Source of the DNA: Lactococcus allomyrinae
GTDB taxonomy: Bacteria > Bacillota > Bacilli > Lactobacillales > Streptococcaceae
Assembly: GCF_003627095.1 (NCBI RefSeq)
Contig: NZ_CP032627.1
Coordinates: 1,550,001-1,614,000, forward strand
Reading direction: 5' to 3'
DNA length: 64,000 bases
Numbering within the stretch: the stretch's first letter is position 1; every line of letters begins with the position of its first letter. The notes under the pieces are model-generated. The model was not told where the DNA came from. It did not search any database and worked only from the letters and a program-made list of their open reading frames with translations. Shown one piece after another: positions 1 to 64,000 of this stretch. The translations under genes and the position numbers were made by a program.

Positions 1-3000
1 TGCCCCCTCATTAGAGGTTGGTATTATTTTTGTGGGTACTTTTGTGGTGGTTTCTGCGTGTTCTGCCTGCAATTTTGTTTTTGGAACCTTGACTGTTGGC
101 ACTATCATTCCTGTCGGTGGGACAGTTGTATTTACCTGTGGTACTACAACTTTAGGAATTGATGGCGTCGTATCTGTAGAGTTAGGGTTTTCTGATGGGA
201 TTGTTGTGGATTTATCATCATCTGGTGAAGGTGTTGTGTCCGTGGGAGGAATATCTACAGGAGATGAGGGTGTTTCTGGAGTTGTTGGAGTAGCTCCATC
301 ACTGCCATCTGGTAAAGTTGTTGGGGTTTGATTTGGCTCACTAGATGTTGAATTTGGTGATGTGGGAGGTGTTGTTATTTCTGAAGAATCAGTTGGAGTG
401 GAATTATCAGAATTATTATTTGGTGCTGTGTTTGTTACTGAGGGATTGATATAAGCAAAGTCTGCTCCGAGATTATAGTCTTCAAAACCATCTGTGTTTT
501 TTACGACAATCATAAAATCAACTGCTGTTGTTCCATCTGAATTCGTCAGATATCCCGCATATTGCACTCCATTTACTGTGATTGGTGATGCAACATAGTT
601 AGTATAAGGAGTTCCATCAACAGAGATATTAGCTTCTTGAACTACTGCTTGAAAATTGTTAGCCGTGACATTTCCATCAGAAGTAGTAACAGCTGAGTTT
701 CCTGTAATTTTATGACCGTCATAAGTATCTGACCAAATCGAATTCCAGCTTGCTAATCCTGCATTTACTGAAGTCAAAGAATTATTTGCTCCACCGCCAC
801 CTACTCCTACACCACGCTGAGTACCACTATAATTATTTGGAATATTTGTCTTACTGACAGTGGGGATATTACTGACAGAATCCTCCGTTGTTACTGACAA
901 AGGCATCACAGTGCTGACAGCCTGTTGTGAGTTTTTCATGTTTTCAATTGGTACAGTGGTTGTTTCATCTTTAACGTAATCAATCTTGTATTGTTGAATA
1001 GCTTGGTCAACAATTCCAAAATTCATCGTACTATCAAAACGGTCAGAAATGTTTGTTCCCGTCAGTGAAATTTCTGTTCCATCTGCTGAAGTTAATACGG
1101 CGTGATAAGTGTTTCCGTTGTTATCTGTTACTTTCGGCTCTAAATCGCTGAACACGAATACTTTACCTGTATTTCCTGTCGCAAACTGATAAGTTTGACT
1201 ACCATCTGGATGATTAATCGTCAAATGCGCTTCTTGATAACTTGCTGACAGCGTAATCACAAAGTTATTATCTCCGCTGACAAAGCTAGGATGAGCTGTC
1301 AGTGCTGTTTTTAATGCTGTATTTCCAGTGAATACTTCTCCTTCAGGTGTTGTGACAGATGACACAAAGTAACCTGTTGGAATGCTGACGGTTGGCATTT
1401 GAATCATTGCCTGTGATGTTCCATCTTGCACAACTGTCGCTAGCTGTGGAAGTTCATCAGCCACCGTGGAATCATAACTAAAATCAAAAGATGCTTTTTG
1501 AGGTATTAAGTCATAAGTGACAGTGTGTGCTTGATTCTTGTCAGTATGCTCAGATTTGATTACTGTTGAGAAAACACCATCTACCTTGCTTGTATAACCG
1601 TCAAGCTGAGGAATAACGACTTCTGGAAAATCAAGACCTGTAAAGCTATGATGTGTAGCTTGATACACTTCACCGTTGGGTAATTGATAAGTGGTTTCTT
1701 GCTGTCTTGGATTTCCTTCATAGAAAATATTGACCTCATTTTGAGCGATATCACTGGTTACTTTTCGAATTTCTTCTCGATGGCTAACTTCGTGATAACC
1801 TGCAATTTTTGGAGTAGTGTAGTGATTAGTTTCATGAGTATTTGTTTCCGCTCCGATATAGAAAACTTGTCCAAGTTTGCCGTTAATTATCGTTGGCTCA
1901 GCAAGTGAAAAACCTGTCGCTTGATCAAGATAATGAACTAGAATCGGTGCTGCTTTCTTACTTGCAATAAAACTACTTTGTGAAAAATCAAAACTTAATG
2001 ATTGATGCTGACCGCTTATTGCCCCTACAAATCCAAAATAGGTTTGCGCAGGAACTTTCAAATTCGCATGAGTGACTGTCTTACCACCAACTGTTACAGT
2101 AAGAGAACCTGTGATAATATCATCGTTAAATTGCATCATTGGGTTCCAGCCCACTGTCATTGCACTTACACCATCAACACTTACAGGAAGCTCTACTTTA
2201 GGATTGATGCCAACATCTGACTGTCCTGTTTCTAGCAAAGTTCCTTTTGAATCCGTTGTTAATACTTCCAAAACATGATGATATTCATCTGATGACCACC
2301 CAGCAAAAATAGAATAAGGTAACCCTTCAATACCAAGCGCTCTCGAAGTTTGCTCCGTTAATGATTGAGTTGGTGTAAAAGTCACCCCTAGATAGTTGCT
2401 TCGAGAGGAAGGTGTTGTTCCTAGTCCGTTTAAATGCGCACCAAATTTAAAAGGACGACTCATATCAAGTGGGAAATGATACTGAGCAACTGCCTGTTGT
2501 TCCCCTTGTTCTCCTGTCATCACTAATTTATCACCACTAAGTCTTGGTGTAGGCGTTTTTTCTGCTGGATTTGTTTCTGAAGCTTCTGTGCTTTGATTCA
2601 AATTAGTTTCAGATTGAGTGTTCTCTGTTTGAGAGGAAGCATTTTCTGCTGATGCTTCATTGATGAACCCATCAGGGTTACTTACAGAATAATCATCTAC
2701 TGACGAAACATTTGATGTTGCTGACAGCTGTTCAGGTGTTGTATTGTCAGAAGTCGTAGCCACTGATGGCAATGCTTGCGAACTTGCTGTCAGTGATAAA
2801 TTGATAAATGCAAAATTAGCACCAAGATTATAGTTCGTAAAGCCATCTGTTGCTTTGACAACGATGACAAAATCATCACCAACCGTACCAGTTGCCGTTG
2901 TCAAATATCCAGCATATTGCACACCATTGACCATAATCGGCGAAGCAATATAATTTGTATAAGCTACTCTATCAACAGAAATATTAGCTTGCATAAGTAC

Positions 3001-3810
3001 AGACTGAAAATTATCACTCGTCACATTACTGTCAGAAGTTGTCACTGCTGAATTTCCACTCATTGCGTAACCATCATAAGTGTCTGACCAAGTTGAATTC
3101 CAACTTGCCAAGCCTGCATCGGTAGATTTCAGAGTAGCGTTTGCACCTCCACCCCCAATTCCTATGCCACGTTGAGTACCACTATAAGCACTCGGAAGTG
3201 TAACAGCACTGACAGTATTTGTACTCACTGACGAAAGTTCTGAATCTGTCGCAGGAGCCTGTTCTTTAACAGTCTCACTTTCGGTACTATCCTCTGCCAT
3301 ATTTCCTACATTCATAGTACTGTCAGTACTGACAGAAGAATCTTCACCCTTGTCAGCAGAAGTTGCCACGGTTTGTTCCTGAGCTGTACCATGAAGCGCT
3401 GAGTTTTGGTTAGAATGAGCCATTCCTTGAGCAGATGCATGAGACTGAGCATTCGTATTTGTATTACTTTTAGAGGCTTGTTGGACGGCAGGAGCTGTAG
3501 TTTCTTTCTGCCCTACTGTACCCGATGTAGTTGAATAACTCCACTGACTCCCATCCGTCAAATCTGATGACAATGTATCAGAAACTAAGTTTGAGCTATT
3601 ACCCACTTGCTGGCCAGCATACAGTTGACTTGATATCATATCTGCTGAAGCTACAATCGGACGCAGCGCCATTGGCGCAATATTTTGAACTACTGCGCCA
3701 GCTCCTAAAACAGTTGCGCTCAAAAGCAATCCACTCCCTACTTTTGCTGCAGCATGATTTTTGACTTGATTAATTATCTCCTGTTGATTTTGCTCTTTTT
3801 CACTCATCAT
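1..3810 (-). CDS. Large LAB surface adhesin, N-terminal part (C terminus outside the window)
   Basis: The frame is open from an ATG at 3810 (second ATG at 3807) to the window edge, 1270 codons without a stop. A GAGAAAGGGAGAG ribosome site precedes the start. Residues about 15-40 are a hydrophobic export segment. Residues about 209-331 and 990-1124 are two copies of one domain (YSGTQRGxGxGGGGAN start, NGVQYAGYL and YNLGAxFAxIN near the end). Residues about 422-612 resemble an L-type lectin-like domain, residues about 617-704 a MucBP domain, and the last 140 residues seen are Pro/Thr/Ser-rich, as in a wall-spanning stalk. The role is probably adhesion to mucus or glycans, inferred from the domains. 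The wall anchor is not visible because the gene is cut. A CTGTCAGTACTGACAG palindrome lies in frame near residue 160. Confidence 0.85.
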   Translation of the reverse strand, partial: MMSEKEQNQQEIINQVKNHAAAKVGSGLLLSATVLGAGAVVQNIAPMALRPIVASADMISSQLYAGQQVGNSSNLVSDTLSSDLTDGSQWSYSTTSGTVGQKETTAPAVQQASKSNTNTNAQSHASAQGMAHSNQNSALHGTAQEQTVATSADKGEDSSVSTDSTMNVGNMAEDSTESETVKEQAPATDSELSSVSTNTVSAVTLPSAYSGTQRGIGIGGGGANATLKSTDAGLASWNSTWSDTYDGYAMSGNSAVTTSDSNVTSDNFQSVLMQANISVDRVAYTNYIASPIMVNGVQYAGYLTTATGTVGDDFVIVVKATDGFTNYNLGANFAFINLSLTASSQALPSVATTSDNTTPEQLSATSNVSSVDDYSVSNPDGFINEASAENASSQTENTQSETNLNQSTEASETNPAEKTPTPRLSGDKLVMTGEQGEQQAVAQYHFPLDMSRPFKFGAHLNGLGTTPSSRSNYLGVTFTPTQSLTEQTSRALGIEGLPYSIFAGWSSDEYHHVLEVLTTDSKGTLLETGQSDVGINPKVELPVSVDGVSAMTVGWNPMMQFNDDIITGSLTVTVGGKTVTHANLKVPAQTYFGFVGAISGQHQSLSFDFSQSSFIASKKAAPILVHYLDQATGFSLAEPTIINGKLGQVFYIGAETNTHETNHYTTPKIAGYHEVSHREEIRKVTSDIAQNEVNIFYEGNPRQQETTYQLPNGEVYQATHHSFTGLDFPEVVIPQLDGYTSKVDGVFSTVIKSEHTDKNQAHTVTYDLIPQKASFDFSYDSTVADELPQLATVVQDGTSQAMIQMPTVSIPTGYFVSSVTTPEGEVFTGNTALKTALTAHPSFVSGDNNFVITLSASYQEAHLTINHPDGSQTYQFATGNTGKVFVFSDLEPKVTDNNGNTYHAVLTSADGTEISLTGTNISDRFDSTMNFGIVDQAIQQYKIDYVKDETTTVPIENMKNSQQAVSTVMPLSVTTEDSVSNIPTVSKTNIPNNYSGTQRGVGVGGGGANNSLTSVNAGLASWNSIWSDTYDGHKITGNSAVTTSDGNVTANNFQAVVQEANISVDGTPYTNYVASPITVNGVQYAGYLTNSDGTTAVDFMIVVKNTDGFEDYNLGADFAYINPSVTNTAPNNNSDNSTPTDSSEITTPPTSPNSTSSEPNQTPTTLPDGSDGATPTTPETPSSPVDIPPTDTTPSPDDDKSTTIPSENPNSTDTTPSIPKVVVPQVNTTVPPTGMIVPTVKVPKTKLQAEHAETTTKVPTKIIPTSNEGA
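3320..3335. repeat. CTGTCAG palindrome copy, in frame within the surface adhesin
   Basis: Perfect CTGTCAGTACTGACAG, here read as SVSTDS rather than LSVLT. Confidence 0.85.
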
Positions 3811-3848
3811 TAGCGCTCTCCCTTTCTCTCAACCGCTTTCTTATCTTT

Positions 3849-3877
3849 ATTCTACACTAACTCTATAAGTATTCCAA
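3849..3877 (-). promoter_or_regulatory. Probable sigma-A promoter of the surface adhesin
   Basis: On the minus strand TTGGAA is followed 17 nt later by TAGAAT, about 40 nt upstream of the adhesin start. The -35 is imperfect (4 of 6), the -10 good (5 of 6). Confidence 0.5.
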
Positions 3878-4009
3878 AAGTTACAACTTTACATCTTATA
3901 AAATTCATATTCACCCTTTATTACATCAAAAACGAAAAGGATATCATTATAATTTATGAGAGAAAAATTATAAAATAAAACTAAATAAGTATTTAAAGAA
4001 AGGAATATT

Positions 4010-4687
4010 ATGATGTCTAAAAACACAATTACTCTCAACTATTACTTCAATGTAAATCCACAAATGAGACAAAATCTTCAAAAAGCCAACCTCTCGTACG
4101 AAGTTGATTTTGAAGCTACAAGTGACCTCACACCTATCATAGAAAACTCTATTACCGTTGGACTAAGCCGTAAAATTATTGAAAGCGATGAAAAATATTT
4201 TCTAGGAGATTTTGACCTAAGCTTATCTGGTTACAAATTTGAAGGCTGGAAAATCGTTCGCGATAGTCACTATGTCCTTCCACATAAGCATGCTTTCACT
4301 CAAGTTGCGCTTTATGCAGGAGAAAAATCAATTATCCACACAACAGGTGTCGCTGACTCTGAATTTCTCTGGCAAACTGGAGAAAATTTCGAACCAAATA
4401 GTGATAATTATTCTTTTTATGCACAATGGACACCTCTTTCATACAAAATTAATTTCATCGCCCGAACAATTCATGGCTTATCTTTAGACTGGGCTGCAGA
4501 TTCTGCACAGAGAACAATAGAAACTGACTTTCAAATAAAAATAACACCCGAACTTCACGGCTATGATTTTGTAGGTTGGAACATTAATGGAAAAACTGAA
4601 ACCTGTAATAATGCTCATCATCAGCCCATCATTCCAGCAGGAATAGGGGACATAACCGCCATCGCATTATTTGATGATTACCTATAA
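4010..4687 (+). CDS. Protein with InlB B-type (Listeria-Bacteroides) repeats, no signal peptide
   Basis: This 225-residue protein has AAAGAAAGGA five to eight bases before the tandem ATGs at 4010 and 4013. Two segments fit the InlB B-repeat pattern: around residues 73-145 (GYKFEGWKI, then YAQWTPLSYKI) and residues 180-225 (GYDFVGWNI). Such repeats normally occur in tandem on exported or wall-anchored proteins. Here there is no signal peptide, transmembrane segment or LPxTG, so by sequence alone it would stay in the cytoplasm or leave by an unknown route. It is divergent from the large adhesin, with a shared 200-bp spacer, which hints at joint regulation. The specific function is unknown. Confidence 0.7.
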   Translation: MMSKNTITLNYYFNVNPQMRQNLQKANLSYEVDFEATSDLTPIIENSITVGLSRKIIESDEKYFLGDFDLSLSGYKFEGWKIVRDSHYVLPHKHAFTQVALYAGEKSIIHTTGVADSEFLWQTGENFEPNSDNYSFYAQWTPLSYKINFIARTIHGLSLDWAADSAQRTIETDFQIKITPELHGYDFVGWNINGKTETCNNAHHQPIIPAGIGDITAIALFDDYL

Positions 4688-4793
4688 AACTACTTAGTAT
4701 ATAAACATTATTTGGATTCCTCAATCAAATCATTTATATAAATGATAAAAAAATGATAATATTATTATAATAAAATTAGATTAAGGAATAACC

Positions 4794-4946
4794 ATGAAAG
4801 AAGAACAATTAATCACCATTTCAAATACAACAATAAAAAACGAAAAAAGTATCAATAAAACTTATAAAATTATGGAAGATAACACCCTTCTCTCCATTAT
4901 CACGTCAGAAAATTCAAAAACAGCATCTTGCCCCGATGCTGTTTAA
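4794..4946 (+). CDS. Possible 50-residue small protein
   Basis: The frame starts at ATG 4794 with AAGGAATA six bases upstream and ends at TAA 4944-4946. It is Lys/Ile/Thr-rich with no recognisable domain or membrane segment. Its last codons lie inside the hairpin at 4918-4944, which is unusual for a real gene and argues for caution. It sits between the InlB-repeat gene and the next unknown gene on the same strand. It could be noise or a decayed remnant. Confidence 0.3.
   Translation: MKEEQLITISNTTIKNEKSINKTYKIMEDNTLLSIITSENSKTASCPDAV
4918..4944. terminator. Perfect 10-bp hairpin, probable terminator
   Basis: AAACAGCATC and GATGCTGTTT pair across a 7-nt loop. The minus strand continues as a T-rich run (TTTTTGAATTTT); the plus strand has only a short T stretch. 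It may therefore end minus-strand read-through better than plus-strand transcripts. Confidence 0.45.
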
Positions 4947-5107
4947 TCCGCAATTCTACTCCTGACCATATCTTAGAAGCCAGAGTTCACCTTCACCATC
5001 ATCGCAGTTAAGGCAATATATCTCTCATAAAATCAACTCAACTCATTTTCTTTTGAAAATATACTTGATTTGCATCCACAAAACTCTCCATGAAAGGAAA
5101 ATTTAGC

Positions 5108-5665
5108 ATGGCTCCACATGACCTAGAACATTTTACACAAGAAATAGATAAAACTAAAAACTGGTCTAATCATCGCAAAAGTATGTACGGTATGTCAATA
5201 ATGGATAAACTTTCCATTACTGACGGCTCTGTCAGTGCTGACAGTACGCAAAATCCGATAATACCAGCAAGTGACCGAACATTGACAACACAACTTGTAA
5301 CAGAAATTCTTGATAAGCTTGTCAAATACGATGAAATTACACTTATTGACTGTCCCATTTTACCAATTTCTGTTTCATACCAAACAGTTCCTTTCTCTCA
5401 TACGCTCTTTCTCAGTCAACAACCTGGTATCCAATATATTTTAAATACTCATTTTTGGATAAAAGTAATGGATGACGTCCAAAATACTTTAGCATTAGTC
5501 GTAACTGGAGGTCTAACAGGAACCTTTACTTTCTACTGTGAAAAGTCAGATGGACAATTTGAAGAATTCACTATTCCTTTTCACAAAAACGGAATTTATC
5601 AACTCACCAATCTTACAGTTGACACCATCTATCTCAAAGATTCAGCACTAAAACTAAAAAAATAA
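5108..5665 (+). CDS. Unrecognised protein, 185 residues
   Basis: I place the start at ATG 5108 because AAAGGA ends nine bases before it; an in-frame ATG at 5090 has no ribosome site. The protein has no signal peptide or membrane segment. Its C-terminal half (residues about 90-185) is rich in beta-branched residues, suggesting a beta-sandwich fold. A CTGTCAGTGCTGACAG palindrome at 5229-5244 is read through in frame and encodes SVSADS. It follows the InlB-repeat gene on the same strand and ends at a convergent terminator. I recognise no family and assign no function. Confidence 0.6.
   Translation: MAPHDLEHFTQEIDKTKNWSNHRKSMYGMSIMDKLSITDGSVSADSTQNPIIPASDRTLTTQLVTEILDKLVKYDEITLIDCPILPISVSYQTVPFSHTLFLSQQPGIQYILNTHFWIKVMDDVQNTLALVVTGGLTGTFTFYCEKSDGQFEEFTIPFHKNGIYQLTNLTVDTIYLKDSALKLKK
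5229..5244. repeat. CTGTCAG palindrome copy, in frame within the unknown gene
   Basis: The sequence is CTGTCAGTGCTGACAG with one central mismatch. It is read as part of a coding sequence (S-V-S-A-D-S). Confidence 0.8.
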
Positions 5666-5692
5666 AGCGGGCAATCATCCGCTTATTCTTTT
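5665..5692. terminator. Convergent bidirectional terminator
   Basis: AAGCGG and CCGCTT pair around an 8-nt loop, with T-rich sequence on the plus side and T-runs from the flanking A-tract on the minus side. It lies between the converging unknown gene and the HAD gene. Confidence 0.6.
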
Positions 5693-6377
5693 ACAAAAAA
5701 ATTAAAAAAATCTTGTATTGTTTCAAACTCAAAATCGGCAATTGTTTCCTTTTGCCTCCCAATATAAGCCGTCTTCATCCCCAGTTTCTTTGCAGGCTCA
5801 ATATCATGTTCAATCAAGTCACCAACCATTAAAGTTTCAACCGCTTTAAAATGTTCCTGATTCAAAAGATTCATAAAAGCACGCGCATCAGGTTTCAAAA
5901 AGCCCGTTTCTCCCGAAATATAAATAGGGTATCTTCCCTCAATATCAGAACGACGTAATTTTTCACGTTGCTCCCAATGCCCCCATTGCTCAAAATAGCG
6001 ATACGATAGCGGCCCGAAAGATGCTCCAATTGATTAATAAGCCACTGATTAGGTTGAATATCATCAAGCAAAGTCTTCAAAAATTGCTCAAAAAAACCTT
6101 GGATATAGTTTTCTTCAAAAGCAATATCAAAATAGCGTAAAGTCAGGCGTAAACGCTCATTACGCAACTCATCAATCGTCATTTCTCTACGATGAACACA
6201 TGGCCAAAGCAATTCATCAAAATCATGATATTTATCCATAAATAAATCTAGTTCATACGCATCATTAAAATTTAATTGTTCAGTAAAAAGTTTTCTATGA
6301 GCACTTTCCCAGTATTTTTCTTTAAATGGAAAAAGTGTATTATCCCAGTCAAAAATAATATTTTTGATTTTATCCAT
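5683..6377 (-). pseudogene. HAD-superfamily phosphatase (YjjG-like), frameshifted
   Basis: Two adjacent frames add up to one HAD hydrolase of about 231 residues. The first part carries motif I (DWDNTLF, residues 10-16), a cap domain and motif II (LSNGG). The second carries the motif III lysine (KPDARAF) and the motif IV acidic pair (VGDLIEHDI). The break is at a run of five G on the coding strand (plus positions 5980-5984). Adding one G restores SNGGHWEQREKL and a continuous frame to the stop at 5683. As written, the protein is cut after motif II and should be inactive. A sequencing error in the homopolymer, a real null allele or phase variation are all possible. The family dephosphorylates nucleotides or small phospho-metabolites. 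Confidence 0.85.
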
Positions 6378-6768
6378 GATTACTTCTCTTTTCTCATGCC
6401 GTTTTCATTTTTTATTTTAGCAATCTTCGTCTTATTTCACAAGAGATAACTCTATAAAAAAACTGACCTTTGAGGTCAATTTTTTTATTAAAGGAAGTGT
6501 GTGCTAGTACTCTTTAAGAAGATAAAGCAGCACTATCTATGGTTACCCTCCTCACGGCTTAATCGGAATGACAATCTTTGAATTTCGTATAGCTGCCCTC
6601 TTTTAAACGTCCAGACTTCTAAGGTAGGGTGTATGATAGGATGACGCTCACGCCATGAATATGAGGTTGTACTCTGGATTCAGTAGAAATTTATCCTTTT
6701 ATTAGTCGCTTTATCAGCTAGAAAAATGAACAAATGTTTTCAAAACTCCCATCAAATAAGTCTTGATT
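6378..6768. other. Intergenic stretch between the HAD gene and mnmG
   Basis: It contains the mnmG terminator at 6457-6487. The remaining 280 bases (6488-6768) show no convincing ORF, RNA gene or repeat. Confidence 0.5.
6457..6487 (-). terminator. Rho-independent terminator downstream of mnmG
   Basis: TGACC and GGTCA pair around a 5-nt loop, followed on the minus strand by a run of seven T. The plus side also has a T-run, so it may work both ways. Confidence 0.65.
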
Positions 6769-8646
6769 TCATTTCCCTTCAAGATAAACCATAAGGATAC
6801 TAATATCCGCTGGATTAACCCCTGAAATACGACTTGCTTGCCCTAAAGTTTCTGGATTAATTTTCTTAAATTTTTGCCGCGCTTCTGTTGCAATTGAATC
6901 AAGTTTATCCCAATCCATATTTTTAGGAATTCTTTTTGCTTCAAGACGGTGCATTTTTTCAACCTGATCCATCGCTTTTTTAATATAACCTTCATATGTA
7001 ATTTCAGTTTCAATCAATTCAATAACAGTACGGTCAATCGGCTCAACACTTTCTCCAATGAATTTTATTACTTCCTCATAATGAACTTCGGGACGCTTCA
7101 AAAATTCTGCCCCTGTGAGTGCATCTTTTATCGGTCCAAAGCCTAACATTCCCAGCTTTTCTTGAACATCTGGCAAAGGTTTTAGTTTTTCTGTATTCAA
7201 TCGCTTCATTTCACGATTAAATTGCTCCATCTTAGCAGTATAAGTCGCCCACTGTTTATCCGAAACCAATCCTACTTCATGACCAATTGCAGTTAAGCGC
7301 ATATCCGCATTATCATGTCGTAAAATCAAGCGATATTCAGCTCTCGAAGTTAATAAACGATAGGGTTCAAGTGTACCTTTGGTTACCAAATCATCAATCA
7401 TCACTCCAATATAAGCCTCGCTACGTTTCAAAATAAACTCAGGTTTACCTTGTACTTTAAGTGCTGCATTAATCCCTGCTACTAATCCTTGACCTGCTGC
7501 TTCCTCATAACCCGACGTTCCATTTGTTTGTCCCGCAGTAAATAGCCCTGAAATCACCTTTGTTTCAAGTGTTGGTCGGAGTTGGTGGGGCATTACAACA
7601 TCATATTCAATCGCATAACCTGTCCGCATCATTTGCGCATTTTCCAGCCCTGGGATTGACTTTAAAAGGTCAAATTGGACATCTTCTGGCATAGAAGTCG
7701 AAAGTCCGCCAACATACACTTCTTCCGTATTCCGACCTTCTGGCTCAAGGAAGAGTTGATGTCGTGGCTTATCTGCAAAACGTGTAATTTTATCCTCAAT
7801 AGATGGACAATAGCGTGGCCCCACACCTTTAACAATTCCAGAAAATAAAGGAGCGCGATGAATGTTTTTTCGCAACAAATCATGACTACTTTCCGTCGTA
7901 TAAGTCAGCCAACAAGGGATTTGATCCTTTAAATAGTCCTCGTCACGACTCATGAAGCTAAAATGATTTGGTTTTTCATCTCCTGGCTGAATCTCCGTCT
8001 TAGAATAATCAATTGAACTTGCCAGCACACGTGGAGGTGTTCCAGTTTTAAAACGCCCAATCTCAAATCCAAGATTTCGCAGATTGTCAGCCAGTCCAAT
8101 AGATGACAGGGAATTATTCGGTCCTGATGAATACTTAAGCTCACCAATGATAATCTCACCGCGTAGAGCTGTTCCCGTCGTGATTATGACCGATTTTGCA
8201 CCATAGTTTGTTCCTGTTGCAGTGCGGACACCAATTACCTCTGATTTATCATCATTAACTAAAAGTTCTTCAACCATTCCTTGACGAAGGGTTAAATTCT
8301 CTTGGTCAGAAACTGTATTTTTCATCTCAATAGCATACTCATCTTTATCAGCTTGTGCTCGAAGAGCACGGACAGCTGGTCCTTTTCCTGTGTTGAGCAT
8401 CTTCATTTGGATGTAAGTTTTATCAATATTTCGGCCCATTTCGCCGCCTAAGGCATCAATTTCCCGTACAACAATTCCTTTGGCTGAGCCACCAATTGAA
8501 GGGTTACAGGGCATAAACGCTACCATATTCAGATTAATCGTTAGGAGCAGTGTCTTACATCCCATACGTGCTGCAGCCAGTGAGGCTTCTACTCCTGCAT
8601 GACCCGCACCAACCACTATGACATCATAATTATCTTGAAATTCCAT
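6769..8646 (-). CDS. mnmG: tRNA uridine-5-carboxymethylaminomethyl modification enzyme MnmG (GidA)
   Basis: This is a full-length 625-residue MnmG. The FAD-binding motif [10 protein letters not shown] is at residues 13-22. The family signatures [10 protein letters not shown] and GTPPRV are present, as is the C-terminal tRNA-binding helical region ([18 protein letters not shown]). With MnmE it installs the cmnm5/nm5 group on U34 of tRNAs reading split codon boxes, in the cytosol. It appears to be transcribed alone, with its own terminator. Confidence 0.97.
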
Positions 8647-8892
8647 TTTTTATATCTCCATTTAGAAAGAAACAAAAAAGCCAAAGCTGCGAAAAATATG
8701 CAACAAAATTTCTGTCATCTTGTCCTATACGTTGATGCCCTAGCACCAAGATAAAGTACAATTTAACAAATCTTTTTTTTCACATATTTTCCCGAGCTTT
8801 GACCATCGAGTTTCTAATCTTAGATATTGGTATTTTAACTCATTTTTCAATATTTTTCAAGAGATACTTTCCAATCAATAAACAAAAAACTT

Positions 8893-9057
8893 TTAATCTC
8901 TCTCTTCAAGAAGATGAAGTTGCAAAGGTAATAGTTCTTCATCATTTTGTTTTTGCGGTTGCCCATGATTATGAATCATAAGAAATTCAAGCGCACCATG
9001 TGGATGTGGATAGTACATATTTGTATGTGGCTTGATTAACATAGGAAGTTGTTTCAT
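8893..9057 (-). CDS. Short His-rich hypothetical protein, 54 residues
   Basis: The start ATG at 9057 is preceded by a strong AAAGGAGGAG ribosome site, which is the main reason to believe it. The predicted protein begins MKQLPMLIKPHTNMYYPHPH and has six His in its first half, then a Gln/Glu/Leu-rich tail. It has no signal peptide or membrane helix. The HPHPHG and HNHG clusters could bind a metal, but I recognise no family. It lies upstream of mnmG on the same strand, 246 bases away. Confidence 0.6.
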   Translation of the reverse strand: MKQLPMLIKPHTNMYYPHPHGALEFLMIHNHGQPQKQNDEELLPLQLHLLEERD

Positions 9058-9307
9058 ATTTCTCTCCTCCTTTCTATTTGTATTTTATACTACAAGTGTC
9101 TATACGCTAACTCTTCTGTTGATTTGACTAACCTAAACTTAGAGGTGCCAATCGTAAGTCGTTAGGTCAAATGGCGAATGGTGACATTTGATATTTGATA
9201 TTTACTGTATTGTTTTTACACCATAAAGTTTCAAGCAGCATCAACTCGTTGTTACTCTATGCAACAGATAATCATCAGTATTTTTTAAATGTCATTTTTT
9301 ATTAATT

Positions 9308-9337
9308 CCAAAAAGAAACGTCATCTTATGCCGTTTC
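9308..9337 (-). terminator. Terminator overlapping the end of the anchored-protein gene
   Basis: GAAACG and CGTTTC pair on the minus strand around a loop that contains the TAA stop codon; TTTTT follows. Confidence 0.55.
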
Positions 9338-9910
9338 CTCCATCTCTCTATAAAGCACCTGATGTTTGGTATCTTCAACCAATAATGCTCCTCTACCTAC
9401 AATTATTCTATCCCTCTCATTATTTGTTGGGTCATGTTCTCCTGATTGCTCAATCGTTCCATCAGCGAGTAACACAGGAATATAGGTTCCCCGAGGGTAG
9501 ATTCCCAGGCTCAAATTGGATAGTACATCTGATTTCTTTAATTCAAGATAAGGTAGATTATTATAACGTTCCATTCCACCTAGAACTAACTCATATTGGA
9601 CATTATCCATTGTTGCTGAAAATCCTGAAATTAAAAGTTCTATCGGTTCATTTGATTCTGGGAGATTTTTCCATAGTCCAGAGAGTGTGGAAAAGTCTTC
9701 ATTCTTCACTTGATGGACATCAATAGACAATTCTTCAAGTTCTGTATGTCTTGAATCAGTCACTGAGTCTTTCTGGGGGTTTACTTGCTGCTGATAACTT
9801 GATATTGAAACTTCATTACGCTGATTTTGAACACTTCTAAACAAAGCAAAACCAAGAACGAGTACAAGCGCTATTAATAAACTATCCAATATAATCAAAG
9901 TTCTCTTCAT
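9326..9910 (-). CDS. Membrane-anchored extracellular protein of unknown function
   Basis: The start is ATG 9910, with GGGAGG five bases before it; a GTG at 9916 overlaps that ribosome site and is less likely. Residues about 3-25 form one N-terminal transmembrane helix after MKRT, without a lipobox, so the protein is probably a type II membrane protein with the rest outside. Residues 70-190 are a compact domain (LSGLWKNLPESNE, then YLELKKSDV and IYPRGTYIPV), resembling small streptococcal extracellular domains such as DUF6287; that match is tentative. It has its own promoter and terminator. Confidence 0.7.
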   Translation of the reverse strand: MKRTLIILDSLLIALVLVLGFALFRSVQNQRNEVSISSYQQQVNPQKDSVTDSRHTELEELSIDVHQVKNEDFSTLSGLWKNLPESNEPIELLISGFSATMDNVQYELVLGGMERYNNLPYLELKKSDVLSNLSLGIYPRGTYIPVLLADGTIEQSGEHDPTNNERDRIIVGRGALLVEDTKHQVLYREMEETA

Positions 9911-9949
9911 AATCACCTCCCAAAATAAGATTTTAATTATAAAATAATT

Positions 9950-9978
9950 ATAATATAATTATAAACTATTTTCGTCAA
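9950..9978 (-). promoter_or_regulatory. Sigma-A promoter of the anchored-protein gene
   Basis: TTGACG, a 17-nt spacer and TATTAT on the minus strand, 40 nt upstream of the start codon. Confidence 0.7.
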
Positions 9979-10019
9979 AATTCCTAGAGAAATAGTATTT
10001 TTTTATTTACATACTAAAA

Positions 10020-10046
10020 ATAAAAACGCTCATAATAAGCGTTTCT
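10020..10046. terminator. Terminator after the DUF1033 gene
   Basis: AAACGCT and AGCGTTT form a 7-bp stem. Minus-strand sequence continues TTTTATTTTT. Confidence 0.6.
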
Positions 10047-10102
10047 CGTTTTAATTTTTAATTTAATAAACATCAATAACTCTACACAATCAACACCTTA
10101 CT

Positions 10103-10462
10103 TTACTTCAAGGTGCATGAACAGTCGGGCTTACTCCCAGCTTGTTTTTCATAGCCTGACCGACTCTTTTCAAACGGAAGTGCATGCCAGTCTTCAAGAA
10201 GCGCAATACTGTGATAACGTTGTAAATAGCCTACACAGTCTTCACACCATTCTTCATCACCTATCTGCCAAAATGCGGTTTGCAATCCCTCTTTACTCGT
10301 ATACTCTTTAAAAGTTTTTGCTAATTTGAACCATTCTTTTTTATACCATTTTAGTGCCTTATAAAAATCATCAAATTCATTCACTGAAATAATATCATCT
10401 TTCCAGCCCTCAAAGAACCACCATGGCTCATCGGTGCCGTACATCGTAACTACTCTATACAT
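10103..10462 (-). CDS. DUF1033 family protein
   Basis: This 119-residue soluble protein begins MYRVVTMYGTDEPWWFFEGW, the signature of DUF1033, found in streptococci and lactococci. It is rich in Trp, Tyr and acidic residues. C-terminal cysteines (CEDC near residue 75 and CSC near the end) might bind metal. The biochemical function of the family is unknown. It is a single gene with its own terminator. Confidence 0.8.
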   Translation of the reverse strand: MYRVVTMYGTDEPWWFFEGWKDDIISVNEFDDFYKALKWYKKEWFKLAKTFKEYTSKEGLQTAFWQIGDEEWCEDCVGYLQRYHSIALLEDWHALPFEKSRSGYEKQAGSKPDCSCTLK

Positions 10463-10787
10463 TATTCTTCTTTCCGCTGTTTATGTTGCTTTTATTATTC
10501 TAGCGGATTTTTCTACTTTTTTAAAATAATTTGTTTAATACTTTTTCTTATGTTTGCAAAAACATTGAAATTTTTATTACTTTTTGCACTATGGCTAATT
10601 TGCTGAACTTTGATGATTAGCACTATAGCTAAAGCATTATAAAAAGCACCAATAGTTTACATACCCTACGCCTGTCAACGCTCACTTCACAAATTCACAG
10701 CCGCACACTGTTCATTTTCTCTAGCCACTAAAGCAACTGGTAAAAAGACACGCTAATTGTGCAGAACGACTAATAAAATGAATAAGT
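10463..10787. other. Intergenic stretch with a 13-bp direct repeat
   Basis: GCACTATGGCTAA and GCACTATAGCTAA occur near 10583 and 10619. Otherwise I see no gene; the start of the mrnC terminator lies at its end. Confidence 0.4.
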
Positions 10788-10795
10788 TCATTTTA
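10776..10795 (-). terminator. AT-rich hairpin at the end of mrnC
   Basis: AAAATGAA and TTCATTTT pair on the minus strand, overlapping the mrnC stop codon, followed by ATTAG rather than a long T-run. It is weak. Confidence 0.35.
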
Positions 10796-11216
10796 AAGTA
10801 GTTCTAGTATAGTTCGTTTCAGATTCAGATTCTACTTTTGCTACACAAAAATTCCAAATTTCTTGGAGTCGATTTTCTTCTCCAATTAAATGTAGAATGC
10901 CTATTACTGCTTCAAAGCCTGTTGAAATACGATAAGTTACAACATCTGTATTTTTGGCTGTAGTTTTTGAGTGAGCATTGCGACCTCTTTTGAAGTAAGT
11001 CAATTCATACTCACTCAAAAACTGAGCCTCTTCCATTGCAGTAATGATACCAGCTTGTGATTTTGCCGAAACAAACTTTGTCGCTTGCCTTTGGAGTTCT
11101 GCTGGTTTTGTAATTCCTTTTCCTAGTAAGTAATCTCGAACAAAAACCTCATAAACCGCATCTCCAATATATGCAAGTGCAATCCCATTAAGTAGTTCTG
11201 CTTGCTTCTTATTCAC
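10788..11216 (-). CDS. mrnC: Mini-ribonuclease III
   Basis: I choose the GTG at 11216 (142 residues), close to the usual 140-residue family length, with AGGTGG just upstream; an ATG at 11240 would overlap cysS more. The protein is an RNase III catalytic domain without a dsRNA-binding domain. The signature [16 protein letters not shown] carries the catalytic acidic residues; VSAKSQA and [16 protein letters not shown] are also family-typical. It matures the 23S rRNA ends in the cytosol. The gene overlaps the end of cysS by 8 nt, as is common in Firmicutes, implying translational coupling. Confidence 0.93.
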
Positions 11217-12558
11217 GATGCCACCTGATTCCTGAAGCACTATCTTCCAAGATAATTCCTTTAGCTTTTAATTCATCTCTAATTTCATCTGCTTTGGCAA
11301 AATCTCTTACTTCACGCGCCAATTGACGGGCTTCAATCAATGTTTCAATCTCACTATCCAGATTTTCATCAACTTCAAATTTAATTCCAAGTATATTCAG
11401 CACTTCATCAAAAAATTGTTTAACTTCTATACCACCATTTCCTTTATTGACCCAACTTATAAAGTCATAAAAGACTGTCATACCGTTCGCGATGTTAAAA
11501 TCTTCGTCCATTTTACTGACAAAATCATTTTTGAATACTGTCAGTACTGACAAATCGCTGTCAGTGTTCAAATCCATATTGCGATAAGCATTTTCAATCT
11601 TTTTCAGATTATTTTCACTTGCAATCAGTGCATCATCTGTGAAATCTACTGGTCTACGATAGTGAGTTGTTGCAAGGAAGAATCTTAAAATCTGTGGATT
11701 CACATATTTTAGCATTTCGTGAACGGTTTTAAAATTTCCTAATGATTTTGACATTTTTTCGCCGTCTACATTGACAAAACCATTGTGCATCCAATAATTA
11801 ACAAATTTTTTGCCTGTTTTTGCTTCAGATTGAGCGATTTCATTAGTATGGTGGGGAAACTCAAGGTCTGCTCCTCCGCCATGAATATCAAGTGTATCTC
11901 CTAAAAGACTCGTTGCCATTACGGAACATTCAATGTGCCAACCAGGACGCCCCGCTCCCCAAGGTGCTTGCCATGAAATCTCACCTGATTTAGCTGATTT
12001 CCATAAGGCAAAATCAGCTGATGACTCTTTTCTTAAGCTTTCTTCATCTGTACGACCAGATGCTCCGGCTAATAATTCTTCTAAATTTTTATTAGCCAAT
12101 TTGGCATAGTCTTTTGCTTTAGAGACGCGAAAATAAACATCGCCTTCAGACACATACGCAAAATCTTTATCTAATAAATCTTGAATAAAATCAATCATAG
12201 GATAAATATATTCGCTTGCCTTTGGGTTGTGATCGGCTCGTTTGACATTTAAAGCATCAATATCTTCATAAAATGCCGCAATATAACGCTCTGAAAAAGA
12301 TTTTGTTGATGTATGTTCAAGCTGAGCTCCATGAATGATTTTATCATCAACATCAGTAAAGTTTGAGACGTAATCTACTTCAAAACCACGAAATTCCAAA
12401 TATTTTCTGATAAGGTCAAAAGCTACAACCGAACGTGCATTACCGATGTGAATATAGTTATAAACAGTTGGACCACAGACATACATCCTAACTTTGCCTG
12501 ATTCAATAGGATGAAATTCTTCACTCTTTCGAGTCATCGTATTATAAATTTTCAACAT
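11209..12558 (-). CDS. cysS: Cysteinyl-tRNA synthetase
   Basis: This 449-residue class I synthetase has the HIGN ATP site (YIHIGNARS, residues about 35-43) and KMSKSLGNF (about 265-273). The zinc ligands include the Cys of YVCGPTVY and the Cys of HIECSVM. It charges tRNA-Cys. It sits in an operon cysE - TMEM175-type gene - cysS - mrnC, which links cysteine supply with its use. A CTGTCAGTACTGACA palindrome at 11538-11552 lies in frame and encodes LSVLT near residue 338, in the helical C-terminal region, where an insertion would be tolerated. Confidence 0.97.
11538..11552. repeat. CTGTCAG palindrome copy, in frame within cysS
   Basis: CTGTCAGTACTGACA, encoding LSVLT on the coding strand. Confidence 0.85.
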
Positions 12559-12560
12559 TT

Positions 12561-13166
12561 TTATTTCTCCTCATTTTCATCATAAACAATACTTGAAATT
12601 AGGCTGCGTATGGGTAGATACATCAGAACATATCCTGATACCTGCCTGATTCCAGTAAATGACAGTCCAATCGATAAAGCAGTCATAATCATTAAATCCC
12701 AAGGTACTCGTTTCATCATCCAGATTCGTTTAATGCCATTCAGCCGATAAGCACAATCAATAATCCAACTTGCCAGTCGAGAAATTCCAACGATATAGAG
12801 GATATAAATAATCATAAAATAACCCGGATGACTGGCATTATCAACCTGTGTCATCAGAGGAAAAAGACTAACCAGCATAAGAAATATGATATATGTAAAG
12901 ATTTGCCAGCCTGATAACTTATGAACCTTAGAAAAAAATTTCGTAAACTGAAAATAATAACTCACAACGACAAGGAAACTCACGAAAAAAATAATCAGCG
13001 AACTTATCGTTTTTGAAAAATCATAATGTCCACCTCGAAGTACCATTGGCAATGGAATTTCCAATACCATAATCGTTGCGATAATCGACATCACAGCGTC
13101 TGTAAAGCTTTTTAATGGGGAAACCATATGTCCCTCATAAACCGCAACTTTTCGTTTTTTATTCAT
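12561..13166 (-). CDS. TMEM175 (DUF1211) family membrane protein
   Basis: The start ATG at 13166 follows the cysE stop by 4 nt, with TAGGA upstream; an ATG at 13214 would overlap cysE by 44 nt. The 201-residue protein has about five to six transmembrane segments. The first carries FTDAVMSIIATIMVLEIPLP, the TMEM175 pore signature (FSDAV..I..T..VLEI). Bacterial members are potassium-selective channels, so a K+ leak channel is a reasonable inference. Its place between cysE and cysS has no clear metabolic logic. Confidence 0.8.
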   Translation of the reverse strand: MNKKRKVAVYEGHMVSPLKSFTDAVMSIIATIMVLEIPLPMVLRGGHYDFSKTISSLIIFFVSFLVVVSYYFQFTKFFSKVHKLSGWQIFTYIIFLMLVSLFPLMTQVDNASHPGYFMIIYILYIVGISRLASWIIDCAYRLNGIKRIWMMKRVPWDLMIMTALSIGLSFTGIRQVSGYVLMYLPIRSLISSIVYDENEEK

Positions 13167-13170
13167 ATTC

Positions 13171-13770
13171 CTATAAATGCGACGAATGATAGCTCGCTTC
13201 GCGTCTTTCTTCAATTGTCATGATTTTCTCAACATCTTTTTTACCATTAATTCGAACAACTTTTGCTGGTATACCGACAACTGTTACATTAGCTGGAACA
13301 TCGGTTACAACCACTGCGCTAGCACCAACTTTTGCGTTTTCACCAATTTCAATTGGTCCTAACAGCTGCGAATGGGCAGAGATGAGTGCGCCTTGACGCA
13401 CTGTAGGGTGTCTTTTCCCTTTGTCTTTTCCTGTACCGCCAAGTGTTACACCATGATACAATTTTACATTAGACTCAACGATTGCAGTTTCACCAATCAC
13501 AAGACCTGACCCGTGGTCAATGAACACACCCGTTGAAATCTCTGCTCCCGGATGAATTTCAATCTGCGTCCAAAAACGCCAAAATTGTGAGTGCATCCGA
13601 GCAAGTAACTTTAAATTATGTCGCCAAAGCCAATGAGAAAGCCGATGTGCCGCTAAAGCTTTAACTCCTGGGTAAGTCAAAAGAACCTCTAGAGCCGTTC
13701 TTGCTGCAGGGTCATTTTCTTTTGTTACCCGAATTGCTTCTCGCCAGAAACCTTCCTTATTTTTTGCCAT
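13171..13770 (-). CDS. cysE: Serine O-acetyltransferase
   Basis: This 199-residue protein has an N-terminal helical part and a left-handed beta-helix of hexapeptide repeats. Family signatures include HPGAEISTGVFIDHGSGLVI, ETAIVE, LYHGVTLGGTG and GKRHPTV. It makes O-acetylserine from serine and acetyl-CoA, the first step of cysteine synthesis. It is the first gene of the cysE-TMEM175-cysS-mrnC operon. No T-box or other leader structure is visible upstream. Confidence 0.95.
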   Translation of the reverse strand: MAKNKEGFWREAIRVTKENDPAARTALEVLLTYPGVKALAAHRLSHWLWRHNLKLLARMHSQFWRFWTQIEIHPGAEISTGVFIDHGSGLVIGETAIVESNVKLYHGVTLGGTGKDKGKRHPTVRQGALISAHSQLLGPIEIGENAKVGASAVVVTDVPANVTVVGIPAKVVRINGKKDVEKIMTIEERREASYHSSHL

Positions 13771-13804
13771 TTTTTCCTACTTTTTTAAAAAATACTTATA
13801 GTAG

Positions 13805-13813
13805 ATTATACCA
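13805..13813 (-). promoter_or_regulatory. Extended -10 promoter of the cysE operon
   Basis: TGGTATAAT on the minus strand, 35 nt before cysE. No good -35 at 17 nt, as expected for an extended -10. Confidence 0.6.
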
Positions 13814-13885
13814 TAAGCATTGATTGTATTGTTAATATCCAAAATTTCTAAAACTTTTTTAGGATTGTTCTAATCTTGACGCTCT

Positions 13886-14649
13886 TTAATCAGACAATTC
13901 ATCCCATATGCTAATTGTATCTTGGTAATGTTCTAAGTCATCCAATGGATTGATTGTAATTCCTGAAGCATTTTCAAACCTGTTTGTCACATCTTCTGGA
14001 TGCAATAACTCATGGATTGTTAAAAACAACACCTGCCCATTATTTTCTTTGAAAGGTTGACTAAAATACGGTTCATCATACCATTTTGACAAACTATCCA
14101 GATTATCAAACAAAGGCAAATACTCTTGCCCATCCTGAGCAACTAGGTTTGGAAAAATTCGTTCACTTTCCGAAACAAAAGCTGGGATGAGATAATATTT
14201 TTCCATCTTAGAAGCAGATTGATTTTCTGGGCTAAAAAGTGTGTTCAAAATATCAGTATAATGTGTCAAAAATTTCGTCAGCTCAGTCGTTCCAAAGTAA
14301 GCTGTATTGCCTGTATCTTCATCTTGAGGCAATTTTGGATTGACTGCAACAATATCAATATCAGTTTCTTTCAGAAGTTCAAGAACTTCAATTATCGAAT
14401 GAAGCTCCCACTCTGTTTCAAAGTCTGTCAGTTCTGACAGAAAAATATTCAAATCATTTTCTGTTGTAAACACAGGTATTGCTTTTCGCTCCGCCATTGG
14501 TACGTAAAAAACCTTTTTAGGAGCTAAGACTGGAAATTGATGAAAAGCATAAGCCAATGACAAATCCTCCATAAAAGCCCAGGATTCGCTAAGGACAGAC
14601 GCAAACGCTCATCTAACTCCGAATTAATATTGTAAGTTGCCATCATCAT
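13886..14649 (-). pseudogene. SseB-like protein, frameshifted near its N terminus
   Basis: The long frame (14572 down to 13886, 228 residues) resembles its neighbour at 15051-15803 along its whole length: IPVFTTEND versus LPVFTSKKS, YLPLFDNLDSLSKWYDEPYF versus YVPLFDNFESLLTWYSEPYF, GITINPLD versus GVTINPLD. It has no ribosome site at 14572. The missing N terminus (SELDERLRLSLAN, matching EELEPKLRAAIAN) is upstream in another frame, starting at the ATGs 14643-14649. One extra T in the T-run at 14573-14576 would join the two. The pair is a tandem duplication with one damaged copy, or a sequencing error. The SseB-type function is unclear. An in-frame palindrome at 14425-14440 encodes LSELTD. Confidence 0.75.
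14425..14440. repeat. CTGTCAG palindrome copy, in frame within the SseB-like gene
   Basis: CTGTCAGTTCTGACAG; the coding strand reads LSELTD. Confidence 0.8.
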
Positions 14650-14947
14650 TGCTGACAGGCTGTCAACGTACTGACAAAAAAGATTATTCCCCTTCTTGAT
14701 ACTATTTAACTTCTTGCGCTTGACACAAGAAGTTAAAGTTGCGGATAAGAAAAGCATCACTTTTCCTAATTGTCGCTAAGCAGTATCTTTGAAGTCCATC
14801 TACTAAATCTGATACGCAGATTTAGAGGCGAACTAGTATGAGCAAGCGGGCTTCTTTGAGCTACTTATCTAGCTGTTACGGCTAGACATTATACTTTGAC
14901 AAACTGCTTTTACAGCTTTCCCATTATTTTTTACCTATATTTAGAGT

Positions 14948-14965
14948 CTGTCAGCGTACTGACAG
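14948..14965. repeat. CTGTCAG palindrome copy, intergenic, 18 bp
   Basis: CTGTCAGCGTACTGACAG, a near-perfect inverted repeat downstream of the SseB gene. Confidence 0.8.
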
Positions 14966-15008
14966 ACTACCATCATCAATTTTTTATATCAAATGTATTG
15001 ATTTAACC

Positions 15009-15024
15009 CTGTCAGTACTGACAG
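15009..15024. repeat. CTGTCAG palindrome copy, intergenic, 16 bp
   Basis: A perfect CTGTCAGTACTGACAG 27 bases after the SseB stop codon. Confidence 0.85.
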
Positions 15025-15050
15025 AAAATCTATACCATACTTTTATCAAC

Positions 15051-15803
15051 TCACACTTCACCGCGCAATTGTGCCCAACTTACCAATGTTTTTTCAAACT
15101 CCGAAATATCATAATCTAAGGGATTAATCGTTACTCCTACCGCAAACGAAAATTCATTTCGACCTGTCTTTGGATTCATCAAATCATCAATTGTCATCAC
15201 CAAGATTTCGCCCGAATTATCATTCAAAATATGCTGAAAGTAAGGTTCTGAATACCACGTCAACAAAGATTCAAAGTTATCAAACAAGGGAACATACGAA
15301 CGTTCATCTGGTGCAGTTAGAGCTGCAAAGCGTCGCTCCGAACCTGCTAAAACATTGTTATTATCCACAAAAGCGGGAACAAAATATATTCTCTCAAATT
15401 TATCAATCCTTGCATTCAAAGCAAATTCCGCCAGAAGCTTTTCATACTTTTCCTGCATATTACGAAATGAATCTAGACCCCAATACTGTTGATTACCTCG
15501 GTTTTCCATATGTAAAGGGCGAACATTGAAACCAATCGTGTCTGCATCATTAGTGTTTTGTAGCAGATTGTCAATCATGCATAAATCAAAATCCACTTTT
15601 TGCTCAAAATTTGCCTGAAAAAGTGTTGCTGATTTCTTTGACGTAAAAACAGGCAAGACTTTATTTTCCCGAATGTTTAAACACAACTTTTCTTTCAAAG
15701 CAAAAACAGGCGTTTTTTTAAGCTCTACCATGAAATCCAATTCATCAATTAAGCGTTTATTAGCAATTGCTGCACGTAATTTTGGTTCTAATTCTTCATT
15801 CAT
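15051..15803 (-). CDS. SseB family protein
   Basis: This 250-residue soluble protein has the SseB N-terminal domain pattern: ELKKTPVFAL, then VLPVFTSKKSATLFQ, then YVPLFDNFESLLTWY and GVTINPLDYDI. Its ATG overlaps the pnp stop codon by one base (TAATG), so translation is probably coupled to pnp. A related, damaged copy lies downstream at 13886-14649. The SseB N-terminal domain is widespread in bacteria without an agreed function. Linkage to PNPase suggests co-expression but does not prove a role in RNA decay. Confidence 0.75.
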   Translation of the reverse strand: MNEELEPKLRAAIANKRLIDELDFMVELKKTPVFALKEKLCLNIRENKVLPVFTSKKSATLFQANFEQKVDFDLCMIDNLLQNTNDADTIGFNVRPLHMENRGNQQYWGLDSFRNMQEKYEKLLAEFALNARIDKFERIYFVPAFVDNNNVLAGSERRFAALTAPDERSYVPLFDNFESLLTWYSEPYFQHILNDNSGEILVMTIDDLMNPKTGRNEFSFAVGVTINPLDYDISEFEKTLVSWAQLRGEV

Positions 15804-18109
15804 TATTCTGGCTTTTTAGTTGAAAGTTCAGGAAAATCATTATCTAGACGAGGTTTACGGTCACGGCGTTCAAAGTTATGTCCACTGTTTCCGTTACGGT
15901 CGTTATTGCGACGGTCAAAGCCATTATTACCGCGTCCATTTCCATTGCGACGGTCTCCGTTTTCACGGCGTTCACGTGGTTTACGCTCTGGCTCTACATA
16001 ACCTTCAGGTTTCTCAACCAAAGCACGCATTGATGCATCAACACGACCTTTTTCATCAATTTTCATGATTTTAACCTTGACAATATCACCAAGTTTCACA
16101 ACATCTTCGACCTTAGCTGTACGTGCCCAAGCCATTTCAGAAATGTGAACCATTGCATCTGTTTTACCAAAAAGATTCACAAATGCGCCAAAACTTTCAA
16201 TACGGACAACTTTTGCGTCGTAAATATCACCAACTTTTGCTTCACGCACCAACTCAGTAATAATTTCCTTGGCACGATTAATTGCAGCTTGGTCTGGCGA
16301 GAAGATTGAGCAAAGCCCATCTTCATCAATGTCAATTTTAACACCTGTTTCAGCGATAATCTTATCAATTTGTTCGCCACCTTTACCGATAACCACTTTG
16401 ATTTTATCCACTGGAATCGTAATAGTGTCAATTTTTGGAGCAGATGGTGCCAATTCTTTGCGTGGTTCTGCTATCGTTGCTTCAATCAAATCCAAAATTT
16501 GGAAGCGGGCTTTCTTCGCTTGTGCCAACGCTTCGGCAAGAATTTCAGGCGTAATACCAGAAATCTTGATGTCCATTTGAAGCGCTGTAATCCCCTCACG
16601 TGTCCCTGCTACTTTAAAGTCCATATCACCAAAGTGATCTTCAAGTCCTTGAATATCCGTCAAAATTGTATAATTTGCACCATCAGAAATCAAGCCCATC
16701 GCAATTCCAGCTACAGGTGCTTTGATAGGGACTCCACCAGCCATAAGTGCAAGCGTTCCCGCACAAATCGAAGCCTGTGAAGATGAACCATTAGATTCTA
16801 ATACTTCAGCAACTAAACGAATGGCATAAGGAAATTCTTCAAGTGTAGGTAGAACTTGTGCTAAAGCGCGTTCACCGAGTGCCCCATGACCAATTTCACG
16901 ACGCCCTGGCGCACCATATCGCCCCGTTTCTCCAACAGAGTATTGTGGGAAATTATAATGGTGCATAAAACGTTTCTTATATTCATCACCAAGTCCATCA
17001 ATCGTTTGTGCTTCGCCCATTGGTGCCAAAGTCAAAGTTGACAAAGCTTGTGTTTGCCCACGAGTAAACAGACCTGTACCATGTGTAATCGTACGTGGTG
17101 TAAAGTCAATTTCAGCGTCAAGTGGGCGGATTTCATCAATTTTACGACCATCAGGACGTATTTTATCTTCCGTGATCAATCGACGAACTTCTGCATGTTC
17201 CATTCCTTCAAGAATTTCAGCAACATCACGAATAATAGTTGCAAAATTTTCATCAGATTCATATTTTTCAGTATAAGCTGCAACGACTACATCTTTAACT
17301 GCTTGGGTTGCTGCTTCACGCGCCAATTTTTCCTCAACTTGTACTGCTTTTTGCAAATCAGAATTGTACTGTGCGATAATCTCCACTTTGAGTTCTTGAT
17401 TAACGTGCAAAAGTTCAACATCTGCTTTCTCTTTACCAACTTTTGCTACAATTTCATTTTGAAACTCAATCAATTCTTTCACCGCAGCATGACCTGCTAG
17501 TAATGCACCAAGCATAACGTCTTCCGAGAGTTCTTTCGCTCCAGATTCGACCATATTAATAGCATTAATATTACCAGCAACAGAAAGTTCCAAACTTGAA
17601 GCTTCCACTTGGGCAACAGATGGGTTGATGACATAAGCACCATCAACATAAGCCACTTCAACACCAGCAATTGGTCCATCAAATGGAATATCGGAAATTG
17701 CAAGTGCAAGAGATGAACCAAACATTGCAGCCATACGAGCAGAGGCATTTTCATCATAAGAAAGCACAGTATTAATGACTTGCACTTCATTGCGGAATCC
17801 TTCAGCAAACATTGGACGAATAGGACGGTCAATCAGACGAGCAGTCAATGTTGCATCAGTTGAAGGACGTGCTTCACGTTTGTTGAATCCCCCTGGAAAC
17901 TTCCCAGCAGCGTACATTTTTTCTTCATAGTTCACTTGAAGTGGGAAAAAGTCTCCTGTAGCCATTTTTTTAGACATTGTTGCTGCAGTTAATACCGTTG
18001 TATCTCCATAACGAACAACAACGGCACCATTTGCTTGTTTTGCTACTTGTCCCGTTTCAACAGTCAAAGTTCGTCCTGCGAACTCCATAGAAAATGTTTC
18101 TTTTGCCAA
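15803..18109 (-). CDS. pnp: Polyribonucleotide nucleotidyltransferase (PNPase)
   Basis: The 768-residue protein has two RNase PH domains (residues about 1-230 and 310-540). The second contains the catalytic [14 protein letters not shown] and [22 protein letters not shown] stretches. A KH domain ([18 protein letters not shown], about 560-620) and an S1 domain ([20 protein letters not shown], about 625-695) follow. The tail is rich in Arg/Asn/Gly, longer than in many homologues and probably RNA-binding. It degrades RNA 3' to 5' by phosphorolysis and can add tails. The 390-nt leader contains a long-range hairpin that may matter for control. Confidence 0.97.
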
Positions 18110-18605
18110 TTTTTCTCCTTAACATAGCTTGCCAAAAGGATTCGATATGATATTAACAAGCACGGACTTGCACCAGCTTTCCTATGCCTTGCTCATAAAT
18201 AGAAAAACATCGCTCTTCTTATTCACAATCTTATCACTTTTACAATCTAGTTCATCGTCTTTTGCGATGTTCTTTTTTAATTTCTACGTGTTTCTAAACA
18301 AAAATCAATCTATCATATAAATTTCAATTTTCTTATGGCTCATTCGCAGCTTCATGATACCACCAATTCCAGTTGTTAACAGCTGTTTTAACTCGTCACT
18401 TTAATGCAAATGAATATTTCATAGGGTAAGGTAGCGAATATAATGACAAACTCATTTTTGCATAGAACAACACGTATGTCCCATTATACTATATTTTAGC
18501 AAAGAAAAAAAGGCTCACAGGGAGCCTTTCTATTGATAAAATCGACTAATACTAGTTTGACATCTAACTGCGTTAATGACACATTTAGAGATAGGCTAAT
18601 ATAAA
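18110..18605. other. pnp leader region with long-range hairpin, and terminator of the upstream gene
   Basis: AACATCGC (18206-18213) and GCGATGTT (18264-18271) can pair. On the minus strand a CATCG/CGATG hairpin shares one arm, so two folds exclude each other. A TATAAT at 18483-18488 (minus) may be the pnp -10. No gene is visible. pnp leaders in other bacteria are processed for autocontrol; that this one is too is inference. Confidence 0.4.
18500..18530 (-). terminator. Terminator of the lipoprotein gene
   Basis: AGGCTC and GAGCCT pair, followed on the minus strand by a run of eight T. Confidence 0.8.
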
Positions 18606-19751
18606 TTAGCTAGCAGTTTTTACACCGACAGTACCAGTTACTTTGAATTGGTTAGCAGCTGGAAGTGCTTTATAAGTATCAAGTTGGTCTTGAGTTGCGA
18701 AGTAAAGATTACCAGTGATTGTAGAAACTGACAATGCACCTGATGCATCTTTCATACCACGTGATTGAAGAGAAGCATTTTCTCCAACGTATACGTCACC
18801 TTTAACATTACCACCTTCAAAGTCAGTTGCTGGAGAGTTTACAATCAAACGTCCAACAGTCAAAGTGAAGGTTTTTGTAATTTGGTGAGCATCATTTGTT
18901 GTTGCCAAAGCGAGTGTACGTTGAACTACGCCAGCTTCATTGAGGAATGTACCATCGACAGTAATATCTTTACCTGAAGCATCAACATCACCACTCGCAG
19001 CGACAAGGAATGAACCATTTTTACCAAGACCTGAAGCCAATACACTTGCGTCTGTTGTACCAGTTGTTGCACCTGTTTGTACATCTGAACCGTTACCTTT
19101 GAATAAGTAAGTTACATTTCCGTGAGGTCCTGCTGTGATTGCACCACCTTCAACTTTAACTACATCTCCTGCAACAACTGAAGTTGTACCTGTTACTTTA
19201 ACTTTTTGTGCTTCTGGAAGTTGGTTGTAAGCATCAAGAAGATCTTGGCTTGCAAATGTCAAATTACCATCAATTGTTGCTTGACCAGCAACACCTTGAC
19301 CCGTTTGTCCGTGGAATCCAGCTGCAAATACATCTACGTTACCTTTTACTGTACCATTTGAAATGTAGAAACCTGGAGATTTAACTTCAATTTTATCTAC
19401 TGTCAATGTGTAACGATCAGTGATTTTATGGTTAGCATCTTGGTTATAAATTGCCAATTTACGAGCAACTACACCATCTCCTAGGAAAAGTCCTTCAACT
19501 GTCAAAGTCTTACCAGAAGCGTCCATGTCACCTTTTGTTGCATTCAACCAAGCACCATTTTTAGCGAAACCTTTTTGAAGGTCTGCAAAGCTGTTTGTAC
19601 CAGCTGTTGCTCCAGCGAATACTTCAGCTTTTGATGATTGTTCTGTTTTTGTGTCTTTAGAACTTGAGTTGTTATTATTTCCACAAGCAGCAAGCAAAGA
19701 TACTGAGAGTACTGAAACTGCAAGAAGCGAAATTACTTTTGTTTTCTTCAT
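18606..19751 (-). CDS. Lipoprotein with two tandem homologous domains
   Basis: This 381-residue protein has a lipoprotein signal peptide with lipobox LAAC (lipidated Cys23), then a Ser/Asn/Lys linker. Residues about 52-195 and 235-378 are two copies of one domain. Shared features are the KNGxxLxxxxGDxDASGKxxTVxGxFL block, ITxxxTLTVxxxxVxSP, VKGDV/VKGNV, ITGNLYFATQDQLDTY versus IDGNLTFASQDLLDAY, and KVTGT. The short repeated beta-strands suggest a beta-helix. The protein should sit on the outer face of the membrane. Function is not known to me. It has a near-consensus promoter and a strong terminator, so it is probably abundant. Confidence 0.85.
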   Translation of the reverse strand: MKKTKVISLLAVSVLSVSLLAACGNNNNSSSKDTKTEQSSKAEVFAGATAGTNSFADLQKGFAKNGAWLNATKGDMDASGKTLTVEGLFLGDGVVARKLAIYNQDANHKITDRYTLTVDKIEVKSPGFYISNGTVKGNVDVFAAGFHGQTGQGVAGQATIDGNLTFASQDLLDAYNQLPEAQKVKVTGTTSVVAGDVVKVEGGAITAGPHGNVTYLFKGNGSDVQTGATTGTTDASVLASGLGKNGSFLVAASGDVDASGKDITVDGTFLNEAGVVQRTLALATTNDAHQITKTFTLTVGRLIVNSPATDFEGGNVKGDVYVGENASLQSRGMKDASGALSVSTITGNLYFATQDQLDTYKALPAANQFKVTGTVGVKTAS

Positions 19752-19818
19752 TTTCTTTTCTCCTAAAAAGATAAATATTTTAATCGTGACAGATTTCTTT
19801 CACGAAACTTACACGGAT

Positions 19819-19847
19819 ATTATAGCATTTCAGACTGTTAAATGCAA
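19819..19847 (-). promoter_or_regulatory. Strong sigma-A promoter of the lipoprotein gene
   Basis: TTGCAT, a 17-nt spacer ending in TGC, and a perfect TATAAT on the minus strand. Confidence 0.85.
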
Positions 19848-19857
19848 GAGTTTGCCG

Positions 19858-19967
19858 AAAACTTCACAAAGTTCACATTTATTTTTATGTAAATGTTTCC
19901 AAAACTTATTATATCAGCGTTTATAAACATTTTTGTTATTTTTTAAAACCATAACTTTGTGAAGTTT
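19858..19967. promoter_or_regulatory. Inverted 15-bp pair, possible operator
   Basis: AAAACTTCACAAAGTT (from 19858) and AACTTTGTGAAGTTT (19953-19967) are inverted copies about 80 bases apart, just upstream of the lipoprotein promoter and facing prs. The TTGTGAA cores resemble Rex half sites, but no full Rex palindrome is present. Confidence 0.4.
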
Positions 19968-20137
19968 AATACTTTTTACATAATCGACAATAAGTTGATT
20001 ATTCTACGCGTCGTTGTTTCCCTGCTCTCTCATTTTGTTTTTTCTATCAAACTTCCATTCAATATAGACTATGAAAATCATTATAATTTTGATAAAATAG
20101 ACCTATATCATTTCACAATAGAAAATGGAGAAAAATT

Positions 20138-21103
20138 GTGGTTTACTCTGATTCACACCTAAAGCTTTTTGCCTTGAATTCAAACCCAGGCCTTGCCGAG
20201 AAAATTAGCCAGTTTACTGGAATTCCTTTGGGAAAACTCTCTTCAAAACAATTTTCCGATGGCGAAATCATGATTAATATGGAAGAGAGCGTCCGTAGTC
20301 AGGATGTTTTTATCATTCAATCTACAAGCTGTCCTGTTAATGACCATCTTTGGGAGCTTTTGATTATGATTGATGCTTGTAAACGTGCGTCTGCTCATAC
20401 AATCAATGTTGTCATTCCTTACTTTGGTTATGCCAGACAAGACCGCACTGCAACTTCACGCGAACCAATTACTGCAAAGCTCGTTGCCGATATGATTGTT
20501 AAAGCTGGTGCTGATCGTGTTTTGACACTTGATATTCATGCCGTACAGGTTCAAGGATTCTTTGATATTCCAGTAGATAATCTTTTCACTGTGCCACTTT
20601 TCGCTGATTATTACCGTAGAAATGGTTTGTTTGGTGATGATGTCATCGTTGTAGCTCCTAAAAATTCGGGAATCAAACGTGCGCGCTCCCTTGCTGAATA
20701 TCTTGAATCTCCTATCGCTATTGTTGACTACGAAGATGATGACAAAAACCGTGAAAACGGCTACGTAATTGGTAACGTTGAAGGTAAACGTGTTATTCTT
20801 ATTGATGATATTTTGAACACTGGTGTTACTTTTGCAAATGCTGCTAAAGTTGTCCGTAACGCTGGTGCTAGCGAAATCTATGCGGTTGCAAGTCATGGTT
20901 TGTTTACAACAAATGCTGCTGAAATTCTTGAACAAGCAGATATCAAAGAAATTCTTGTCACAGATTCTGTAGTGACAGAACATCGTAAACCTTTAAATGT
21001 CAAATATTTAAGTGCAGCTGAATACTTAGCTAATGCTATTTTGCGTATCCATGAAGGTCGCCCTGTTTCACCACTCTTTGAGCATGAAAAACCACAAGAT
21101 TAA
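20138..21103 (+). CDS. prs: Ribose-phosphate pyrophosphokinase
   Basis: The start is GTG 20138, seven bases after GGAG. The 321-residue protein has the class I signatures: an N-terminal [17 protein letters not shown] with its following lysine region, the DIHAxQVQGFF stretch, and the PRPP loop [19 protein letters not shown] (residues about 217-235). It makes PRPP from ribose 5-phosphate and ATP for purine, pyrimidine, His and Trp synthesis. It lies upstream of a cysteine desulfurase and DUF1831, an arrangement seen in lactic acid bacteria. Confidence 0.95.
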
Positions 21104-21346
21104 CTTACTAACACTGTTTAATTTCTAAAAATATTTTTAGAAATTACTACGCTCTGTTGTCGCTACTTGCTGTCTTGACATAAATGTTTAATGCTGGGTA
21201 GTCTGACAGACATTCAGCTACCAATTAGAAATAATCATTGTACTGACAAGACAATGACAACCTGTCAGTACGCTGATTATTGCGACTTAGCGAGTATGGA
21301 TACCGTGCTACAACACAGTGTTGGAACAGAAAGAAAAAAGATAATC

Positions 21347-22465
21347 ATGATATATTTAGACAATGCGGCAACCACTCCTGTCATTCCCGGTGTCGTGTCG
21401 GCAATGACAGAAAGTCTGTCAGCAACTTTTGGAAATCCATCTAGCATCCATAGTTTTGGTAGGCAAGCTAATCAACTGGTCAGGCAAGCCCGCGATACTG
21501 TAGCCAAAGCACTTGATGTCTCTAATCGAAATATTATTTTCACTTCTGGAGCAAGTGAGGCCAACAACCAAGCGTTAATCGGCTATGCTCTCGCCAATCG
21601 CGACAAAGGAAATCATATCTTAACAACTGCGATTGAACATCCCTCTGTTTTAAATACTGTTCAGTATCTCCGTGATAGGCATGGATTTGATGTTACTTTC
21701 GTAAATCCAAATCCTGATGGACAATTCCCAGCACAATTAATTGAGCAAAATTTACAACCAGATACTATTTTAGTCAGTATGATGTGGGCAAATAATGAAA
21801 CTGGACAACTTCTACCAGTCGCAGAAGTAGGACGGTTATTAGCCTCTCATCCAGCTGTATTTCATGTTGATGCTACGCAAGTTATGGGGAAAATCCCTGT
21901 CCATCCGCACGAAATTGGCGCTGATTTTCTGACTGCTTCTGCTCATAAGTTCCACGGACCAAAGGGCATTGGCTTTCTCTATTATCATGAAGATTTAAAG
22001 TTTGATGCACTGATTCACGGCGGAGAACAAGAAGAAAAACGACGAGCTGGAACAGAAAATCTTCATTCACTTGTCGGTATGACCAAAGCTTTAGAAATCG
22101 CCATACAAAATATGGATGAAAATTACCAACACGTTCAAAAGCTCAATGACAGCCTTCTGTCGCTACTTTCAGAGATTGATTTTTACAAAAATGAGTTTGG
22201 GGCTACGATGCCACACGTCATTAATATTGCATTTCCTCACCAAAATCATGATTTGTTACTGACAAAACTAGATTTAGCAGGTTTTGCAATTTCTACTGGC
22301 TCTGCTTGCACAGCTGGAACTGTTGAGCCTTCACACGTTTTAGAAGCCGTTTATGGTGAAGACTCCCCCAAATTAAAAGAAAATCTACGTATCTCTTTTT
22401 CAGAACTAAACACGATAGATGAAATTAATGCTTTCGCTGAAAAGCTGAAAAGTTTATTGAAGTGA
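21347..22465 (+). CDS. Cysteine desulfurase (IscS/NifS family)
   Basis: I start at ATG 21347 (MIYLDNAATTP), the conserved N terminus; the open frame extends 52 codons upstream but carries no homologous sequence. The 372-residue PLP enzyme has the Schiff-base lysine in SAHKFHGPKG, the HVDATQ stretch and the active-site cysteine in STGSACTAGTVEPSHVL. It releases sulfur from cysteine as a persulfide for tRNA thiolation or Fe-S assembly. The adjacent DUF1831 gene is a usual partner in this group. Confidence 0.93.
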   Translation: MIYLDNAATTPVIPGVVSAMTESLSATFGNPSSIHSFGRQANQLVRQARDTVAKALDVSNRNIIFTSGASEANNQALIGYALANRDKGNHILTTAIEHPSVLNTVQYLRDRHGFDVTFVNPNPDGQFPAQLIEQNLQPDTILVSMMWANNETGQLLPVAEVGRLLASHPAVFHVDATQVMGKIPVHPHEIGADFLTASAHKFHGPKGIGFLYYHEDLKFDALIHGGEQEEKRRAGTENLHSLVGMTKALEIAIQNMDENYQHVQKLNDSLLSLLSEIDFYKNEFGATMPHVINIAFPHQNHDLLLTKLDLAGFAISTGSACTAGTVEPSHVLEAVYGEDSPKLKENLRISFSELNTIDEINAFAEKLKSLLK

Positions 22466-22471
22466 TTACTT

Positions 22472-22503
22472 CATTGGTGGGGATTATTTCTCTCCCACCA
22501 ATG
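22472..22503. repeat. 10-bp inverted repeat after the cysteine desulfurase gene
   Basis: CATTGGTGGG and CCCACCAATG pair across 12 nt. There is no T-run, so it is more likely an RNA-stabilising or processing hairpin than a terminator. Confidence 0.5.
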
Positions 22504-22524
22504 ATTAATAGAACGAAAGCAAAG

Positions 22525-22578
22525 CTTAGTGCTGCTTATCCCGCCACCTTGCGGGGGAATTAGCACTCACTTGCTAAG
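22525..22578 (+). ncRNA. Nested three-stem RNA element in the DUF1831 leader
   Basis: Three stems can form: CTTAG/CTAAG (22525-22529 with 22574-22578), AGTGCT/AGCACT (22528-22533 with 22562-22567) and CCCGC/GCGGG (22540-22544 with 22551-22555). The outer two share bases and may alternate. A similar element occurs at 51724-51761. Function unknown. Confidence 0.45.
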
Positions 22579-22589
22579 TTAAAATAATT

Positions 22590-22607
22590 CTGTCAGCATA
22601 CTGACAG
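22590..22607. repeat. CTGTCAG palindrome copy, intergenic, 18 bp
   Basis: CTGTCAGCATACTGACAG, 20 bases before the DUF1831 start. Confidence 0.85.
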
Positions 22608-22626
22608 AAAATCAGAGGAAGAAAAT

Positions 22627-22971
22627 ATGGCTTTTATTACTGAAAAACATCTTGATGACAGTAAATATACTTACAGTCTGGCTCCATCCGTAAAAAAATT
22701 TACACTCAAAGATACCACTTTCGTCCAAACAAAAATTGGAAATTTTGAGTTCAAAAGAATGCTCGAGGAAGTCCCTAATTCCAATGAAGGATTTCTTTTA
22801 AAGATTATCGTCAATCCAGATTTGACCGGTTTCAAATTATCTATTACAGACAAATCTGGACTTCGTAATGTCAATATCTTTAAAAATTCCAGTCCAATTA
22901 TCCAAGAAAAATTTTACTTTCAAATGGATGCGCTTATTGACAGAGGTGTCTTTACAAAAAAGGAAGTATAA
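22627..22971 (+). CDS. DUF1831 family protein
   Basis: This 114-residue soluble protein begins MAFITEKHLDD, with AGAGGAAGAAA upstream of its start. Its pattern (YSLAPSVKKFTLKDTTF, FEFKRMLEEVP, NPDLTGFKLSITDKSG) matches DUF1831. In lactic acid bacteria the family is consistently found next to cysteine desulfurase, as here, so a role in sulfur transfer is likely but unproven. A strong terminator follows. Confidence 0.8.
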   Translation: MAFITEKHLDDSKYTYSLAPSVKKFTLKDTTFVQTKIGNFEFKRMLEEVPNSNEGFLLKIIVNPDLTGFKLSITDKSGLRNVNIFKNSSPIIQEKFYFQMDALIDRGVFTKKEV

Positions 22972-22972
22972 T

Positions 22973-23005
22973 AAAAAAAGCTCCTAATTAGAAGAGCTTT
23001 TTTAT
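22973..23005. terminator. Terminator of the prs - DUF1831 block
   Basis: AAAAAAGCTC and GAGCTTTTTT form a 10-bp stem with a T-run on both strands. Confidence 0.85.
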
Positions 23006-23024
23006 TATACTTCCAACTTAAAAC

Positions 23025-23053
23025 AAAAAACTGTCAGCATACTGACAGTTTTT
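23025..23053 (-). terminator. tuf terminator built from a CTGTCAG palindrome
   Basis: CTGTCAGCATACTGACAG (23031-23048) is flanked by A-run and T-run, giving a stem followed by T6 on the minus strand. It is both a member of the palindrome family and a credible terminator for tuf. Confidence 0.75.
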
Positions 23054-23097
23054 AGAAGTAATATTTTCACATCACTATTTTTGTTATTGCTTATAAA

Positions 23098-24285
23098 TTA
23101 AGCTTTGATTTCAGCAACGATACCTGAACCAACAGTACGTCCACCTTCACGGATAGAGAAAGTAGTACCTTGTTCGATCGCAACTGGGTGGATCAATTCA
23201 ACGTCGATATGCACGTTGTCACCAGGCATCACCATTTCAGTTCCTTCTGGAAGTTTAACTGAACCAGTAACGTCAGTTGTGTGGAAGTAGAATTGAGGAC
23301 GGTAGTTGTCGAAGAATGGAGTGTGACGTCCGCCTTCTTCTTTGCTCAATACGTAAACTTCACCTTCGAATGTTGTATGAGGAGTGATTGAACCTGGTTT
23401 AGCAATAACTTGACCACGTTCGATTTCGTCACGTTGAACACCACGGAGAAGTACACCAACGTTATCGCCAGCAAGACCTTCAGTAAGTGTTTTACGGAAC
23501 ATTTCGATACCAGTAACAACAGCTTTTTTAGTTTCTTCTTTGATACCAACGATTTCGATTTCGTCACCAACTTTAACAGTACCACGTTCGATACGTCCTG
23601 AAGCAACAGTACCACGACCAGTGATAGAGAATACATCTTCGACTGGAAGAAGGAGTGGCTTATCAGTGTCACGTTCTGGAGTTGGAATGTATTCGTCAAC
23701 GATATCCATCAATTCTTCAACTTTAGCAACCCATTGAGGTTCACCGTTCAAAGCACCAAGTGCAGAACCAGCGATTACAGGAATATCGTCACCTGGGAAA
23801 TCGTATTCTGTAAGAAGGTCACGAACTTCCATTTCAACAAGTTCCATCAATTCTTCATCATCAACAAGGTCAGCTTTGTTAAGGAAAACGATAAGATATT
23901 TAACACCAACTTGACGTGAAAGCAAGATATGTTCACGAGTTTGTGGCATAGGCCCATCAGTAGCAGCAACAACAAGGATTGCTCCGTCCATTTGAGCGGC
24001 ACCAGTAATCATGTTTTTAACGTAGTCCGCGTGACCTGGAGCATCGATGTGGGCATAGTGACGTTTTTCAGTTGAATATTCGATATGGGCAGTGTTGATT
24101 GTGATCCCACGTTCGCGTTCTTCTGGTGCAGCATCAATAGCTGCGAAGTCAGTTTGGTCAGCCAAACCTTTATCTGCAAGAACTTTAGAGATAGCAGCTG
24201 ACAATGTTGTTTTACCATGGTCAACGTGTCCGATAGTACCAATATTTACGTGTGGTTTGCTACGGTCGTAAACTTGTTTAGCCAT
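23098..24285 (-). CDS. tuf: Elongation factor Tu
   Basis: I start at ATG 24285 ([11 protein letters not shown]), the conserved N terminus, with AAAGGAG 11 bases before. The 395-residue GTPase has GHVDHGKT (G1), DAPGHADY (G3) and NKAD (G4), followed by two beta-barrel domains that bind aminoacyl-tRNA. It delivers aminoacyl-tRNA to the ribosome. It is monocistronic, with a near-consensus promoter and a palindrome terminator. Confidence 0.98.
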
Positions 24286-24360
24286 TTTAAAAATGTCTCC
24301 TTTGAGAAAATTGTTTTTATTATAGGCAGGCTGCTTAATCACAATCTACCGTTCCTTATC

Positions 24361-24389
24361 ATTATACTTAAAATCATTCAGAAATGCAA
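24361..24389 (-). promoter_or_regulatory. Main tuf promoter
   Basis: TTGCAT, 17-nt spacer, TATAAT on the minus strand, 76 nt before the start codon. Confidence 0.85.
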
Positions 24390-24441
24390 GTTTTACCAGC
24401 CTTTTATCTATCTTAGTTTTAGTTATAACACAAGTTTCTTT

Positions 24442-24470
24442 AATATAGCAATAAAAAAGAGAATAGTCAA
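24442..24470 (-). promoter_or_regulatory. Second, upstream tuf promoter
   Basis: TTGACT, 17-nt spacer ending in TGC, and TATATT on the minus strand. Together with the promoter at 24361 it occupies the 318-base gap upstream of tuf. Confidence 0.65.
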
Positions 24471-24573
24471 GCCAAAAACAGGTACTATCACCTTCGTCTG
24501 CTCAATTCTTTCAACATTTTTAACCACATTTATAGCTCAAAAAGTAAACCAAACTGATTTATCCCTCATAATC

Positions 24574-24598
24574 AAAAAAGGGTTTTACAACCCTTAGT
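24574..24598 (-). terminator. Terminator at the end of the adhesin island
   Basis: AAGGGTT and AACCCTT pair, followed by T6 on the minus strand. It separates the HTH gene from the tuf promoters. Confidence 0.75.
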
Positions 24599-24603
24599 CA
24601 TTA

Positions 24604-25125
24604 TCATTTACCACATCTTAACAACCAATCTAGGGTAACTTTTCCTAAATCAGCAATTTGGATGAGATGCTCCAATGTTGGAATAATTTGATTTGCCTCT
24701 ATTTCTTGTATCATTTCAGGTGGTAAGGCAGGTGAAAGTCTTGCTCCGAATTCAAATTTTGAAAGTTGAAGCCTAGTTCTTATCGTTTTAACTTTCTCCC
24801 CAAGTTCTTCTACTGCTTCCGACTTATCTTTATCATATTGAGTAGAATATTTTAATCTCTTTAGCTCATAACTTGCAACTTGCTGATCACTTTTATTCTG
24901 AGATACTACTATGTCCTTAATCGAATTATTTAAAGCAATTTCTATCTTTCTCAACATTCTCATATCAGGCTTTTTTCTCAAAAATATAATATCCGATACT
25001 AGTGCCGCTGGATACCCTATCTCTTCTGAAAGTTTCAGAATAGGAATTCTATAGCGGCGTATTTCTGCTTTCAATTTCTTTAACTGTTCATTGACATCTA
25101 ACTGTTCTTTTTGAAGAGTATCCAT
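24604..25125 (-). CDS. Protein with two HTH-like domains, probable regulator
   Basis: This 173-residue soluble protein has two Xre/Cro-like helix-turn-helix regions, roughly residues 15-68 (ILKLSEEIGYPAALVSDI) and 108-170 (VKTIRTRLQLSKFEFGARL, then EMIQEIEANQIIPTLEHLIQIA), joined by a Lys/Glu-rich coil. It is the last gene of the accessory-Sec block and ends at a strong terminator. Control of the adhesin genes is a plausible inference from position; its binding sites are unknown, though the CCGAAAA palindromes upstream of secA2 are candidates. Confidence 0.6.
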   Translation of the reverse strand: MDTLQKEQLDVNEQLKKLKAEIRRYRIPILKLSEEIGYPAALVSDIIFLRKKPDMRMLRKIEIALNNSIKDIVVSQNKSDQQVASYELKRLKYSTQYDKDKSEAVEELGEKVKTIRTRLQLSKFEFGARLSPALPPEMIQEIEANQIIPTLEHLIQIADLGKVTLDWLLRCGK

Positions 25126-25223
25126 ATCTTTCTCTTTTCAATAATTCTTTAATTTATCCATAACTTCAAAATAGTAACTACGAATTACTAATTTGATACA
25201 TAAAACTCTCTCAGACACTATTC

Positions 25224-25463
25224 CTAATAAGCTGATAAAATAACTAAACTCAAACTGATCACTAACCAAAGTACAATCATGACCGAAGTAAAACATCGAA
25301 TCATAAATTCAGTACCTCTTGATTTATGACTGTCAACTAATGCTTCTGTTCCTCCCGAAAAAACATTTATTGCTCCATCCTGTTTCGATGGCTGTATAAA
25401 AATCGCTATAACAATCCCAATTGATATTATCAACATCATACTGAACAAAATATTGTAAATCAC
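25224..25463 (-). CDS. SecG-like accessory translocase subunit (Asp5-type)
   Basis: This 79-residue protein has the SecG layout: a first transmembrane helix (residues 4-24), the loop IQPSKQDGAINVFSGGTEAL, and a second helix (residues 56-77). The GA.NVFSGG motif is the SecG hallmark. Its position 12 nt after glf inside the adhesin island suggests the accessory SecG-like subunit, called Asp5 in streptococci, rather than the housekeeping SecG. Its partner SecE-like subunit is at 40462-40680. Confidence 0.75.
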   Translation of the reverse strand: MIYNILFSMMLIISIGIVIAIFIQPSKQDGAINVFSGGTEALVDSHKSRGTEFMIRCFTSVMIVLWLVISLSLVILSAY

Positions 25464-25475
25464 TTCTGTCGTTTC

Positions 25476-26609
25476 CTACTCCCTACTGAATTCTTTGTCA
25501 ATAGCTTTTAAAGCTGCATTAAAAACCTGATCCATGTCATAGTATTGATAATTTCCCAATCGTCCTCCAAAGATAACTTGATTATATTTGTCAGCTTCCC
25601 TTCTATATTTTTTAAATATCTCTGAATTTTTTTTATCATTTATAGGATAATATGCTTCTTTGGTCTTATCCCACTTCTGAGGGTATTCTTTAGTCAAAAC
25701 AGTATAATCGCCCTCTGCCTTTCTATCAAAATGTCGCCATTCCATCACACGAGTAAACGGAGTTTCAGAATCAGTATAATTAACCACAGCATTTCCCTGC
25801 ATATTATCTGACTCAAAAAGTTGTGACTCAAAACGTATTGAACGATACTCAAGTTCACCAAACTTATAATCAAAAAATTGATCAATCATCCCAGTATAGA
25901 TAATACGTGGAAATTCCTCCAAGTAGATTTCTCTATCATCGAAAAAATCTACTCCCACCTGAACATCGATCAATTCAGAATGTAGCATTTTATTAAAAAT
26001 CTGTGTATAGCCATCTATAGGTATTCCCTGATACCGGTCATCAAAGTAGTTATTATCAAACGTGTAACGTACTGGTAACCTCCGAATAATGAACGCGGGC
26101 AATTCTGTCGCTTTTCGTCCCCATTGTTTCTCTGTATAACCCTTTATAAGTTTTTTATAAATATCTGTACCAATCAGAGCAATCGCTTGCTCTTCTAAGT
26201 TTTTGGGATTCTTAGGTATTTCAGCTGCATTTTTCTGTTCGAAAATTTTGTCCTTTGCTTCTTTAGGAGTCTTTACTCCCCACATTTGATAAAAAGTATT
26301 CATATTAAATGGAAGGTTATAAAATTCACCTTTATAATTAGCTAGCACCTGATTTGTATAACTCATGAACTCTGTAAACTGATTCATATAGTTCCAAATT
26401 CGTTTATCATTTGTATGAAATATATGAGCACCATAGTCATGGACATTAATACCATGCTCTTTATGTGTAAACATATTCCCTCCAATATGTAACCGCTTAT
26501 CTATAACTAGTGAACGCTTACCGCGTTTAGCAGCCTCATAAGCAAATACCGAGCCAAAAGGACCAGCTCCAACTATAAGATAGTCATAATTTTTAGTATT
26601 ATATTTCAC
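25476..26609 (-). CDS. glf: UDP-galactopyranose mutase
   Basis: This 377-residue flavoenzyme begins with the FAD dinucleotide motif VGAGPFGSVFAYEAAKRG. It has the family signatures RLHIGGNMFTH, HDYGAHIFHTND, GYTEKQWGR and the C-terminal GRLGNYQYYDMDQVF. It interconverts UDP-galactopyranose and UDP-galactofuranose in the cytosol. Its place between the adhesin/CHAP genes and secG suggests the adhesin or an associated glycan carries galactofuranose, with the Gtf3-like enzyme as a candidate transferase. That link is inference. Confidence 0.93.
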   Translation of the reverse strand: MKYNTKNYDYLIVGAGPFGSVFAYEAAKRGKRSLVIDKRLHIGGNMFTHKEHGINVHDYGAHIFHTNDKRIWNYMNQFTEFMSYTNQVLANYKGEFYNLPFNMNTFYQMWGVKTPKEAKDKIFEQKNAAEIPKNPKNLEEQAIALIGTDIYKKLIKGYTEKQWGRKATELPAFIIRRLPVRYTFDNNYFDDRYQGIPIDGYTQIFNKMLHSELIDVQVGVDFFDDREIYLEEFPRIIYTGMIDQFFDYKFGELEYRSIRFESQLFESDNMQGNAVVNYTDSETPFTRVMEWRHFDRKAEGDYTVLTKEYPQKWDKTKEAYYPINDKKNSEIFKKYRREADKYNQVIFGGRLGNYQYYDMDQVFNAALKAIDKEFSRE

Positions 26610-26701
26610 TTTATCCTCACCTCCCTATTACACTTCTAAATATAATGAATCTTTAATTACTCAATTATTGATGATACTAAATCTCAAGAACACCCACCTT
26701 C

Positions 26702-28312
26702 TCATTTAGGTTGAATATAAGTTGCCAATGCCGCCACCCCAGCAGAAATATGACGCTCACTCACAATATTATTCCCCTTAACATTCATCTCAGAAACTAA
26801 TATTGAGTTATCAGGATAGACCTTCTCCACAAAAGCCACATGACCATAAACAGAACTTGAACCTGCAACACCAGGAGGGAAACTTACTGCATAACCCTCT
26901 GTTGGAACAGTCGTCGTATAATAACCTTGGGCTTGAGCATTAATCCCCCACTCACCACCATTGCCCATATGAGTCCCAATCTGACCCCCAAGTTGAATGA
27001 TTCGGTTATACACATACTGCGTACAATTCCCAAACGCATAACTCTCTGAACCTGGATATTCCACCCCATTATAAGTGGGGAAATTTGAGCTATCCAATTT
27101 TGAACTCAACACAGGACTTGTCGGTGTATCTGATGCCCACACTTGAGTACTGCTATCTACATTGTCATAGAAATTCAGATTATATTCTTGGATAATATCA
27201 ATCAATTTTTGAGCATAGTCAGGATCTGTCGCGAAAACACCTTGCAACGATTCCGCTGCTTCTTGATAAGTTTTCGCCTGAGACTTCCATGAACCTGCAT
27301 AAATATCTGGATTCCAAGTCGTCCCTTTCAACATTAAGTTAATATAATCATCTAAAGATTGGTCATAGTTACTATAAACTCGAAAACTCTGTTGAATAAA
27401 ATAAGGATTAGTTCCAGCAAATTCTTGCGTTTGGAATGTCACTGCTTTCCCTAAGTAAGCCCCTGTAATATTGAAAATATTAAAGTACTTCTGAGCCATA
27501 TTACTTTGACCATAGCCTGACTCTAAAATCGCTTGCGCCAAGATAATTGAAGCAAAAAGATTATTTTTACCCGCCAAAACCTGTACTCGAGGTGCAATAC
27601 TCTTGATGAAAGCTTCTGGGCTAGACGCATCAATTTTCTTAATAGGTTGAGCGGCCTCTATTTTCTTCAACACAGGACCCGTATAAATCGATGTTGCATT
27701 ACTCAGCTTTGAGTTTGCCACTGCCGAAGACTGATAATAAGCAGAATTCGCATAGCTAGAAACAACTGTTTCAGAATGCGAAGAAACACGACTTGTTACA
27801 GTTTTTGTAGATGAACTACCCGTTTTACTCGGAGTACTTGGCTTAGGTGACACTGGCTTCGGCTTACTTGGTGATGCTGGTGTGCTTGGCTTTGAAGCCG
27901 TTGGTTTATCCGGCGTACTCGGTGGAGTAGGAGGTGTGCTAGGTTCCGTAGGTTTGGTTTCATCTGGAGCTGTGACTGACGAATCATCTCCTGAATTTCC
28001 CGTTCCTTCCGAACTCTCCCCATTACTTCCCGTCTCATCTGGCCTATTGCTTGGTGTCTCATTATTATTATCTGTTGTTCCTTGACCCGTATCTCCTGTT
28101 TCCATTTGACCCGAATCATCACTCGTTACTAATTCATTACCATTGTTCACAACCTGTGACGTAGACGTCACCTCATTCGAAACTGGCAACTCATCTGCAT
28201 GAGCCGCAGCACCAAACGTACTTATCCCCAGAGCTAGTGCTGTACCTGCCATTAGCTTGTAGGTTATATAAGTATCTGTTTTGTTTTTATTTTTTTTCAA
28301 CTTTTCCCTCAT
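26702..28312 (-). CDS. Secreted glucosaminidase plus CHAP peptidoglycan hydrolase
   Basis: This 536-residue protein has an N-terminal basic region and signal peptide ending near AHADE (residue 41). A Ser/Thr/Pro-rich low-complexity region follows to about residue 185. A lysozyme-like glucosaminidase domain (about 225-375) contains AQAILESGYGQSNMAQ. A C-terminal CHAP domain has its catalytic Cys430 (FGNCTQYVYNR) and His491 (GHVAFVEKV). It should cut both glycan and peptide bonds of the wall. There is no LPxTG. Placed just after the adhesin, it may open the wall for adhesin export or remodel the surface; that role is inferred. Confidence 0.88.
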   Translation of the reverse strand: MREKLKKNKNKTDTYITYKLMAGTALALGISTFGAAAHADELPVSNEVTSTSQVVNNGNELVTSDDSGQMETGDTGQGTTDNNNETPSNRPDETGSNGESSEGTGNSGDDSSVTAPDETKPTEPSTPPTPPSTPDKPTASKPSTPASPSKPKPVSPKPSTPSKTGSSSTKTVTSRVSSHSETVVSSYANSAYYQSSAVANSKLSNATSIYTGPVLKKIEAAQPIKKIDASSPEAFIKSIAPRVQVLAGKNNLFASIILAQAILESGYGQSNMAQKYFNIFNITGAYLGKAVTFQTQEFAGTNPYFIQQSFRVYSNYDQSLDDYINLMLKGTTWNPDIYAGSWKSQAKTYQEAAESLQGVFATDPDYAQKLIDIIQEYNLNFYDNVDSSTQVWASDTPTSPVLSSKLDSSNFPTYNGVEYPGSESYAFGNCTQYVYNRIIQLGGQIGTHMGNGGEWGINAQAQGYYTTTVPTEGYAVSFPPGVAGSSSVYGHVAFVEKVYPDNSILVSEMNVKGNNIVSERHISAGVAALATYIQPK

Positions 28313-28342
28313 TCATCTTCCTCAATATAAATATCTTTTACC

Positions 28343-28371
28343 TTTAAAAGCTTATGAAAGTAAATTATCAA
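28343..28371 (-). promoter_or_regulatory. Possible promoter of the glucosaminidase/CHAP gene
   Basis: TTGATA and TTTAAA with a 17-nt spacer on the minus strand. It follows the adhesin terminator. Confidence 0.4.
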
Positions 28372-28378
28372 GAACATC

Positions 28379-28416
28379 CTAAAAGAAAGCCTGCAAATGC
28401 AGAGCCTTCTTTTATT
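28379..28416 (-). terminator. Terminator of the serine-rich adhesin gene
   Basis: A long stem joins AAAAGAA-GC.TGCA with TGCA.GC-TTCTTTT around a tiny loop, with T-run on the minus strand. Confidence 0.75.
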
Positions 28417-28461
28417 TAGTTCTTTAGGGTTACAAATTCAAGATGTGAAACACCCTATTAT

Positions 28462-31400
28462 TTATTCCCCATCTCTTTCTTCTTTTTTACGTTTTCTTCC
28501 AAAAAGTGTTGCGCCAATAGCTCCTAGAAGAGTTGCCCAACCAGTTCCAGTGGCTAAAGCATCATTGGTTTCTCCAGTTTTTGGTAAAGAATTTACCATA
28601 CCATTTGACGTTCCAGATGAACCACCGTTCGATGAATTTGAAGTACCTGACGTACCAGTATTTCCACCTCCACTACTTAAAGAAGTACTTAAACTCATTG
28701 AATCTGAGCTACTTGTTGACGTTGACAAACTCATAGAATATGAAAAACTCAATGAATTTGAAGTACTTAACGATGTAGACAAACTTGATGAATCTGACGT
28801 GCTCAATGAGCCTGATGTACTCAAGAATGTTGATAGACTTGTCGAATCTGAGAGACTCAACAAACCTGAATCACTTAACGATGTAGACAGACTTGAGGAA
28901 TCCGACGTGCTCATTGAGCTTGAAGTACTGATAGAGGCGCTCAACGAACTTGAATCGCTTAATGAAGTGCTTGTACTCAACGAATTCGAATCACTGATTG
29001 AGGTAGACAGGCTTGAAGAGTCTGAGGTACTCATAGAATTAGAGTCACTCGTTGAGGTAGACAATGAACTTGAATCACTCAATGAAGTGCTTGTACTCAA
29101 CGAATTCGAATCACTGATTGAGGTAGACAGGCTTGAAGAGTCTGAGGTACTCATAGAATTAGAGTCACTCGTTGAGGTAGACAATGAACCTGAATCACTC
29201 AATGAAGTGCTTGTGCTCAATGAGTTCGAATCACTGATCGAAGTAGACAACGAACTTGAATCACTCAATGAAGTGCTTGTACTCAACGAATTCGAATCAC
29301 TAATCGAAGTAGACAGGCTTGAAGAGTCTGAGGTACTCATAGAATTAGAGTCACTCGTTGAGGTAGACAATGAACCTGAATCACTCAATGAAGTGCTTGT
29401 ACTCAACGAATTCGAATCACTAATCGAAGTAGACAGGCTTGAAGAGTCTGAGGTACTCATAGAATTAGAGTCACTCGTTGAGGTAGACAATGAACCTGAA
29501 TCACTCAATGAAGTGCTTGTACTCAACGAATTCGAATCACTAATCGAAGTAGACAGGCTTGAAGAGTCTGAGGTACTCATAGAATTAGAGTCACTCGTTG
29601 AGGTAGACAATGAACTTGAATCACTCAATGAAGTGCTTGTACTCAACGAATTAGAATCACTGATTGAGGTAGACAACGAACTTGAGTCGCTCAATGAAGT
29701 GCTCGTGCTCAACGAATTCGAATCACTGATTGAAGTAGACAATGAACTTGAATCACTCAATGAAGTGCTTGTGCTCAATGAGTTCGAATCACTAATCGAA
29801 GTAGACAGGCTTGAAGAGTCTGAGGTACTCATAGAATTAGAGTCACTCGTTGAGGTAGACAATGAACCTGAATCGCTCAATGAAGTGCTCGTGCTCAATG
29901 AGTTCGAATCACTGATCGAAGTAGACAACGAACTTGAGTCGCTCAATGAAGTGCTCGTGCTCAACGAATTCGAATCACTGATTGAAGTAGACAATGAACT
30001 TGAATCACTCAATGAAGTGCTTGTGCTCAATGAGTTCGAATCACTGATTGAGGTAGACAGGCTTGAGGAGTCTGAGGTACTCATGGAGTTCGAGTCACTG
30101 ATTGAAGTAGACAGACTTGAAGAGTCTGAGGTACTCATAGAATTAGAGTCACTCGTTGAGGTAGACAATGAACTTGAATCACTCAATGAAGTGCTTGTAC
30201 TCAACGAATTCGAATCACTGATTGAGGTAGACAGGCTTGAAGAGTCTGAGGTACTCATAGAATTAGAGTCACTCGTTGAGGTAGACAATGAACCTGAATC
30301 ACTCAATGAAGTGCTTGTGCTCAATGAGTTCGAATCACTGATTGAGGTAGACAGGCTTGAGGAGTCTGAGGTACTCATGGAGTTCGAGTCACTGATTGAA
30401 GTAGACAGGCTTGAAGAGTCTGAGGTACTCATAGAATTAGAGTCACTCGTTGAGGTAGACAATGAACCTGAATCACTCAATGAAGTGCTTGTGCTCAATG
30501 AGTTCGAATCACTGATTGAGGTAGACAGGCTTGAGGAGTCTGAGGTACTCATGGAGTTCGAGTCACTGATTGAAGTAGACAGACTTGAAGAGTCTGAGGT
30601 ACTCATAGAATTAGAGTCACTCGTTGAGGTAGACAATGAACTTGAATCACTCAATGAAGTGCTTGTACTCAACGAATTCGAATCACTGATTGAGGTAGAC
30701 AGGCTTGAAGAGTCTGAGGTACTCATAGAATTAGAGTCACTCGTTGAGGTAGACAATGAACCTGAATCGCTCAATGAAGTGCTCGTGCTCAATGAGTTCG
30801 AATCACTGATTGAGGTAGACAGGCTTGAAGAGTCTGAGGTACTCATAGAATTAGAGTCACTCGTTGAGGTAGACAATGAACCTGAATCGCTCAATGAAGT
30901 GCTCGTGCTCAATGAGTTCGAATCACTGATCGAAGTAGACAACGAACTTGAATCACTCAATGAAGTGCTTGTGCTCAATGAGTTCGAATCACTAATCGAA
31001 GTAGACAGGCTTGAAGAGTCTGAGGTACTCATAGAATTAGAGTCACTCGTTGAGGTAGACAATGAACTTGAATCGCTTAATGAAGTGCTTGTACTCAACG
31101 AATTCGAATCACTGATTGAGGTAGACAGGCTTGAAGAGTCTGAGGTACTCATAGAATTAGAGTCACTCGTTGAGGTAGACAATGAACTTGAATCACTCAA
31201 TGAAGTGCTTGTACTCAACGAATTCGAATCACTGATTGAGGTAGACAGGCTTGAAGAGTCTGAGGTACTCATAGAATTAGAGTCACTCGTTGAGGTAGAC
31301 AATGAACCTGAATCACTCAATGAAGTGCTTGTGCTCAATGAGTTCGAATCACTGATCGAAGTAGACAACGAACTTGAATCACTCAATGAAGTGCTTGTAC

Positions 31401-34400
31401 TCAACGAATTCGAATCACTAATCGAAGTAGACAGGCTTGAAGAGTCTGAGGTACTCATAGAATTAGAGTCACTCGTTGAGGTAGACAATGAACCTGAATC
31501 ACTCAATGAAGTGCTTGTACTCAACGAATTCGAATCACTAATCGAAGTAGACAGGCTTGAAGAGTCTGAGGTACTCATAGAATTAGAGTCACTCGTTGAG
31601 GTAGACAATGAACCTGAATCACTCAATGAAGTGCTTGTACTCAACGAATTCGAATCACTAATCGAAGTAGACAGGCTTGAAGAGTCTGAGGTACTCATAG
31701 AATTAGAGTCACTCGTTGAGGTAGACAATGAACTTGAATCACTCAATGAAGTGCTTGTACTCAACGAATTAGAATCACTGATTGAGGTAGACAACGAACT
31801 TGAGTCGCTCAATGAAGTGCTCGTGCTCAACGAATTCGAATCACTGATTGAAGTAGACAATGAACTTGAATCACTCAATGAAGTGCTTGTGCTCAATGAG
31901 TTCGAATCACTAATCGAAGTAGACAGGCTTGAAGAGTCTGAGGTACTCATAGAATTAGAGTCACTCGTTGAGGTAGACAATGAACCTGAATCGCTCAATG
32001 AAGTGCTCGTGCTCAATGAGTTCGAATCACTGATCGAAGTAGACAACGAACTTGAGTCGCTCAATGAAGTGCTCGTGCTCAACGAATTCGAATCACTGAT
32101 TGAAGTAGACAATGAACTTGAATCACTCAATGAAGTGCTTGTGCTCAATGAGTTCGAATCACTGATTGAGGTAGACAGGCTTGAGGAGTCTGAGGTACTC
32201 ATGGAGTTCGAGTCACTGATTGAAGTAGACAGACTTGAAGAGTCTGAGGTACTCATAGAATTAGAGTCACTCGTTGAGGTAGACAATGAACTTGAATCAC
32301 TCAATGAAGTGCTTGTACTCAACGAATTCGAATCACTGATTGAGGTAGACAGGCTTGAAGAGTCTGAGGTACTCATAGAATTAGAGTCACTCGTTGAGGT
32401 AGACAATGAACCTGAATCACTCAATGAAGTGCTTGTGCTCAATGAGTTCGAATCACTGATTGAGGTAGACAGGCTTGAGGAGTCTGAGGTACTCATGGAG
32501 TTCGAGTCACTGATTGAAGTAGACAGGCTTGAAGAGTCTGAGGTACTCATAGAATTAGAGTCACTCGTTGAGGTAGACAATGAACCTGAATCACTCAATG
32601 AAGTGCTTGTGCTCAATGAGTTCGAATCACTGATTGAGGTAGACAGGCTTGAGGAGTCTGAGGTACTCATGGAGTTCGAGTCACTGATTGAAGTAGACAG
32701 ACTTGAAGAGTCTGAGGTACTCATAGAATTAGAGTCACTCGTTGAGGTAGACAATGAACTTGAATCACTCAATGAAGTGCTTGTACTCAACGAATTCGAA
32801 TCACTGATTGAGGTAGACAGGCTTGAAGAGTCTGAGGTACTCATAGAATTAGAGTCACTCGTTGAGGTAGACAATGAACCTGAATCGCTCAATGAAGTGC
32901 TCGTGCTCAATGAGTTCGAATCACTGATTGAGGTAGACAGGCTTGAAGAGTCTGAGGTACTCATAGAATTAGAGTCACTCGTTGAGGTAGACAATGAACC
33001 TGAATCGCTCAATGAAGTGCTCGTGCTCAATGAGTTCGAATCACTGATCGAAGTAGACAACGAACTTGAATCACTCAATGAAGTGCTTGTGCTCAATGAG
33101 TTCGAATCACTAATCGAAGTAGACAGGCTTGAAGAGTCTGAGGTACTCATAGAATTAGAGTCACTCGTTGAGGTAGACAATGAACCTGAATCACTCAATG
33201 AAGTGCTTGTACTCAACGAATTCGAATCACTAATCGAAGTAGACAGGCTTGAAGAGTCTGAGGTACTCATAGAATTAGAGTCACTCGTTGAGGTAGACAA
33301 TGAACCTGAATCACTCAATGAAGTGCTTGTACTCAACGAATTCGAATCACTAATCGAAGTAGACAGGCTTGAAGAGTCTGAGGTACTCATAGAATTAGAG
33401 TCACTCGTTGAGGTAGACAATGAACCTGAATCACTCAATGAAGTGCTTGTGCTCAATGAGTTCGAATCACTGATCGAAGTAGACAACGAACTTGAATCAC
33501 TCAATGAAGTGCTTGTACTCAACGAATTCGAATCACTAATCGAAGTAGACAGGCTTGAAGAGTCTGAGGTACTCATAGAATTAGAGTCACTCGTTGAGGT
33601 AGACAATGAACCTGAATCACTCAATGAAGTGCTTGTACTCAACGAATTCGAATCACTAATCGAAGTAGACAGGCTTGAAGAGTCTGAGGTACTCATAGAA
33701 TTAGAGTCACTCGTTGAGGTAGACAATGAACCTGAATCACTCAATGAAGTGCTTGTACTCAACGAATTCGAATCACTAATCGAAGTAGACAGGCTTGAAG
33801 AGTCTGAGGTACTCATAGAATTAGAGTCACTCGTTGAGGTAGACAATGAACTTGAATCACTCAATGAAGTGCTTGTACTCAACGAATTAGAATCACTGAT
33901 TGAGGTAGACAACGAACTTGAGTCGCTCAATGAAGTGCTCGTGCTCAACGAATTCGAATCACTGATTGAAGTAGACAATGAACTTGAATCACTCAATGAA
34001 GTGCTTGTGCTCAATGAGTTCGAATCACTAATCGAAGTAGACAGGCTTGAAGAGTCTGAGGTACTCATAGAATTAGAGTCACTCGTTGAGGTAGACAATG
34101 AACCTGAATCGCTCAATGAAGTGCTCGTGCTCAATGAGTTCGAATCACTGATCGAAGTAGACAACGAACTTGAGTCGCTCAATGAAGTGCTCGTGCTCAA
34201 CGAATTCGAATCACTGATTGAAGTAGACAATGAACTTGAATCACTCAATGAAGTGCTTGTGCTCAATGAGTTCGAATCACTGATTGAGGTAGACAGGCTT
34301 GAGGAGTCTGAGGTACTCATGGAGTTCGAGTCACTGATTGAAGTAGACAGACTTGAAGAGTCTGAGGTACTCATAGAATTAGAGTCACTCGTTGAGGTAG

Positions 34401-37400
34401 ACAATGAACTTGAATCACTCAATGAAGTGCTTGTACTCAACGAATTCGAATCACTGATTGAGGTAGACAGGCTTGAAGAGTCTGAGGTACTCATAGAATT
34501 AGAGTCACTCGTTGAGGTAGACAATGAACCTGAATCACTCAATGAAGTGCTTGTGCTCAATGAGTTCGAATCACTGATTGAGGTAGACAGGCTTGAGGAG
34601 TCTGAGGTACTCATGGAGTTCGAGTCACTGATTGAAGTAGACAGGCTTGAAGAGTCTGAGGTACTCATAGAATTAGAGTCACTCGTTGAGGTAGACAATG
34701 AACCTGAATCACTCAATGAAGTGCTTGTGCTCAATGAGTTCGAATCACTGATTGAGGTAGACAGGCTTGAGGAGTCTGAGGTACTCATGGAGTTCGAGTC
34801 ACTGATTGAAGTAGACAGACTTGAAGAGTCTGAGGTACTCATAGAATTAGAGTCACTCGTTGAGGTAGACAATGAACTTGAATCACTCAATGAAGTGCTT
34901 GTACTCAACGAATTCGAATCACTGATTGAGGTAGACAGGCTTGAAGAGTCTGAGGTACTCATAGAATTAGAGTCACTCGTTGAGGTAGACAATGAACCTG
35001 AATCGCTCAATGAAGTGCTCGTGCTCAATGAGTTCGAATCACTGATTGAGGTAGACAGGCTTGAAGAGTCTGAGGTACTCATAGAATTAGAGTCACTCGT
35101 TGAGGTAGACAATGAACCTGAATCGCTCAATGAAGTGCTCGTGCTCAATGAGTTCGAATCACTGATCGAAGTAGACAACGAACTTGAATCACTCAATGAA
35201 GTGCTTGTGCTCAATGAGTTCGAATCACTAATCGAAGTAGACAGGCTTGAAGAGTCTGAGGTACTCATAGAATTAGAGTCACTCGTTGAGGTAGACAATG
35301 AACCTGAATCACTCAATGAAGTGCTTGTACTCAACGAATTCGAATCACTAATCGAAGTAGACAGGCTTGAAGAGTCTGAGGTACTCATAGAATTAGAGTC
35401 ACTCGTTGAGGTAGACAATGAACCTGAATCACTCAATGAAGTGCTTGTACTCAACGAATTCGAATCACTAATCGAAGTAGACAGGCTTGAAGAGTCTGAG
35501 GTACTCATAGAATTAGAGTCACTCGTTGAGGTAGACAATGAACCTGAATCACTCAATGAAGTGCTTGTACTCAACGAATTCGAATCACTAATCGAAGTAG
35601 ACAGGCTTGAAGAGTCTGAGGTACTCATAGAATTAGAGTCACTCGTTGAGGTAGACAATGAACCTGAATCACTCAATGAAGTGCTCGTACTCATGGAATT
35701 AGAATCACTAATCGAAAGTGAGAAAGACTCTGAATCTGATAATGAGTTACTTAAAGAACCCGAGTCACTAATTGAAATAGAGAGGGATTCTGAATCTGAA
35801 AGGGAATCACTTAGCGAGATACTATCGCTCAATGAACTTGAATCGCTAATTGAGAGTGAAAGAGACTCTGAATCTGATAATGAGTTACTTAAAGAACCCG
35901 AGTCACTAATTGAAACAGAGAGGGATTCCGAATCTGAAAGAGAATCGCTCAGTGAATTTGAAGCACTGATTGAAATAGACAGAGATTCTGAGTCTGAAAG
36001 GGAATCACTTAGCGAGATACTATCGCTCAATGAATTTGAATCGCTAATTGATAGTGAGAGAGATTCTGAATCTGATAATGAGTTACTTAAAGAACTCGAA
36101 TCACTCGTTGAAACAGAGAGAGATTCCGAATTTGAAAGAGAATCGCTCAGTGAGATACTATCACTTAATGAATTTGAAGCACTGATCGAAATCGAAAGAG
36201 ACTCTGAGTTTGAAAGGGAGTCGCTTAAAGAACTTGAATCACTGATTGAAATAGACAGAGATTCTGAACCTGAAAGAGAATCACTTAGCGAGATATTATC
36301 ACTCAATGAATTTGAATCACTAATTGAGAGTGATAGAGATTCTGAATCTGATAATGAGTTGCTTAAAGAACTCGAGTCACTCGTTGAAACAGAGAGAGAT
36401 TCCGAATTTGAAAGAGAATCGCTCAGTGAACTTGAAGCACTGATCGAAATCGAAAGAGACTCTGATGAAAGGGAGTCGCTTAAAGAACTTGAAGCACTGA
36501 TTGAAATAGACAGAGATTCTGAACCTGAAAGAGAATCACTTAGCGAGATACTATCGCTCAATGAATTTGAATCACTAATTGAGAGTGATAGAGACTCTGA
36601 ATCTGATAATGAGTTACTAAGAGATTGACTGTCACTCAATGATTCACTTAGAGAACCGCTGTCACTCAATGAATTACTCAACGAGATACTTTGACTAGAT
36701 GAATCACTTATAGAGAGGCTCTCACTTATAGATTCACTTAATGAGAGGCTCTCACTCATAGAACCTGTATTACTTTCTGTTGAATCACTCAGAGAAATAC
36801 TTGTGCTTATGGAAATGGAATCACTAGTTGATACGCTAGTAGATGTACTTATTGAATCTGATTCACTTAAAGATAATGATTCGCTTCCAGCTGGACTGTA
36901 AACATAGATTGTTTCATTATCTGCTGTTGTAGTATCAGTAACAACTGTTGAAGTTGGTTGACTTGTTCCCGTTGGCAGTAATGACGATCCTGGTTGAACA
37001 TATACATAACCATCTGGAACATTAGTTTGTGTATAAAGACTTCGAGTCCAATCTATTGTATTTCCAACATTAGCTGGAACATTACTAGTACCTGAACTTT
37101 CAATTCCCACCTGACTAGAAGATGTAGCTACTGCTAGGCCTGTTTGTGCATCAACATATGTATAACTGATGTTGGGATTTGCCTGACCGTAAACGTAAAT
37201 ATTATAAGTATAAGTCGTTCCCGACATAGGAACAATGGCAAAGTTTGCTTGACCGTACTGATCACCATTATCGGTGGTAGTTGTACTATCTCCTCCTGGT
37301 TGTCCTCCACTTCCTGTTGGTGCTCCTGAATAAATTTGACTATCAGTTGCTCCTCCAATTGCCCACATATATCCTGTAGGCATGTTATCAACAGCATAAG

Positions 37401-39108
37401 TTGTATTTACTAAATTGATATCTTGGCCAATGTAGTTGGCATCATTGGATAATGGAACTGTTGTATTGCCTACTGTATCCCCATTTTGATTAATATAATT
37501 AATCTGTATATTCCCAACAGGTAAAGCATTAGTTTGAAGCTCACGTGTACTAGTATTAATAATATTAGATGTTGCTGTTCCACCATTAACTGTAGTCGTT
37601 CCATTTTGAACTGTTAAAGTTCCAAAGGTACCAGTTGCATCTGGAGTAGCTGGCTTAGCATTTGTTCCTTGCCATGAATCAATGCTAGAATTATTCATGC
37701 TAAATGTTCCTGCACCAGTAACTAACCTACCTGCAATAGGGTTTCCTGAAGCATTATATATTCCGAGATGTAAGCTTTTAGGAGAAATAAAGGTTACCGA
37801 AGATGTTCCTGCCATCTGAATTACACTACCTGCAATCCATTGTTGAATATCAAGTGTTGTTCCTGCATTAAATAAAACTTTTTGTGTGCCTGTTGTTTGA
37901 ATAGCACCAGCTGCTACAATCTTAGGAGCAGATAAATTAAAGTTTTGACCAAAAGTAAAGGTAGCATTCGCAACGCTTCCTTGTGTTCCATTGATAAAGT
38001 ATTGGAAACCAGTCTGAGTCCAATTAACATTATCACCAGCTGTTATTCCGTCCACATACATATATGCTGCAGGATAGTTAGCCGCTTGTCCATTGTAGGT
38101 ATTAGCTGTATTTGAAGAACCATCTCCCATCGTAATGGTATTTCCATAACCGGCTGTTCCCGATGGTGCACGAACTGCAAAATAAAATTCTGAAAATGCT
38201 ACATCATTGGAGGTACGATTAAGTGTTACACTTGAATTATTCGCAATATTAACACCAGTAACGTAACGAGTAACTTCATTTGATATATTAAAGACATTTG
38301 TTCCAGAAAATACTACTTTTGCATAATAACTAACCAGTACATGAATTGGATTATTACCGTTTGAAGCACTCTTAGTTAATGTCACATTATTAACATTTGC
38401 CGTTAATTGCCCACCTGCCCCACCAGAAGTTTGTATGAGGGCATAGCCATCTCCATCATTTACGGCAAATCCTTGTTGAGCTTGCATATTACTTAATGTA
38501 AAAGTAGTAGGAGTTGTGATATTTGCCCAACTAAATGTTTGCGTTCCGAGGTCAACTGTATTATTATTACCTTGAACAATGACACTAGCACCATTGGCAC
38601 GAGCAGACATTGCTGTTCCACCAGTAGTAGGATAAGTAATGTTAGCCGTAATATCAATGTAAGTAATATTAGAATTCGCCCATGCACTTTGTAATTGTGC
38701 ATATGTTGTTACATTTGCATAGGTACCATTAGCTATTGCGGTTGCTTTATAAGTAGCATCATTCACAACTTGATCAGGAGTTGCAACAGTAACTGATGTC
38801 GGTGATGCAGGTGTTGTACCAAGACCGCTTTCAAAACTTCCACGATTAACGTCTGGGTCTGTTGCAACTTGATTAATAGTTCCACCAGCCGTTGTTCCTA
38901 ATGCCTGAGTAGAAGGTATAGTGGTTCCAGATGTGTTGGCTAAAACAGGTTCAGCTTGCACTGCTACTGCTACACCTGCTGCACCACCACCTAATACGCT
39001 GACTGTCGATATCGCTGCGTACATCCAACGTTTCTTACTTTTATACATCCTATATCTTAATTTCGGTTCGGAGATAATTTTGGATATATTTTTATTTTTT
39101 AAATTCAT
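28462..39108 (-). CDS. Giant serine-rich repeat glycoprotein adhesin, LPxTG-anchored
   Basis: The 3548-residue protein starts at ATG 39108 with AGGAAAT upstream. Residues 1-58 are the special long signal of serine-rich repeat proteins, with [10 protein letters not shown], a variant of KxYKxGKxW, before the hydrophobic core. Residues about 60-530 look like a beta-solenoid binding region (TYAQLQSAW, pectate-lyase-like turns). Residues about 535-740 contain MucBP-like units ([24 protein letters not shown]). Residues about 741-3470 are almost entirely Ser-X repeats. LPKTGE is at 3508-3513, then a hydrophobic helix and KRKK tail for sortase. It is the evident substrate of the neighbouring SecA2/SecY2 and Gtf proteins. 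The ligand is unknown. Confidence 0.95.
28948..35690 (-). repeat. Higher-order tandem repeat, 2118-bp period, in the adhesin gene
   Basis: A basic 120-bp unit (40 residues) is repeated with variants. A rare variant, ACTCAACGAATTAG, recurs at 29641, 31759 and 33877, exactly 2118 bp (706 residues) apart. Comparing flanks, copy 1 (28948-31065) matches copy 2 line by line, and copy 3 follows from about 33184 with a few changed units near its start. The period is a multiple of three, so the frame is kept. Confidence 0.9.
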
Positions 39109-39407
39109 ATATAAATTTCCTATTATTTTTTAAATGTTGCTTTTTGGAGTATTTAGTAGTTTTACTACTCAGGGGCCCCTCTGGTTTATTGACTCAGAAA
39201 GAAGTTTAAAAACTGGTAACCATACTCTTACTTCTCTCACTATCGTCATTTCTATATTACTTATCATTTCCTGCTCCCAGACTTTTTCAAACTTATTATT
39301 AAATAATGAAATCTATACTAGTATTCCTCTACTTTTTAATAAGCCACAATATAGACTTAATTCAGATATTCTTATCAACATTTTGTTCTAATGGTTAAAA
39401 TATGGTC
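39109..39407. other. Leader region of the adhesin gene
   Basis: It holds no gene. On the minus strand AGTAGT and ACTACT form a small hairpin (near 39155-39170) after GGGGCCCC, about 50 bases before the start codon. Several AT-rich -10-like boxes are present (e.g. ACTAGTATAG) without a clear -35. Confidence 0.4.
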
Positions 39408-40415
39408 TCATCCATTTTCTATTCCATTTATTATGCTTTCAGCTTCTATAACTGCTTTACGAGTGAACATACCACTTCTCAAAGCCTTTGAAATTTTATT
39501 AGCGTTATTTTTAAATTCTACTAATTGGTTTTCGCTTAAAGATTGGAATTTCTCTTTTATTTCGTTTGGTGTTGTTATTGTAAATCCTAGATGATTCTTT
39601 GTGATAAATTCAGCTATTGCTGACTCCTCCCAAACAATAACAGGCATTCCCAAACTTAAATACAAGGAAACTTTATGAGGACTATTAAAACGTGTATATC
39701 CTTGATAATCTCCTCCTCCTGGTAAATTATCATCCCAAGAAATTCCAAAATAATTTTTAGGAATTTTTTCTACTAAATCTTGGGCAATAAAAGAACCATG
39801 ATAGACGACATTATCTCCAAAGCTATCCGTAGACTTTCCTCCAAATGCATGTAACTCCGGCATGTTCTTAGACCACGTTTCAATAAATATCGATTTATCA
39901 AGATTTCCAGCAACAACTGCTTTCTTCTCCAAAGTATAAGAAAGAGGGATGCCTTTTTCTTGAAGATAATCAAAGAGTTCTTTTTTTACTATATTTGTGC
40001 GAACTCCATAATTTCTAAGTGCATCATTCATCTTATCTCCATGCCCTATAACTACGTCTACCGAGTTTAAGAAATCATTCTCTTTGGGATAAAATCCTCG
40101 TAGCCACTCTGAATCATGCATTAGTACAATAATTTTTGTATCTTTTTGTTTTAGACAATTTATAAACATTTCTTCAAAACGAAAACCAAGTAAAGTGGGA
40201 AATTGATGGAGAACAATATCTCCTCGCTCCACTTCTGAGGTTATCCCATCAATTAATGCTTTCAATGCTACATCCGACATTTCACGTGTATTTTGCATAC
40301 GTATGCTTATACGACCATACCCCAAACTTTGTGCAATTTCTGTCACATCACTTTTAGGCTTTGTTACAGCATCTCTAGACTGTGGCTGAATGACATTTAC
40401 CGCCCATCGTTTCAT
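39408..40415 (-). CDS. Gtf3-like glycosyltransferase for the serine-rich adhesin
   Basis: The start is ATG 40415 (MKRWAVNVIQPQS), five bases after AAGGAG; the frame upstream lacks homology. The 335-residue protein fits the Gtf3 family of S. parasanguinis: SLGYGRISI near the N terminus, GDIVLHQFPT, IIVLMHDSEWL, NYFGISWDD, LGMPVIVWEESAIAEFI and a C-terminal SGMFTRKAVIEAE. Gtf3 adds the second sugar to GlcNAc-modified adhesin. Some family members are annotated galactofuranosyltransferases, relevant because glf is in this cluster. It lies between asp4 and the adhesin gene. Confidence 0.85.
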   Translation of the reverse strand: MKRWAVNVIQPQSRDAVTKPKSDVTEIAQSLGYGRISIRMQNTREMSDVALKALIDGITSEVERGDIVLHQFPTLLGFRFEEMFINCLKQKDTKIIVLMHDSEWLRGFYPKENDFLNSVDVVIGHGDKMNDALRNYGVRTNIVKKELFDYLQEKGIPLSYTLEKKAVVAGNLDKSIFIETWSKNMPELHAFGGKSTDSFGDNVVYHGSFIAQDLVEKIPKNYFGISWDDNLPGGGDYQGYTRFNSPHKVSLYLSLGMPVIVWEESAIAEFITKNHLGFTITTPNEIKEKFQSLSENQLVEFKNNANKISKALRSGMFTRKAVIEAESIINGIENG

Positions 40416-40461
40416 TTTTTCTCCTTCATCATCAAGGCTTTTATCTCTTTTAGCTATACGC

Positions 40462-40680
40462 TCACAAAATTTTATATACAAAAGACAAAAGTACAACGGC
40501 AGACATCATTATGGCAATCAAGCTAGTTACAAACTTTCCATAGCCAGTATCTTCCTCATCATTAATAATTCTGTCACTTTCATTTTTAAACATTTCTTCA
40601 ATAACAATCTCTAATTGACTCGGTTTATACCAATAAGCTGTTTTTTGTTCTATTTTGTCTAACTTTTTATCTTTAATCAT
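40462..40680 (-). CDS. asp4: SecE-like accessory translocase subunit (Asp4-type)
   Basis: I take ATG 40680 as start (72 residues), eight bases after AGAGAGG; a GTG at 40689 overlaps that site. The protein has a charged N-terminal part (LEIVIEEMFKNESDRI) and one C-terminal transmembrane helix (residues about 50-70), the SecE plan. In streptococci Asp4 is the SecE-like and Asp5 the SecG-like partner of SecY2. It sits between gtfB and gtf3. Confidence 0.75.
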   Translation of the reverse strand: MIKDKKLDKIEQKTAYWYKPSQLEIVIEEMFKNESDRIINDEEDTGYGKFVTSLIAIMMSAVVLLSFVYKIL

Positions 40681-40698
40681 CTGTCCCACCTCTCTTTA

Positions 40699-41550
40699 TT
40701 ATCTTTTGATAGTTGTTACTTTAGATACAGGAACACCCTTTTTTATTAGCAATTGCTTATACTCTAAAGACATCTTAACTTCTTGAATATATTTGATGTC
40801 ATCCTTCAAAATATGTAGTAGGTTCCCTTTTACATCTCCATTATCGTCAACAGGTGATTCTACCAATTGAAGTATATTGTGCGACTTCGTTTTGGATAAC
40901 GCAGCCAACTCAATTCCTAAAAACGAGATGGTTACTCTATCTTTGGGAGTTACTATTTTGGGTAGTTGTTCAGCGATAAATAAATCTAGAGAATTGAATC
41001 CAGATAAAGGCTCACTTGTTTTTCCATCATTAAGAGTTATATAATTTAATTTTCCTTCATAGAAGTAATAACTAATTATTGGAATATGCTTTTCGTTATA
41101 AAAATGAATCTCTTGAGGTCTATTATCGAAATAGAAAATCTCACTAAACATTTTGCCATCAATTGTATACTCTTGCACAAAATCTTTTTCTCCATCACCA
41201 TGATGGTATTGGACATTTTTCACTAAACGTCTAGTATTTGGGAATAGCTCCATTATTCCTATCTCTTCACCCTCATGAATGATAGAAATTGAAAAATCCT
41301 CATTCATAAAAATTTCAGAGAAACTAGGAACAGGGGCTTGATTGAAAAATAAAGATTGTGTCAAATCATATTTTCGGTTTGTTAAATAATCAAAAAGATT
41401 TATTCCTTCAACTTCTTCATCTCGCTTTAATCTTGCAAAATCTGGACTCGGTAATATACTAATTACTTTCCCATTTCCTCCAATTCTTTGTTTACTTTCC
41501 TTCCAGACTTTATCTTCTGGTCTAATAATCGTTACTAATTCATAATCCAT
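40699..41550 (-). CDS. gtfB: GtfB-like chaperone subunit of the adhesin O-GlcNAc transferase, short form
   Basis: This 283-residue protein overlaps gtfA by 11 nt. GtfB has no catalytic site of its own; it binds the acceptor Ser/Thr-rich polypeptide and activates GtfA. The visible sequence matches the GtfB type in position and character: DYELVTIIRPEDKVWKESKQ, RRLVKNVQYHHGDGEKDFVQEY, and KVTTIKR at the end. Streptococcal GtfB is about 440 residues, so this copy lacks roughly the C-terminal third. Downstream bases encode no continuation before asp4. Either the short form is functional here or the gene is cut. Confidence 0.75.
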   Translation of the reverse strand: MDYELVTIIRPEDKVWKESKQRIGGNGKVISILPSPDFARLKRDEEVEGINLFDYLTNRKYDLTQSLFFNQAPVPSFSEIFMNEDFSISIIHEGEEIGIMELFPNTRRLVKNVQYHHGDGEKDFVQEYTIDGKMFSEIFYFDNRPQEIHFYNEKHIPIISYYFYEGKLNYITLNDGKTSEPLSGFNSLDLFIAEQLPKIVTPKDRVTISFLGIELAALSKTKSHNILQLVESPVDDNGDVKGNLLHILKDDIKYIQEVKMSLEYKQLLIKKGVPVSKVTTIKR

Positions 41551-42985
41551 CTAACATTCTTCTCCATTTCTCTGCAATAACATGGTCTTGGAATTGTTCA
41601 ACTGAAGTAATTGTACTTTTCTTTAATTTAGGATAGTATCTCTTTAGAATTTCTTGAATGCCTAAAGCAAGTTGGTGAGTACTAAATTCTTCATCTTGAC
41701 GAGAAAAATCTCTCAAGTATCCATTTTCTCCATTTTTTATTAACTCCATCGCACCAAAACGTGCTTTGAAAGTCACTATGGGAAGTCCTGCATCTAAAGC
41801 TTCAATATATGTTAATCCAAATCCTTCTGAATATGAAGCAGAGATGAATACATCATATTTTTTATAAACTTCTTCCAAATTGTTTGAATGTCCCTTAAGG
41901 CAAATATAATCATTAGCTTGAAGCTCGGTAATCGTTTGCTGTAATTTACCTTCTTCTGTCCCTTGACCATAAATATCAAAAATGATATCTGGATAATCTT
42001 CATGCATCGAAACAAAAGCTTTAATCGCAATATTAATATGTTTTTCACTCGCTAATCTTGATGCAGTCATAAATCTAGTGGGTTTCTTCTTGAATTTTGA
42101 ACAATCAATAACTGAATATTCCTTATCTCGAATCCCTCCTACTGGAATCGTAACGAACTTTTCATCTTTATTTGGAAAATCTACTAAAAAATCTTCTCTT
42201 TGCAATTCTGTAGAAACAACAACTCTATCAGCCGCATCAATATGAGTTAAAAGGTACTCATAATAATTATTCCACATCGGTGCTGATAGAATTTCCCTAT
42301 CTCCTAAGTGATCCGCATGTATTACCTCAATGAGATTGCAGTCCAAATATTTATGGTGGAATAACGCAACTTCAGGCTCTTCACCTCTATCTAAAATGAA
42401 TGTGTTCTTTTCACTAAAACGTTCATCTAAACATTCAAAGAAATAACGTTGAAATAAGACCTCGTTTTTAAAAAATAAATTTTCTCCTTCAAAGTCATAA
42501 ACATGGATATTTTCAAGTATTCTCCCTCTTCTTGGATGGCGGTATTCATTGAACATTATCTTTCGCTTGCCTGTTTCAAAATCAAAAATTTCAATTTTAT
42601 ATCTAGAAACTAAAAGGAGATTATTATCTTTAGGATTAGGGGATTTTTCAATATGTTCCCTTATGAGCATACCTGTTGATGTTAATGTCTGCACAATACG
42701 GTGTGTTTCTGAATTGTCCTTAAAAATTTTATCTGAACGTTCATTTTTTTTGACCATTCCCGTTTCAATAATTTTTTTCCCGAAGGTAAAAAATTCCCAA
42801 ATATCGATAACTTGACTTTGTTTTAACTCCCAGTGCTCCATAGCTTCTGACAGCTCTTTCACAAGCCCCGTAAAGACATATTTATATGGCAGATTGATAC
42901 TATCAAATAACTTAGCTCTATAAAACTGAGCATGTTCAACCCCAGAATTCCCTATTCCCATTGCTTTATTAATGAAAAAATTCAT
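41540..42985 (-). CDS. gtfA: GtfA, adhesin O-GlcNAc transferase catalytic subunit
   Basis: This 481-residue GT4-type (GT-B fold) enzyme is near the family's 500 residues. The retaining-enzyme E-x7-E motif is visible as SEGFGLTYIEAL (Glu387 and Glu395). An extended beta-sheet insertion for substrate docking would occupy about residues 60-215. With GtfB it transfers GlcNAc from UDP-GlcNAc to Ser/Thr of the adhesin in the cytoplasm, the first modification. It follows asp3 and precedes gtfB. Confidence 0.9.
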   Translation of the reverse strand: MNFFINKAMGIGNSGVEHAQFYRAKLFDSINLPYKYVFTGLVKELSEAMEHWELKQSQVIDIWEFFTFGKKIIETGMVKKNERSDKIFKDNSETHRIVQTLTSTGMLIREHIEKSPNPKDNNLLLVSRYKIEIFDFETGKRKIMFNEYRHPRRGRILENIHVYDFEGENLFFKNEVLFQRYFFECLDERFSEKNTFILDRGEEPEVALFHHKYLDCNLIEVIHADHLGDREILSAPMWNNYYEYLLTHIDAADRVVVSTELQREDFLVDFPNKDEKFVTIPVGGIRDKEYSVIDCSKFKKKPTRFMTASRLASEKHINIAIKAFVSMHEDYPDIIFDIYGQGTEEGKLQQTITELQANDYICLKGHSNNLEEVYKKYDVFISASYSEGFGLTYIEALDAGLPIVTFKARFGAMELIKNGENGYLRDFSRQDEEFSTHQLALGIQEILKRYYPKLKKSTITSVEQFQDHVIAEKWRRMLDGL

Positions 42986-43033
42986 TTCTTCTCCCTCTCT
43001 GATAACCTATGACTATAAAATCGACGTTCTATC

Positions 43034-43909
43034 TTAATTTGATACGTCCAATATCCTTTGCTGCATTTGTTTAGCTATATATACATATTTCCGAATTTCT
43101 CTGTCATTTTGCCCCGACTTCTGGATTTGAATGTTTGATAAAATATTGTAACTCGGAAATAAAGAAGATAGAATGTTTGGTAAAAGGTGATAGGGTTTTG
43201 AAAGAAACTCAAAATTTTGACCCCGTGATATGGAAATTTCCTTTGTACCATTTTTCATATACTTTAATACATTCATTAAGAACTCTAAAAAGTCATCTTC
43301 TCCTCTACTCACAAAAAGACATAATCGATCTTCCTTATCATCTGATAATGGAATAACCGAAGTTTCTCTTAGTAAATAATTAATCACTATCTCTAGCTTT
43401 TCATTACTCTCATCTATTTTATGACTAGCTAATTCTAAAATACCTATCTTTTTATTTACCAATAGCTCATATTTTTCTTTAAAAGAACTACCCATTATTA
43501 GCAGGAAGTAGAAGGTTATGACATTATGTTTTTGATTAATTAGACTGATTTTATAACTAGCTGCTTCCTCAGGATATTTGAAAACTAATTTCAAATTTTC
43601 AAAATATTCCATACCAATTTTATTGTTGAACTTATCGTAAAACTCTATAGTCGCTTGAAGATGATTTTGTTCAACTTCTTCTAGATACAATCCTATCTCA
43701 TAGTATTGATTTGCTGCCAGTAAGGGGAGTAAAGGAGAGATACGATTTTTTGAGTAATTTCCTATAGAATTCCATGTTTTTATCTTTGCTCCTACGGGCA
43801 TCATAGGTGATGAAAATTTAGTTTCCTTCTTGTCTATAACGACTTCTGCACCATAAGAATAACTATCAACATATCTATTTCCCCATTTTATTATTGAAAT
43901 TCCCTCCAA
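43034..43909 (-). CDS. asp3: Accessory Sec protein Asp3
   Basis: This 291-residue soluble protein matches Asp3 in length and position between asp2 and gtfA. The N-terminal half is beta-rich (PMMPVGAKIKTWNSIGNYS; YYEIGLYLEEVEQNHLQATIEFYDKF), typical for Asp3, which resembles a carbohydrate-binding module. Asp3 bridges Asp1, Asp2 and SecA2 at the membrane and binds the adhesin. The C-terminal 90 residues (after GTKEISISRG) are basic. Confidence 0.8.
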   Translation of the reverse strand: MEGISIIKWGNRYVDSYSYGAEVVIDKKETKFSSPMMPVGAKIKTWNSIGNYSKNRISPLLPLLAANQYYEIGLYLEEVEQNHLQATIEFYDKFNNKIGMEYFENLKLVFKYPEEAASYKISLINQKHNVITFYFLLIMGSSFKEKYELLVNKKIGILELASHKIDESNEKLEIVINYLLRETSVIPLSDDKEDRLCLFVSRGEDDFLEFLMNVLKYMKNGTKEISISRGQNFEFLSKPYHLLPNILSSLFPSYNILSNIQIQKSGQNDREIRKYVYIAKQMQQRILDVSN

Positions 43910-43948
43910 TGTTTTGTCTCCTTATAACGTTTTATTGATTTGTAAAAA

Positions 43949-45544
43949 CTAGAGTCTATAATCTAACTTTCGTCCAAAGTCATGACATAGTATGTTTCTA
44001 TATTGCTTTATGAACCAAGTATTAACTCCCAGAGTATTATCATTATGCCTACCAATAAGCCCTTTATGTAATATCACTGCCTCTGGAGAATTTTTTCTGA
44101 GCTTATCGGCAATCATTTGAAAAGCAATGCCATCGTAGTCATCATCTTTCATATAGGCAATAGCAAAAATAGTGCTTTTAAAAGTTCCTGTTTCAAATTT
44201 ATTCCAAAATTTTTCATTCAATTTCTCTGCTATATCATTATTTGCTTTGCCTCCAAAGTGCATAATCATATCAAGAGATGTTCCCCACATTTCAGGTCTT
44301 CTAATTCTTTCATTCATAGCTATACTCCCAATATTAGCAAGAGGTTTCCCTATGATAACCGCAGCTGGTTCTAAATCTGCAGCATAATATAACGAACCAA
44401 AAGTTCCCATTGACAGTCCTGATAAAATTAACTCTTCATTTGTAAAACCTAGCCACTTTAGTTTTTCCTTTATAACCTTGACCACTTCGTGTTCCAGCAC
44501 ATCACTTCCAACATAGAAATTTCCTCCTTCAAGTCGTGGATCCCCGATTAGAATAAACGGACATCCCATACGTCCCATCATTCCTCGACCCTCGAACCCT
44601 TCTGCCGAACGATAACCTGAGAAATAAACAGCTAAGGGAGGTTTTAGATCTCCTGGATGGAAATAGTAAAAAAGTTCTTCATTACGCACTTTTGAGTCAA
44701 TAATCCTTTTTCCATTGGGTAACATCATGCTATTATTTGACAAATGATTTCTAAAATGAATCTGTCCAATTTCAATCTTTCCCACTCCACCTTTGGCATA
44801 AAGTGAAACTCCTACAAATCTGACATAATCTGATTCATTACTAATAATCTTAATTTGCTTTCTGAATTCTTCTGGACTTCCTTTAAAAATATTTATGATT
44901 TCATTGGTAGATTGATCTATCAGAAATATTTTAAATTCCAGTTCAACCGTTCCTGAAGTAATGGCTATTTCAGGAGTAAATGTGACTTTGCTATTTGCTT
45001 CAATACCATGAGGGTGAATTTTCCATGAAATAATTTGTTTCATCTCTTGCCCGAAGTCGCCTGATAATTCTAAATAACAATTTCCTTTTTTTCTGTATGC
45101 TCCTTTAAAACTTTCTCTAACTTCGAGATAATCCATACTTAATTTATATCCATATTGCTTTTGGGAAGAATTTAGCGCTATATCAACTATATTTTGTAAT
45201 TCATCTTCATTTTCTAAATCAATCGGAATACTAAATTTTCTATCTAGAATCTTTCTCTGCGATTCTTTAATTGATGCTTTACTATCAAAAAGTACCTGAT
45301 ATGCTGGAAACTGTTCTAATAATGATGGAAAATTTTGAAGAAGTATTGCATCATTACCCAAAACAAAAATAGTTCGGCTTTTTTGGGGATTGAATTTATT
45401 TTCCTGAAATATTTCCACTTGCTCATTATCAGAAATAAAATTATAATTACCAGGTAATATCACATAATTGAATTTTTCTATTACTTCACTTGGAAAGTCT
45501 AATTTTTTTCCACCTATCTGAATAATCTCAATTTTTTTCCTCAT
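43949..45544 (-). CDS. asp2: Accessory Sec protein Asp2
   Basis: This 531-residue protein contains an N-terminal carbohydrate-binding-like part and a C-terminal alpha/beta-hydrolase domain. The nucleophile is Ser378 in LSGLSMGTFG, and a His near residue 513 (GLIGRHNDN) could complete the triad. In S. gordonii Asp2 both acetylates GlcNAc on the adhesin and is needed for export. It overlaps asp1 by 17 nt, indicating translational coupling. Confidence 0.88.
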   Translation of the reverse strand: MRKKIEIIQIGGKKLDFPSEVIEKFNYVILPGNYNFISDNEQVEIFQENKFNPQKSRTIFVLGNDAILLQNFPSLLEQFPAYQVLFDSKASIKESQRKILDRKFSIPIDLENEDELQNIVDIALNSSQKQYGYKLSMDYLEVRESFKGAYRKKGNCYLELSGDFGQEMKQIISWKIHPHGIEANSKVTFTPEIAITSGTVELEFKIFLIDQSTNEIINIFKGSPEEFRKQIKIISNESDYVRFVGVSLYAKGGVGKIEIGQIHFRNHLSNNSMMLPNGKRIIDSKVRNEELFYYFHPGDLKPPLAVYFSGYRSAEGFEGRGMMGRMGCPFILIGDPRLEGGNFYVGSDVLEHEVVKVIKEKLKWLGFTNEELILSGLSMGTFGSLYYAADLEPAAVIIGKPLANIGSIAMNERIRRPEMWGTSLDMIMHFGGKANNDIAEKLNEKFWNKFETGTFKSTIFAIAYMKDDDYDGIAFQMIADKLRKNSPEAVILHKGLIGRHNDNTLGVNTWFIKQYRNILCHDFGRKLDYRL

Positions 45545-47096
45545 GTTTTTTTGTAATAATCTCCTGCCATTTTCTTATTATATTGTCGGACTCATGTTGC
45601 TCAATAATATTCACATTATGTACCAATGCTTTATTCCAGTTTCTCAGGTTATCAATGAAATAATCTATGAAATCTTTTAATTCTTTTTCAGCATTAGAGT
45701 TCTTCAACGTAAACCCGTTTTTTCCGTCTGTAATAAAATCACTTGTATGTCTTGATATAATCGGTATTCCAGCACTTATCGCTTTGGAGTGACGTAACAT
45801 ATTGTATTTATCTTCCAAATCCAAATATATTCTTGCAGTGCTTAAAGTATCTTCAACCACCGCAGAATCTGGTTGGTAAATATAGTCTATTCTGAGGTTT
45901 GCATTAACTGCTCCAACATATCTTGACCAATCTGATGAATTTTGAAGTTCTCTAACTGCTTCTACATCTTGGGTAAATAGTTGCTTTTCTCTCTTTGCAG
46001 TAATATATTTTTCCACTTTGAGATACTCTGTTGAATCAATACTAACTTCAAAATAACTTTCAAGGATTAACTTCTGTGTAAATTTTGCTCTCTCTGTGCT
46101 CTTAAAGTCATCTATTTCGAAAATCAAAGAAAGCTGTTCATCCTTAATGACTTTCTGAATCATCATAGCGACGATTTTGTCTTCTTGTGAATGAATTGAT
46201 GATATTTTGCAATAGATTTGCATCTGTGCAGTTGAGTCACTTACACCTAAATTGAGCTGCGGTAAAAAGATAGGGATATAATTCTGCACTTCATTTTTTG
46301 ACAACCTAGTTTGAGTATCAACAATCAATTCTGCTTCTTCTCTGTCTTCCTCTAAGGTATCTGTAATGATGCGTATCATTTTTCCTTTATACGCTAAACC
46401 TTGTGTTTGTTGTATGATTTTCTTTTCTGTTGTTGTTACTATTGATATATCATGGTCAGACTGTTTATTAATGCCTTCTTCCGTGAAATAATGTAAAACT
46501 TCTCTCATAGCTTCGTCTAACGATGTGTATTTATCTTTTAGAAAATTGTTTCTTTTTTTCTCAATGATGATATCTTTTCCAATTTGACTTAGTGAGTTTT
46601 CCCCTGATTCATTAAAATATTTTATTTTATACACTTCATGTTTTTTATTTAGGTAATGTTTTTCTGAAACAAACCCTCTGTCGTCATAAACCTCATCAAT
46701 GAAACTTCCATCAGCTTGTAAGTACCTAATTCTAGACATAAATCCATAATCGTTATAAAATACCTTACCAACAACTTTCTCTTTTCGAATCAGTAATGTT
46801 GCTGATGGAGTATAAATTTTATCTATATCTGGAGGTAACGCTAAATCCTCTAAACTCAAAGGATGTCCCATATCTGTTTTGATGTTTTGTAAGATATCAA
46901 ATACCCTTACAATATTGTTATAAGTGTAACCACTTCCATTCAGCTTATAGCGTAAAAAGGGAATTGGGTTTGTCAGTAACACTTTATTTTGGTAACCTTC
47001 TTTAGAAAAAAATTTTGATAATGTAAAAACTCTATCTTCTTCTAATTCAGTATTTTCATTCCAATCTGGTATCAAATATATTAAACTTTTATCCAA
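45528..47096 (-). CDS. asp1: Accessory Sec protein Asp1
   Basis: This 522-residue protein follows secY2 by 12 nt and overlaps asp2. Asp1 has a GT-B-like fold without activity and helps target the glycosylated adhesin to SecA2. Visible features are an N-terminal LIYLIPDWNENTELEED, a tyrosine-rich middle (NDYGFMSRIRYLQADGSFIDEVYDDRG) and a C-terminal AISAGIPIISRHTSDFITDGKNGF, which resembles a GT-B donor-site stretch. The identity rests on these and on position. Confidence 0.85.
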   Translation of the reverse strand: MDKSLIYLIPDWNENTELEEDRVFTLSKFFSKEGYQNKVLLTNPIPFLRYKLNGSGYTYNNIVRVFDILQNIKTDMGHPLSLEDLALPPDIDKIYTPSATLLIRKEKVVGKVFYNDYGFMSRIRYLQADGSFIDEVYDDRGFVSEKHYLNKKHEVYKIKYFNESGENSLSQIGKDIIIEKKRNNFLKDKYTSLDEAMREVLHYFTEEGINKQSDHDISIVTTTEKKIIQQTQGLAYKGKMIRIITDTLEEDREEAELIVDTQTRLSKNEVQNYIPIFLPQLNLGVSDSTAQMQIYCKISSIHSQEDKIVAMMIQKVIKDEQLSLIFEIDDFKSTERAKFTQKLILESYFEVSIDSTEYLKVEKYITAKREKQLFTQDVEAVRELQNSSDWSRYVGAVNANLRIDYIYQPDSAVVEDTLSTARIYLDLEDKYNMLRHSKAISAGIPIISRHTSDFITDGKNGFTLKNSNAEKELKDFIDYFIDNLRNWNKALVHNVNIIEQHESDNIIRKWQEIITKKHEEKN

Positions 47097-47108
47097 ACTA
47101 TCCTCGAT

Positions 47109-48320
47109 TCAAAATAATTTATAATGCCCTTTAGCAAGCATAAATCGAATATCCTCATGAAGATTGTCTACTATGATAATTACCATGAAAATACTTCCGA
47201 AATAAAATGCTAGATTTGACACATCTGAAATCTTTAATCCTATTATCAGTGGCACAAGCGAGACGATAAGCATATAGATATTTCCCATGATTATCATGAT
47301 ATTTAATCTTCGTCGGAGATATTTTTCTGTTTCCTCTCCTGGTATTACTCCAAGGATATAGTCTCCTGAATCTCTCAAAGATTTAGCAATATCATGAACT
47401 CGAATATTAACATGACTAAAGCCGTAACCTAGAATAGTTAATATCACACCATACGTAATGATTCCTAAAAGAGAAGTGTATGAGAACATTTGAGTTATAA
47501 TATACAAAAAAGCGCTACCTTTCAGAGATGGGATCATGGTTAATAACTGTGGAATGGAAAACAAAGTGACACCAAACATAAAAGGTAATGCACCAGCGGC
47601 TAATACTTTTATAGGGATGTATGAATTTTCAAATGTAACATCCATTCCTGTCTGCTGAATTTTAATTCTATATTCTCCTCGATATAAAAATACTGAGATG
47701 TAAAGAAACGCGATGGTAACGAGTGCCAATATTCCCAATCCGAGTGGAGTAGTGAATAAACCATCCGCTGTTTGCCCTGAAAATAACATCGCAGGAATAT
47801 TTGCCAAAAGCCCAGGTAAAATAATTACCATCTGTTTTCCGATTCCTTTTTTCATATTCATATCTGCAATATAAGAAACTATCATTCCGCCTGCTATCAG
47901 GATTATCATTAAAGCTAAATGAACTTCATTTTTGGATAGCATTGCAACATCACTGTAAATGATGCTCTCTTTAAAATGAGCTATTATTGTGAAAGATTGC
48001 AATATACAAAACATAAAAGTCAATACACGTTGTATAAATCCAGCTTGTTTCGCTGATAGATTCTTAATTACATCAATGTCAAGCATCGTGAGAGTACTCC
48101 AAAGAATCAAAGCAATCATATATGGACCTAGTCCAAGAGAAAAGAGTGTTAATTTTGTTGCATTACCAGCAGTCATATTTGCGAAAATTCTCATAATACC
48201 TGCTGATTCTATATTAGTTGACATTGTTAAGGGAAGCTGGAGTTTTCCTCCAAACTGAACAACTATAATAAATAAAAATGTCCATAAACATCTTTTTATA
48301 GCCCCGTAATATTCTTTCAT
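47109..48320 (-). CDS. secY2: Accessory translocase channel SecY2
   Basis: This 403-residue protein has about ten predicted membrane segments, as in SecY. It has SecY-like stretches such as GGKLQLPLTM near TM1, the LGLGPYMIALILWS second helix, and ANIPAMLFSG; the loops are shorter than in housekeeping SecY. It forms the export pore for the glycosylated adhesin with the SecE-like and SecG-like subunits of this cluster. Confidence 0.93.
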   Translation of the reverse strand: MKEYYGAIKRCLWTFLFIIVVQFGGKLQLPLTMSTNIESAGIMRIFANMTAGNATKLTLFSLGLGPYMIALILWSTLTMLDIDVIKNLSAKQAGFIQRVLTFMFCILQSFTIIAHFKESIIYSDVAMLSKNEVHLALMIILIAGGMIVSYIADMNMKKGIGKQMVIILPGLLANIPAMLFSGQTADGLFTTPLGLGILALVTIAFLYISVFLYRGEYRIKIQQTGMDVTFENSYIPIKVLAAGALPFMFGVTLFSIPQLLTMIPSLKGSAFLYIITQMFSYTSLLGIITYGVILTILGYGFSHVNIRVHDIAKSLRDSGDYILGVIPGEETEKYLRRRLNIMIIMGNIYMLIVSLVPLIIGLKISDVSNLAFYFGSIFMVIIIVDNLHEDIRFMLAKGHYKLF

Positions 48321-48396
48321 CCTATATCGTTCCTACATTATCGTTATCTTTATTTTTTACCCTACGCTAAACGTGCTCACTAGGTTTCTTCACAAA

Positions 48397-50775
48397 TCAC
48401 GGAAACTCAATATCTATAGATCCATCAGGATTTACAAATAATTCAGATAGTAGCAAGTTTCTAGTTATATCTAGCCAGAGTTTTTCTATTGTTTCTGTAA
48501 AATATCGATTAGCTTCTATCTGAAACTCATATAAAGGCTGATGCTGAGCCCAATTTCGATTTTTTACTACTGATTTTAGCTGCACAAGACCATCTGCTAA
48601 ATCTATCCATAGTGAATCTAACGATTTCAATATGATAACCCGCCTATAATAATTTAGCTGATATTTATTTGATAAGTTATTTTCCATTATTTTTGTTCGC
48701 TCAGAAATATTTTCTACCAAAATGTTAGCAGTAGCTTTACGACCAATACTTTTTAAGTTTTTTAGTTCCTCTCTATCGTAAGAGTAATTAATGTTATTAA
48801 ATATAAAATCTGATACTTTTTGAGTTTCCAAATTTTTTTTGTCTGAAACAAATGTGCTTATAACTTCTTCAAAACTTTTCTCAATAATTTTTTCAAAATA
48901 CTCTGCTTGTGCTTCCATTACTGTATTTCTCGCTGCATATACACGTTTCCTAAGAACACTTACAATGTCATCATAATCCAATGTGTCTTTTCGCATTTTA
49001 ATATCTTGATTTTTTTTATTTTTTTGAGATTTATAAACGAGTTTCTTATACTTTCTTTTCTTCAATATTCCTTGTCTGCTTGCATCATGACTTGACAAGT
49101 TTTCTTGTTTTTTTCTAAATTTTTTGACCCAGTCAGGAGCATTTTCTACAACTACTCTATCTTCTAAGGAAGCAAAGAAATAACTATCTCCTGGCTCTCC
49201 TTGTCTTCCTGCTCGTCCTCTAAGCTGATTATCAATACGTTCACTTGTCATATTTTCTGTCCCGATGACAATTAATCCGCCGTGTCTTTCACTAAATTTA
49301 TCCAGTTTGATGTCCGTACCACGTCCAGCCATTGCTGTTGCTACGGTCACAGCTCCTCTCTTTCCTGCCTCGCTGATGATTTGTTTTTCCTTATAGGCAG
49401 TTGATGCATTTAATATGCTATGAGGAATTCGACTGTTTAATAATAGATTTGAATAAAGTTGAGATTTTGATACTGAACCAGTTGAAATTAAAACTGGTCG
49501 TTCGCTTTTTATTGAATCTTTGACCAATTCTAATGACTGCAATATTTTTTCTTTATGAGTAAGATAGATTATATCTTCATGATCTGTTCTAATAATCGGC
49601 TTATGAGTGGGAAGGCATATGACATCTATACCATATGTTTCTCGTAGCTCCTCTGCATCTGTTTTTGCTGTTCCTGTCATTCCAGATAGGATTTTAAACA
49701 TTTTGAATAAGTTTTGGTAAGTGATTGACCCCATTGATTTTGTTTCATTAGTAATCTCTACGCCCTCTTTTGCTTCTATTGCTTGATGCATCCCACCTTG
49801 TAGTTTTGTCCCTTGAAGCTTTCGCCCATTCATCTCATCTAAAAGAAATATTTCCTGATCATCAAGAACATAATCTCTATTATTTTTAAAAACATAATTT
49901 GCCTTCAAAGAAAGTACTGCATGCCTATAAAGGTCTTTATAATTCTCGCTTAAGATTTCTTGAACACCAAAATGTGTTTCCGCCTTTTTTATACCTTCCT
50001 CTAGGAACCATACACTTCTTTTGTCTTCACTTAAATCATAATCTTCGCTAAAATTTAGACTTTTCACAAACTTATCAACCATTACGTAGAGATTAGATTG
50101 TAACTTTGGAGCTCCTGAAATAATTAAAGGAGTTTGTGCCATATCCAAAAGTATTGAGTCTAGTTCATCAATAATTACAAAGTTAAATCCTTGTATATAT
50201 TGTTTTTCTTTTTCTACTGCTAAATTATCAAGAAGATAATCAAATCCTAAGGCACTATGAGTCGTATATACGATATCTGAAGAATAGATGATTTGCTTAT
50301 CCAGCTCCTTATCGTATTCATTTTTCTTTACTCCTACTGCTACGGAAAGCCCTAGCCATCGGTACACTCTGCCGACATCTTCGGCATCTCTCCATGCTAA
50401 ATATTCGTTTGCAGTTACAACAAAATTTCCACTTCCTACAAGTGCTCTGAGGTACATTGGCATTGTTGCCGTCAAAGTTTTACCTTCGCCTGTCTTCATT
50501 TCTGCGACATTTCCAAAGAAGAGGATTACAGCTCCTAAAATCTGAACATCGTAGGGTTTCAAACCTAATATCCTTCTATCTGCTTCAATCACAACACCAT
50601 AGGCTTCTGGGAGTATCTTCTCTAATTTTTCTCCTTGCTCAATTCGTTCTCTAAAGATTTTTGTCTGCTTCTTTAATTCTTGATCAGACATCTCTTTGTA
50701 TTTGGGAATATTTTGTTTAATTTTTTTAGTTATTTTTTCGTATTTTCTATATTTATTGTTTTTTTTCATGTCCAT
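48397..50775 (-). CDS. secA2: Accessory export ATPase SecA2
   Basis: This 792-residue protein has all SecA motor motifs: Walker A in MKTGEGKTLTA, DELDSILLD (Walker B), ILSGMTGTAKT, AMAGRGTDIKL and LRGRAGRQGEPGDSYF. It lacks the C-terminal zinc-binding tail of SecA1, as is usual for SecA2. It drives export of the glycosylated adhesin. It is the first gene of the operon here, whereas in streptococci secA2 lies after asp3. Its best ribosome site (AAAGGTGAG) is rather far, 14 nt from the start ATG. Confidence 0.95.
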   Translation of the reverse strand: MDMKKNNKYRKYEKITKKIKQNIPKYKEMSDQELKKQTKIFRERIEQGEKLEKILPEAYGVVIEADRRILGLKPYDVQILGAVILFFGNVAEMKTGEGKTLTATMPMYLRALVGSGNFVVTANEYLAWRDAEDVGRVYRWLGLSVAVGVKKNEYDKELDKQIIYSSDIVYTTHSALGFDYLLDNLAVEKEKQYIQGFNFVIIDELDSILLDMAQTPLIISGAPKLQSNLYVMVDKFVKSLNFSEDYDLSEDKRSVWFLEEGIKKAETHFGVQEILSENYKDLYRHAVLSLKANYVFKNNRDYVLDDQEIFLLDEMNGRKLQGTKLQGGMHQAIEAKEGVEITNETKSMGSITYQNLFKMFKILSGMTGTAKTDAEELRETYGIDVICLPTHKPIIRTDHEDIIYLTHKEKILQSLELVKDSIKSERPVLISTGSVSKSQLYSNLLLNSRIPHSILNASTAYKEKQIISEAGKRGAVTVATAMAGRGTDIKLDKFSERHGGLIVIGTENMTSERIDNQLRGRAGRQGEPGDSYFFASLEDRVVVENAPDWVKKFRKKQENLSSHDASRQGILKKRKYKKLVYKSQKNKKNQDIKMRKDTLDYDDIVSVLRKRVYAARNTVMEAQAEYFEKIIEKSFEEVISTFVSDKKNLETQKVSDFIFNNINYSYDREELKNLKSIGRKATANILVENISERTKIMENNLSNKYQLNYYRRVIILKSLDSLWIDLADGLVQLKSVVKNRNWAQHQPLYEFQIEANRYFTETIEKLWLDITRNLLLSELFVNPDGSIDIEFP

Positions 50776-50894
50776 TTTTTGATATTTTGCTCACCTTTCA
50801 CTTTGTCGTATTTCAATGAATATTACTTTTTGAATTGTTACAAATTTATTTTTATAGCAATATTTTTGATGAGTTCACTCATATTTCATTTCTT

Positions 50895-50940
50895 TTTTTT
50901 CGGAAATCTTCTTTCCGAAAAACTTCTATTTTTCGGAAAT
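50895..50940. promoter_or_regulatory. Three ATTTCCGAAAAAT-type sites upstream of secA2
   Basis: TTTTTTCGGAAAT (50895-50907), TTTCCGAAAAA (50912-50922) and ATTTTTCGGAAAT (50928-50940) alternate in direction. The last two form an 11-bp perfect inverted repeat with a 6-nt spacer. The motif matches the lactococcal PurBox (AWWWCCGAACWWT) at all but one position, but secA2 is not a purine gene. Confidence 0.55.
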
Positions 50941-51076
50941 ATAAGCCTCTATTTTGGACTATTTAGACCTTTTGTTTATCCTGTTAGAAGTCATTTTGTT
51001 TAATATATATTTCTTCATTATTTTCACTATCATTCTTCTACAAAAAATGTTACACAGCGTTATTTTTATGTCTTAT

Positions 51077-51105
51077 TTGATATTTTTTTGAGCTTGTAGT
51101 ATAAT
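51077..51105 (+). promoter_or_regulatory. Strong plus-strand promoter inside the secA2 upstream region
   Basis: TTGATA, a 17-nt spacer and a perfect TATAAT. It points away from secA2, toward tRNA-Ser. Confidence 0.75.
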
Positions 51106-51181
51106 TATTAAGAAATATATAGTCACAATATTTATCAATTTATAATATTTTCTAAAATATTAGATTCGAATATTGGCCTCT

Positions 51182-51211
51182 ATTTCCGAAAAATAGAAGA
51201 TTTTCGGAAAT
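51182..51211. promoter_or_regulatory. Second CCGAAAA palindrome
   Basis: ATTTCCGAAAAAT (51182-51194) and ATTTTCGGAAAT (51200-51211) form an 11-bp inverted repeat. GCCTCTATTT lies beside this copy and the first one. Confidence 0.55.
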
Positions 51212-51244
51212 ATGCGGTATAGAACAGTAGTTAATAGCAAAGAA

Positions 51245-51284
51245 AAAGAGCATATCGTGGTTACAATGTGCTCTTTATTTTTTA
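51245..51284 (+). terminator. Terminator of the candidate small RNA
   Basis: An 8-bp stem AAAGAGCA/TGCTCTTT with 16-nt loop, then ATTTTTTATAATTT. Confidence 0.65.
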
Positions 51285-51326
51285 TAATTTGTTGACATTA
51301 TTAGTTTGTCAAATAAATAAAAAAGA

Positions 51327-51350
51327 CTGGGAAAGATCCAATCTTTTTTG
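51327..51350. terminator. Terminator downstream of tRNA-Ser
   Basis: AAAAGACTGG and CCAATCTTTT pair with one mismatch, followed by a T-run on the minus strand. Confidence 0.65.
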
Positions 51351-51371
51351 ATATTAATGCGTGTATATCAA

Positions 51372-51458
51372 GGAGAGTAAGGGATTCGAACCCTCGCGTC
51401 AGTTTCCCGACCTAACGATTTAGCAAACCGTCCTCTTCAGCCTCTTGAGTAACTCTCC
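51372..51458 (-). tRNA. tRNA-Ser (GCT anticodon)
   Basis: 87 nt on the minus strand. GGAGAGT and ACTCTCC form the acceptor stem; the anticodon loop reads TTTGCTAAA (GCT, for AGC/AGT codons). The long variable arm and the T-loop GTTCGAATC fit tRNA-Ser. CCA is not encoded. Its 3' end faces the adhesin island. Confidence 0.95.
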
Positions 51459-51775
51459 ATAATGTAAAGAAAATATCAGATTGAGCTTTCAATCTTTTTA
51501 AATTTTTTGTTTTCTATTAAAATAGTATTTTATAGATACTATTTGTAAATCAATAGAAATGATTCTATCATACTTTAAACTCCTTGTCAACTAAAAACTT
51601 TAACCTATTGAAAAATACGGAGATAAAACTCTATGTTTTTGTTAATTTCTTGATATTCTTAGATTATAATAGAGAATTCTTCATATATCTAGATTTTTCT
51701 TCCACGAAGTAGTAAAATAGGGGTAGTGCCGCTTCTTTACTGGCGGGATGATTAGACACTATCAAGGGGAATATA
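51459..51775. other. Gap between tRNA-Ser and a small protein gene
   Basis: It holds a TATAAT at 51664-51669 (plus) without a good -35, and the structured leader at 51724-51761. Nothing else is evident. Confidence 0.4.
51724..51761 (+). ncRNA. Structured leader element, second copy
   Basis: TAGTG/CACTA (51724-51728 with 51757-51761) encloses CCGC/GCGG (51729-51732 with 51743-51746). Shared pieces with 22525-22578 are TAGTGCYGCTT, GCGGG and ATTAG before CACT. It abuts the ribosome site of the next gene. Confidence 0.4.
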
Positions 51776-51970
51776 ATGGGACTTACTTTCAGAAAACGTG
51801 ACGATTTTGACAAAATGATGGATGATTTAGGTGTTTCAACAGTAGATTTAGTTATTGATGATGAAAATAAAACTACTTCTTCTACTGACAAAAAAGACGA
51901 CCCATTTGCGAAATTTTTAAAACCAAAATCAGATGAGAACAAAAAAGAAAAAAACGAATTGAAAAGTTAA
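51776..51970 (+). CDS. Small charged protein, possibly SPJ_0845 family
   Basis: The start ATG at 51776 follows AAGGGGA by five bases. The 64-residue protein is very hydrophilic: MGLTFRKRDDFDKMMDDLG, then an acidic linker and DDPFAKFLKPK, then a Lys/Glu tail. The opening and the DPFAKFL motif resemble the small streptococcal SPJ_0845 family, by memory only. Function unknown. A structured leader directly precedes it. Confidence 0.65.
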   Translation: MGLTFRKRDDFDKMMDDLGVSTVDLVIDDENKTTSSTDKKDDPFAKFLKPKSDENKKEKNELKS

Positions 51971-52100
51971 ACTTTTCTTGTTAAAATTAAAGATGGATTA
52001 TAATCTATCACTCATTTGTTGTAAAGTGTTGCAATGAATTGAGTTTGCGGTCTAGCTTCATGATAACTACAACTGGCAACATCGCCAATTATAGTTGTTA

Positions 52101-52129
52101 TTGACTTTTTAAAGTGAGACTAGTATATA
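52101..52129 (+). promoter_or_regulatory. Sigma-A promoter of the DUF4044 gene
   Basis: TTGACT, a 17-nt spacer and TATATA, 16 nt before the start codon. Confidence 0.75.
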
Positions 52130-52144
52130 TTTATTGAGGATATT

Positions 52145-52261
52145 ATGGCATATAAAAAACCAGAAAAAAGCACATTTCAAAAAGTTACTATGGTCGTTGT
52201 AATCATTATGGTTGTTTTGACCGTCTTTAGCGTACTTGCTACAATGCTTTCAGCACTATAA
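52145..52261 (+). CDS. DUF4044 small membrane protein, 38 residues
   Basis: ATG 52145 is preceded by GAGGA and a good promoter. The protein reads MAYKKPEKSTFQKVTM, then one hydrophobic helix (VVVIIMVVLTVFSVLATML). This is the DUF4044 pattern of streptococci: a basic head with STFQKVT and one membrane span. Function unknown. A strong terminator follows. Confidence 0.75.
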   Translation: MAYKKPEKSTFQKVTMVVVIIMVVLTVFSVLATMLSAL

Positions 52262-52267
52262 AATTTT

Positions 52268-52283
52268 CTGTCAGTACTGACAG
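52268..52283. repeat. CTGTCAG palindrome copy, intergenic
   Basis: A perfect CTGTCAGTACTGACAG six bases after the DUF4044 stop codon. Confidence 0.85.
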
Positions 52284-52296
52284 AAAATGACTTAAT

Positions 52297-52334
52297 AAAA
52301 AAGTTACTGACAAAATTCTGTCAGTAACTTTTTT
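52297..52334. terminator. Convergent terminator between the DUF4044 gene and ileS
   Basis: AAAAAAGTTACTGACA pairs perfectly with TGTCAGTAACTTTTTT around a 6-nt loop, giving T-runs both ways. The stem carries the TACTGACA half site. Confidence 0.9.
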
Positions 52335-52360
52335 ATATTTTTAGTTAGCAATTTATTTAA

Positions 52361-55159
52361 TTAGTCTTCAAATCCATTTTCAAGAACTTCTGGAAATTCA
52401 TCTGAAACAATTCCCGCACAATGTTCACAAAGTGCTTTAAGGTGTTCATTTGTGTTATGACCTACTGTTTCATCTGTACGACGGCAACGTTCACAAACTT
52501 CTCCAGCTGCGTGTTCCACAGTAATTGCTACATCTTCAAATCTAATTGCTGTTTCTGGTGCCTCTTCTAAAGTCTTATCAGCAATGACAAAATTTGACAC
52601 AATCAAAAGCTGCGCTACATTTTCATCAATTGCTGTCAGTAAAGTCCGCACGACTTCGTTTGGATAAACTGTCACTGTTGCTTCCAGAGACTTACCGATA
52701 AGTTTGGCTTCCCGTGCATTTTCCAGAGCTTTCAAAACTTCATCACGGAAATCTAAGAAAGCTTCCCAATCGCCTAACAATTCATCTGCTCCCGCAACTT
52801 CCCCTGCTTCTGGCATTTCTGACAAATAGGCAAATTCTTCTGGTTCATGCGTTAGGTAAGTCCATGTTTCTTCAGCTGTATGCGGCAAGATAGGCACTAG
52901 TAATTTCACAAGGTCTTTCAAAATAACATACATTACGGTTTGCATTGACCGACGAGCTTGGGATTTTGCAGCTTCAATATAAACCACATCTTTAGCAAAA
53001 TCTAAATAGAATGCAGACAAATCGTTAGTGATAAAATTGATGACTGCCTTGTAAACAGACATAAAGCTATATTTGTCATAGGCTGCACGAATTTGTTTGA
53101 CAAGCTCATTAAATTTCACAAGCATATATTTGTCAGCGCCGCGAAGCTCAGCAAATTCTACAGCATCACTATTTGGATTAAAATCAGAGGTATTAGCGAC
53201 CAAGAAACGCAGAGTATTGCGGATTTTGCGGTAAACTTCTGACACTTGACCGAGAATGTCCATAGAAACACGTACATCTGACTCTGTATCAATAGATGCT
53301 ACCCAAAGTCTTAGAATATCTGCACCAAATTTTTTCGTCACATCTTTCGGAACAATCGTGTTGCCAATTGATTTCGACATCTTACGACCTTTTCCGTCCA
53401 AAACAAAACCTTGCGACAAAACAGCTTTATAAGGCGCCACGCCATTGACCGCTACAGATGTTGTAATAGAGGAATTAAACCAACCACGATATTGGTCTGA
53501 ACCTTCAAGATAGAGGTCAGCAGGAAAACTGAGATAGTCCCGTTCGTTGAGCACCCCATTCCAAGAAGAACCTGAGTCAAACCAGACATCCATGATGTCT
53601 TTTTCTTTTGTGAACTCACCATTTGGTGAAGCTGGATGTGTAAATCCTGCTGGAAGCAATTCTTTTGCTGTCTTTTCAAACCAGACTTTTGAACCGTGTT
53701 TTGCAAAAAGTTCTGCCACGTGTTCCGTAGTTTCTGGTGTAATGATGGCTTCCCCATTTTCAGCATAGAAAATAGGCAATGGCACACCCCATGCACGTTG
53801 ACGTGAGATGACCCAATCTCCACGATCACGCACCATGTTGTATAGACGAGTTTTTCCCCATGGAATAACCCAGTTCACTTTTTCCACTTCATCCAAGATA
53901 TTTTGACGGAATTTGTCAATAGAAGCAAACCACTGTGGTGTAGCACGGAAAATAACTGGTTTTTTTGTTCTCCAGTCGTGTGGGTAACTGTGTGTGAAAA
54001 ATTCAAGTTTGAGCAAAGCACCTTTTTCTTCTAGCCATTTGCTTACGATTTTATTTCCATCATCATAGAAAACACCTTCTAGTCCTGGTGCTTCATCCGT
54101 ATAATAGCCTCGATTATCAATCGGTGAAAGGACAGGTAAATTGTATTTTCGACTTGAGAAATAGTCATCTTCACCATGACCAGGTGCTACATGGACAAGC
54201 CCTGTCCCTGAGTCTAGTGTGACATAGTCTGCATTCATAATCAAAGTCTCACGGTCATAAAATGGATGTGTGGCAACCATATATTCCAACTCAGAACCTT
54301 TAATTGTTTGGAGAACTTTGGCATTTTCCCATTCTAATTTTTCTGAAACAGTTTCTAACATTTCAGAAGCGATGACAAACTTTCTGTCATTTACTGCCAC
54401 CACTGAATAATCATAGTCAGGATGTGCAAAAATTCCTAAATTTGATGGGATTGTCCAAGGAGTTGTCGTCCAAATCACAAACTCAACATCTTCTGGCAAC
54501 TTCCCTTTTGTGTCTTTTGCTTTAAAAGCAACAAAAATTGAAGCAGAACGGACATCTTGATACTCGATTTCGGCTTCGGCAAGCGAGCTTTCTGATGATG
54601 GTGACCAATAAATTGGTTTTTGTCCTTTGTAGATATAGCCTTTTTCAGCCATTTTACCAAAAACACGAATTTGTGCTGCTTCATATTCAGGGAGTAAAGT
54701 TAAATATGGACGTTCCCAATCTGCTAATACGCCTAAAGATTTGAAATCAGTACGTTGCATATCGACTTGCTTCATGGCATATTTACGACATTCTTCAAGA
54801 TAATCAAGCAAGTTCATCTCTTTGCGTTTCATCCCTGCTTTTGCAAGTTGCTGCTCAATTGGCAAACCATGTGTGTCCCAGCCTGGAACGTAAGGTGCCC
54901 GAAAACCAGCCATTGATTTATAACGCACAATAATATCTTTTGAAATTTTGTTAAGCGAATGTCCAATATGAATGTTTCCGTTGGCATATGGAGGGCCATC
55001 ATGTAGCATAAATGATGGTTTTCCTTCATTGAGTTGTTGACGCTTCTCATAAAGCGAAGCGGTCTCCCAACCTTTTTGCCAGTCTGGTTCTTTCGTCGGC
55101 AGACCCGCACGCATCGGAAATGCAGTTTTTCCAAGATTTAATGTATCTTTGATTTTCAT
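52361..55159 (-). CDS. ileS: Isoleucyl-tRNA synthetase
   Basis: I start at ATG 55159 ([21 protein letters not shown]), with AAGGGAATCTT upstream. The 932-residue class I enzyme has HIGH in [11 protein letters not shown], the editing domain, [13 protein letters not shown] in [11 protein letters not shown], and a C-terminal zinc finger (CERCRRTDE with CEHC). It charges tRNA-Ile. It is controlled by a T-box riboswitch at 55535-55850, followed by an unusually long 375-base leader before the start. Confidence 0.97.
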
Positions 55160-55534
55160 AAGATTCCCTTTCTCTCTTTTGCTATGAATAAAACTAATCA
55201 TACTATAGATAAACTATTGTAAAAATCATCAATGGATCACGATGATTTGCACTTATTTTTGTGCAAAAAGTGCACCAGAATATACTATATCCCTACGTTT
55301 CACTACGCTGTCCGTTTACTTGCCAGACATTTCAAAACTCCTATTAAAGTAGTTCTAGTACAATACGATTTGTGCTTCACAACTTTGCTGCAATATATCA
55401 GCGCCTCAAATGGTTAAGACAGCGTAGACTAAAGAAATTTAATTTTCAAAGAGTATTGATAAAAAGATGTATTAGTTTTATGACAAGCTTTATTCATAAC
55501 AAAAGGATAATTAATGAGTAATAATAAAAAATAA
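55160..55534. other. Extra leader between the T-box terminator and ileS
   Basis: There are 375 bases with no gene. GCAC/GTGC hairpins lie near 55247-55275. TTAAAGTAGTTCTAGTA (55344-55360) recurs at 10793-10809. Confidence 0.4.
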
Positions 55535-55850
55535 ACAAAAAAACGGTCTTCGCAAAGGACGAAAAACCGTGGTACCACCTTATTTTTTTCTGTCAGTATA
55601 CTGACAGAAACTCAGAACGTGTAACGTACGCGACGCTTGAACTTACAGAATGTTCAGTTCAAGAAATTATGCTCAACAGTCATGTTCAAAAGTAAGATGA
55701 GCCTCAGAACACCTTGAATGTTTACTGACAGAATTTTTGTCAGTAAATATGTTGAAACAAATCAGCTGATGATAAGAAAAACAGAGATTACGGAACTTCC
55801 ATCAACTTCCGCTCGCTAGAAATATATTTTTCAAACCTTGGTCTGACTTC
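55535..55850 (-). promoter_or_regulatory. T-box riboswitch controlling ileS
   Basis: The T-box motif GGTGGTACCACGG is at 55567-55579 on the minus strand. The competing terminator stem (ACCG with CGGT) lies at 55544-55569, followed by T7. Upstream, the stem I region contains GTTGATGGAAG. An ATC triplet (55786-55788, minus) after it is a good isoleucine specifier. Uncharged tRNA-Ile would favour the antiterminator and raise ileS expression. A CTGTCAGTATACTGACAG palindrome sits just upstream of the T-box motif. Confidence 0.88.
55590..55607. repeat. CTGTCAG palindrome copy inside the T-box leader
   Basis: A perfect 18-bp CTGTCAGTATACTGACAG between the stem I region and the antiterminator. Confidence 0.85.
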
Positions 55851-55851
55851 T

Positions 55852-56730
55852 TTAATTTTTTAATTCACTTAAATCAATTGTTTCTTGATCATCAAGTGGG
55901 CTTGGTACTTCTGGAACTTCTGCTTCTAATTCGGGAAAAATTTCATCCGCTTCCGATGTCTCTGACATACTGTCATCATTTGCAGTTTCTTCCGTAAATT
56001 CACTTGATACTTCTTCTGTTTCAGTCAATTCATCGATATCTACCGTTGCATCTTCTTCTATTTCTGAAAACTCAGGCATTTCTGCAGATTTAATATCACT
56101 CGATTCGACTTCCAAATTTTCGTCAGAAATTGGTGTAATACTTTGAGTTCTTGTCAATGTATTTTCTGCATCTCCCAAATGTTCTTCAAGTATTTCTTGA
56201 AGTTTTTCTTCGGGGTTAGTCACATAACTCTGAGTAGGCTGCAACATTTCTGCCCAATCATCAGATTGTACTGAAGCAAGCTGAGCCTCAATGATAGAAG
56301 TCATCCGTTGATGATAAAGACGCATCTTCCGCTTCAAATCGTCAGTATCACGAACCAAACGTCGAGCATCTTCTGAAGCAGCATTTAAAATCAACCCAGC
56401 TTCTTTTTTCGCAGCTTCGATGATGAGCTGACTCTTATTTCCAGCATCAGCAATAATATTATTTGCTTCATTTTGAGATTGCGAGCGAAGATTATCTGCA
56501 GCATCCTGTGCTACAACAATGGATTTATTCAACGAATCCTTCATGTCGTCAAAATATTTTACGCGTTCGCGCAATGATTTCAACTCTCGCTCTTGGTCTT
56601 TAATCGTTTGTGCAAATTCATCGTAATCACGAACCACGATATCCAGAAACTCATCCACTTCATGTTTGTTAAAACCGCGAAATTGTGGGTTAAATGTTTT
56701 ATTTTGGACGTCCAGACTATTCAATGTCAT
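55852..56730 (-). CDS. divIVA: Cell division protein DivIVA
   Basis: This 292-residue protein starts MTLNSLDVQNKTFNPQFRGF with KHEVDEFLD, the membrane-binding N-terminal domain. Long coiled coils follow (about residues 30-165), then an acidic, low-complexity tail (residues about 195-292). The tail is longer than in B. subtilis DivIVA. It marks curved membrane at septa and poles. AAAGGAGTGAG precedes the start. Confidence 0.93.
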   Translation of the reverse strand: MTLNSLDVQNKTFNPQFRGFNKHEVDEFLDIVVRDYDEFAQTIKDQERELKSLRERVKYFDDMKDSLNKSIVVAQDAADNLRSQSQNEANNIIADAGNKSQLIIEAAKKEAGLILNAASEDARRLVRDTDDLKRKMRLYHQRMTSIIEAQLASVQSDDWAEMLQPTQSYVTNPEEKLQEILEEHLGDAENTLTRTQSITPISDENLEVESSDIKSAEMPEFSEIEEDATVDIDELTETEEVSSEFTEETANDDSMSETSEADEIFPELEAEVPEVPSPLDDQETIDLSELKN

Positions 56731-56894
56731 AGCTCACTCCTTTTCATATTAGCGAAAATCTTTTATATTCAGCCTCGTTTTAATTTACTGAACGAGACTG
56801 TAATAGTTGTCATGACACTACCAACTCATTGCTACTTTTACAACGAATCAGCTATCATTCAATCAAAATATAATGATTATCAAACTTTTAAATC

Positions 56895-57686
56895 TTACTT
56901 CTTACTATTTTTAGTAAGTTCAATTTCAACTCTCTGCTTACCTTTTTTCGTCAGCCCCAAAATTTTCACAATCTTGACTCGACCAAAACCACGAACACTA
57001 ATCAAATCGCCTTCAGTAACAGAGAAATCTTTTTTATTTATTTCAAGGTAATTAATCTTAACCTTATTTGATTCTAACATATTCGTCGCAATATTGCGAG
57101 AAATTTTAAAAGAAACAGCGATGATTTTATCAAGTCTCAAACTATCTACAAGAACAACATCACTGACAGGATTATCAGTGGTTTCTGTCAGTGCTGACAG
57201 CGAAATTTCTTTGATTTTTACTGCACTACGGCCTATTTTATCAATAGACTTAAATATATTTACCAAATGTTTACTGACAAAAACTTGAATATTCTTGTCA
57301 GTAACAATAATATCTCCTAGCTCTTGCCTTTTGACTCCTGTTTGTCCTAAAAAAGTTCCTAAAACTTGAGCATGTGAAATTTGTGAAAATTTCGTTGCAT
57401 AATTAATTTCAAGCAAGGATAAATCAAAATCCTCAACATCTAAAATGTAAAATTGCGGAGCTAAAATCATTTTTGAAAGTTCTGTAACTGCGAAATCCTG
57501 ACTTGAAAAAATATGTACTTCTCGTTTATTCACTAGACTTTGGAGAATTTGACATTCACGAGGGTTCAAAAAGTGAGTCGTTATCACTGAATAAGATTGT
57601 TCAACTTGATTGATCCAATCCACACAACGATCAATAAATCTTCGCTCCTCAGGATGAAAATGCTGATAAATATTTTCAGATGTCAA
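56895..57686 (-). CDS. ylmH: RNA-binding protein YlmH (S4 domain)
   Basis: This 263-residue protein has a C-terminal S4 domain (ISRNIATNMLESNKVKINY, then DLISVRGFGRVKIVKI). The N-terminal part is the YlmH domain with QILQSLVNKREVHIF and LGTFLGQTGVKRQELGDI. YlmH binds ribosome-associated tRNA and takes part in ribosome quality control. It overlaps yggT by 4 nt. A palindrome at 57185-57200 encodes LSALTE in frame, and TTACTGACAA/TTGTCAGTAA near 57267-57302 is another in-gene inverted pair. Confidence 0.9.
   Translation of the reverse strand: MTSENIYQHFHPEERRFIDRCVDWINQVEQSYSVITTHFLNPRECQILQSLVNKREVHIFSSQDFAVTELSKMILAPQFYILDVEDFDLSLLEINYATKFSQISHAQVLGTFLGQTGVKRQELGDIIVTDKNIQVFVSKHLVNIFKSIDKIGRSAVKIKEISLSALTETTDNPVSDVVLVDSLRLDKIIAVSFKISRNIATNMLESNKVKINYLEINKKDFSVTEGDLISVRGFGRVKIVKILGLTKKGKQRVEIELTKNSKK
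57185..57200. repeat. CTGTCAG palindrome copy, in frame within ylmH
   Basis: CTGTCAGTGCTGACAG, read as LSALTE. Confidence 0.85.
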
Positions 57687-57958
57687 AACAAGATACCATT
57701 AAGTACAATTGCAATGAAACGTTGAATCAACTGCAAAGCAATAATCGCAACCCATATTGTGAAATCTAATCCAGCAATCCGTAGAGGAAGATTTTCAAAT
57801 AAACTAAGATAAGGACGAGAGATTTTGATAATTAATTGACCAATCCATGTACCATATAAACTAGGTATCCAGCTCATTAAAGCATAAATAACCAGAATAA
57901 ATGAATAAACATCCATCAAACGGAAAAGCCAACTCACCAGTGTAAGAATTGTAAGCAT
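57683..57958 (-). CDS. YggT family membrane protein
   Basis: This 91-residue protein has two transmembrane helices (residues 5-30 and 65-90) and the family pattern VYSFILVIYALMSWIP. It lies between sepF and ylmH and overlaps both by 1-4 nt, the usual order in the division cluster of Gram-positives. YggT proteins are linked to septum placement or osmotic behaviour; no enzyme activity is known. Confidence 0.88.
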   Translation of the reverse strand: MLTILTLVSWLFRLMDVYSFILVIYALMSWIPSLYGTWIGQLIIKISRPYLSLFENLPLRIAGLDFTIWVAIIALQLIQRFIAIVLNGILF

Positions 57959-58545
57959 TAGTATAAATCGTAACTTTCAAAATTTTGGCCAGCCAAGATG
58001 GACATTTCTTTGGCTGCATCAACAGTGATATTGGCAGGAGTCATCAAGAAAATCTGACCTCCGACATTTTGAATATCACCATCAAGAGTAAAGACCACAC
58101 CCGTCATGAAGTCGATTGAACGACGCGCTTGTGCATCTCCCATAAATTTAAAATTCACAAGGACAGATTCACCATTTTTGACAATACGCGCTGCTTCCAT
58201 GATGTCCGCATAGGCACGTGGTTCTTTGATTGCAATAGTTGAAACCGCAGAAGCAAGAGATTGTGCTTGCGTAGCTGAGGCTTGTTGTACGATTTTTTCA
58301 GGCATAGGTTTTGAGAAATTTGAAACAGTGCGTTTTGGTGCAACTGTTTGTGTTTGAGTTCTTGCAGTTGAAGATGTAGGACGAGATTGGCTCGTACCTT
58401 TAGGCATTCGCTCCTCAACTTTAGGTTTTGGTGTAGATACTACAGTTGGCTTAGATTCTTGCACAGGACGAACAGGTTCATCGAACTCTTCTTCATCCTC
58501 TACAAAATAATCACGCAGATTATTCATCCAATCTTTAAAGGCCAT
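57958..58545 (-). CDS. sepF: Cell division protein SepF
   Basis: This 195-residue protein has an N-terminal membrane-binding helix (MAFKDWMNNLRDYF), a long Thr/Pro/Lys linker and the C-terminal SepF domain: IVKNGESVLVNFKFMGDAQARRSIDFMTG, then GGQIFLMTPANI. SepF binds the FtsZ C terminus and anchors the ring to the membrane. Confidence 0.93.
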   Translation of the reverse strand: MAFKDWMNNLRDYFVEDEEEFDEPVRPVQESKPTVVSTPKPKVEERMPKGTSQSRPTSSTARTQTQTVAPKRTVSNFSKPMPEKIVQQASATQAQSLASAVSTIAIKEPRAYADIMEAARIVKNGESVLVNFKFMGDAQARRSIDFMTGVVFTLDGDIQNVGGQIFLMTPANITVDAAKEMSILAGQNFESYDLY

Positions 58546-58576
58546 ATTTTCCTCCGTTGTTTACTTTGAAAGTAGC

Positions 58577-59254
58577 TTACAAGTCTTTAAAAAACTCTGT
58601 GCCAATCCTAACAAAGGTCGCACCATTTTTAATTGCATTCTGATAATCTCTACTCATTCCCATACTTAATTCAGTACAAGGGATATTAGGAATTTTCATC
58701 TCAGATATTTCAACTTGTAATTTTTTTGTTCGTCCGAAAATGTCATCACATTCTTCTTCAGTTGCATCAAACGGAGCCATAGTCATCAAACCAACAATTT
58801 TAATATTTTCTAATTTTGACAACTCTGTTAATACTGACAGAAGTTCATCAGCGGAAAATCCATGCTTACTTTCTTCACCTGATATGTTTACTTCTACAAA
58901 ACACTTGATAACGTGATTCGCACGTTTGTTAATTTCATTGGCTAGTTTCACAGAATCCAACGCATGAAAATAATCAACAAAATTAATCACATCTTTCACT
59001 TTTCGTCTTTGTAAATTACCAATCAGATGCCAAGTTACATCATACTCCTTCAGAGAATTATATTTTTCAAGAAAGAGATCAACTCGATTTTCAGCAATAT
59101 GCTTAATTCCATTTTCAATCACTTCGCGTGCAACATCAGAAGTAACATATTTTGTCACCGCAATAACAGAAACCGACTGATTAGAATAAGAAGACGCAGC
59201 CTGCGCCGCATCTACATTACTCATTATTTGTTTAACATTTTCTATAATTGTCAT
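58577..59254 (-). CDS. PLP homeostasis protein YggS
   Basis: This 225-residue PLP-binding protein has the lysine in VSVIAVTKYVTSD, and family motifs HLIGNLQRRK, VNISGEESKHGF and LSMGMSRDYQNAI. It keeps free pyridoxal phosphate in balance; it has no known catalysis. It follows ftsZ by 3 nt. A decayed palindrome (near 58823-58840) encodes LSVLTE. Confidence 0.93.
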   Translation of the reverse strand: MTIIENVKQIMSNVDAAQAASSYSNQSVSVIAVTKYVTSDVAREVIENGIKHIAENRVDLFLEKYNSLKEYDVTWHLIGNLQRRKVKDVINFVDYFHALDSVKLANEINKRANHVIKCFVEVNISGEESKHGFSADELLSVLTELSKLENIKIVGLMTMAPFDATEEECDDIFGRTKKLQVEISEMKIPNIPCTELSMGMSRDYQNAIKNGATFVRIGTEFFKDL

Positions 59255-59257
59255 TGA

Positions 59258-60493
59258 TTAATGCTTACGGAAGAATGGCGGAGTATCAAGGTCTTCATCA
59301 GAACTTGGAATCCCATTGAAGCTTGTAACTGACGAACTTTCACGTGTGTTATTCACTGATTGACGTGGTGAATTTTCGCGACGAATATCCCAATCTCCAA
59401 ATGCTGATGATTGACTTTGTGATTGAGGAGTAGCTTGTTGTTGTTGAACAGGACGACTACCAGCCATATTTGTATTGTGTGTCAAATTTGGTTGACGACG
59501 AGTTTCTGGTTGAAAACCAAGCGCTTCATCCGCAACTTCTTTTGTAACACCAGTTGCCACAACTGTAACACGAATTTCGTCTTTAAGGTTAGGGTCAATA
59601 GCTGTACCCAACATAATATTTACATCATTACCTGCAGCTTGGATAACAATTTCTGAAGCATCCTGTGCTTCAATCAAACTCATATCCATACCACCTGTAA
59701 CATTCAAGAGAACATTCTCAGCACCCTCAATAGTTGTTTCAAGAAGTGGTGAATAAATGGCTTTGCGTGTGGCTTCAATGACACGTTCTTCTCCAGTAGC
59801 CACACCAATACCCATAAGGGCATCTCCTTTGTTTTCCATCACAGTTTTCACGTCAGCGAAGTCAAGGTTAATCATACCTGGGTTTGTAATAAGGTCTGTT
59901 ACCCCTTGCACCCCTTGACGAAGAACATTATCTGCTTCACGCAATGCTTCTGTCAAAGGCGTTTTCTTATCTACAATTTCAAGCAAATTATTATTTGAAA
60001 TGATAAGCAAGGTATCAACATTGGCGCGAAGTGCTTCAATACCTTCTGTTGCGAAGTAGCTCCGTTTTGATCCTTCAAAACCAAATGGGCGTGTTACAAC
60101 TGCAACAGTCAAGGCACCAAGCTCTTTTGCAATTTGTGCAATCACTGGTGCAGCACCTGTACCAGTACCACCACCCATACCAGCAGTGATGAAAATCATA
60201 TCTGAGCCTTCAAGAGACTGAGCAACCGTTTCAGCTGATTCTTCAGCTGCACGTTTACCAACTTCAGGTTGTGCACCAGCACCAAGGCCACGAGTTAACT
60301 TTGGACCAAGCTGAATCACTGTGTCAGCTTTTGAGCTTCGCAGTGCTTGCACATCAGTATTTGCAGCGATAAATTCAACGCCAGAAACACCTTCTTCAAT
60401 CATACGGTTGATGGCATTACCACCACCACCGCCGACACCGATTACTTTAATTACAGCACCAGTAGTCAAGTCTGTATCAAATGAAAATTCCAT
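59258..60493 (-). CDS. ftsZ: Cell division GTPase FtsZ
   Basis: This 411-residue tubulin homologue has the GTP-binding [11 protein letters not shown], the [10 protein letters not shown] signature and the [11 protein letters not shown] loop. The variable linker is Gln/Ser/Asn-rich, and the C-terminal conserved peptide ([11 protein letters not shown]) binds FtsA and SepF. It builds the division ring. It follows ftsA by 30 nt. Confidence 0.97.
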
Positions 60494-60523
60494 GTTTTTT
60501 ATTTCTCCGTATTTACTTTCAGA

Positions 60524-61897
60524 TTAGTCGAAAAGGTTGCCGAACATATTTTTAACACGATCAACAATGCCTTCTTTTTCTTCTTCAGGTTCAGCTGCTT
60601 TCGGTGTAACCACAGGTCTTGTTTGTTGTTCTGTGTAGAATTCACTTTCTCCACTTACTGCTGGTGCAGCAGGCTGAACAGTTACATTCTGAACGGGAGC
60701 AACATATGTTTCCTCAACTGGTGTATAAGCGTAATCTCCAGAAAGCGCATGTGAAACAAGAATATCAATATCACTACGATTTCCAATGTAGTTGACTACA
60801 CTAATCACTTGTGCAAATGCAGGATTTCTTAATCCCATTTCACCTGGAACAAAAAGTCTAGCATTAATGCCTAAAGTTCTCGTTGCTAAATCAACAACAC
60901 CAGGCATCGCAGCAGTGCCTCCAACCAAAATCAATCCACCAGGAGCCTCAAATGTACGACCACGTTCTAAATCTTGACGAACACGGTCAAAAATTTGAGT
61001 CATCCGAGCTTCAATGATTTGTGAAAGATAATATTCTGTTACTTGTTCTGGTTCATCTTTTCCAACAACATCAACAAGAAAATATTCATCTTGGCTTGCA
61101 CGTTCAGTGCTTGCTTCACCATAATTTACTTTCAAATCTTCGGCAGCGGAGATTGATGTATTCAAAACTGTTGAGATATCTTTGGTTACATAGTCACCAC
61201 CTTCAGGGCTTGTATGCGTAAACTTAAGTGCTTGTTCTTTTACAGCTGTTACTGTCGTTTGACCAGCACCCAAATCAACCATGATTGTCCCAAACTCACG
61301 TTCACCTTCTGAAAGAACATATTGTGACATTGCAAGCGGAGCGATAACAATATTGTCAACGCTCAAACCTGCGCGTTCAACAACTTTACGGACATTATGA
61401 ACGAGTGTTTTAGGTCCTGTGTAAACTATTCCACGCATTTCAAGACGTACTCCAAACATACCTCTTGGATCTGAAATACCTGTAAATCCGTCAACTGTAA
61501 ACTCAGTTGTTTCCACAGCGATGATTTCACGTTCAGGAACAATCCCACGCATCAAAGCGTTTTGAATGACTTGAAGTACATCGTTATCTGTAATTTCTTT
61601 AGTTTCACCAACAATTGGCACCATTCCTTGGCAGGGTTCCATTTCGAGGGAATTTGCTGGAATACTCACATTGATACGATCAATCGTGATTCCTGCACGT
61701 TCTTCAGCCGCATTTACAGCTTTGCGTAAAGCTTGCGCTACCTTCTCAATATCTACAATAATTCCATTTTTTAGGCCATCAGATTTTGCATTTCCGACAC
61801 CAATAATATTCATTTCACCTGAGACGTACTCCGCAACAAGCACTTTGATAGTGTTTGTCCCGATATCTACGCCTGTATAAAGTCCACTTTTTGCCAT
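60524..61897 (-). CDS. ftsA: Cell division protein FtsA
   Basis: This 457-residue actin-fold protein has the phosphate-binding VDIGTNTIKV and VDLGAGQTTV motifs and GGLILVGGTAAMPG. The C-terminal amphipathic helix (VDRVKNMFGNLF) binds membrane. It tethers FtsZ filaments and recruits the divisome. AAAGGAGTCG precedes ATG. Confidence 0.96.
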   Translation of the reverse strand: MAKSGLYTGVDIGTNTIKVLVAEYVSGEMNIIGVGNAKSDGLKNGIIVDIEKVAQALRKAVNAAEERAGITIDRINVSIPANSLEMEPCQGMVPIVGETKEITDNDVLQVIQNALMRGIVPEREIIAVETTEFTVDGFTGISDPRGMFGVRLEMRGIVYTGPKTLVHNVRKVVERAGLSVDNIVIAPLAMSQYVLSEGEREFGTIMVDLGAGQTTVTAVKEQALKFTHTSPEGGDYVTKDISTVLNTSISAAEDLKVNYGEASTERASQDEYFLVDVVGKDEPEQVTEYYLSQIIEARMTQIFDRVRQDLERGRTFEAPGGLILVGGTAAMPGVVDLATRTLGINARLFVPGEMGLRNPAFAQVISVVNYIGNRSDIDILVSHALSGDYAYTPVEETYVAPVQNVTVQPAAPAVSGESEFYTEQQTRPVVTPKAAEPEEEKEGIVDRVKNMFGNLFD

Positions 61898-62002
61898 AAA
61901 AGCGACTCCTTTCCCTCACACATCACGATTCGTATTTTTTTAATAAAAGCTAAGTGCACAGATATTTTTGTATGCAATTACACTCATTAATTATTTTAAC
62001 AT

Positions 62003-62042
62003 AAAATCACAGTAAAACAAGAGTTTAGCTGTGATTTTTTTA
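62003..62042 (-). terminator. Terminator between degV and ftsA
   Basis: AAAATCACAG and CTGTGATTTT form a 10-bp stem with T-runs on both strands. Confidence 0.75.
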
Positions 62043-62055
62043 CTTTTTTATTAAA

Positions 62056-62925
62056 TTAACTTCTATCTATTTTTCCTATTGAAAAAAGTGCGATAGTCCC
62101 TTCTCCCGTATGGGTTACAATCGTAGGACTTAATGGGCGAACATCTACATCTGTAATTTTAGATTTTTCAATGATTTCAGATTTTATTTGTTGAGCAATC
62201 TCATCTGTTCCAGAGTAAGAAACAATGACTTTCGGATAAGCCATATCCATATCCTCGAGTGTCTTATCAATCAGTTGATTAATTGCTTTTTTCTTTCCTC
62301 GAACTTTGGAAACTTGACGAAGTTTACCCTCAGTGTCAACATCCAAAAGAGGTTTGATACTAGCCATTGTCCCAACTACTGCCACAGCTTTCGGAATTCT
62401 TCCACCTCGTGCTAAATGATTCAGATCGTCAACCATAAATCGGCTCTGTAAACGTTTTGTCAGTACTGACAGGATCTCCAGTGTTTCTGTCAGTGATTTA
62501 CCAGCATCACGTAATCTAACTACTTCTTCAACAATGAAACCTTCTCCAGATGCCGCAGCAAGTGTATCTAAAACGATAATTTTTGCCTCTGGAAACTCCT
62601 CTAAAACCATATCACGTGCGATAACAGCTGACTGATAAGTTCCTGAAAGCCCAGATGAAAACGCAAGATATAGCAACTCCTCATTCTTCTTTGCAAATGT
62701 CTTAAAAACTTCTGAAAATTGTCCAGAATTAATTTGTGATGTCTGAACAGTTTCTCCTTTTTTGATTGCTGCAAGGAGCGTAGCATTATCTAGTGCTTCA
62801 TTCCCAATTGTTTCATAGGTTTTGTTGCCAATAGTCACAGTCATTCCAAGTATTGTAATGTCATGTTGTTCAAGATAAGTCTGACTCAAATCTGCTGTTG
62901 AGTCCGTCATAATTTGAAAAGTCAT
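62056..62925 (-). CDS. DegV family fatty-acid-binding protein
   Basis: The start is ATG 62925 (MTFQIMTDSTADLS), after GGAAGGAATTTT. A longer frame begins at 62967, but its extra 14 residues come from a palindrome. The 289-residue protein has the DegV (FakB) pattern: TDSTADLS, VQTSQINSGQF, FSSGLSGTYQSA, RGGRIPK. FakB proteins present fatty acids to the kinase FakA. An in-frame palindrome at 62458-62472 encodes LSVLT near residue 153. Confidence 0.9.
   Translation of the reverse strand: MTFQIMTDSTADLSQTYLEQHDITILGMTVTIGNKTYETIGNEALDNATLLAAIKKGETVQTSQINSGQFSEVFKTFAKKNEELLYLAFSSGLSGTYQSAVIARDMVLEEFPEAKIIVLDTLAAASGEGFIVEEVVRLRDAGKSLTETLEILSVLTKRLQSRFMVDDLNHLARGGRIPKAVAVVGTMASIKPLLDVDTEGKLRQVSKVRGKKKAINQLIDKTLEDMDMAYPKVIVSYSGTDEIAQQIKSEIIEKSKITDVDVRPLSPTIVTHTGEGTIALFSIGKIDRS
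62458..62472. repeat. CTGTCAG palindrome copy, in frame within the degV-type gene
   Basis: TGTCAGTACTGACAG, encoding LSVLT. Confidence 0.85.
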
Positions 62926-62948
62926 AAAATTCCTTCCGTAATCTTTTT

Positions 62949-62964
62949 CTGTCAGTACTGACAG
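62949..62964. repeat. CTGTCAG palindrome copy upstream of the degV-type gene
   Basis: A perfect 16-bp copy between rlmB and the degV-type gene; in-frame reading produces a false N-terminal MLSVLTE extension. Confidence 0.85.
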
Positions 62965-62996
62965 CATTTCCGCTAACTGACGATCTTTTGTCAGTT

Positions 62997-63725
62997 TTAT
63001 TTTCGATTTCTAAAAATTTCATACATCAAAATACTAGCTGCAACACTGGCATTTAGACTTTGAACGTGTCCAATCATCGGAATGGTAATCATTTCATCAA
63101 CTTGTTTCTTGAGATTTTGCCCAATACCATGTCCTTCATTGCCTATAACCAGAGCAACTTTTCCAGCAGTATTCCATTTTGGATACGAAGTACCATCCAT
63201 ATCTGTACCAAAAATCCAGAATCCCTCTGCTTTTAGCCTATCAAGTGCTTGAGAAAGGTTCGTCACTCGAACAACAGGAACATATTGTAGCGCACCAGTC
63301 GAAGCCTTAACCGCTGTCGGTGTAATTCCAACGGAGCGATGTTTTGGAATAATAATTGCATCAACACCTGTTGCATCTGCTGTTCTTGCGATAGAACCCA
63401 AATTATGAGGGTCTGTCAGTTCGTCCAGAATCAAAATTGTTGCTTCTGTTTTTTCTGTCAGTACTGACAGAATATTGTCTAGCTCTGCGTAGGCAAATTC
63501 AGACACACGAGCCACAAATCCTTGATGAACTCCATTTTCAGTCATTTTATTTAGCTCATTTTTAGGTGTCCAAGAAATATTAACTTTCTTAACTCGCGCA
63601 AGCTCTTTTACCTTTTCGACATTTTTGCCGCGTAAATCTTCTTGAATATAAAGCTTGTTCACAGTATCGCCATTTAGTGCTTCGGTCACTGCATGTAAGC
63701 CATAGATTAAATCTGTATTTTCCAT
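62997..63725 (-). CDS. rlmB: 23S rRNA 2'-O-methyltransferase RlmB (TrmH family)
   Basis: The start is ATG 63725 (MENTDLIYGLHAVTEAL). The 242-residue SPOUT enzyme has an N-terminal substrate-binding domain and the knot motifs LTDPHNLGSIARTADATG, LVIGNEGHGI and QSLNASVAASILMYE. It methylates G2251 (E. coli numbering) in the ribosomal P loop. The region just before ATG lacks a ribosome site, while a TATAAT ends seven bases before ATG, suggesting a leaderless mRNA. A palindrome at 63455-63470 encodes LSVLTE in frame. Confidence 0.92.
   Translation of the reverse strand: MENTDLIYGLHAVTEALNGDTVNKLYIQEDLRGKNVEKVKELARVKKVNISWTPKNELNKMTENGVHQGFVARVSEFAYAELDNILSVLTEKTEATILILDELTDPHNLGSIARTADATGVDAIIIPKHRSVGITPTAVKASTGALQYVPVVRVTNLSQALDRLKAEGFWIFGTDMDGTSYPKWNTAGKVALVIGNEGHGIGQNLKKQVDEMITIPMIGHVQSLNASVAASILMYEIFRNRK
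63455..63470. repeat. CTGTCAG palindrome copy, in frame within rlmB
   Basis: CTGTCAGTACTGACAG, encoding LSVLTE between the N-terminal and SPOUT domains. Confidence 0.85.
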
Positions 63726-63731
63726 GAGAAC

Positions 63732-63740
63732 ATTATAACA
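63732..63740 (-). promoter_or_regulatory. Extended -10 promoter of rlmB
   Basis: TGTTATAAT on the minus strand, six bases between its end and the ATG, so transcription would begin at or next to the start codon. Confidence 0.65.
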
Positions 63741-63799
63741 TTTTTGCTCTAAAAAACCTGACAATATTCGTTAGTTCGTTTATTATGTAATAGCTTTAA

Positions 63800-63852
63800 A
63801 AAAATTATGTAAAACATTGAATTTAAGCTCACTCTTATTTTACATAATTTTT
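63800..63852. terminator. AT-rich 15-bp inverted repeat upstream of rlmB
   Basis: AAAAATTATGTAAAA and TTTTACATAATTTTT pair perfectly across 23 nt with T-runs on both sides. It is probably the bidirectional terminator of a neighbour outside the window. Confidence 0.5.
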
Positions 63853-64000
63853 ATGATAATTACTTAATAAGTTTGACCTCGTAAATTTTAAATAACTTAA
63901 TAAACTCTTAAATAAATTTTTTATTTCTCTATTTTCAAAATCTTCTAGCTCTCTAATTCTATTCTCTCCTATATTAAATTTTCAAAAGTGAATGACTTAT

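Follow-up and report, generated by a model that had tools for sequence, protein, structure and literature searches.

Sites in the window

The window, by which we mean the whole 64-kb stretch of Lactococcus allomyrinae DNA that was analysed, carries a recurrent palindromic word within and between genes, among them a surface-protein ORF, cysS, ylmH, degV and rlmB. The names RlmB (SpoU methylase), DegV, CysS and YlmH are backed by Pfam; the SseB-like protein gave no Pfam family match at 1e-5. Matches to CTGTCAGNNCTGACAG with at most three mismatches number 18, eight of them exact, whereas 100 shuffles of the window yielded a mean of 2.35 matches and a maximum of 7 under the same limit. Eight exact gap-2 dyads and four exact gap-4 dyads were located which, together with one-mismatch copies at 11538 and 62457, account for the "about 14" palindromes of the original prediction. 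The half-site cluster that it had placed at 850-930 was found at 854-920, and its readings of the word as LSVLT in CysS, DegV and RlmB, as LSALTE in YlmH and as LSELTD in the SseB-like protein agree with the translations. The sites are listed below, with strand given for the direct half-sites.

854..920, + strand: direct half-site cluster (CTGACAG at 854, 872 and 914, CTGACAA between), in the reverse-strand surface-protein ORF 1..3810
3320..3335: gap-2 palindrome, within the surface-protein ORF
5229..5244: gap-2 palindrome, within ORF 5090..5665
11538..11564: one-mismatch palindrome with an extra half-site, in cysS, read DLSVLT
14425..14440: gap-2 palindrome read LSELTD, in the SseB-like gene; also present in G052
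14948..14965: gap-4 inverted pair, intergenic
15009..15024: gap-2 palindrome, intergenic
22590..22607: gap-4 inverted pair, intergenic
23031..23048: gap-4 inverted pair flanked by A/T runs, adjoining the EF-Tu gene where two genes converge; terminator-like
52268..52283: gap-2 palindrome, 3' of ileS
55590..55607: gap-4 inverted pair preceded by a T run, in the gap separating ileS from a divIVA-like gene
57163..57169, + strand: half-site in ylmH; the aligned place in other species reads CTGACAG, CTGACCG or CTGAC-GG
57185..57200: gap-2 palindrome, in ylmH, read LSALTE
58825..58840: two-mismatch palindrome, in a ylmE-like gene; perfect in G060
62457..62472: one-mismatch palindrome, internal to degV, read LSVLTK
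62949..62964: gap-2 palindrome, at the 5' end of the degV ORF
63455..63470: gap-2 palindrome, in rlmB, read LSVLTE; gapless in all 8 relatives compared

Inverted pairs at the place equivalent to 55590..55607 are also found in genomes G060, G052, G008 and G062. The copy at 62949 falls at residue 2 of the degV ORF and the Pfam DegV domain match begins at residue 17; this palindrome probably lies upstream of the true start.

Unit of the word and genome-wide abundance

The genome-wide count that had been proposed as a check placed the word far above expectation: the exact palindrome CTGTCAGNNCTGACAG occurs 203 times against 0 for the reversed control, and the half-site TACTGACAG 916 times against 17 for its control. 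The unit is the non-palindromic half-site, approximately TACTGACAGAA, with a CTGAC core and a total length of about 9-11 bp, and the palindromes are inverted pairs of half-sites. The palindrome had at first been taken as the unit; that view was abandoned because G052 has 963 half-sites and just 13 gap-2 palindromes.

Half-sites TACTGACAG lie on both strands (474:442), and no replication-strand bias of the sites was detected (leading:lagging 256:240). GCGCGTG, which we take to be the lactococcal Chi, gave 55:20 in the same DNA. A viral sequence collection was also scanned and returned 16 contigs, each with one palindrome place.

Origin, placement and maintenance of sites

As judged from the alignments, sites in genes arose by gapless substitution, not by insertion. 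Among alignable relatives no gap was seen at the sites in RlmB, YlmH, YlmE, DegV (62457) and the SseB-like protein, which contradicts the earlier suggestion of inserted sequence of the Rickettsia palindromic element kind. In CysS, extra residues are present in two relatives and absent from the window copy. Relatives mostly have other residues at the site, and not LSVLT encoded by other codons. Low counts or LSVLT in unrelated codons would have told against the original prediction, and both checks turned out in its favour.

Sites within genes use several reading frames. Site density is 1.64/kb in intergenic and 0.58/kb in coding DNA, and 314 of the 496 sites sampled are coding. Direct pairs and single half-sites are common. 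Gap-2 pairs lie inside genes in 36 of 50 cases; gap-4 pairs are intergenic in 27 of 31 and adjoin a T run in 24 of 31. From position and T runs, inverted pairs are predicted to sit in terminator-like places.

The sites are maintained: 127 sites were 86% intact, compared with 71% for control 7-mers, and changes per base amounted to 0.021 inside sites versus 0.065 in their flanks. The imported DNA that was examined is depleted, with 2 sites against 21.5 expected in plasmid stretches (28.3 kb) and 1 against 33.9 expected in a surface-protein island (26.8 kb).

Helical phasing

The sites are clustered, and the spacing of neighbouring sites recurs every ~10.3 bp, both within genes and between genes. 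CTGACA ranked first of 2,080 6-mers for helical phasing. The phasing is present in three orientations, with some signal out to 111-200 bp, and in G024 a different dialect word is phased as well. A codon or amphipathic-helix effect was considered as the cause and rejected, because same-strand pairs are phased equally in coding (R 0.67) and non-coding DNA (R 0.65), opposite-strand pairs are likewise phased, and frames are only partly kept (53 of 110 coding same-strand distances divisible by 3, against ~37 expected).

A non-exhaustive literature search found no genome-wide word with comparable helical phasing, and to our knowledge phased clusters have not been described for DNA uptake sequences (DUS) or uptake signal sequences (USS). 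The phasing is a strong physical clue to the protein that reads the word, and we infer that this protein does so from one helix face.

Dialects and word-poor relatives

Several Lactococcus species carry the word hundreds of times per genome. Relatives carry dialects of it, and sister species differ. The L. petauri group has no word, and no clear word was seen in G066, G064, G068 or the pair G037 and G017 (58-109 kb each); in G055 and G046 it looks weak or like a remnant.

Competence genes and search for a receptor

Within the genus, comGA was found in 18 of 18 genomes and comEC in 17 of 18. Of the six genomes richest in the word, four, the present one included, have competence genes that look damaged or are unclear. 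The comG run is open in G060 and G008, and in G060 comGB-GG and ComEA match NCBIfam or ComEA models. In G000, comGB is split into two pieces; in G049, comEC is split and both comGD and comGG contain stops; in G062 no comGC-GG was seen 3' of comGB. The run of G052 was not called open because its comGC lacks a usual start codon, with no ATG, GTG or TTG between the preceding stop and the prepilin motif. In the word-poor genomes G064, G066 and G055, comGA, comEA and comEC are open.

ComGC-GG and ComEA were compared by eye for a candidate receptor, and none stands out. Genes behind the box TTTTNCGTATA, which had been seen before comGA and comEA, were screened for the same purpose. The box stands before comEA, whose product is backed by NCBIfam models, and before ORFs read as coiA-, dprA-, comFA-, radC- and recQ-like. 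The coiA-, dprA- and comFA-like names are mere readings, since these ORF starts (98-110 residues) had no NCBIfam match at 1e-3. Nor does the box prove a regulon, as its 25 matches in G052 and G060 together do not exceed background (28 for the reversed control). A secreted repeat-rich protein behind the box in G052 showed no tie to the word. The available part of PMC12040237 locates DNA binding in Streptococcus pneumoniae at the minor pilins of the pilus tip, and for this reason DNA lying along the pilus shaft is not claimed as an explanation of the phasing.

Interpretation

The explanation that we favour, and place just on the probable side, is that in a group of Lactococcus species the word serves as a genome-wide self-DNA mark like the DUS, which a multivalent receptor would read from one helix face. 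This receptor would sit on the surface of competent cells, either as a tip pilin of the competence pilus or as another protein held in the wall or membrane, and would bind half-sites from that face. Half-sites whole helical turns apart, overlapping inverted pairs included, would be bound jointly, and DNA bearing them would be preferentially taken up and recombined. Such biased uptake and recombination would convert near-matches to matches, and this molecular drive would let words accumulate as substitutions in chromosomal DNA that is old and recombines, in permissive frames and intergenic DNA, and would leave recent imports still without them. Changes of the receptor would give rise to species dialects. 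Besides the sequence features described above, the spread of comGA and comEC through the genus and the parallels in Neisseriaceae speak for this reading. Against it count the damaged or unclear com genes of word-rich genomes, the open ones of word-poor genomes, the phased clusters, which are not known to us from DUS or USS, the description of uptake words in Gram-negative families only, and the background-level count of the box TTTTNCGTATA. A more far-reaching version is put forward tentatively, as possible and not as our expectation: self-DNA recognition in transformation may have evolved independently in Lactococcus, the first such case in Gram-positives, with a receptor array that reads the phased cluster and dialects that isolate species sexually.

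The main rival, which we hold to be unlikely and yet far from negligible, is that the sites are bound inside the cell by a cooperative chromosome protein (nucleoid-associated, segregation or self-marking) along one DNA face. Clustering, inverted half-sites and the phasing with its longer-range signal are traces that a cooperative binder would leave, and words are present in genomes with damaged com genes; however, such a protein demands that selection act separately on hundreds of weak sites, with coding DNA holding most of those sampled, and the word differs between sister species and is missing from the L. petauri group. Improbable in our estimate is an iterated word like HIP1, which mismatch repair, DNA methylation or some other mutational process would keep in place and which would play no part in uptake. 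The substitution origin and high copy number do resemble HIP1, but the unit is non-palindromic, its dialects turn over quickly and helical phasing is not something that a mutational process predicts. That the sites are terminators or other RNA hairpins only can be given very little weight: it would suit the gap-4 pairs with their intergenic position and T runs, but not the majority of sites and of gap-2 pairs, which lie in genes, nor the abundant direct pairs and single half-sites. Insertion of a palindromic element like those of Rickettsia, suggested by palindromes in frame in several genes, retains almost no probability: it is refuted at the sites compared, and single half-sites are common. 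A polar sequence, Chi-like or FtsK-orienting (KOPS), would have a copy number of similar order and is scarcely credible, since the strand symmetry refutes it.

If the uptake reading is true, a further, unrelated origin of uptake words, in Gram-positive cocci, would be added to those described, and the spread of uptake words by drive and the choice of DNA by monoderm competence pili would be opened to test. Donor DNA carrying phased words might then aid the transformation of difficult lactococci.

Comparison with known systems

The analogy with DNA uptake sequences drawn in the original prediction holds for anatomy: the number of copies, their origin by substitution, the dialects, the terminator-like flanks of inverted pairs and the scarcity in foreign DNA. 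In the available parts of PMC5031613 and PMC7811141, sequence-specific uptake words are described for no more than two Gram-negative families. The DUS of Neisseriaceae, as presented in the portion of PMC3630211 at hand, resembles the Lactococcus word in being short, in its very many copies in coding and intergenic DNA, in inverted pairs tied to terminators and in species dialects around a fixed core. The same portion describes overlapping dyads in some species (simDUS/kingDUS of Simonsiella muelleri), which are comparable to those seen here and were taken to suggest dimer-based recognition (PMC3630211). The Lactococcus word is unrelated to the DUS, has a Gram-positive host, occurs in helically phased clusters and has a putative role in uptake. 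The Pasteurellaceae USS is likewise a short word (9 bp) with about 1,000 or more copies and inverted pairs in terminators, according to the available text of PMC1852404; word, host group and helical phasing differ.

Cyanobacterial HIP1, in the accessible descriptions, is also a short word highly iterated in coding DNA, but it is a single 8-bp palindrome, whereas the Lactococcus unit is non-palindromic, phased and species-variable. Rickettsia palindromic elements are insertions that place palindromes in frame inside genes; the in-frame palindromes are shared, but the Lactococcus sites are substitutions. In contrast to the single-site DUS and USS, the signal proposed for Lactococcus would be a phased cluster on one helix face, not one word.

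Abundance and unit of the word

The palindrome family of the original prediction (CTGTCAG..CTGACAG) was present as described. The window, C1:1,550,001–1,614,000, contained 18 matches within 3 mismatches (2.35 expected), 8 of them exact. Both arms were perfect in 12 dyads, separated by 2 bases in 8 of them (gap-2) and by 4 bases in the other 4 (gap-4). The gap-2 palindrome was counted 203 times genome-wide (2,758,410 bases, 3 contigs) and its reversed control 0 times. Half-site TACTGACAG had 916 genomic copies (474 / 442 on the two strands), its control 17. The proposed count against a Markov model gave the same picture, with CTGTCAGTA 45-fold above second-order expectation in the first 464 kb sampled (144 observed, 3.2 expected). 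Because tandem-array words also scored high in this k-mer scan, each word was counted once per 1-kb bin in later scans, and the window's large adhesin gene was masked for spacing and frame analyses.

From aligned sites, the half-site was read as TACTGACAGAA followed by a T-rich stretch, and the palindromes are inverted pairs of it. The half-site is primary, since genome G052 of the genus combines 963 half-sites with 13 gap-2 palindromes. In samples of 34–479 kb, CTGTCAG-2-CTGACAG pairing was found in the own genome (G000), its sister G060, G062, G046 and G032, with gap-4 pairing as well in G000 and G060. The order was reversed in G008 and G030, and close pairs were scarce in G052 and G049.

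Origin and upkeep of sites

The idea that the motif is inserted sequence failed on alignment: alignable relatives were gapless at the RlmB, YlmH, YlmE, DegV (62457) and SseB-like sites and mostly carried other residues (at RlmB, ILSVLTEK in the window versus ILPALAEK or ILAQVADK), so these words arose by substitution. For CysS, two relatives had extra residues and the window copy none.

In 653 kb, 314 of 496 CTGACAG sites were coding, 178 intergenic and 4 at edges, i.e. 0.58 per kb coding versus 1.64 per kb intergenic; genes were called by an ORF rule, which makes these densities approximate. Four reading frames were in use (LTE, TDR/ADR, LSV/LSA, SVS), the Cys-Gln frame was rare (5), and no coding site lay in the frame giving a TGA stop. 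This usage points to DNA, not to one peptide.

In comparison with G060, 86% of 127 CTGACAG sites were intact; for 33 control 7-mers matched in G+C the average was 71% (sd 0.135, largest 1.0). Sites had 0.021 changes per base and flanks 0.065. The alignment spanned 155,785 bases at 94.8% identity. It covered only about one-third of the G000 sample, since the guessed G060 places were frequently mismatched. The window's CTGACA was retained at aligned places in 63/77 cases in G060, 13/45 in G052, 7/45 in G008 (CTGACC in 4 more), 2/42 in G024 (CTGACG in 3 more) and 0/30 in G037.

Genomic context

The imported DNA that was examined has few words. Plasmid stretches (28.3 kb) had 2 words versus 21.5 expected, and window region 24.5–51.3 kb had 1 versus 33.9. 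The latter contains a surface-protein ORF and SecA-/SecY-family genes, which together look like an accessory adhesin secretion island:

28462–39108, minus strand: surface-protein ORF, 3,548 aa
28397–36628: long ORF antisense to the surface-protein ORF
47109–50775, minus strand: SecY- and SecA-family genes after the surface-protein ORF

Among the low-density chromosomal stretches, three (L036, L037, L041) included presumed phage/plasmid, polysaccharide and accessory transport or surface genes. At gathering score, Rfam recognised a single feature in the window, a tRNA gene (51371–51458, minus strand).

Gap-4 pairs were intergenic in 27 of 31 cases, and 24 of 31 were flanked by a T run on one or both sides (random places, 8% per side). 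The word had no strand polarity (256:240). GCGCGTG, which we take to be the lactococcal Chi site, was over-represented and favoured the leading strand 55:20 (own genome, 31 stretches sampled), as expected for Chi.

Helical phasing

Spacing was analysed for 898 CTGACA sites in 652,850 bases. Same-strand distances between neighbours peaked at 20–21, 30, 41–42, 50–51 and 60–61 bp, and both inverted arrangements also peaked at phased distances. Rayleigh statistics were calculated at a period of 10.35 bp, picked after scanning several (best 10.0–10.25). At 16–60 bp, they gave R=0.66 for same strand (n=148, p~1e-28), 0.60 for reverse-then-forward (n=55, p~3e-9) and 0.68 for forward-then-reverse (n=83, p~2e-17). 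In the same order, R was weaker at 61–110 bp (0.29, 0.24, 0.40; 0.24 not significant) and 0.36, 0.40 and 0.29 at 111–200 bp. Phasing persisted when only a single pair was taken from each kb (mean R 0.65, 0.57, 0.69) and was alike in coding and non-coding DNA. Of 2,080 6-mers, CTGACA scored highest (statistic 122.6; the median was 1.93). Next came ACTGAC, CTGTCA and TACTGA, which either form part of this word or nearly match it. Pair excess fell from 6.6 times expectation within 6–25 bp to 1.1 at 1–2 kb.

G024's word CTGACG was phased (same strand, n=22, R=0.81, p~5e-7) and topped the 6-mer scan of that genome. Phasing was weaker in G052, G062, G049 and G030, and not significant in G046 and G032; G008 and word-less G037 had almost no pairs. 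G060 was phased as well, but as sister of G000 is not an independent case. The phasing suggests that a reader of the word would contact several half-sites from one helix face.

Species range and dialects

Among 18 genus genomes, half-site counts were 994 (G060), 963 (G052), 916 (G000), 763 (G062), 681 (G049), 438 (G008), 184 (G046), 74 (G024) and 55 (G055); the nine others had 8–18 (controls 10–21). K-mer scans revealed dialects:

G052 and G049: TTACTGACAGAA
G008: palindrome of type TTACTGACAGAGCTGTCAGTAA
G024: TACTGACGGATT
G030: TTTTGACAGAACT
G032, another genus of the family: GCTGACAGA

ACTGACGG occurred 309 times in G024 (control 68) and 9–137 times in the other 17 genus genomes. No clear word emerged from scans of G037 with G017 (L. 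petauri type), of G064, of G068 or of G066. The palindrome was found in 3/398 genomes of a Bacillota sample (the own and two with a single copy) and in 20/147 of the family, own included. The GCTGACAGA dialect, outside the genus, suggests an older or second origin. G032 (L108–L110) had 212 gap-2 palindromes, yet only 11 TACTGACAG.

In a tree of YlmH, ComGA, ComGB and ComEC, G064, G068 and the L. petauri group were set apart from the remaining genomes with 82% support. Branches among these remaining genomes were weak (backbone support 44–66%), and the word-poor G066 and G055 fell among word-bearing species. The genus is Lactococcus: G043, one of the genus genomes, is identical to L. petauri over 3.8 kb, and YlmH from the window shares 63% identity with its L. 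formosensis and L. petauri counterparts.

Competence genes

comGA was found in 18/18 genus genomes and comEC in 17/18 (not found in 71%-complete G068). G060 ComGB–GG matched NCBIfam models above cut-off, and its ComEA matched ComEA models. Two of the six most word-rich genomes, G060 and G008, had an open comG run, as did dialect genomes G024 and G030. comGB was in two pieces in G000 (L180, C1:1,905,500–1,912,800) and one ORF in G060; G052 comGC lacked any usual start codon; in G049, comGD and comGG were interrupted by stops and comEC was split. After comGB, G062 (L190, G062:C7) had no comGC–GG match, and phage-like ORFs instead. comGG matches were short throughout the L. petauri-type group (L191–L195: G037, G017, G043, G040, G058), which also lacks the word; in G037, comGD was also interrupted by a stop and comEC was split. 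In word-poor G064, G066 and G055, comGA, comEA and comEC were open. Competence machinery thus exists, and its tie to the word is circumstantial. G052 also encodes a secreted-looking, repeat-rich protein of 1,072 aa between rnj- and ffh-like genes (L281:628–3846), with an upstream box resembling that before comEA.

Interpretation and comparison with known systems

The main rival reading, that the words are sites of an intracellular cooperative binder, is rather unlikely. The best-supported account, which we favour by a modest degree, is an uptake-sequence-like mark with a putative multivalent one-face reader. In the open-access text covered by the searches, no report of the palindrome was recognised, nor any of uptake words, whether for Lactococcus or for another Gram-positive. 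Neisseriaceae have dialects around a fixed core and inverted pairs tied to terminators, and Simonsiella has 1294 occurrences in overlapping dyads, read as suggesting dimer-based recognition (PMC3630211); uptake signal sequences (USS) likewise lie in terminators (PMC1852404). Dialects with a fixed core, terminator-linked inverted pairs and dyads are close parallels between the Neisseriaceae system and the Lactococcus word, whereas host, word and phasing differ from the known systems (Neisseriaceae DUS, USS).
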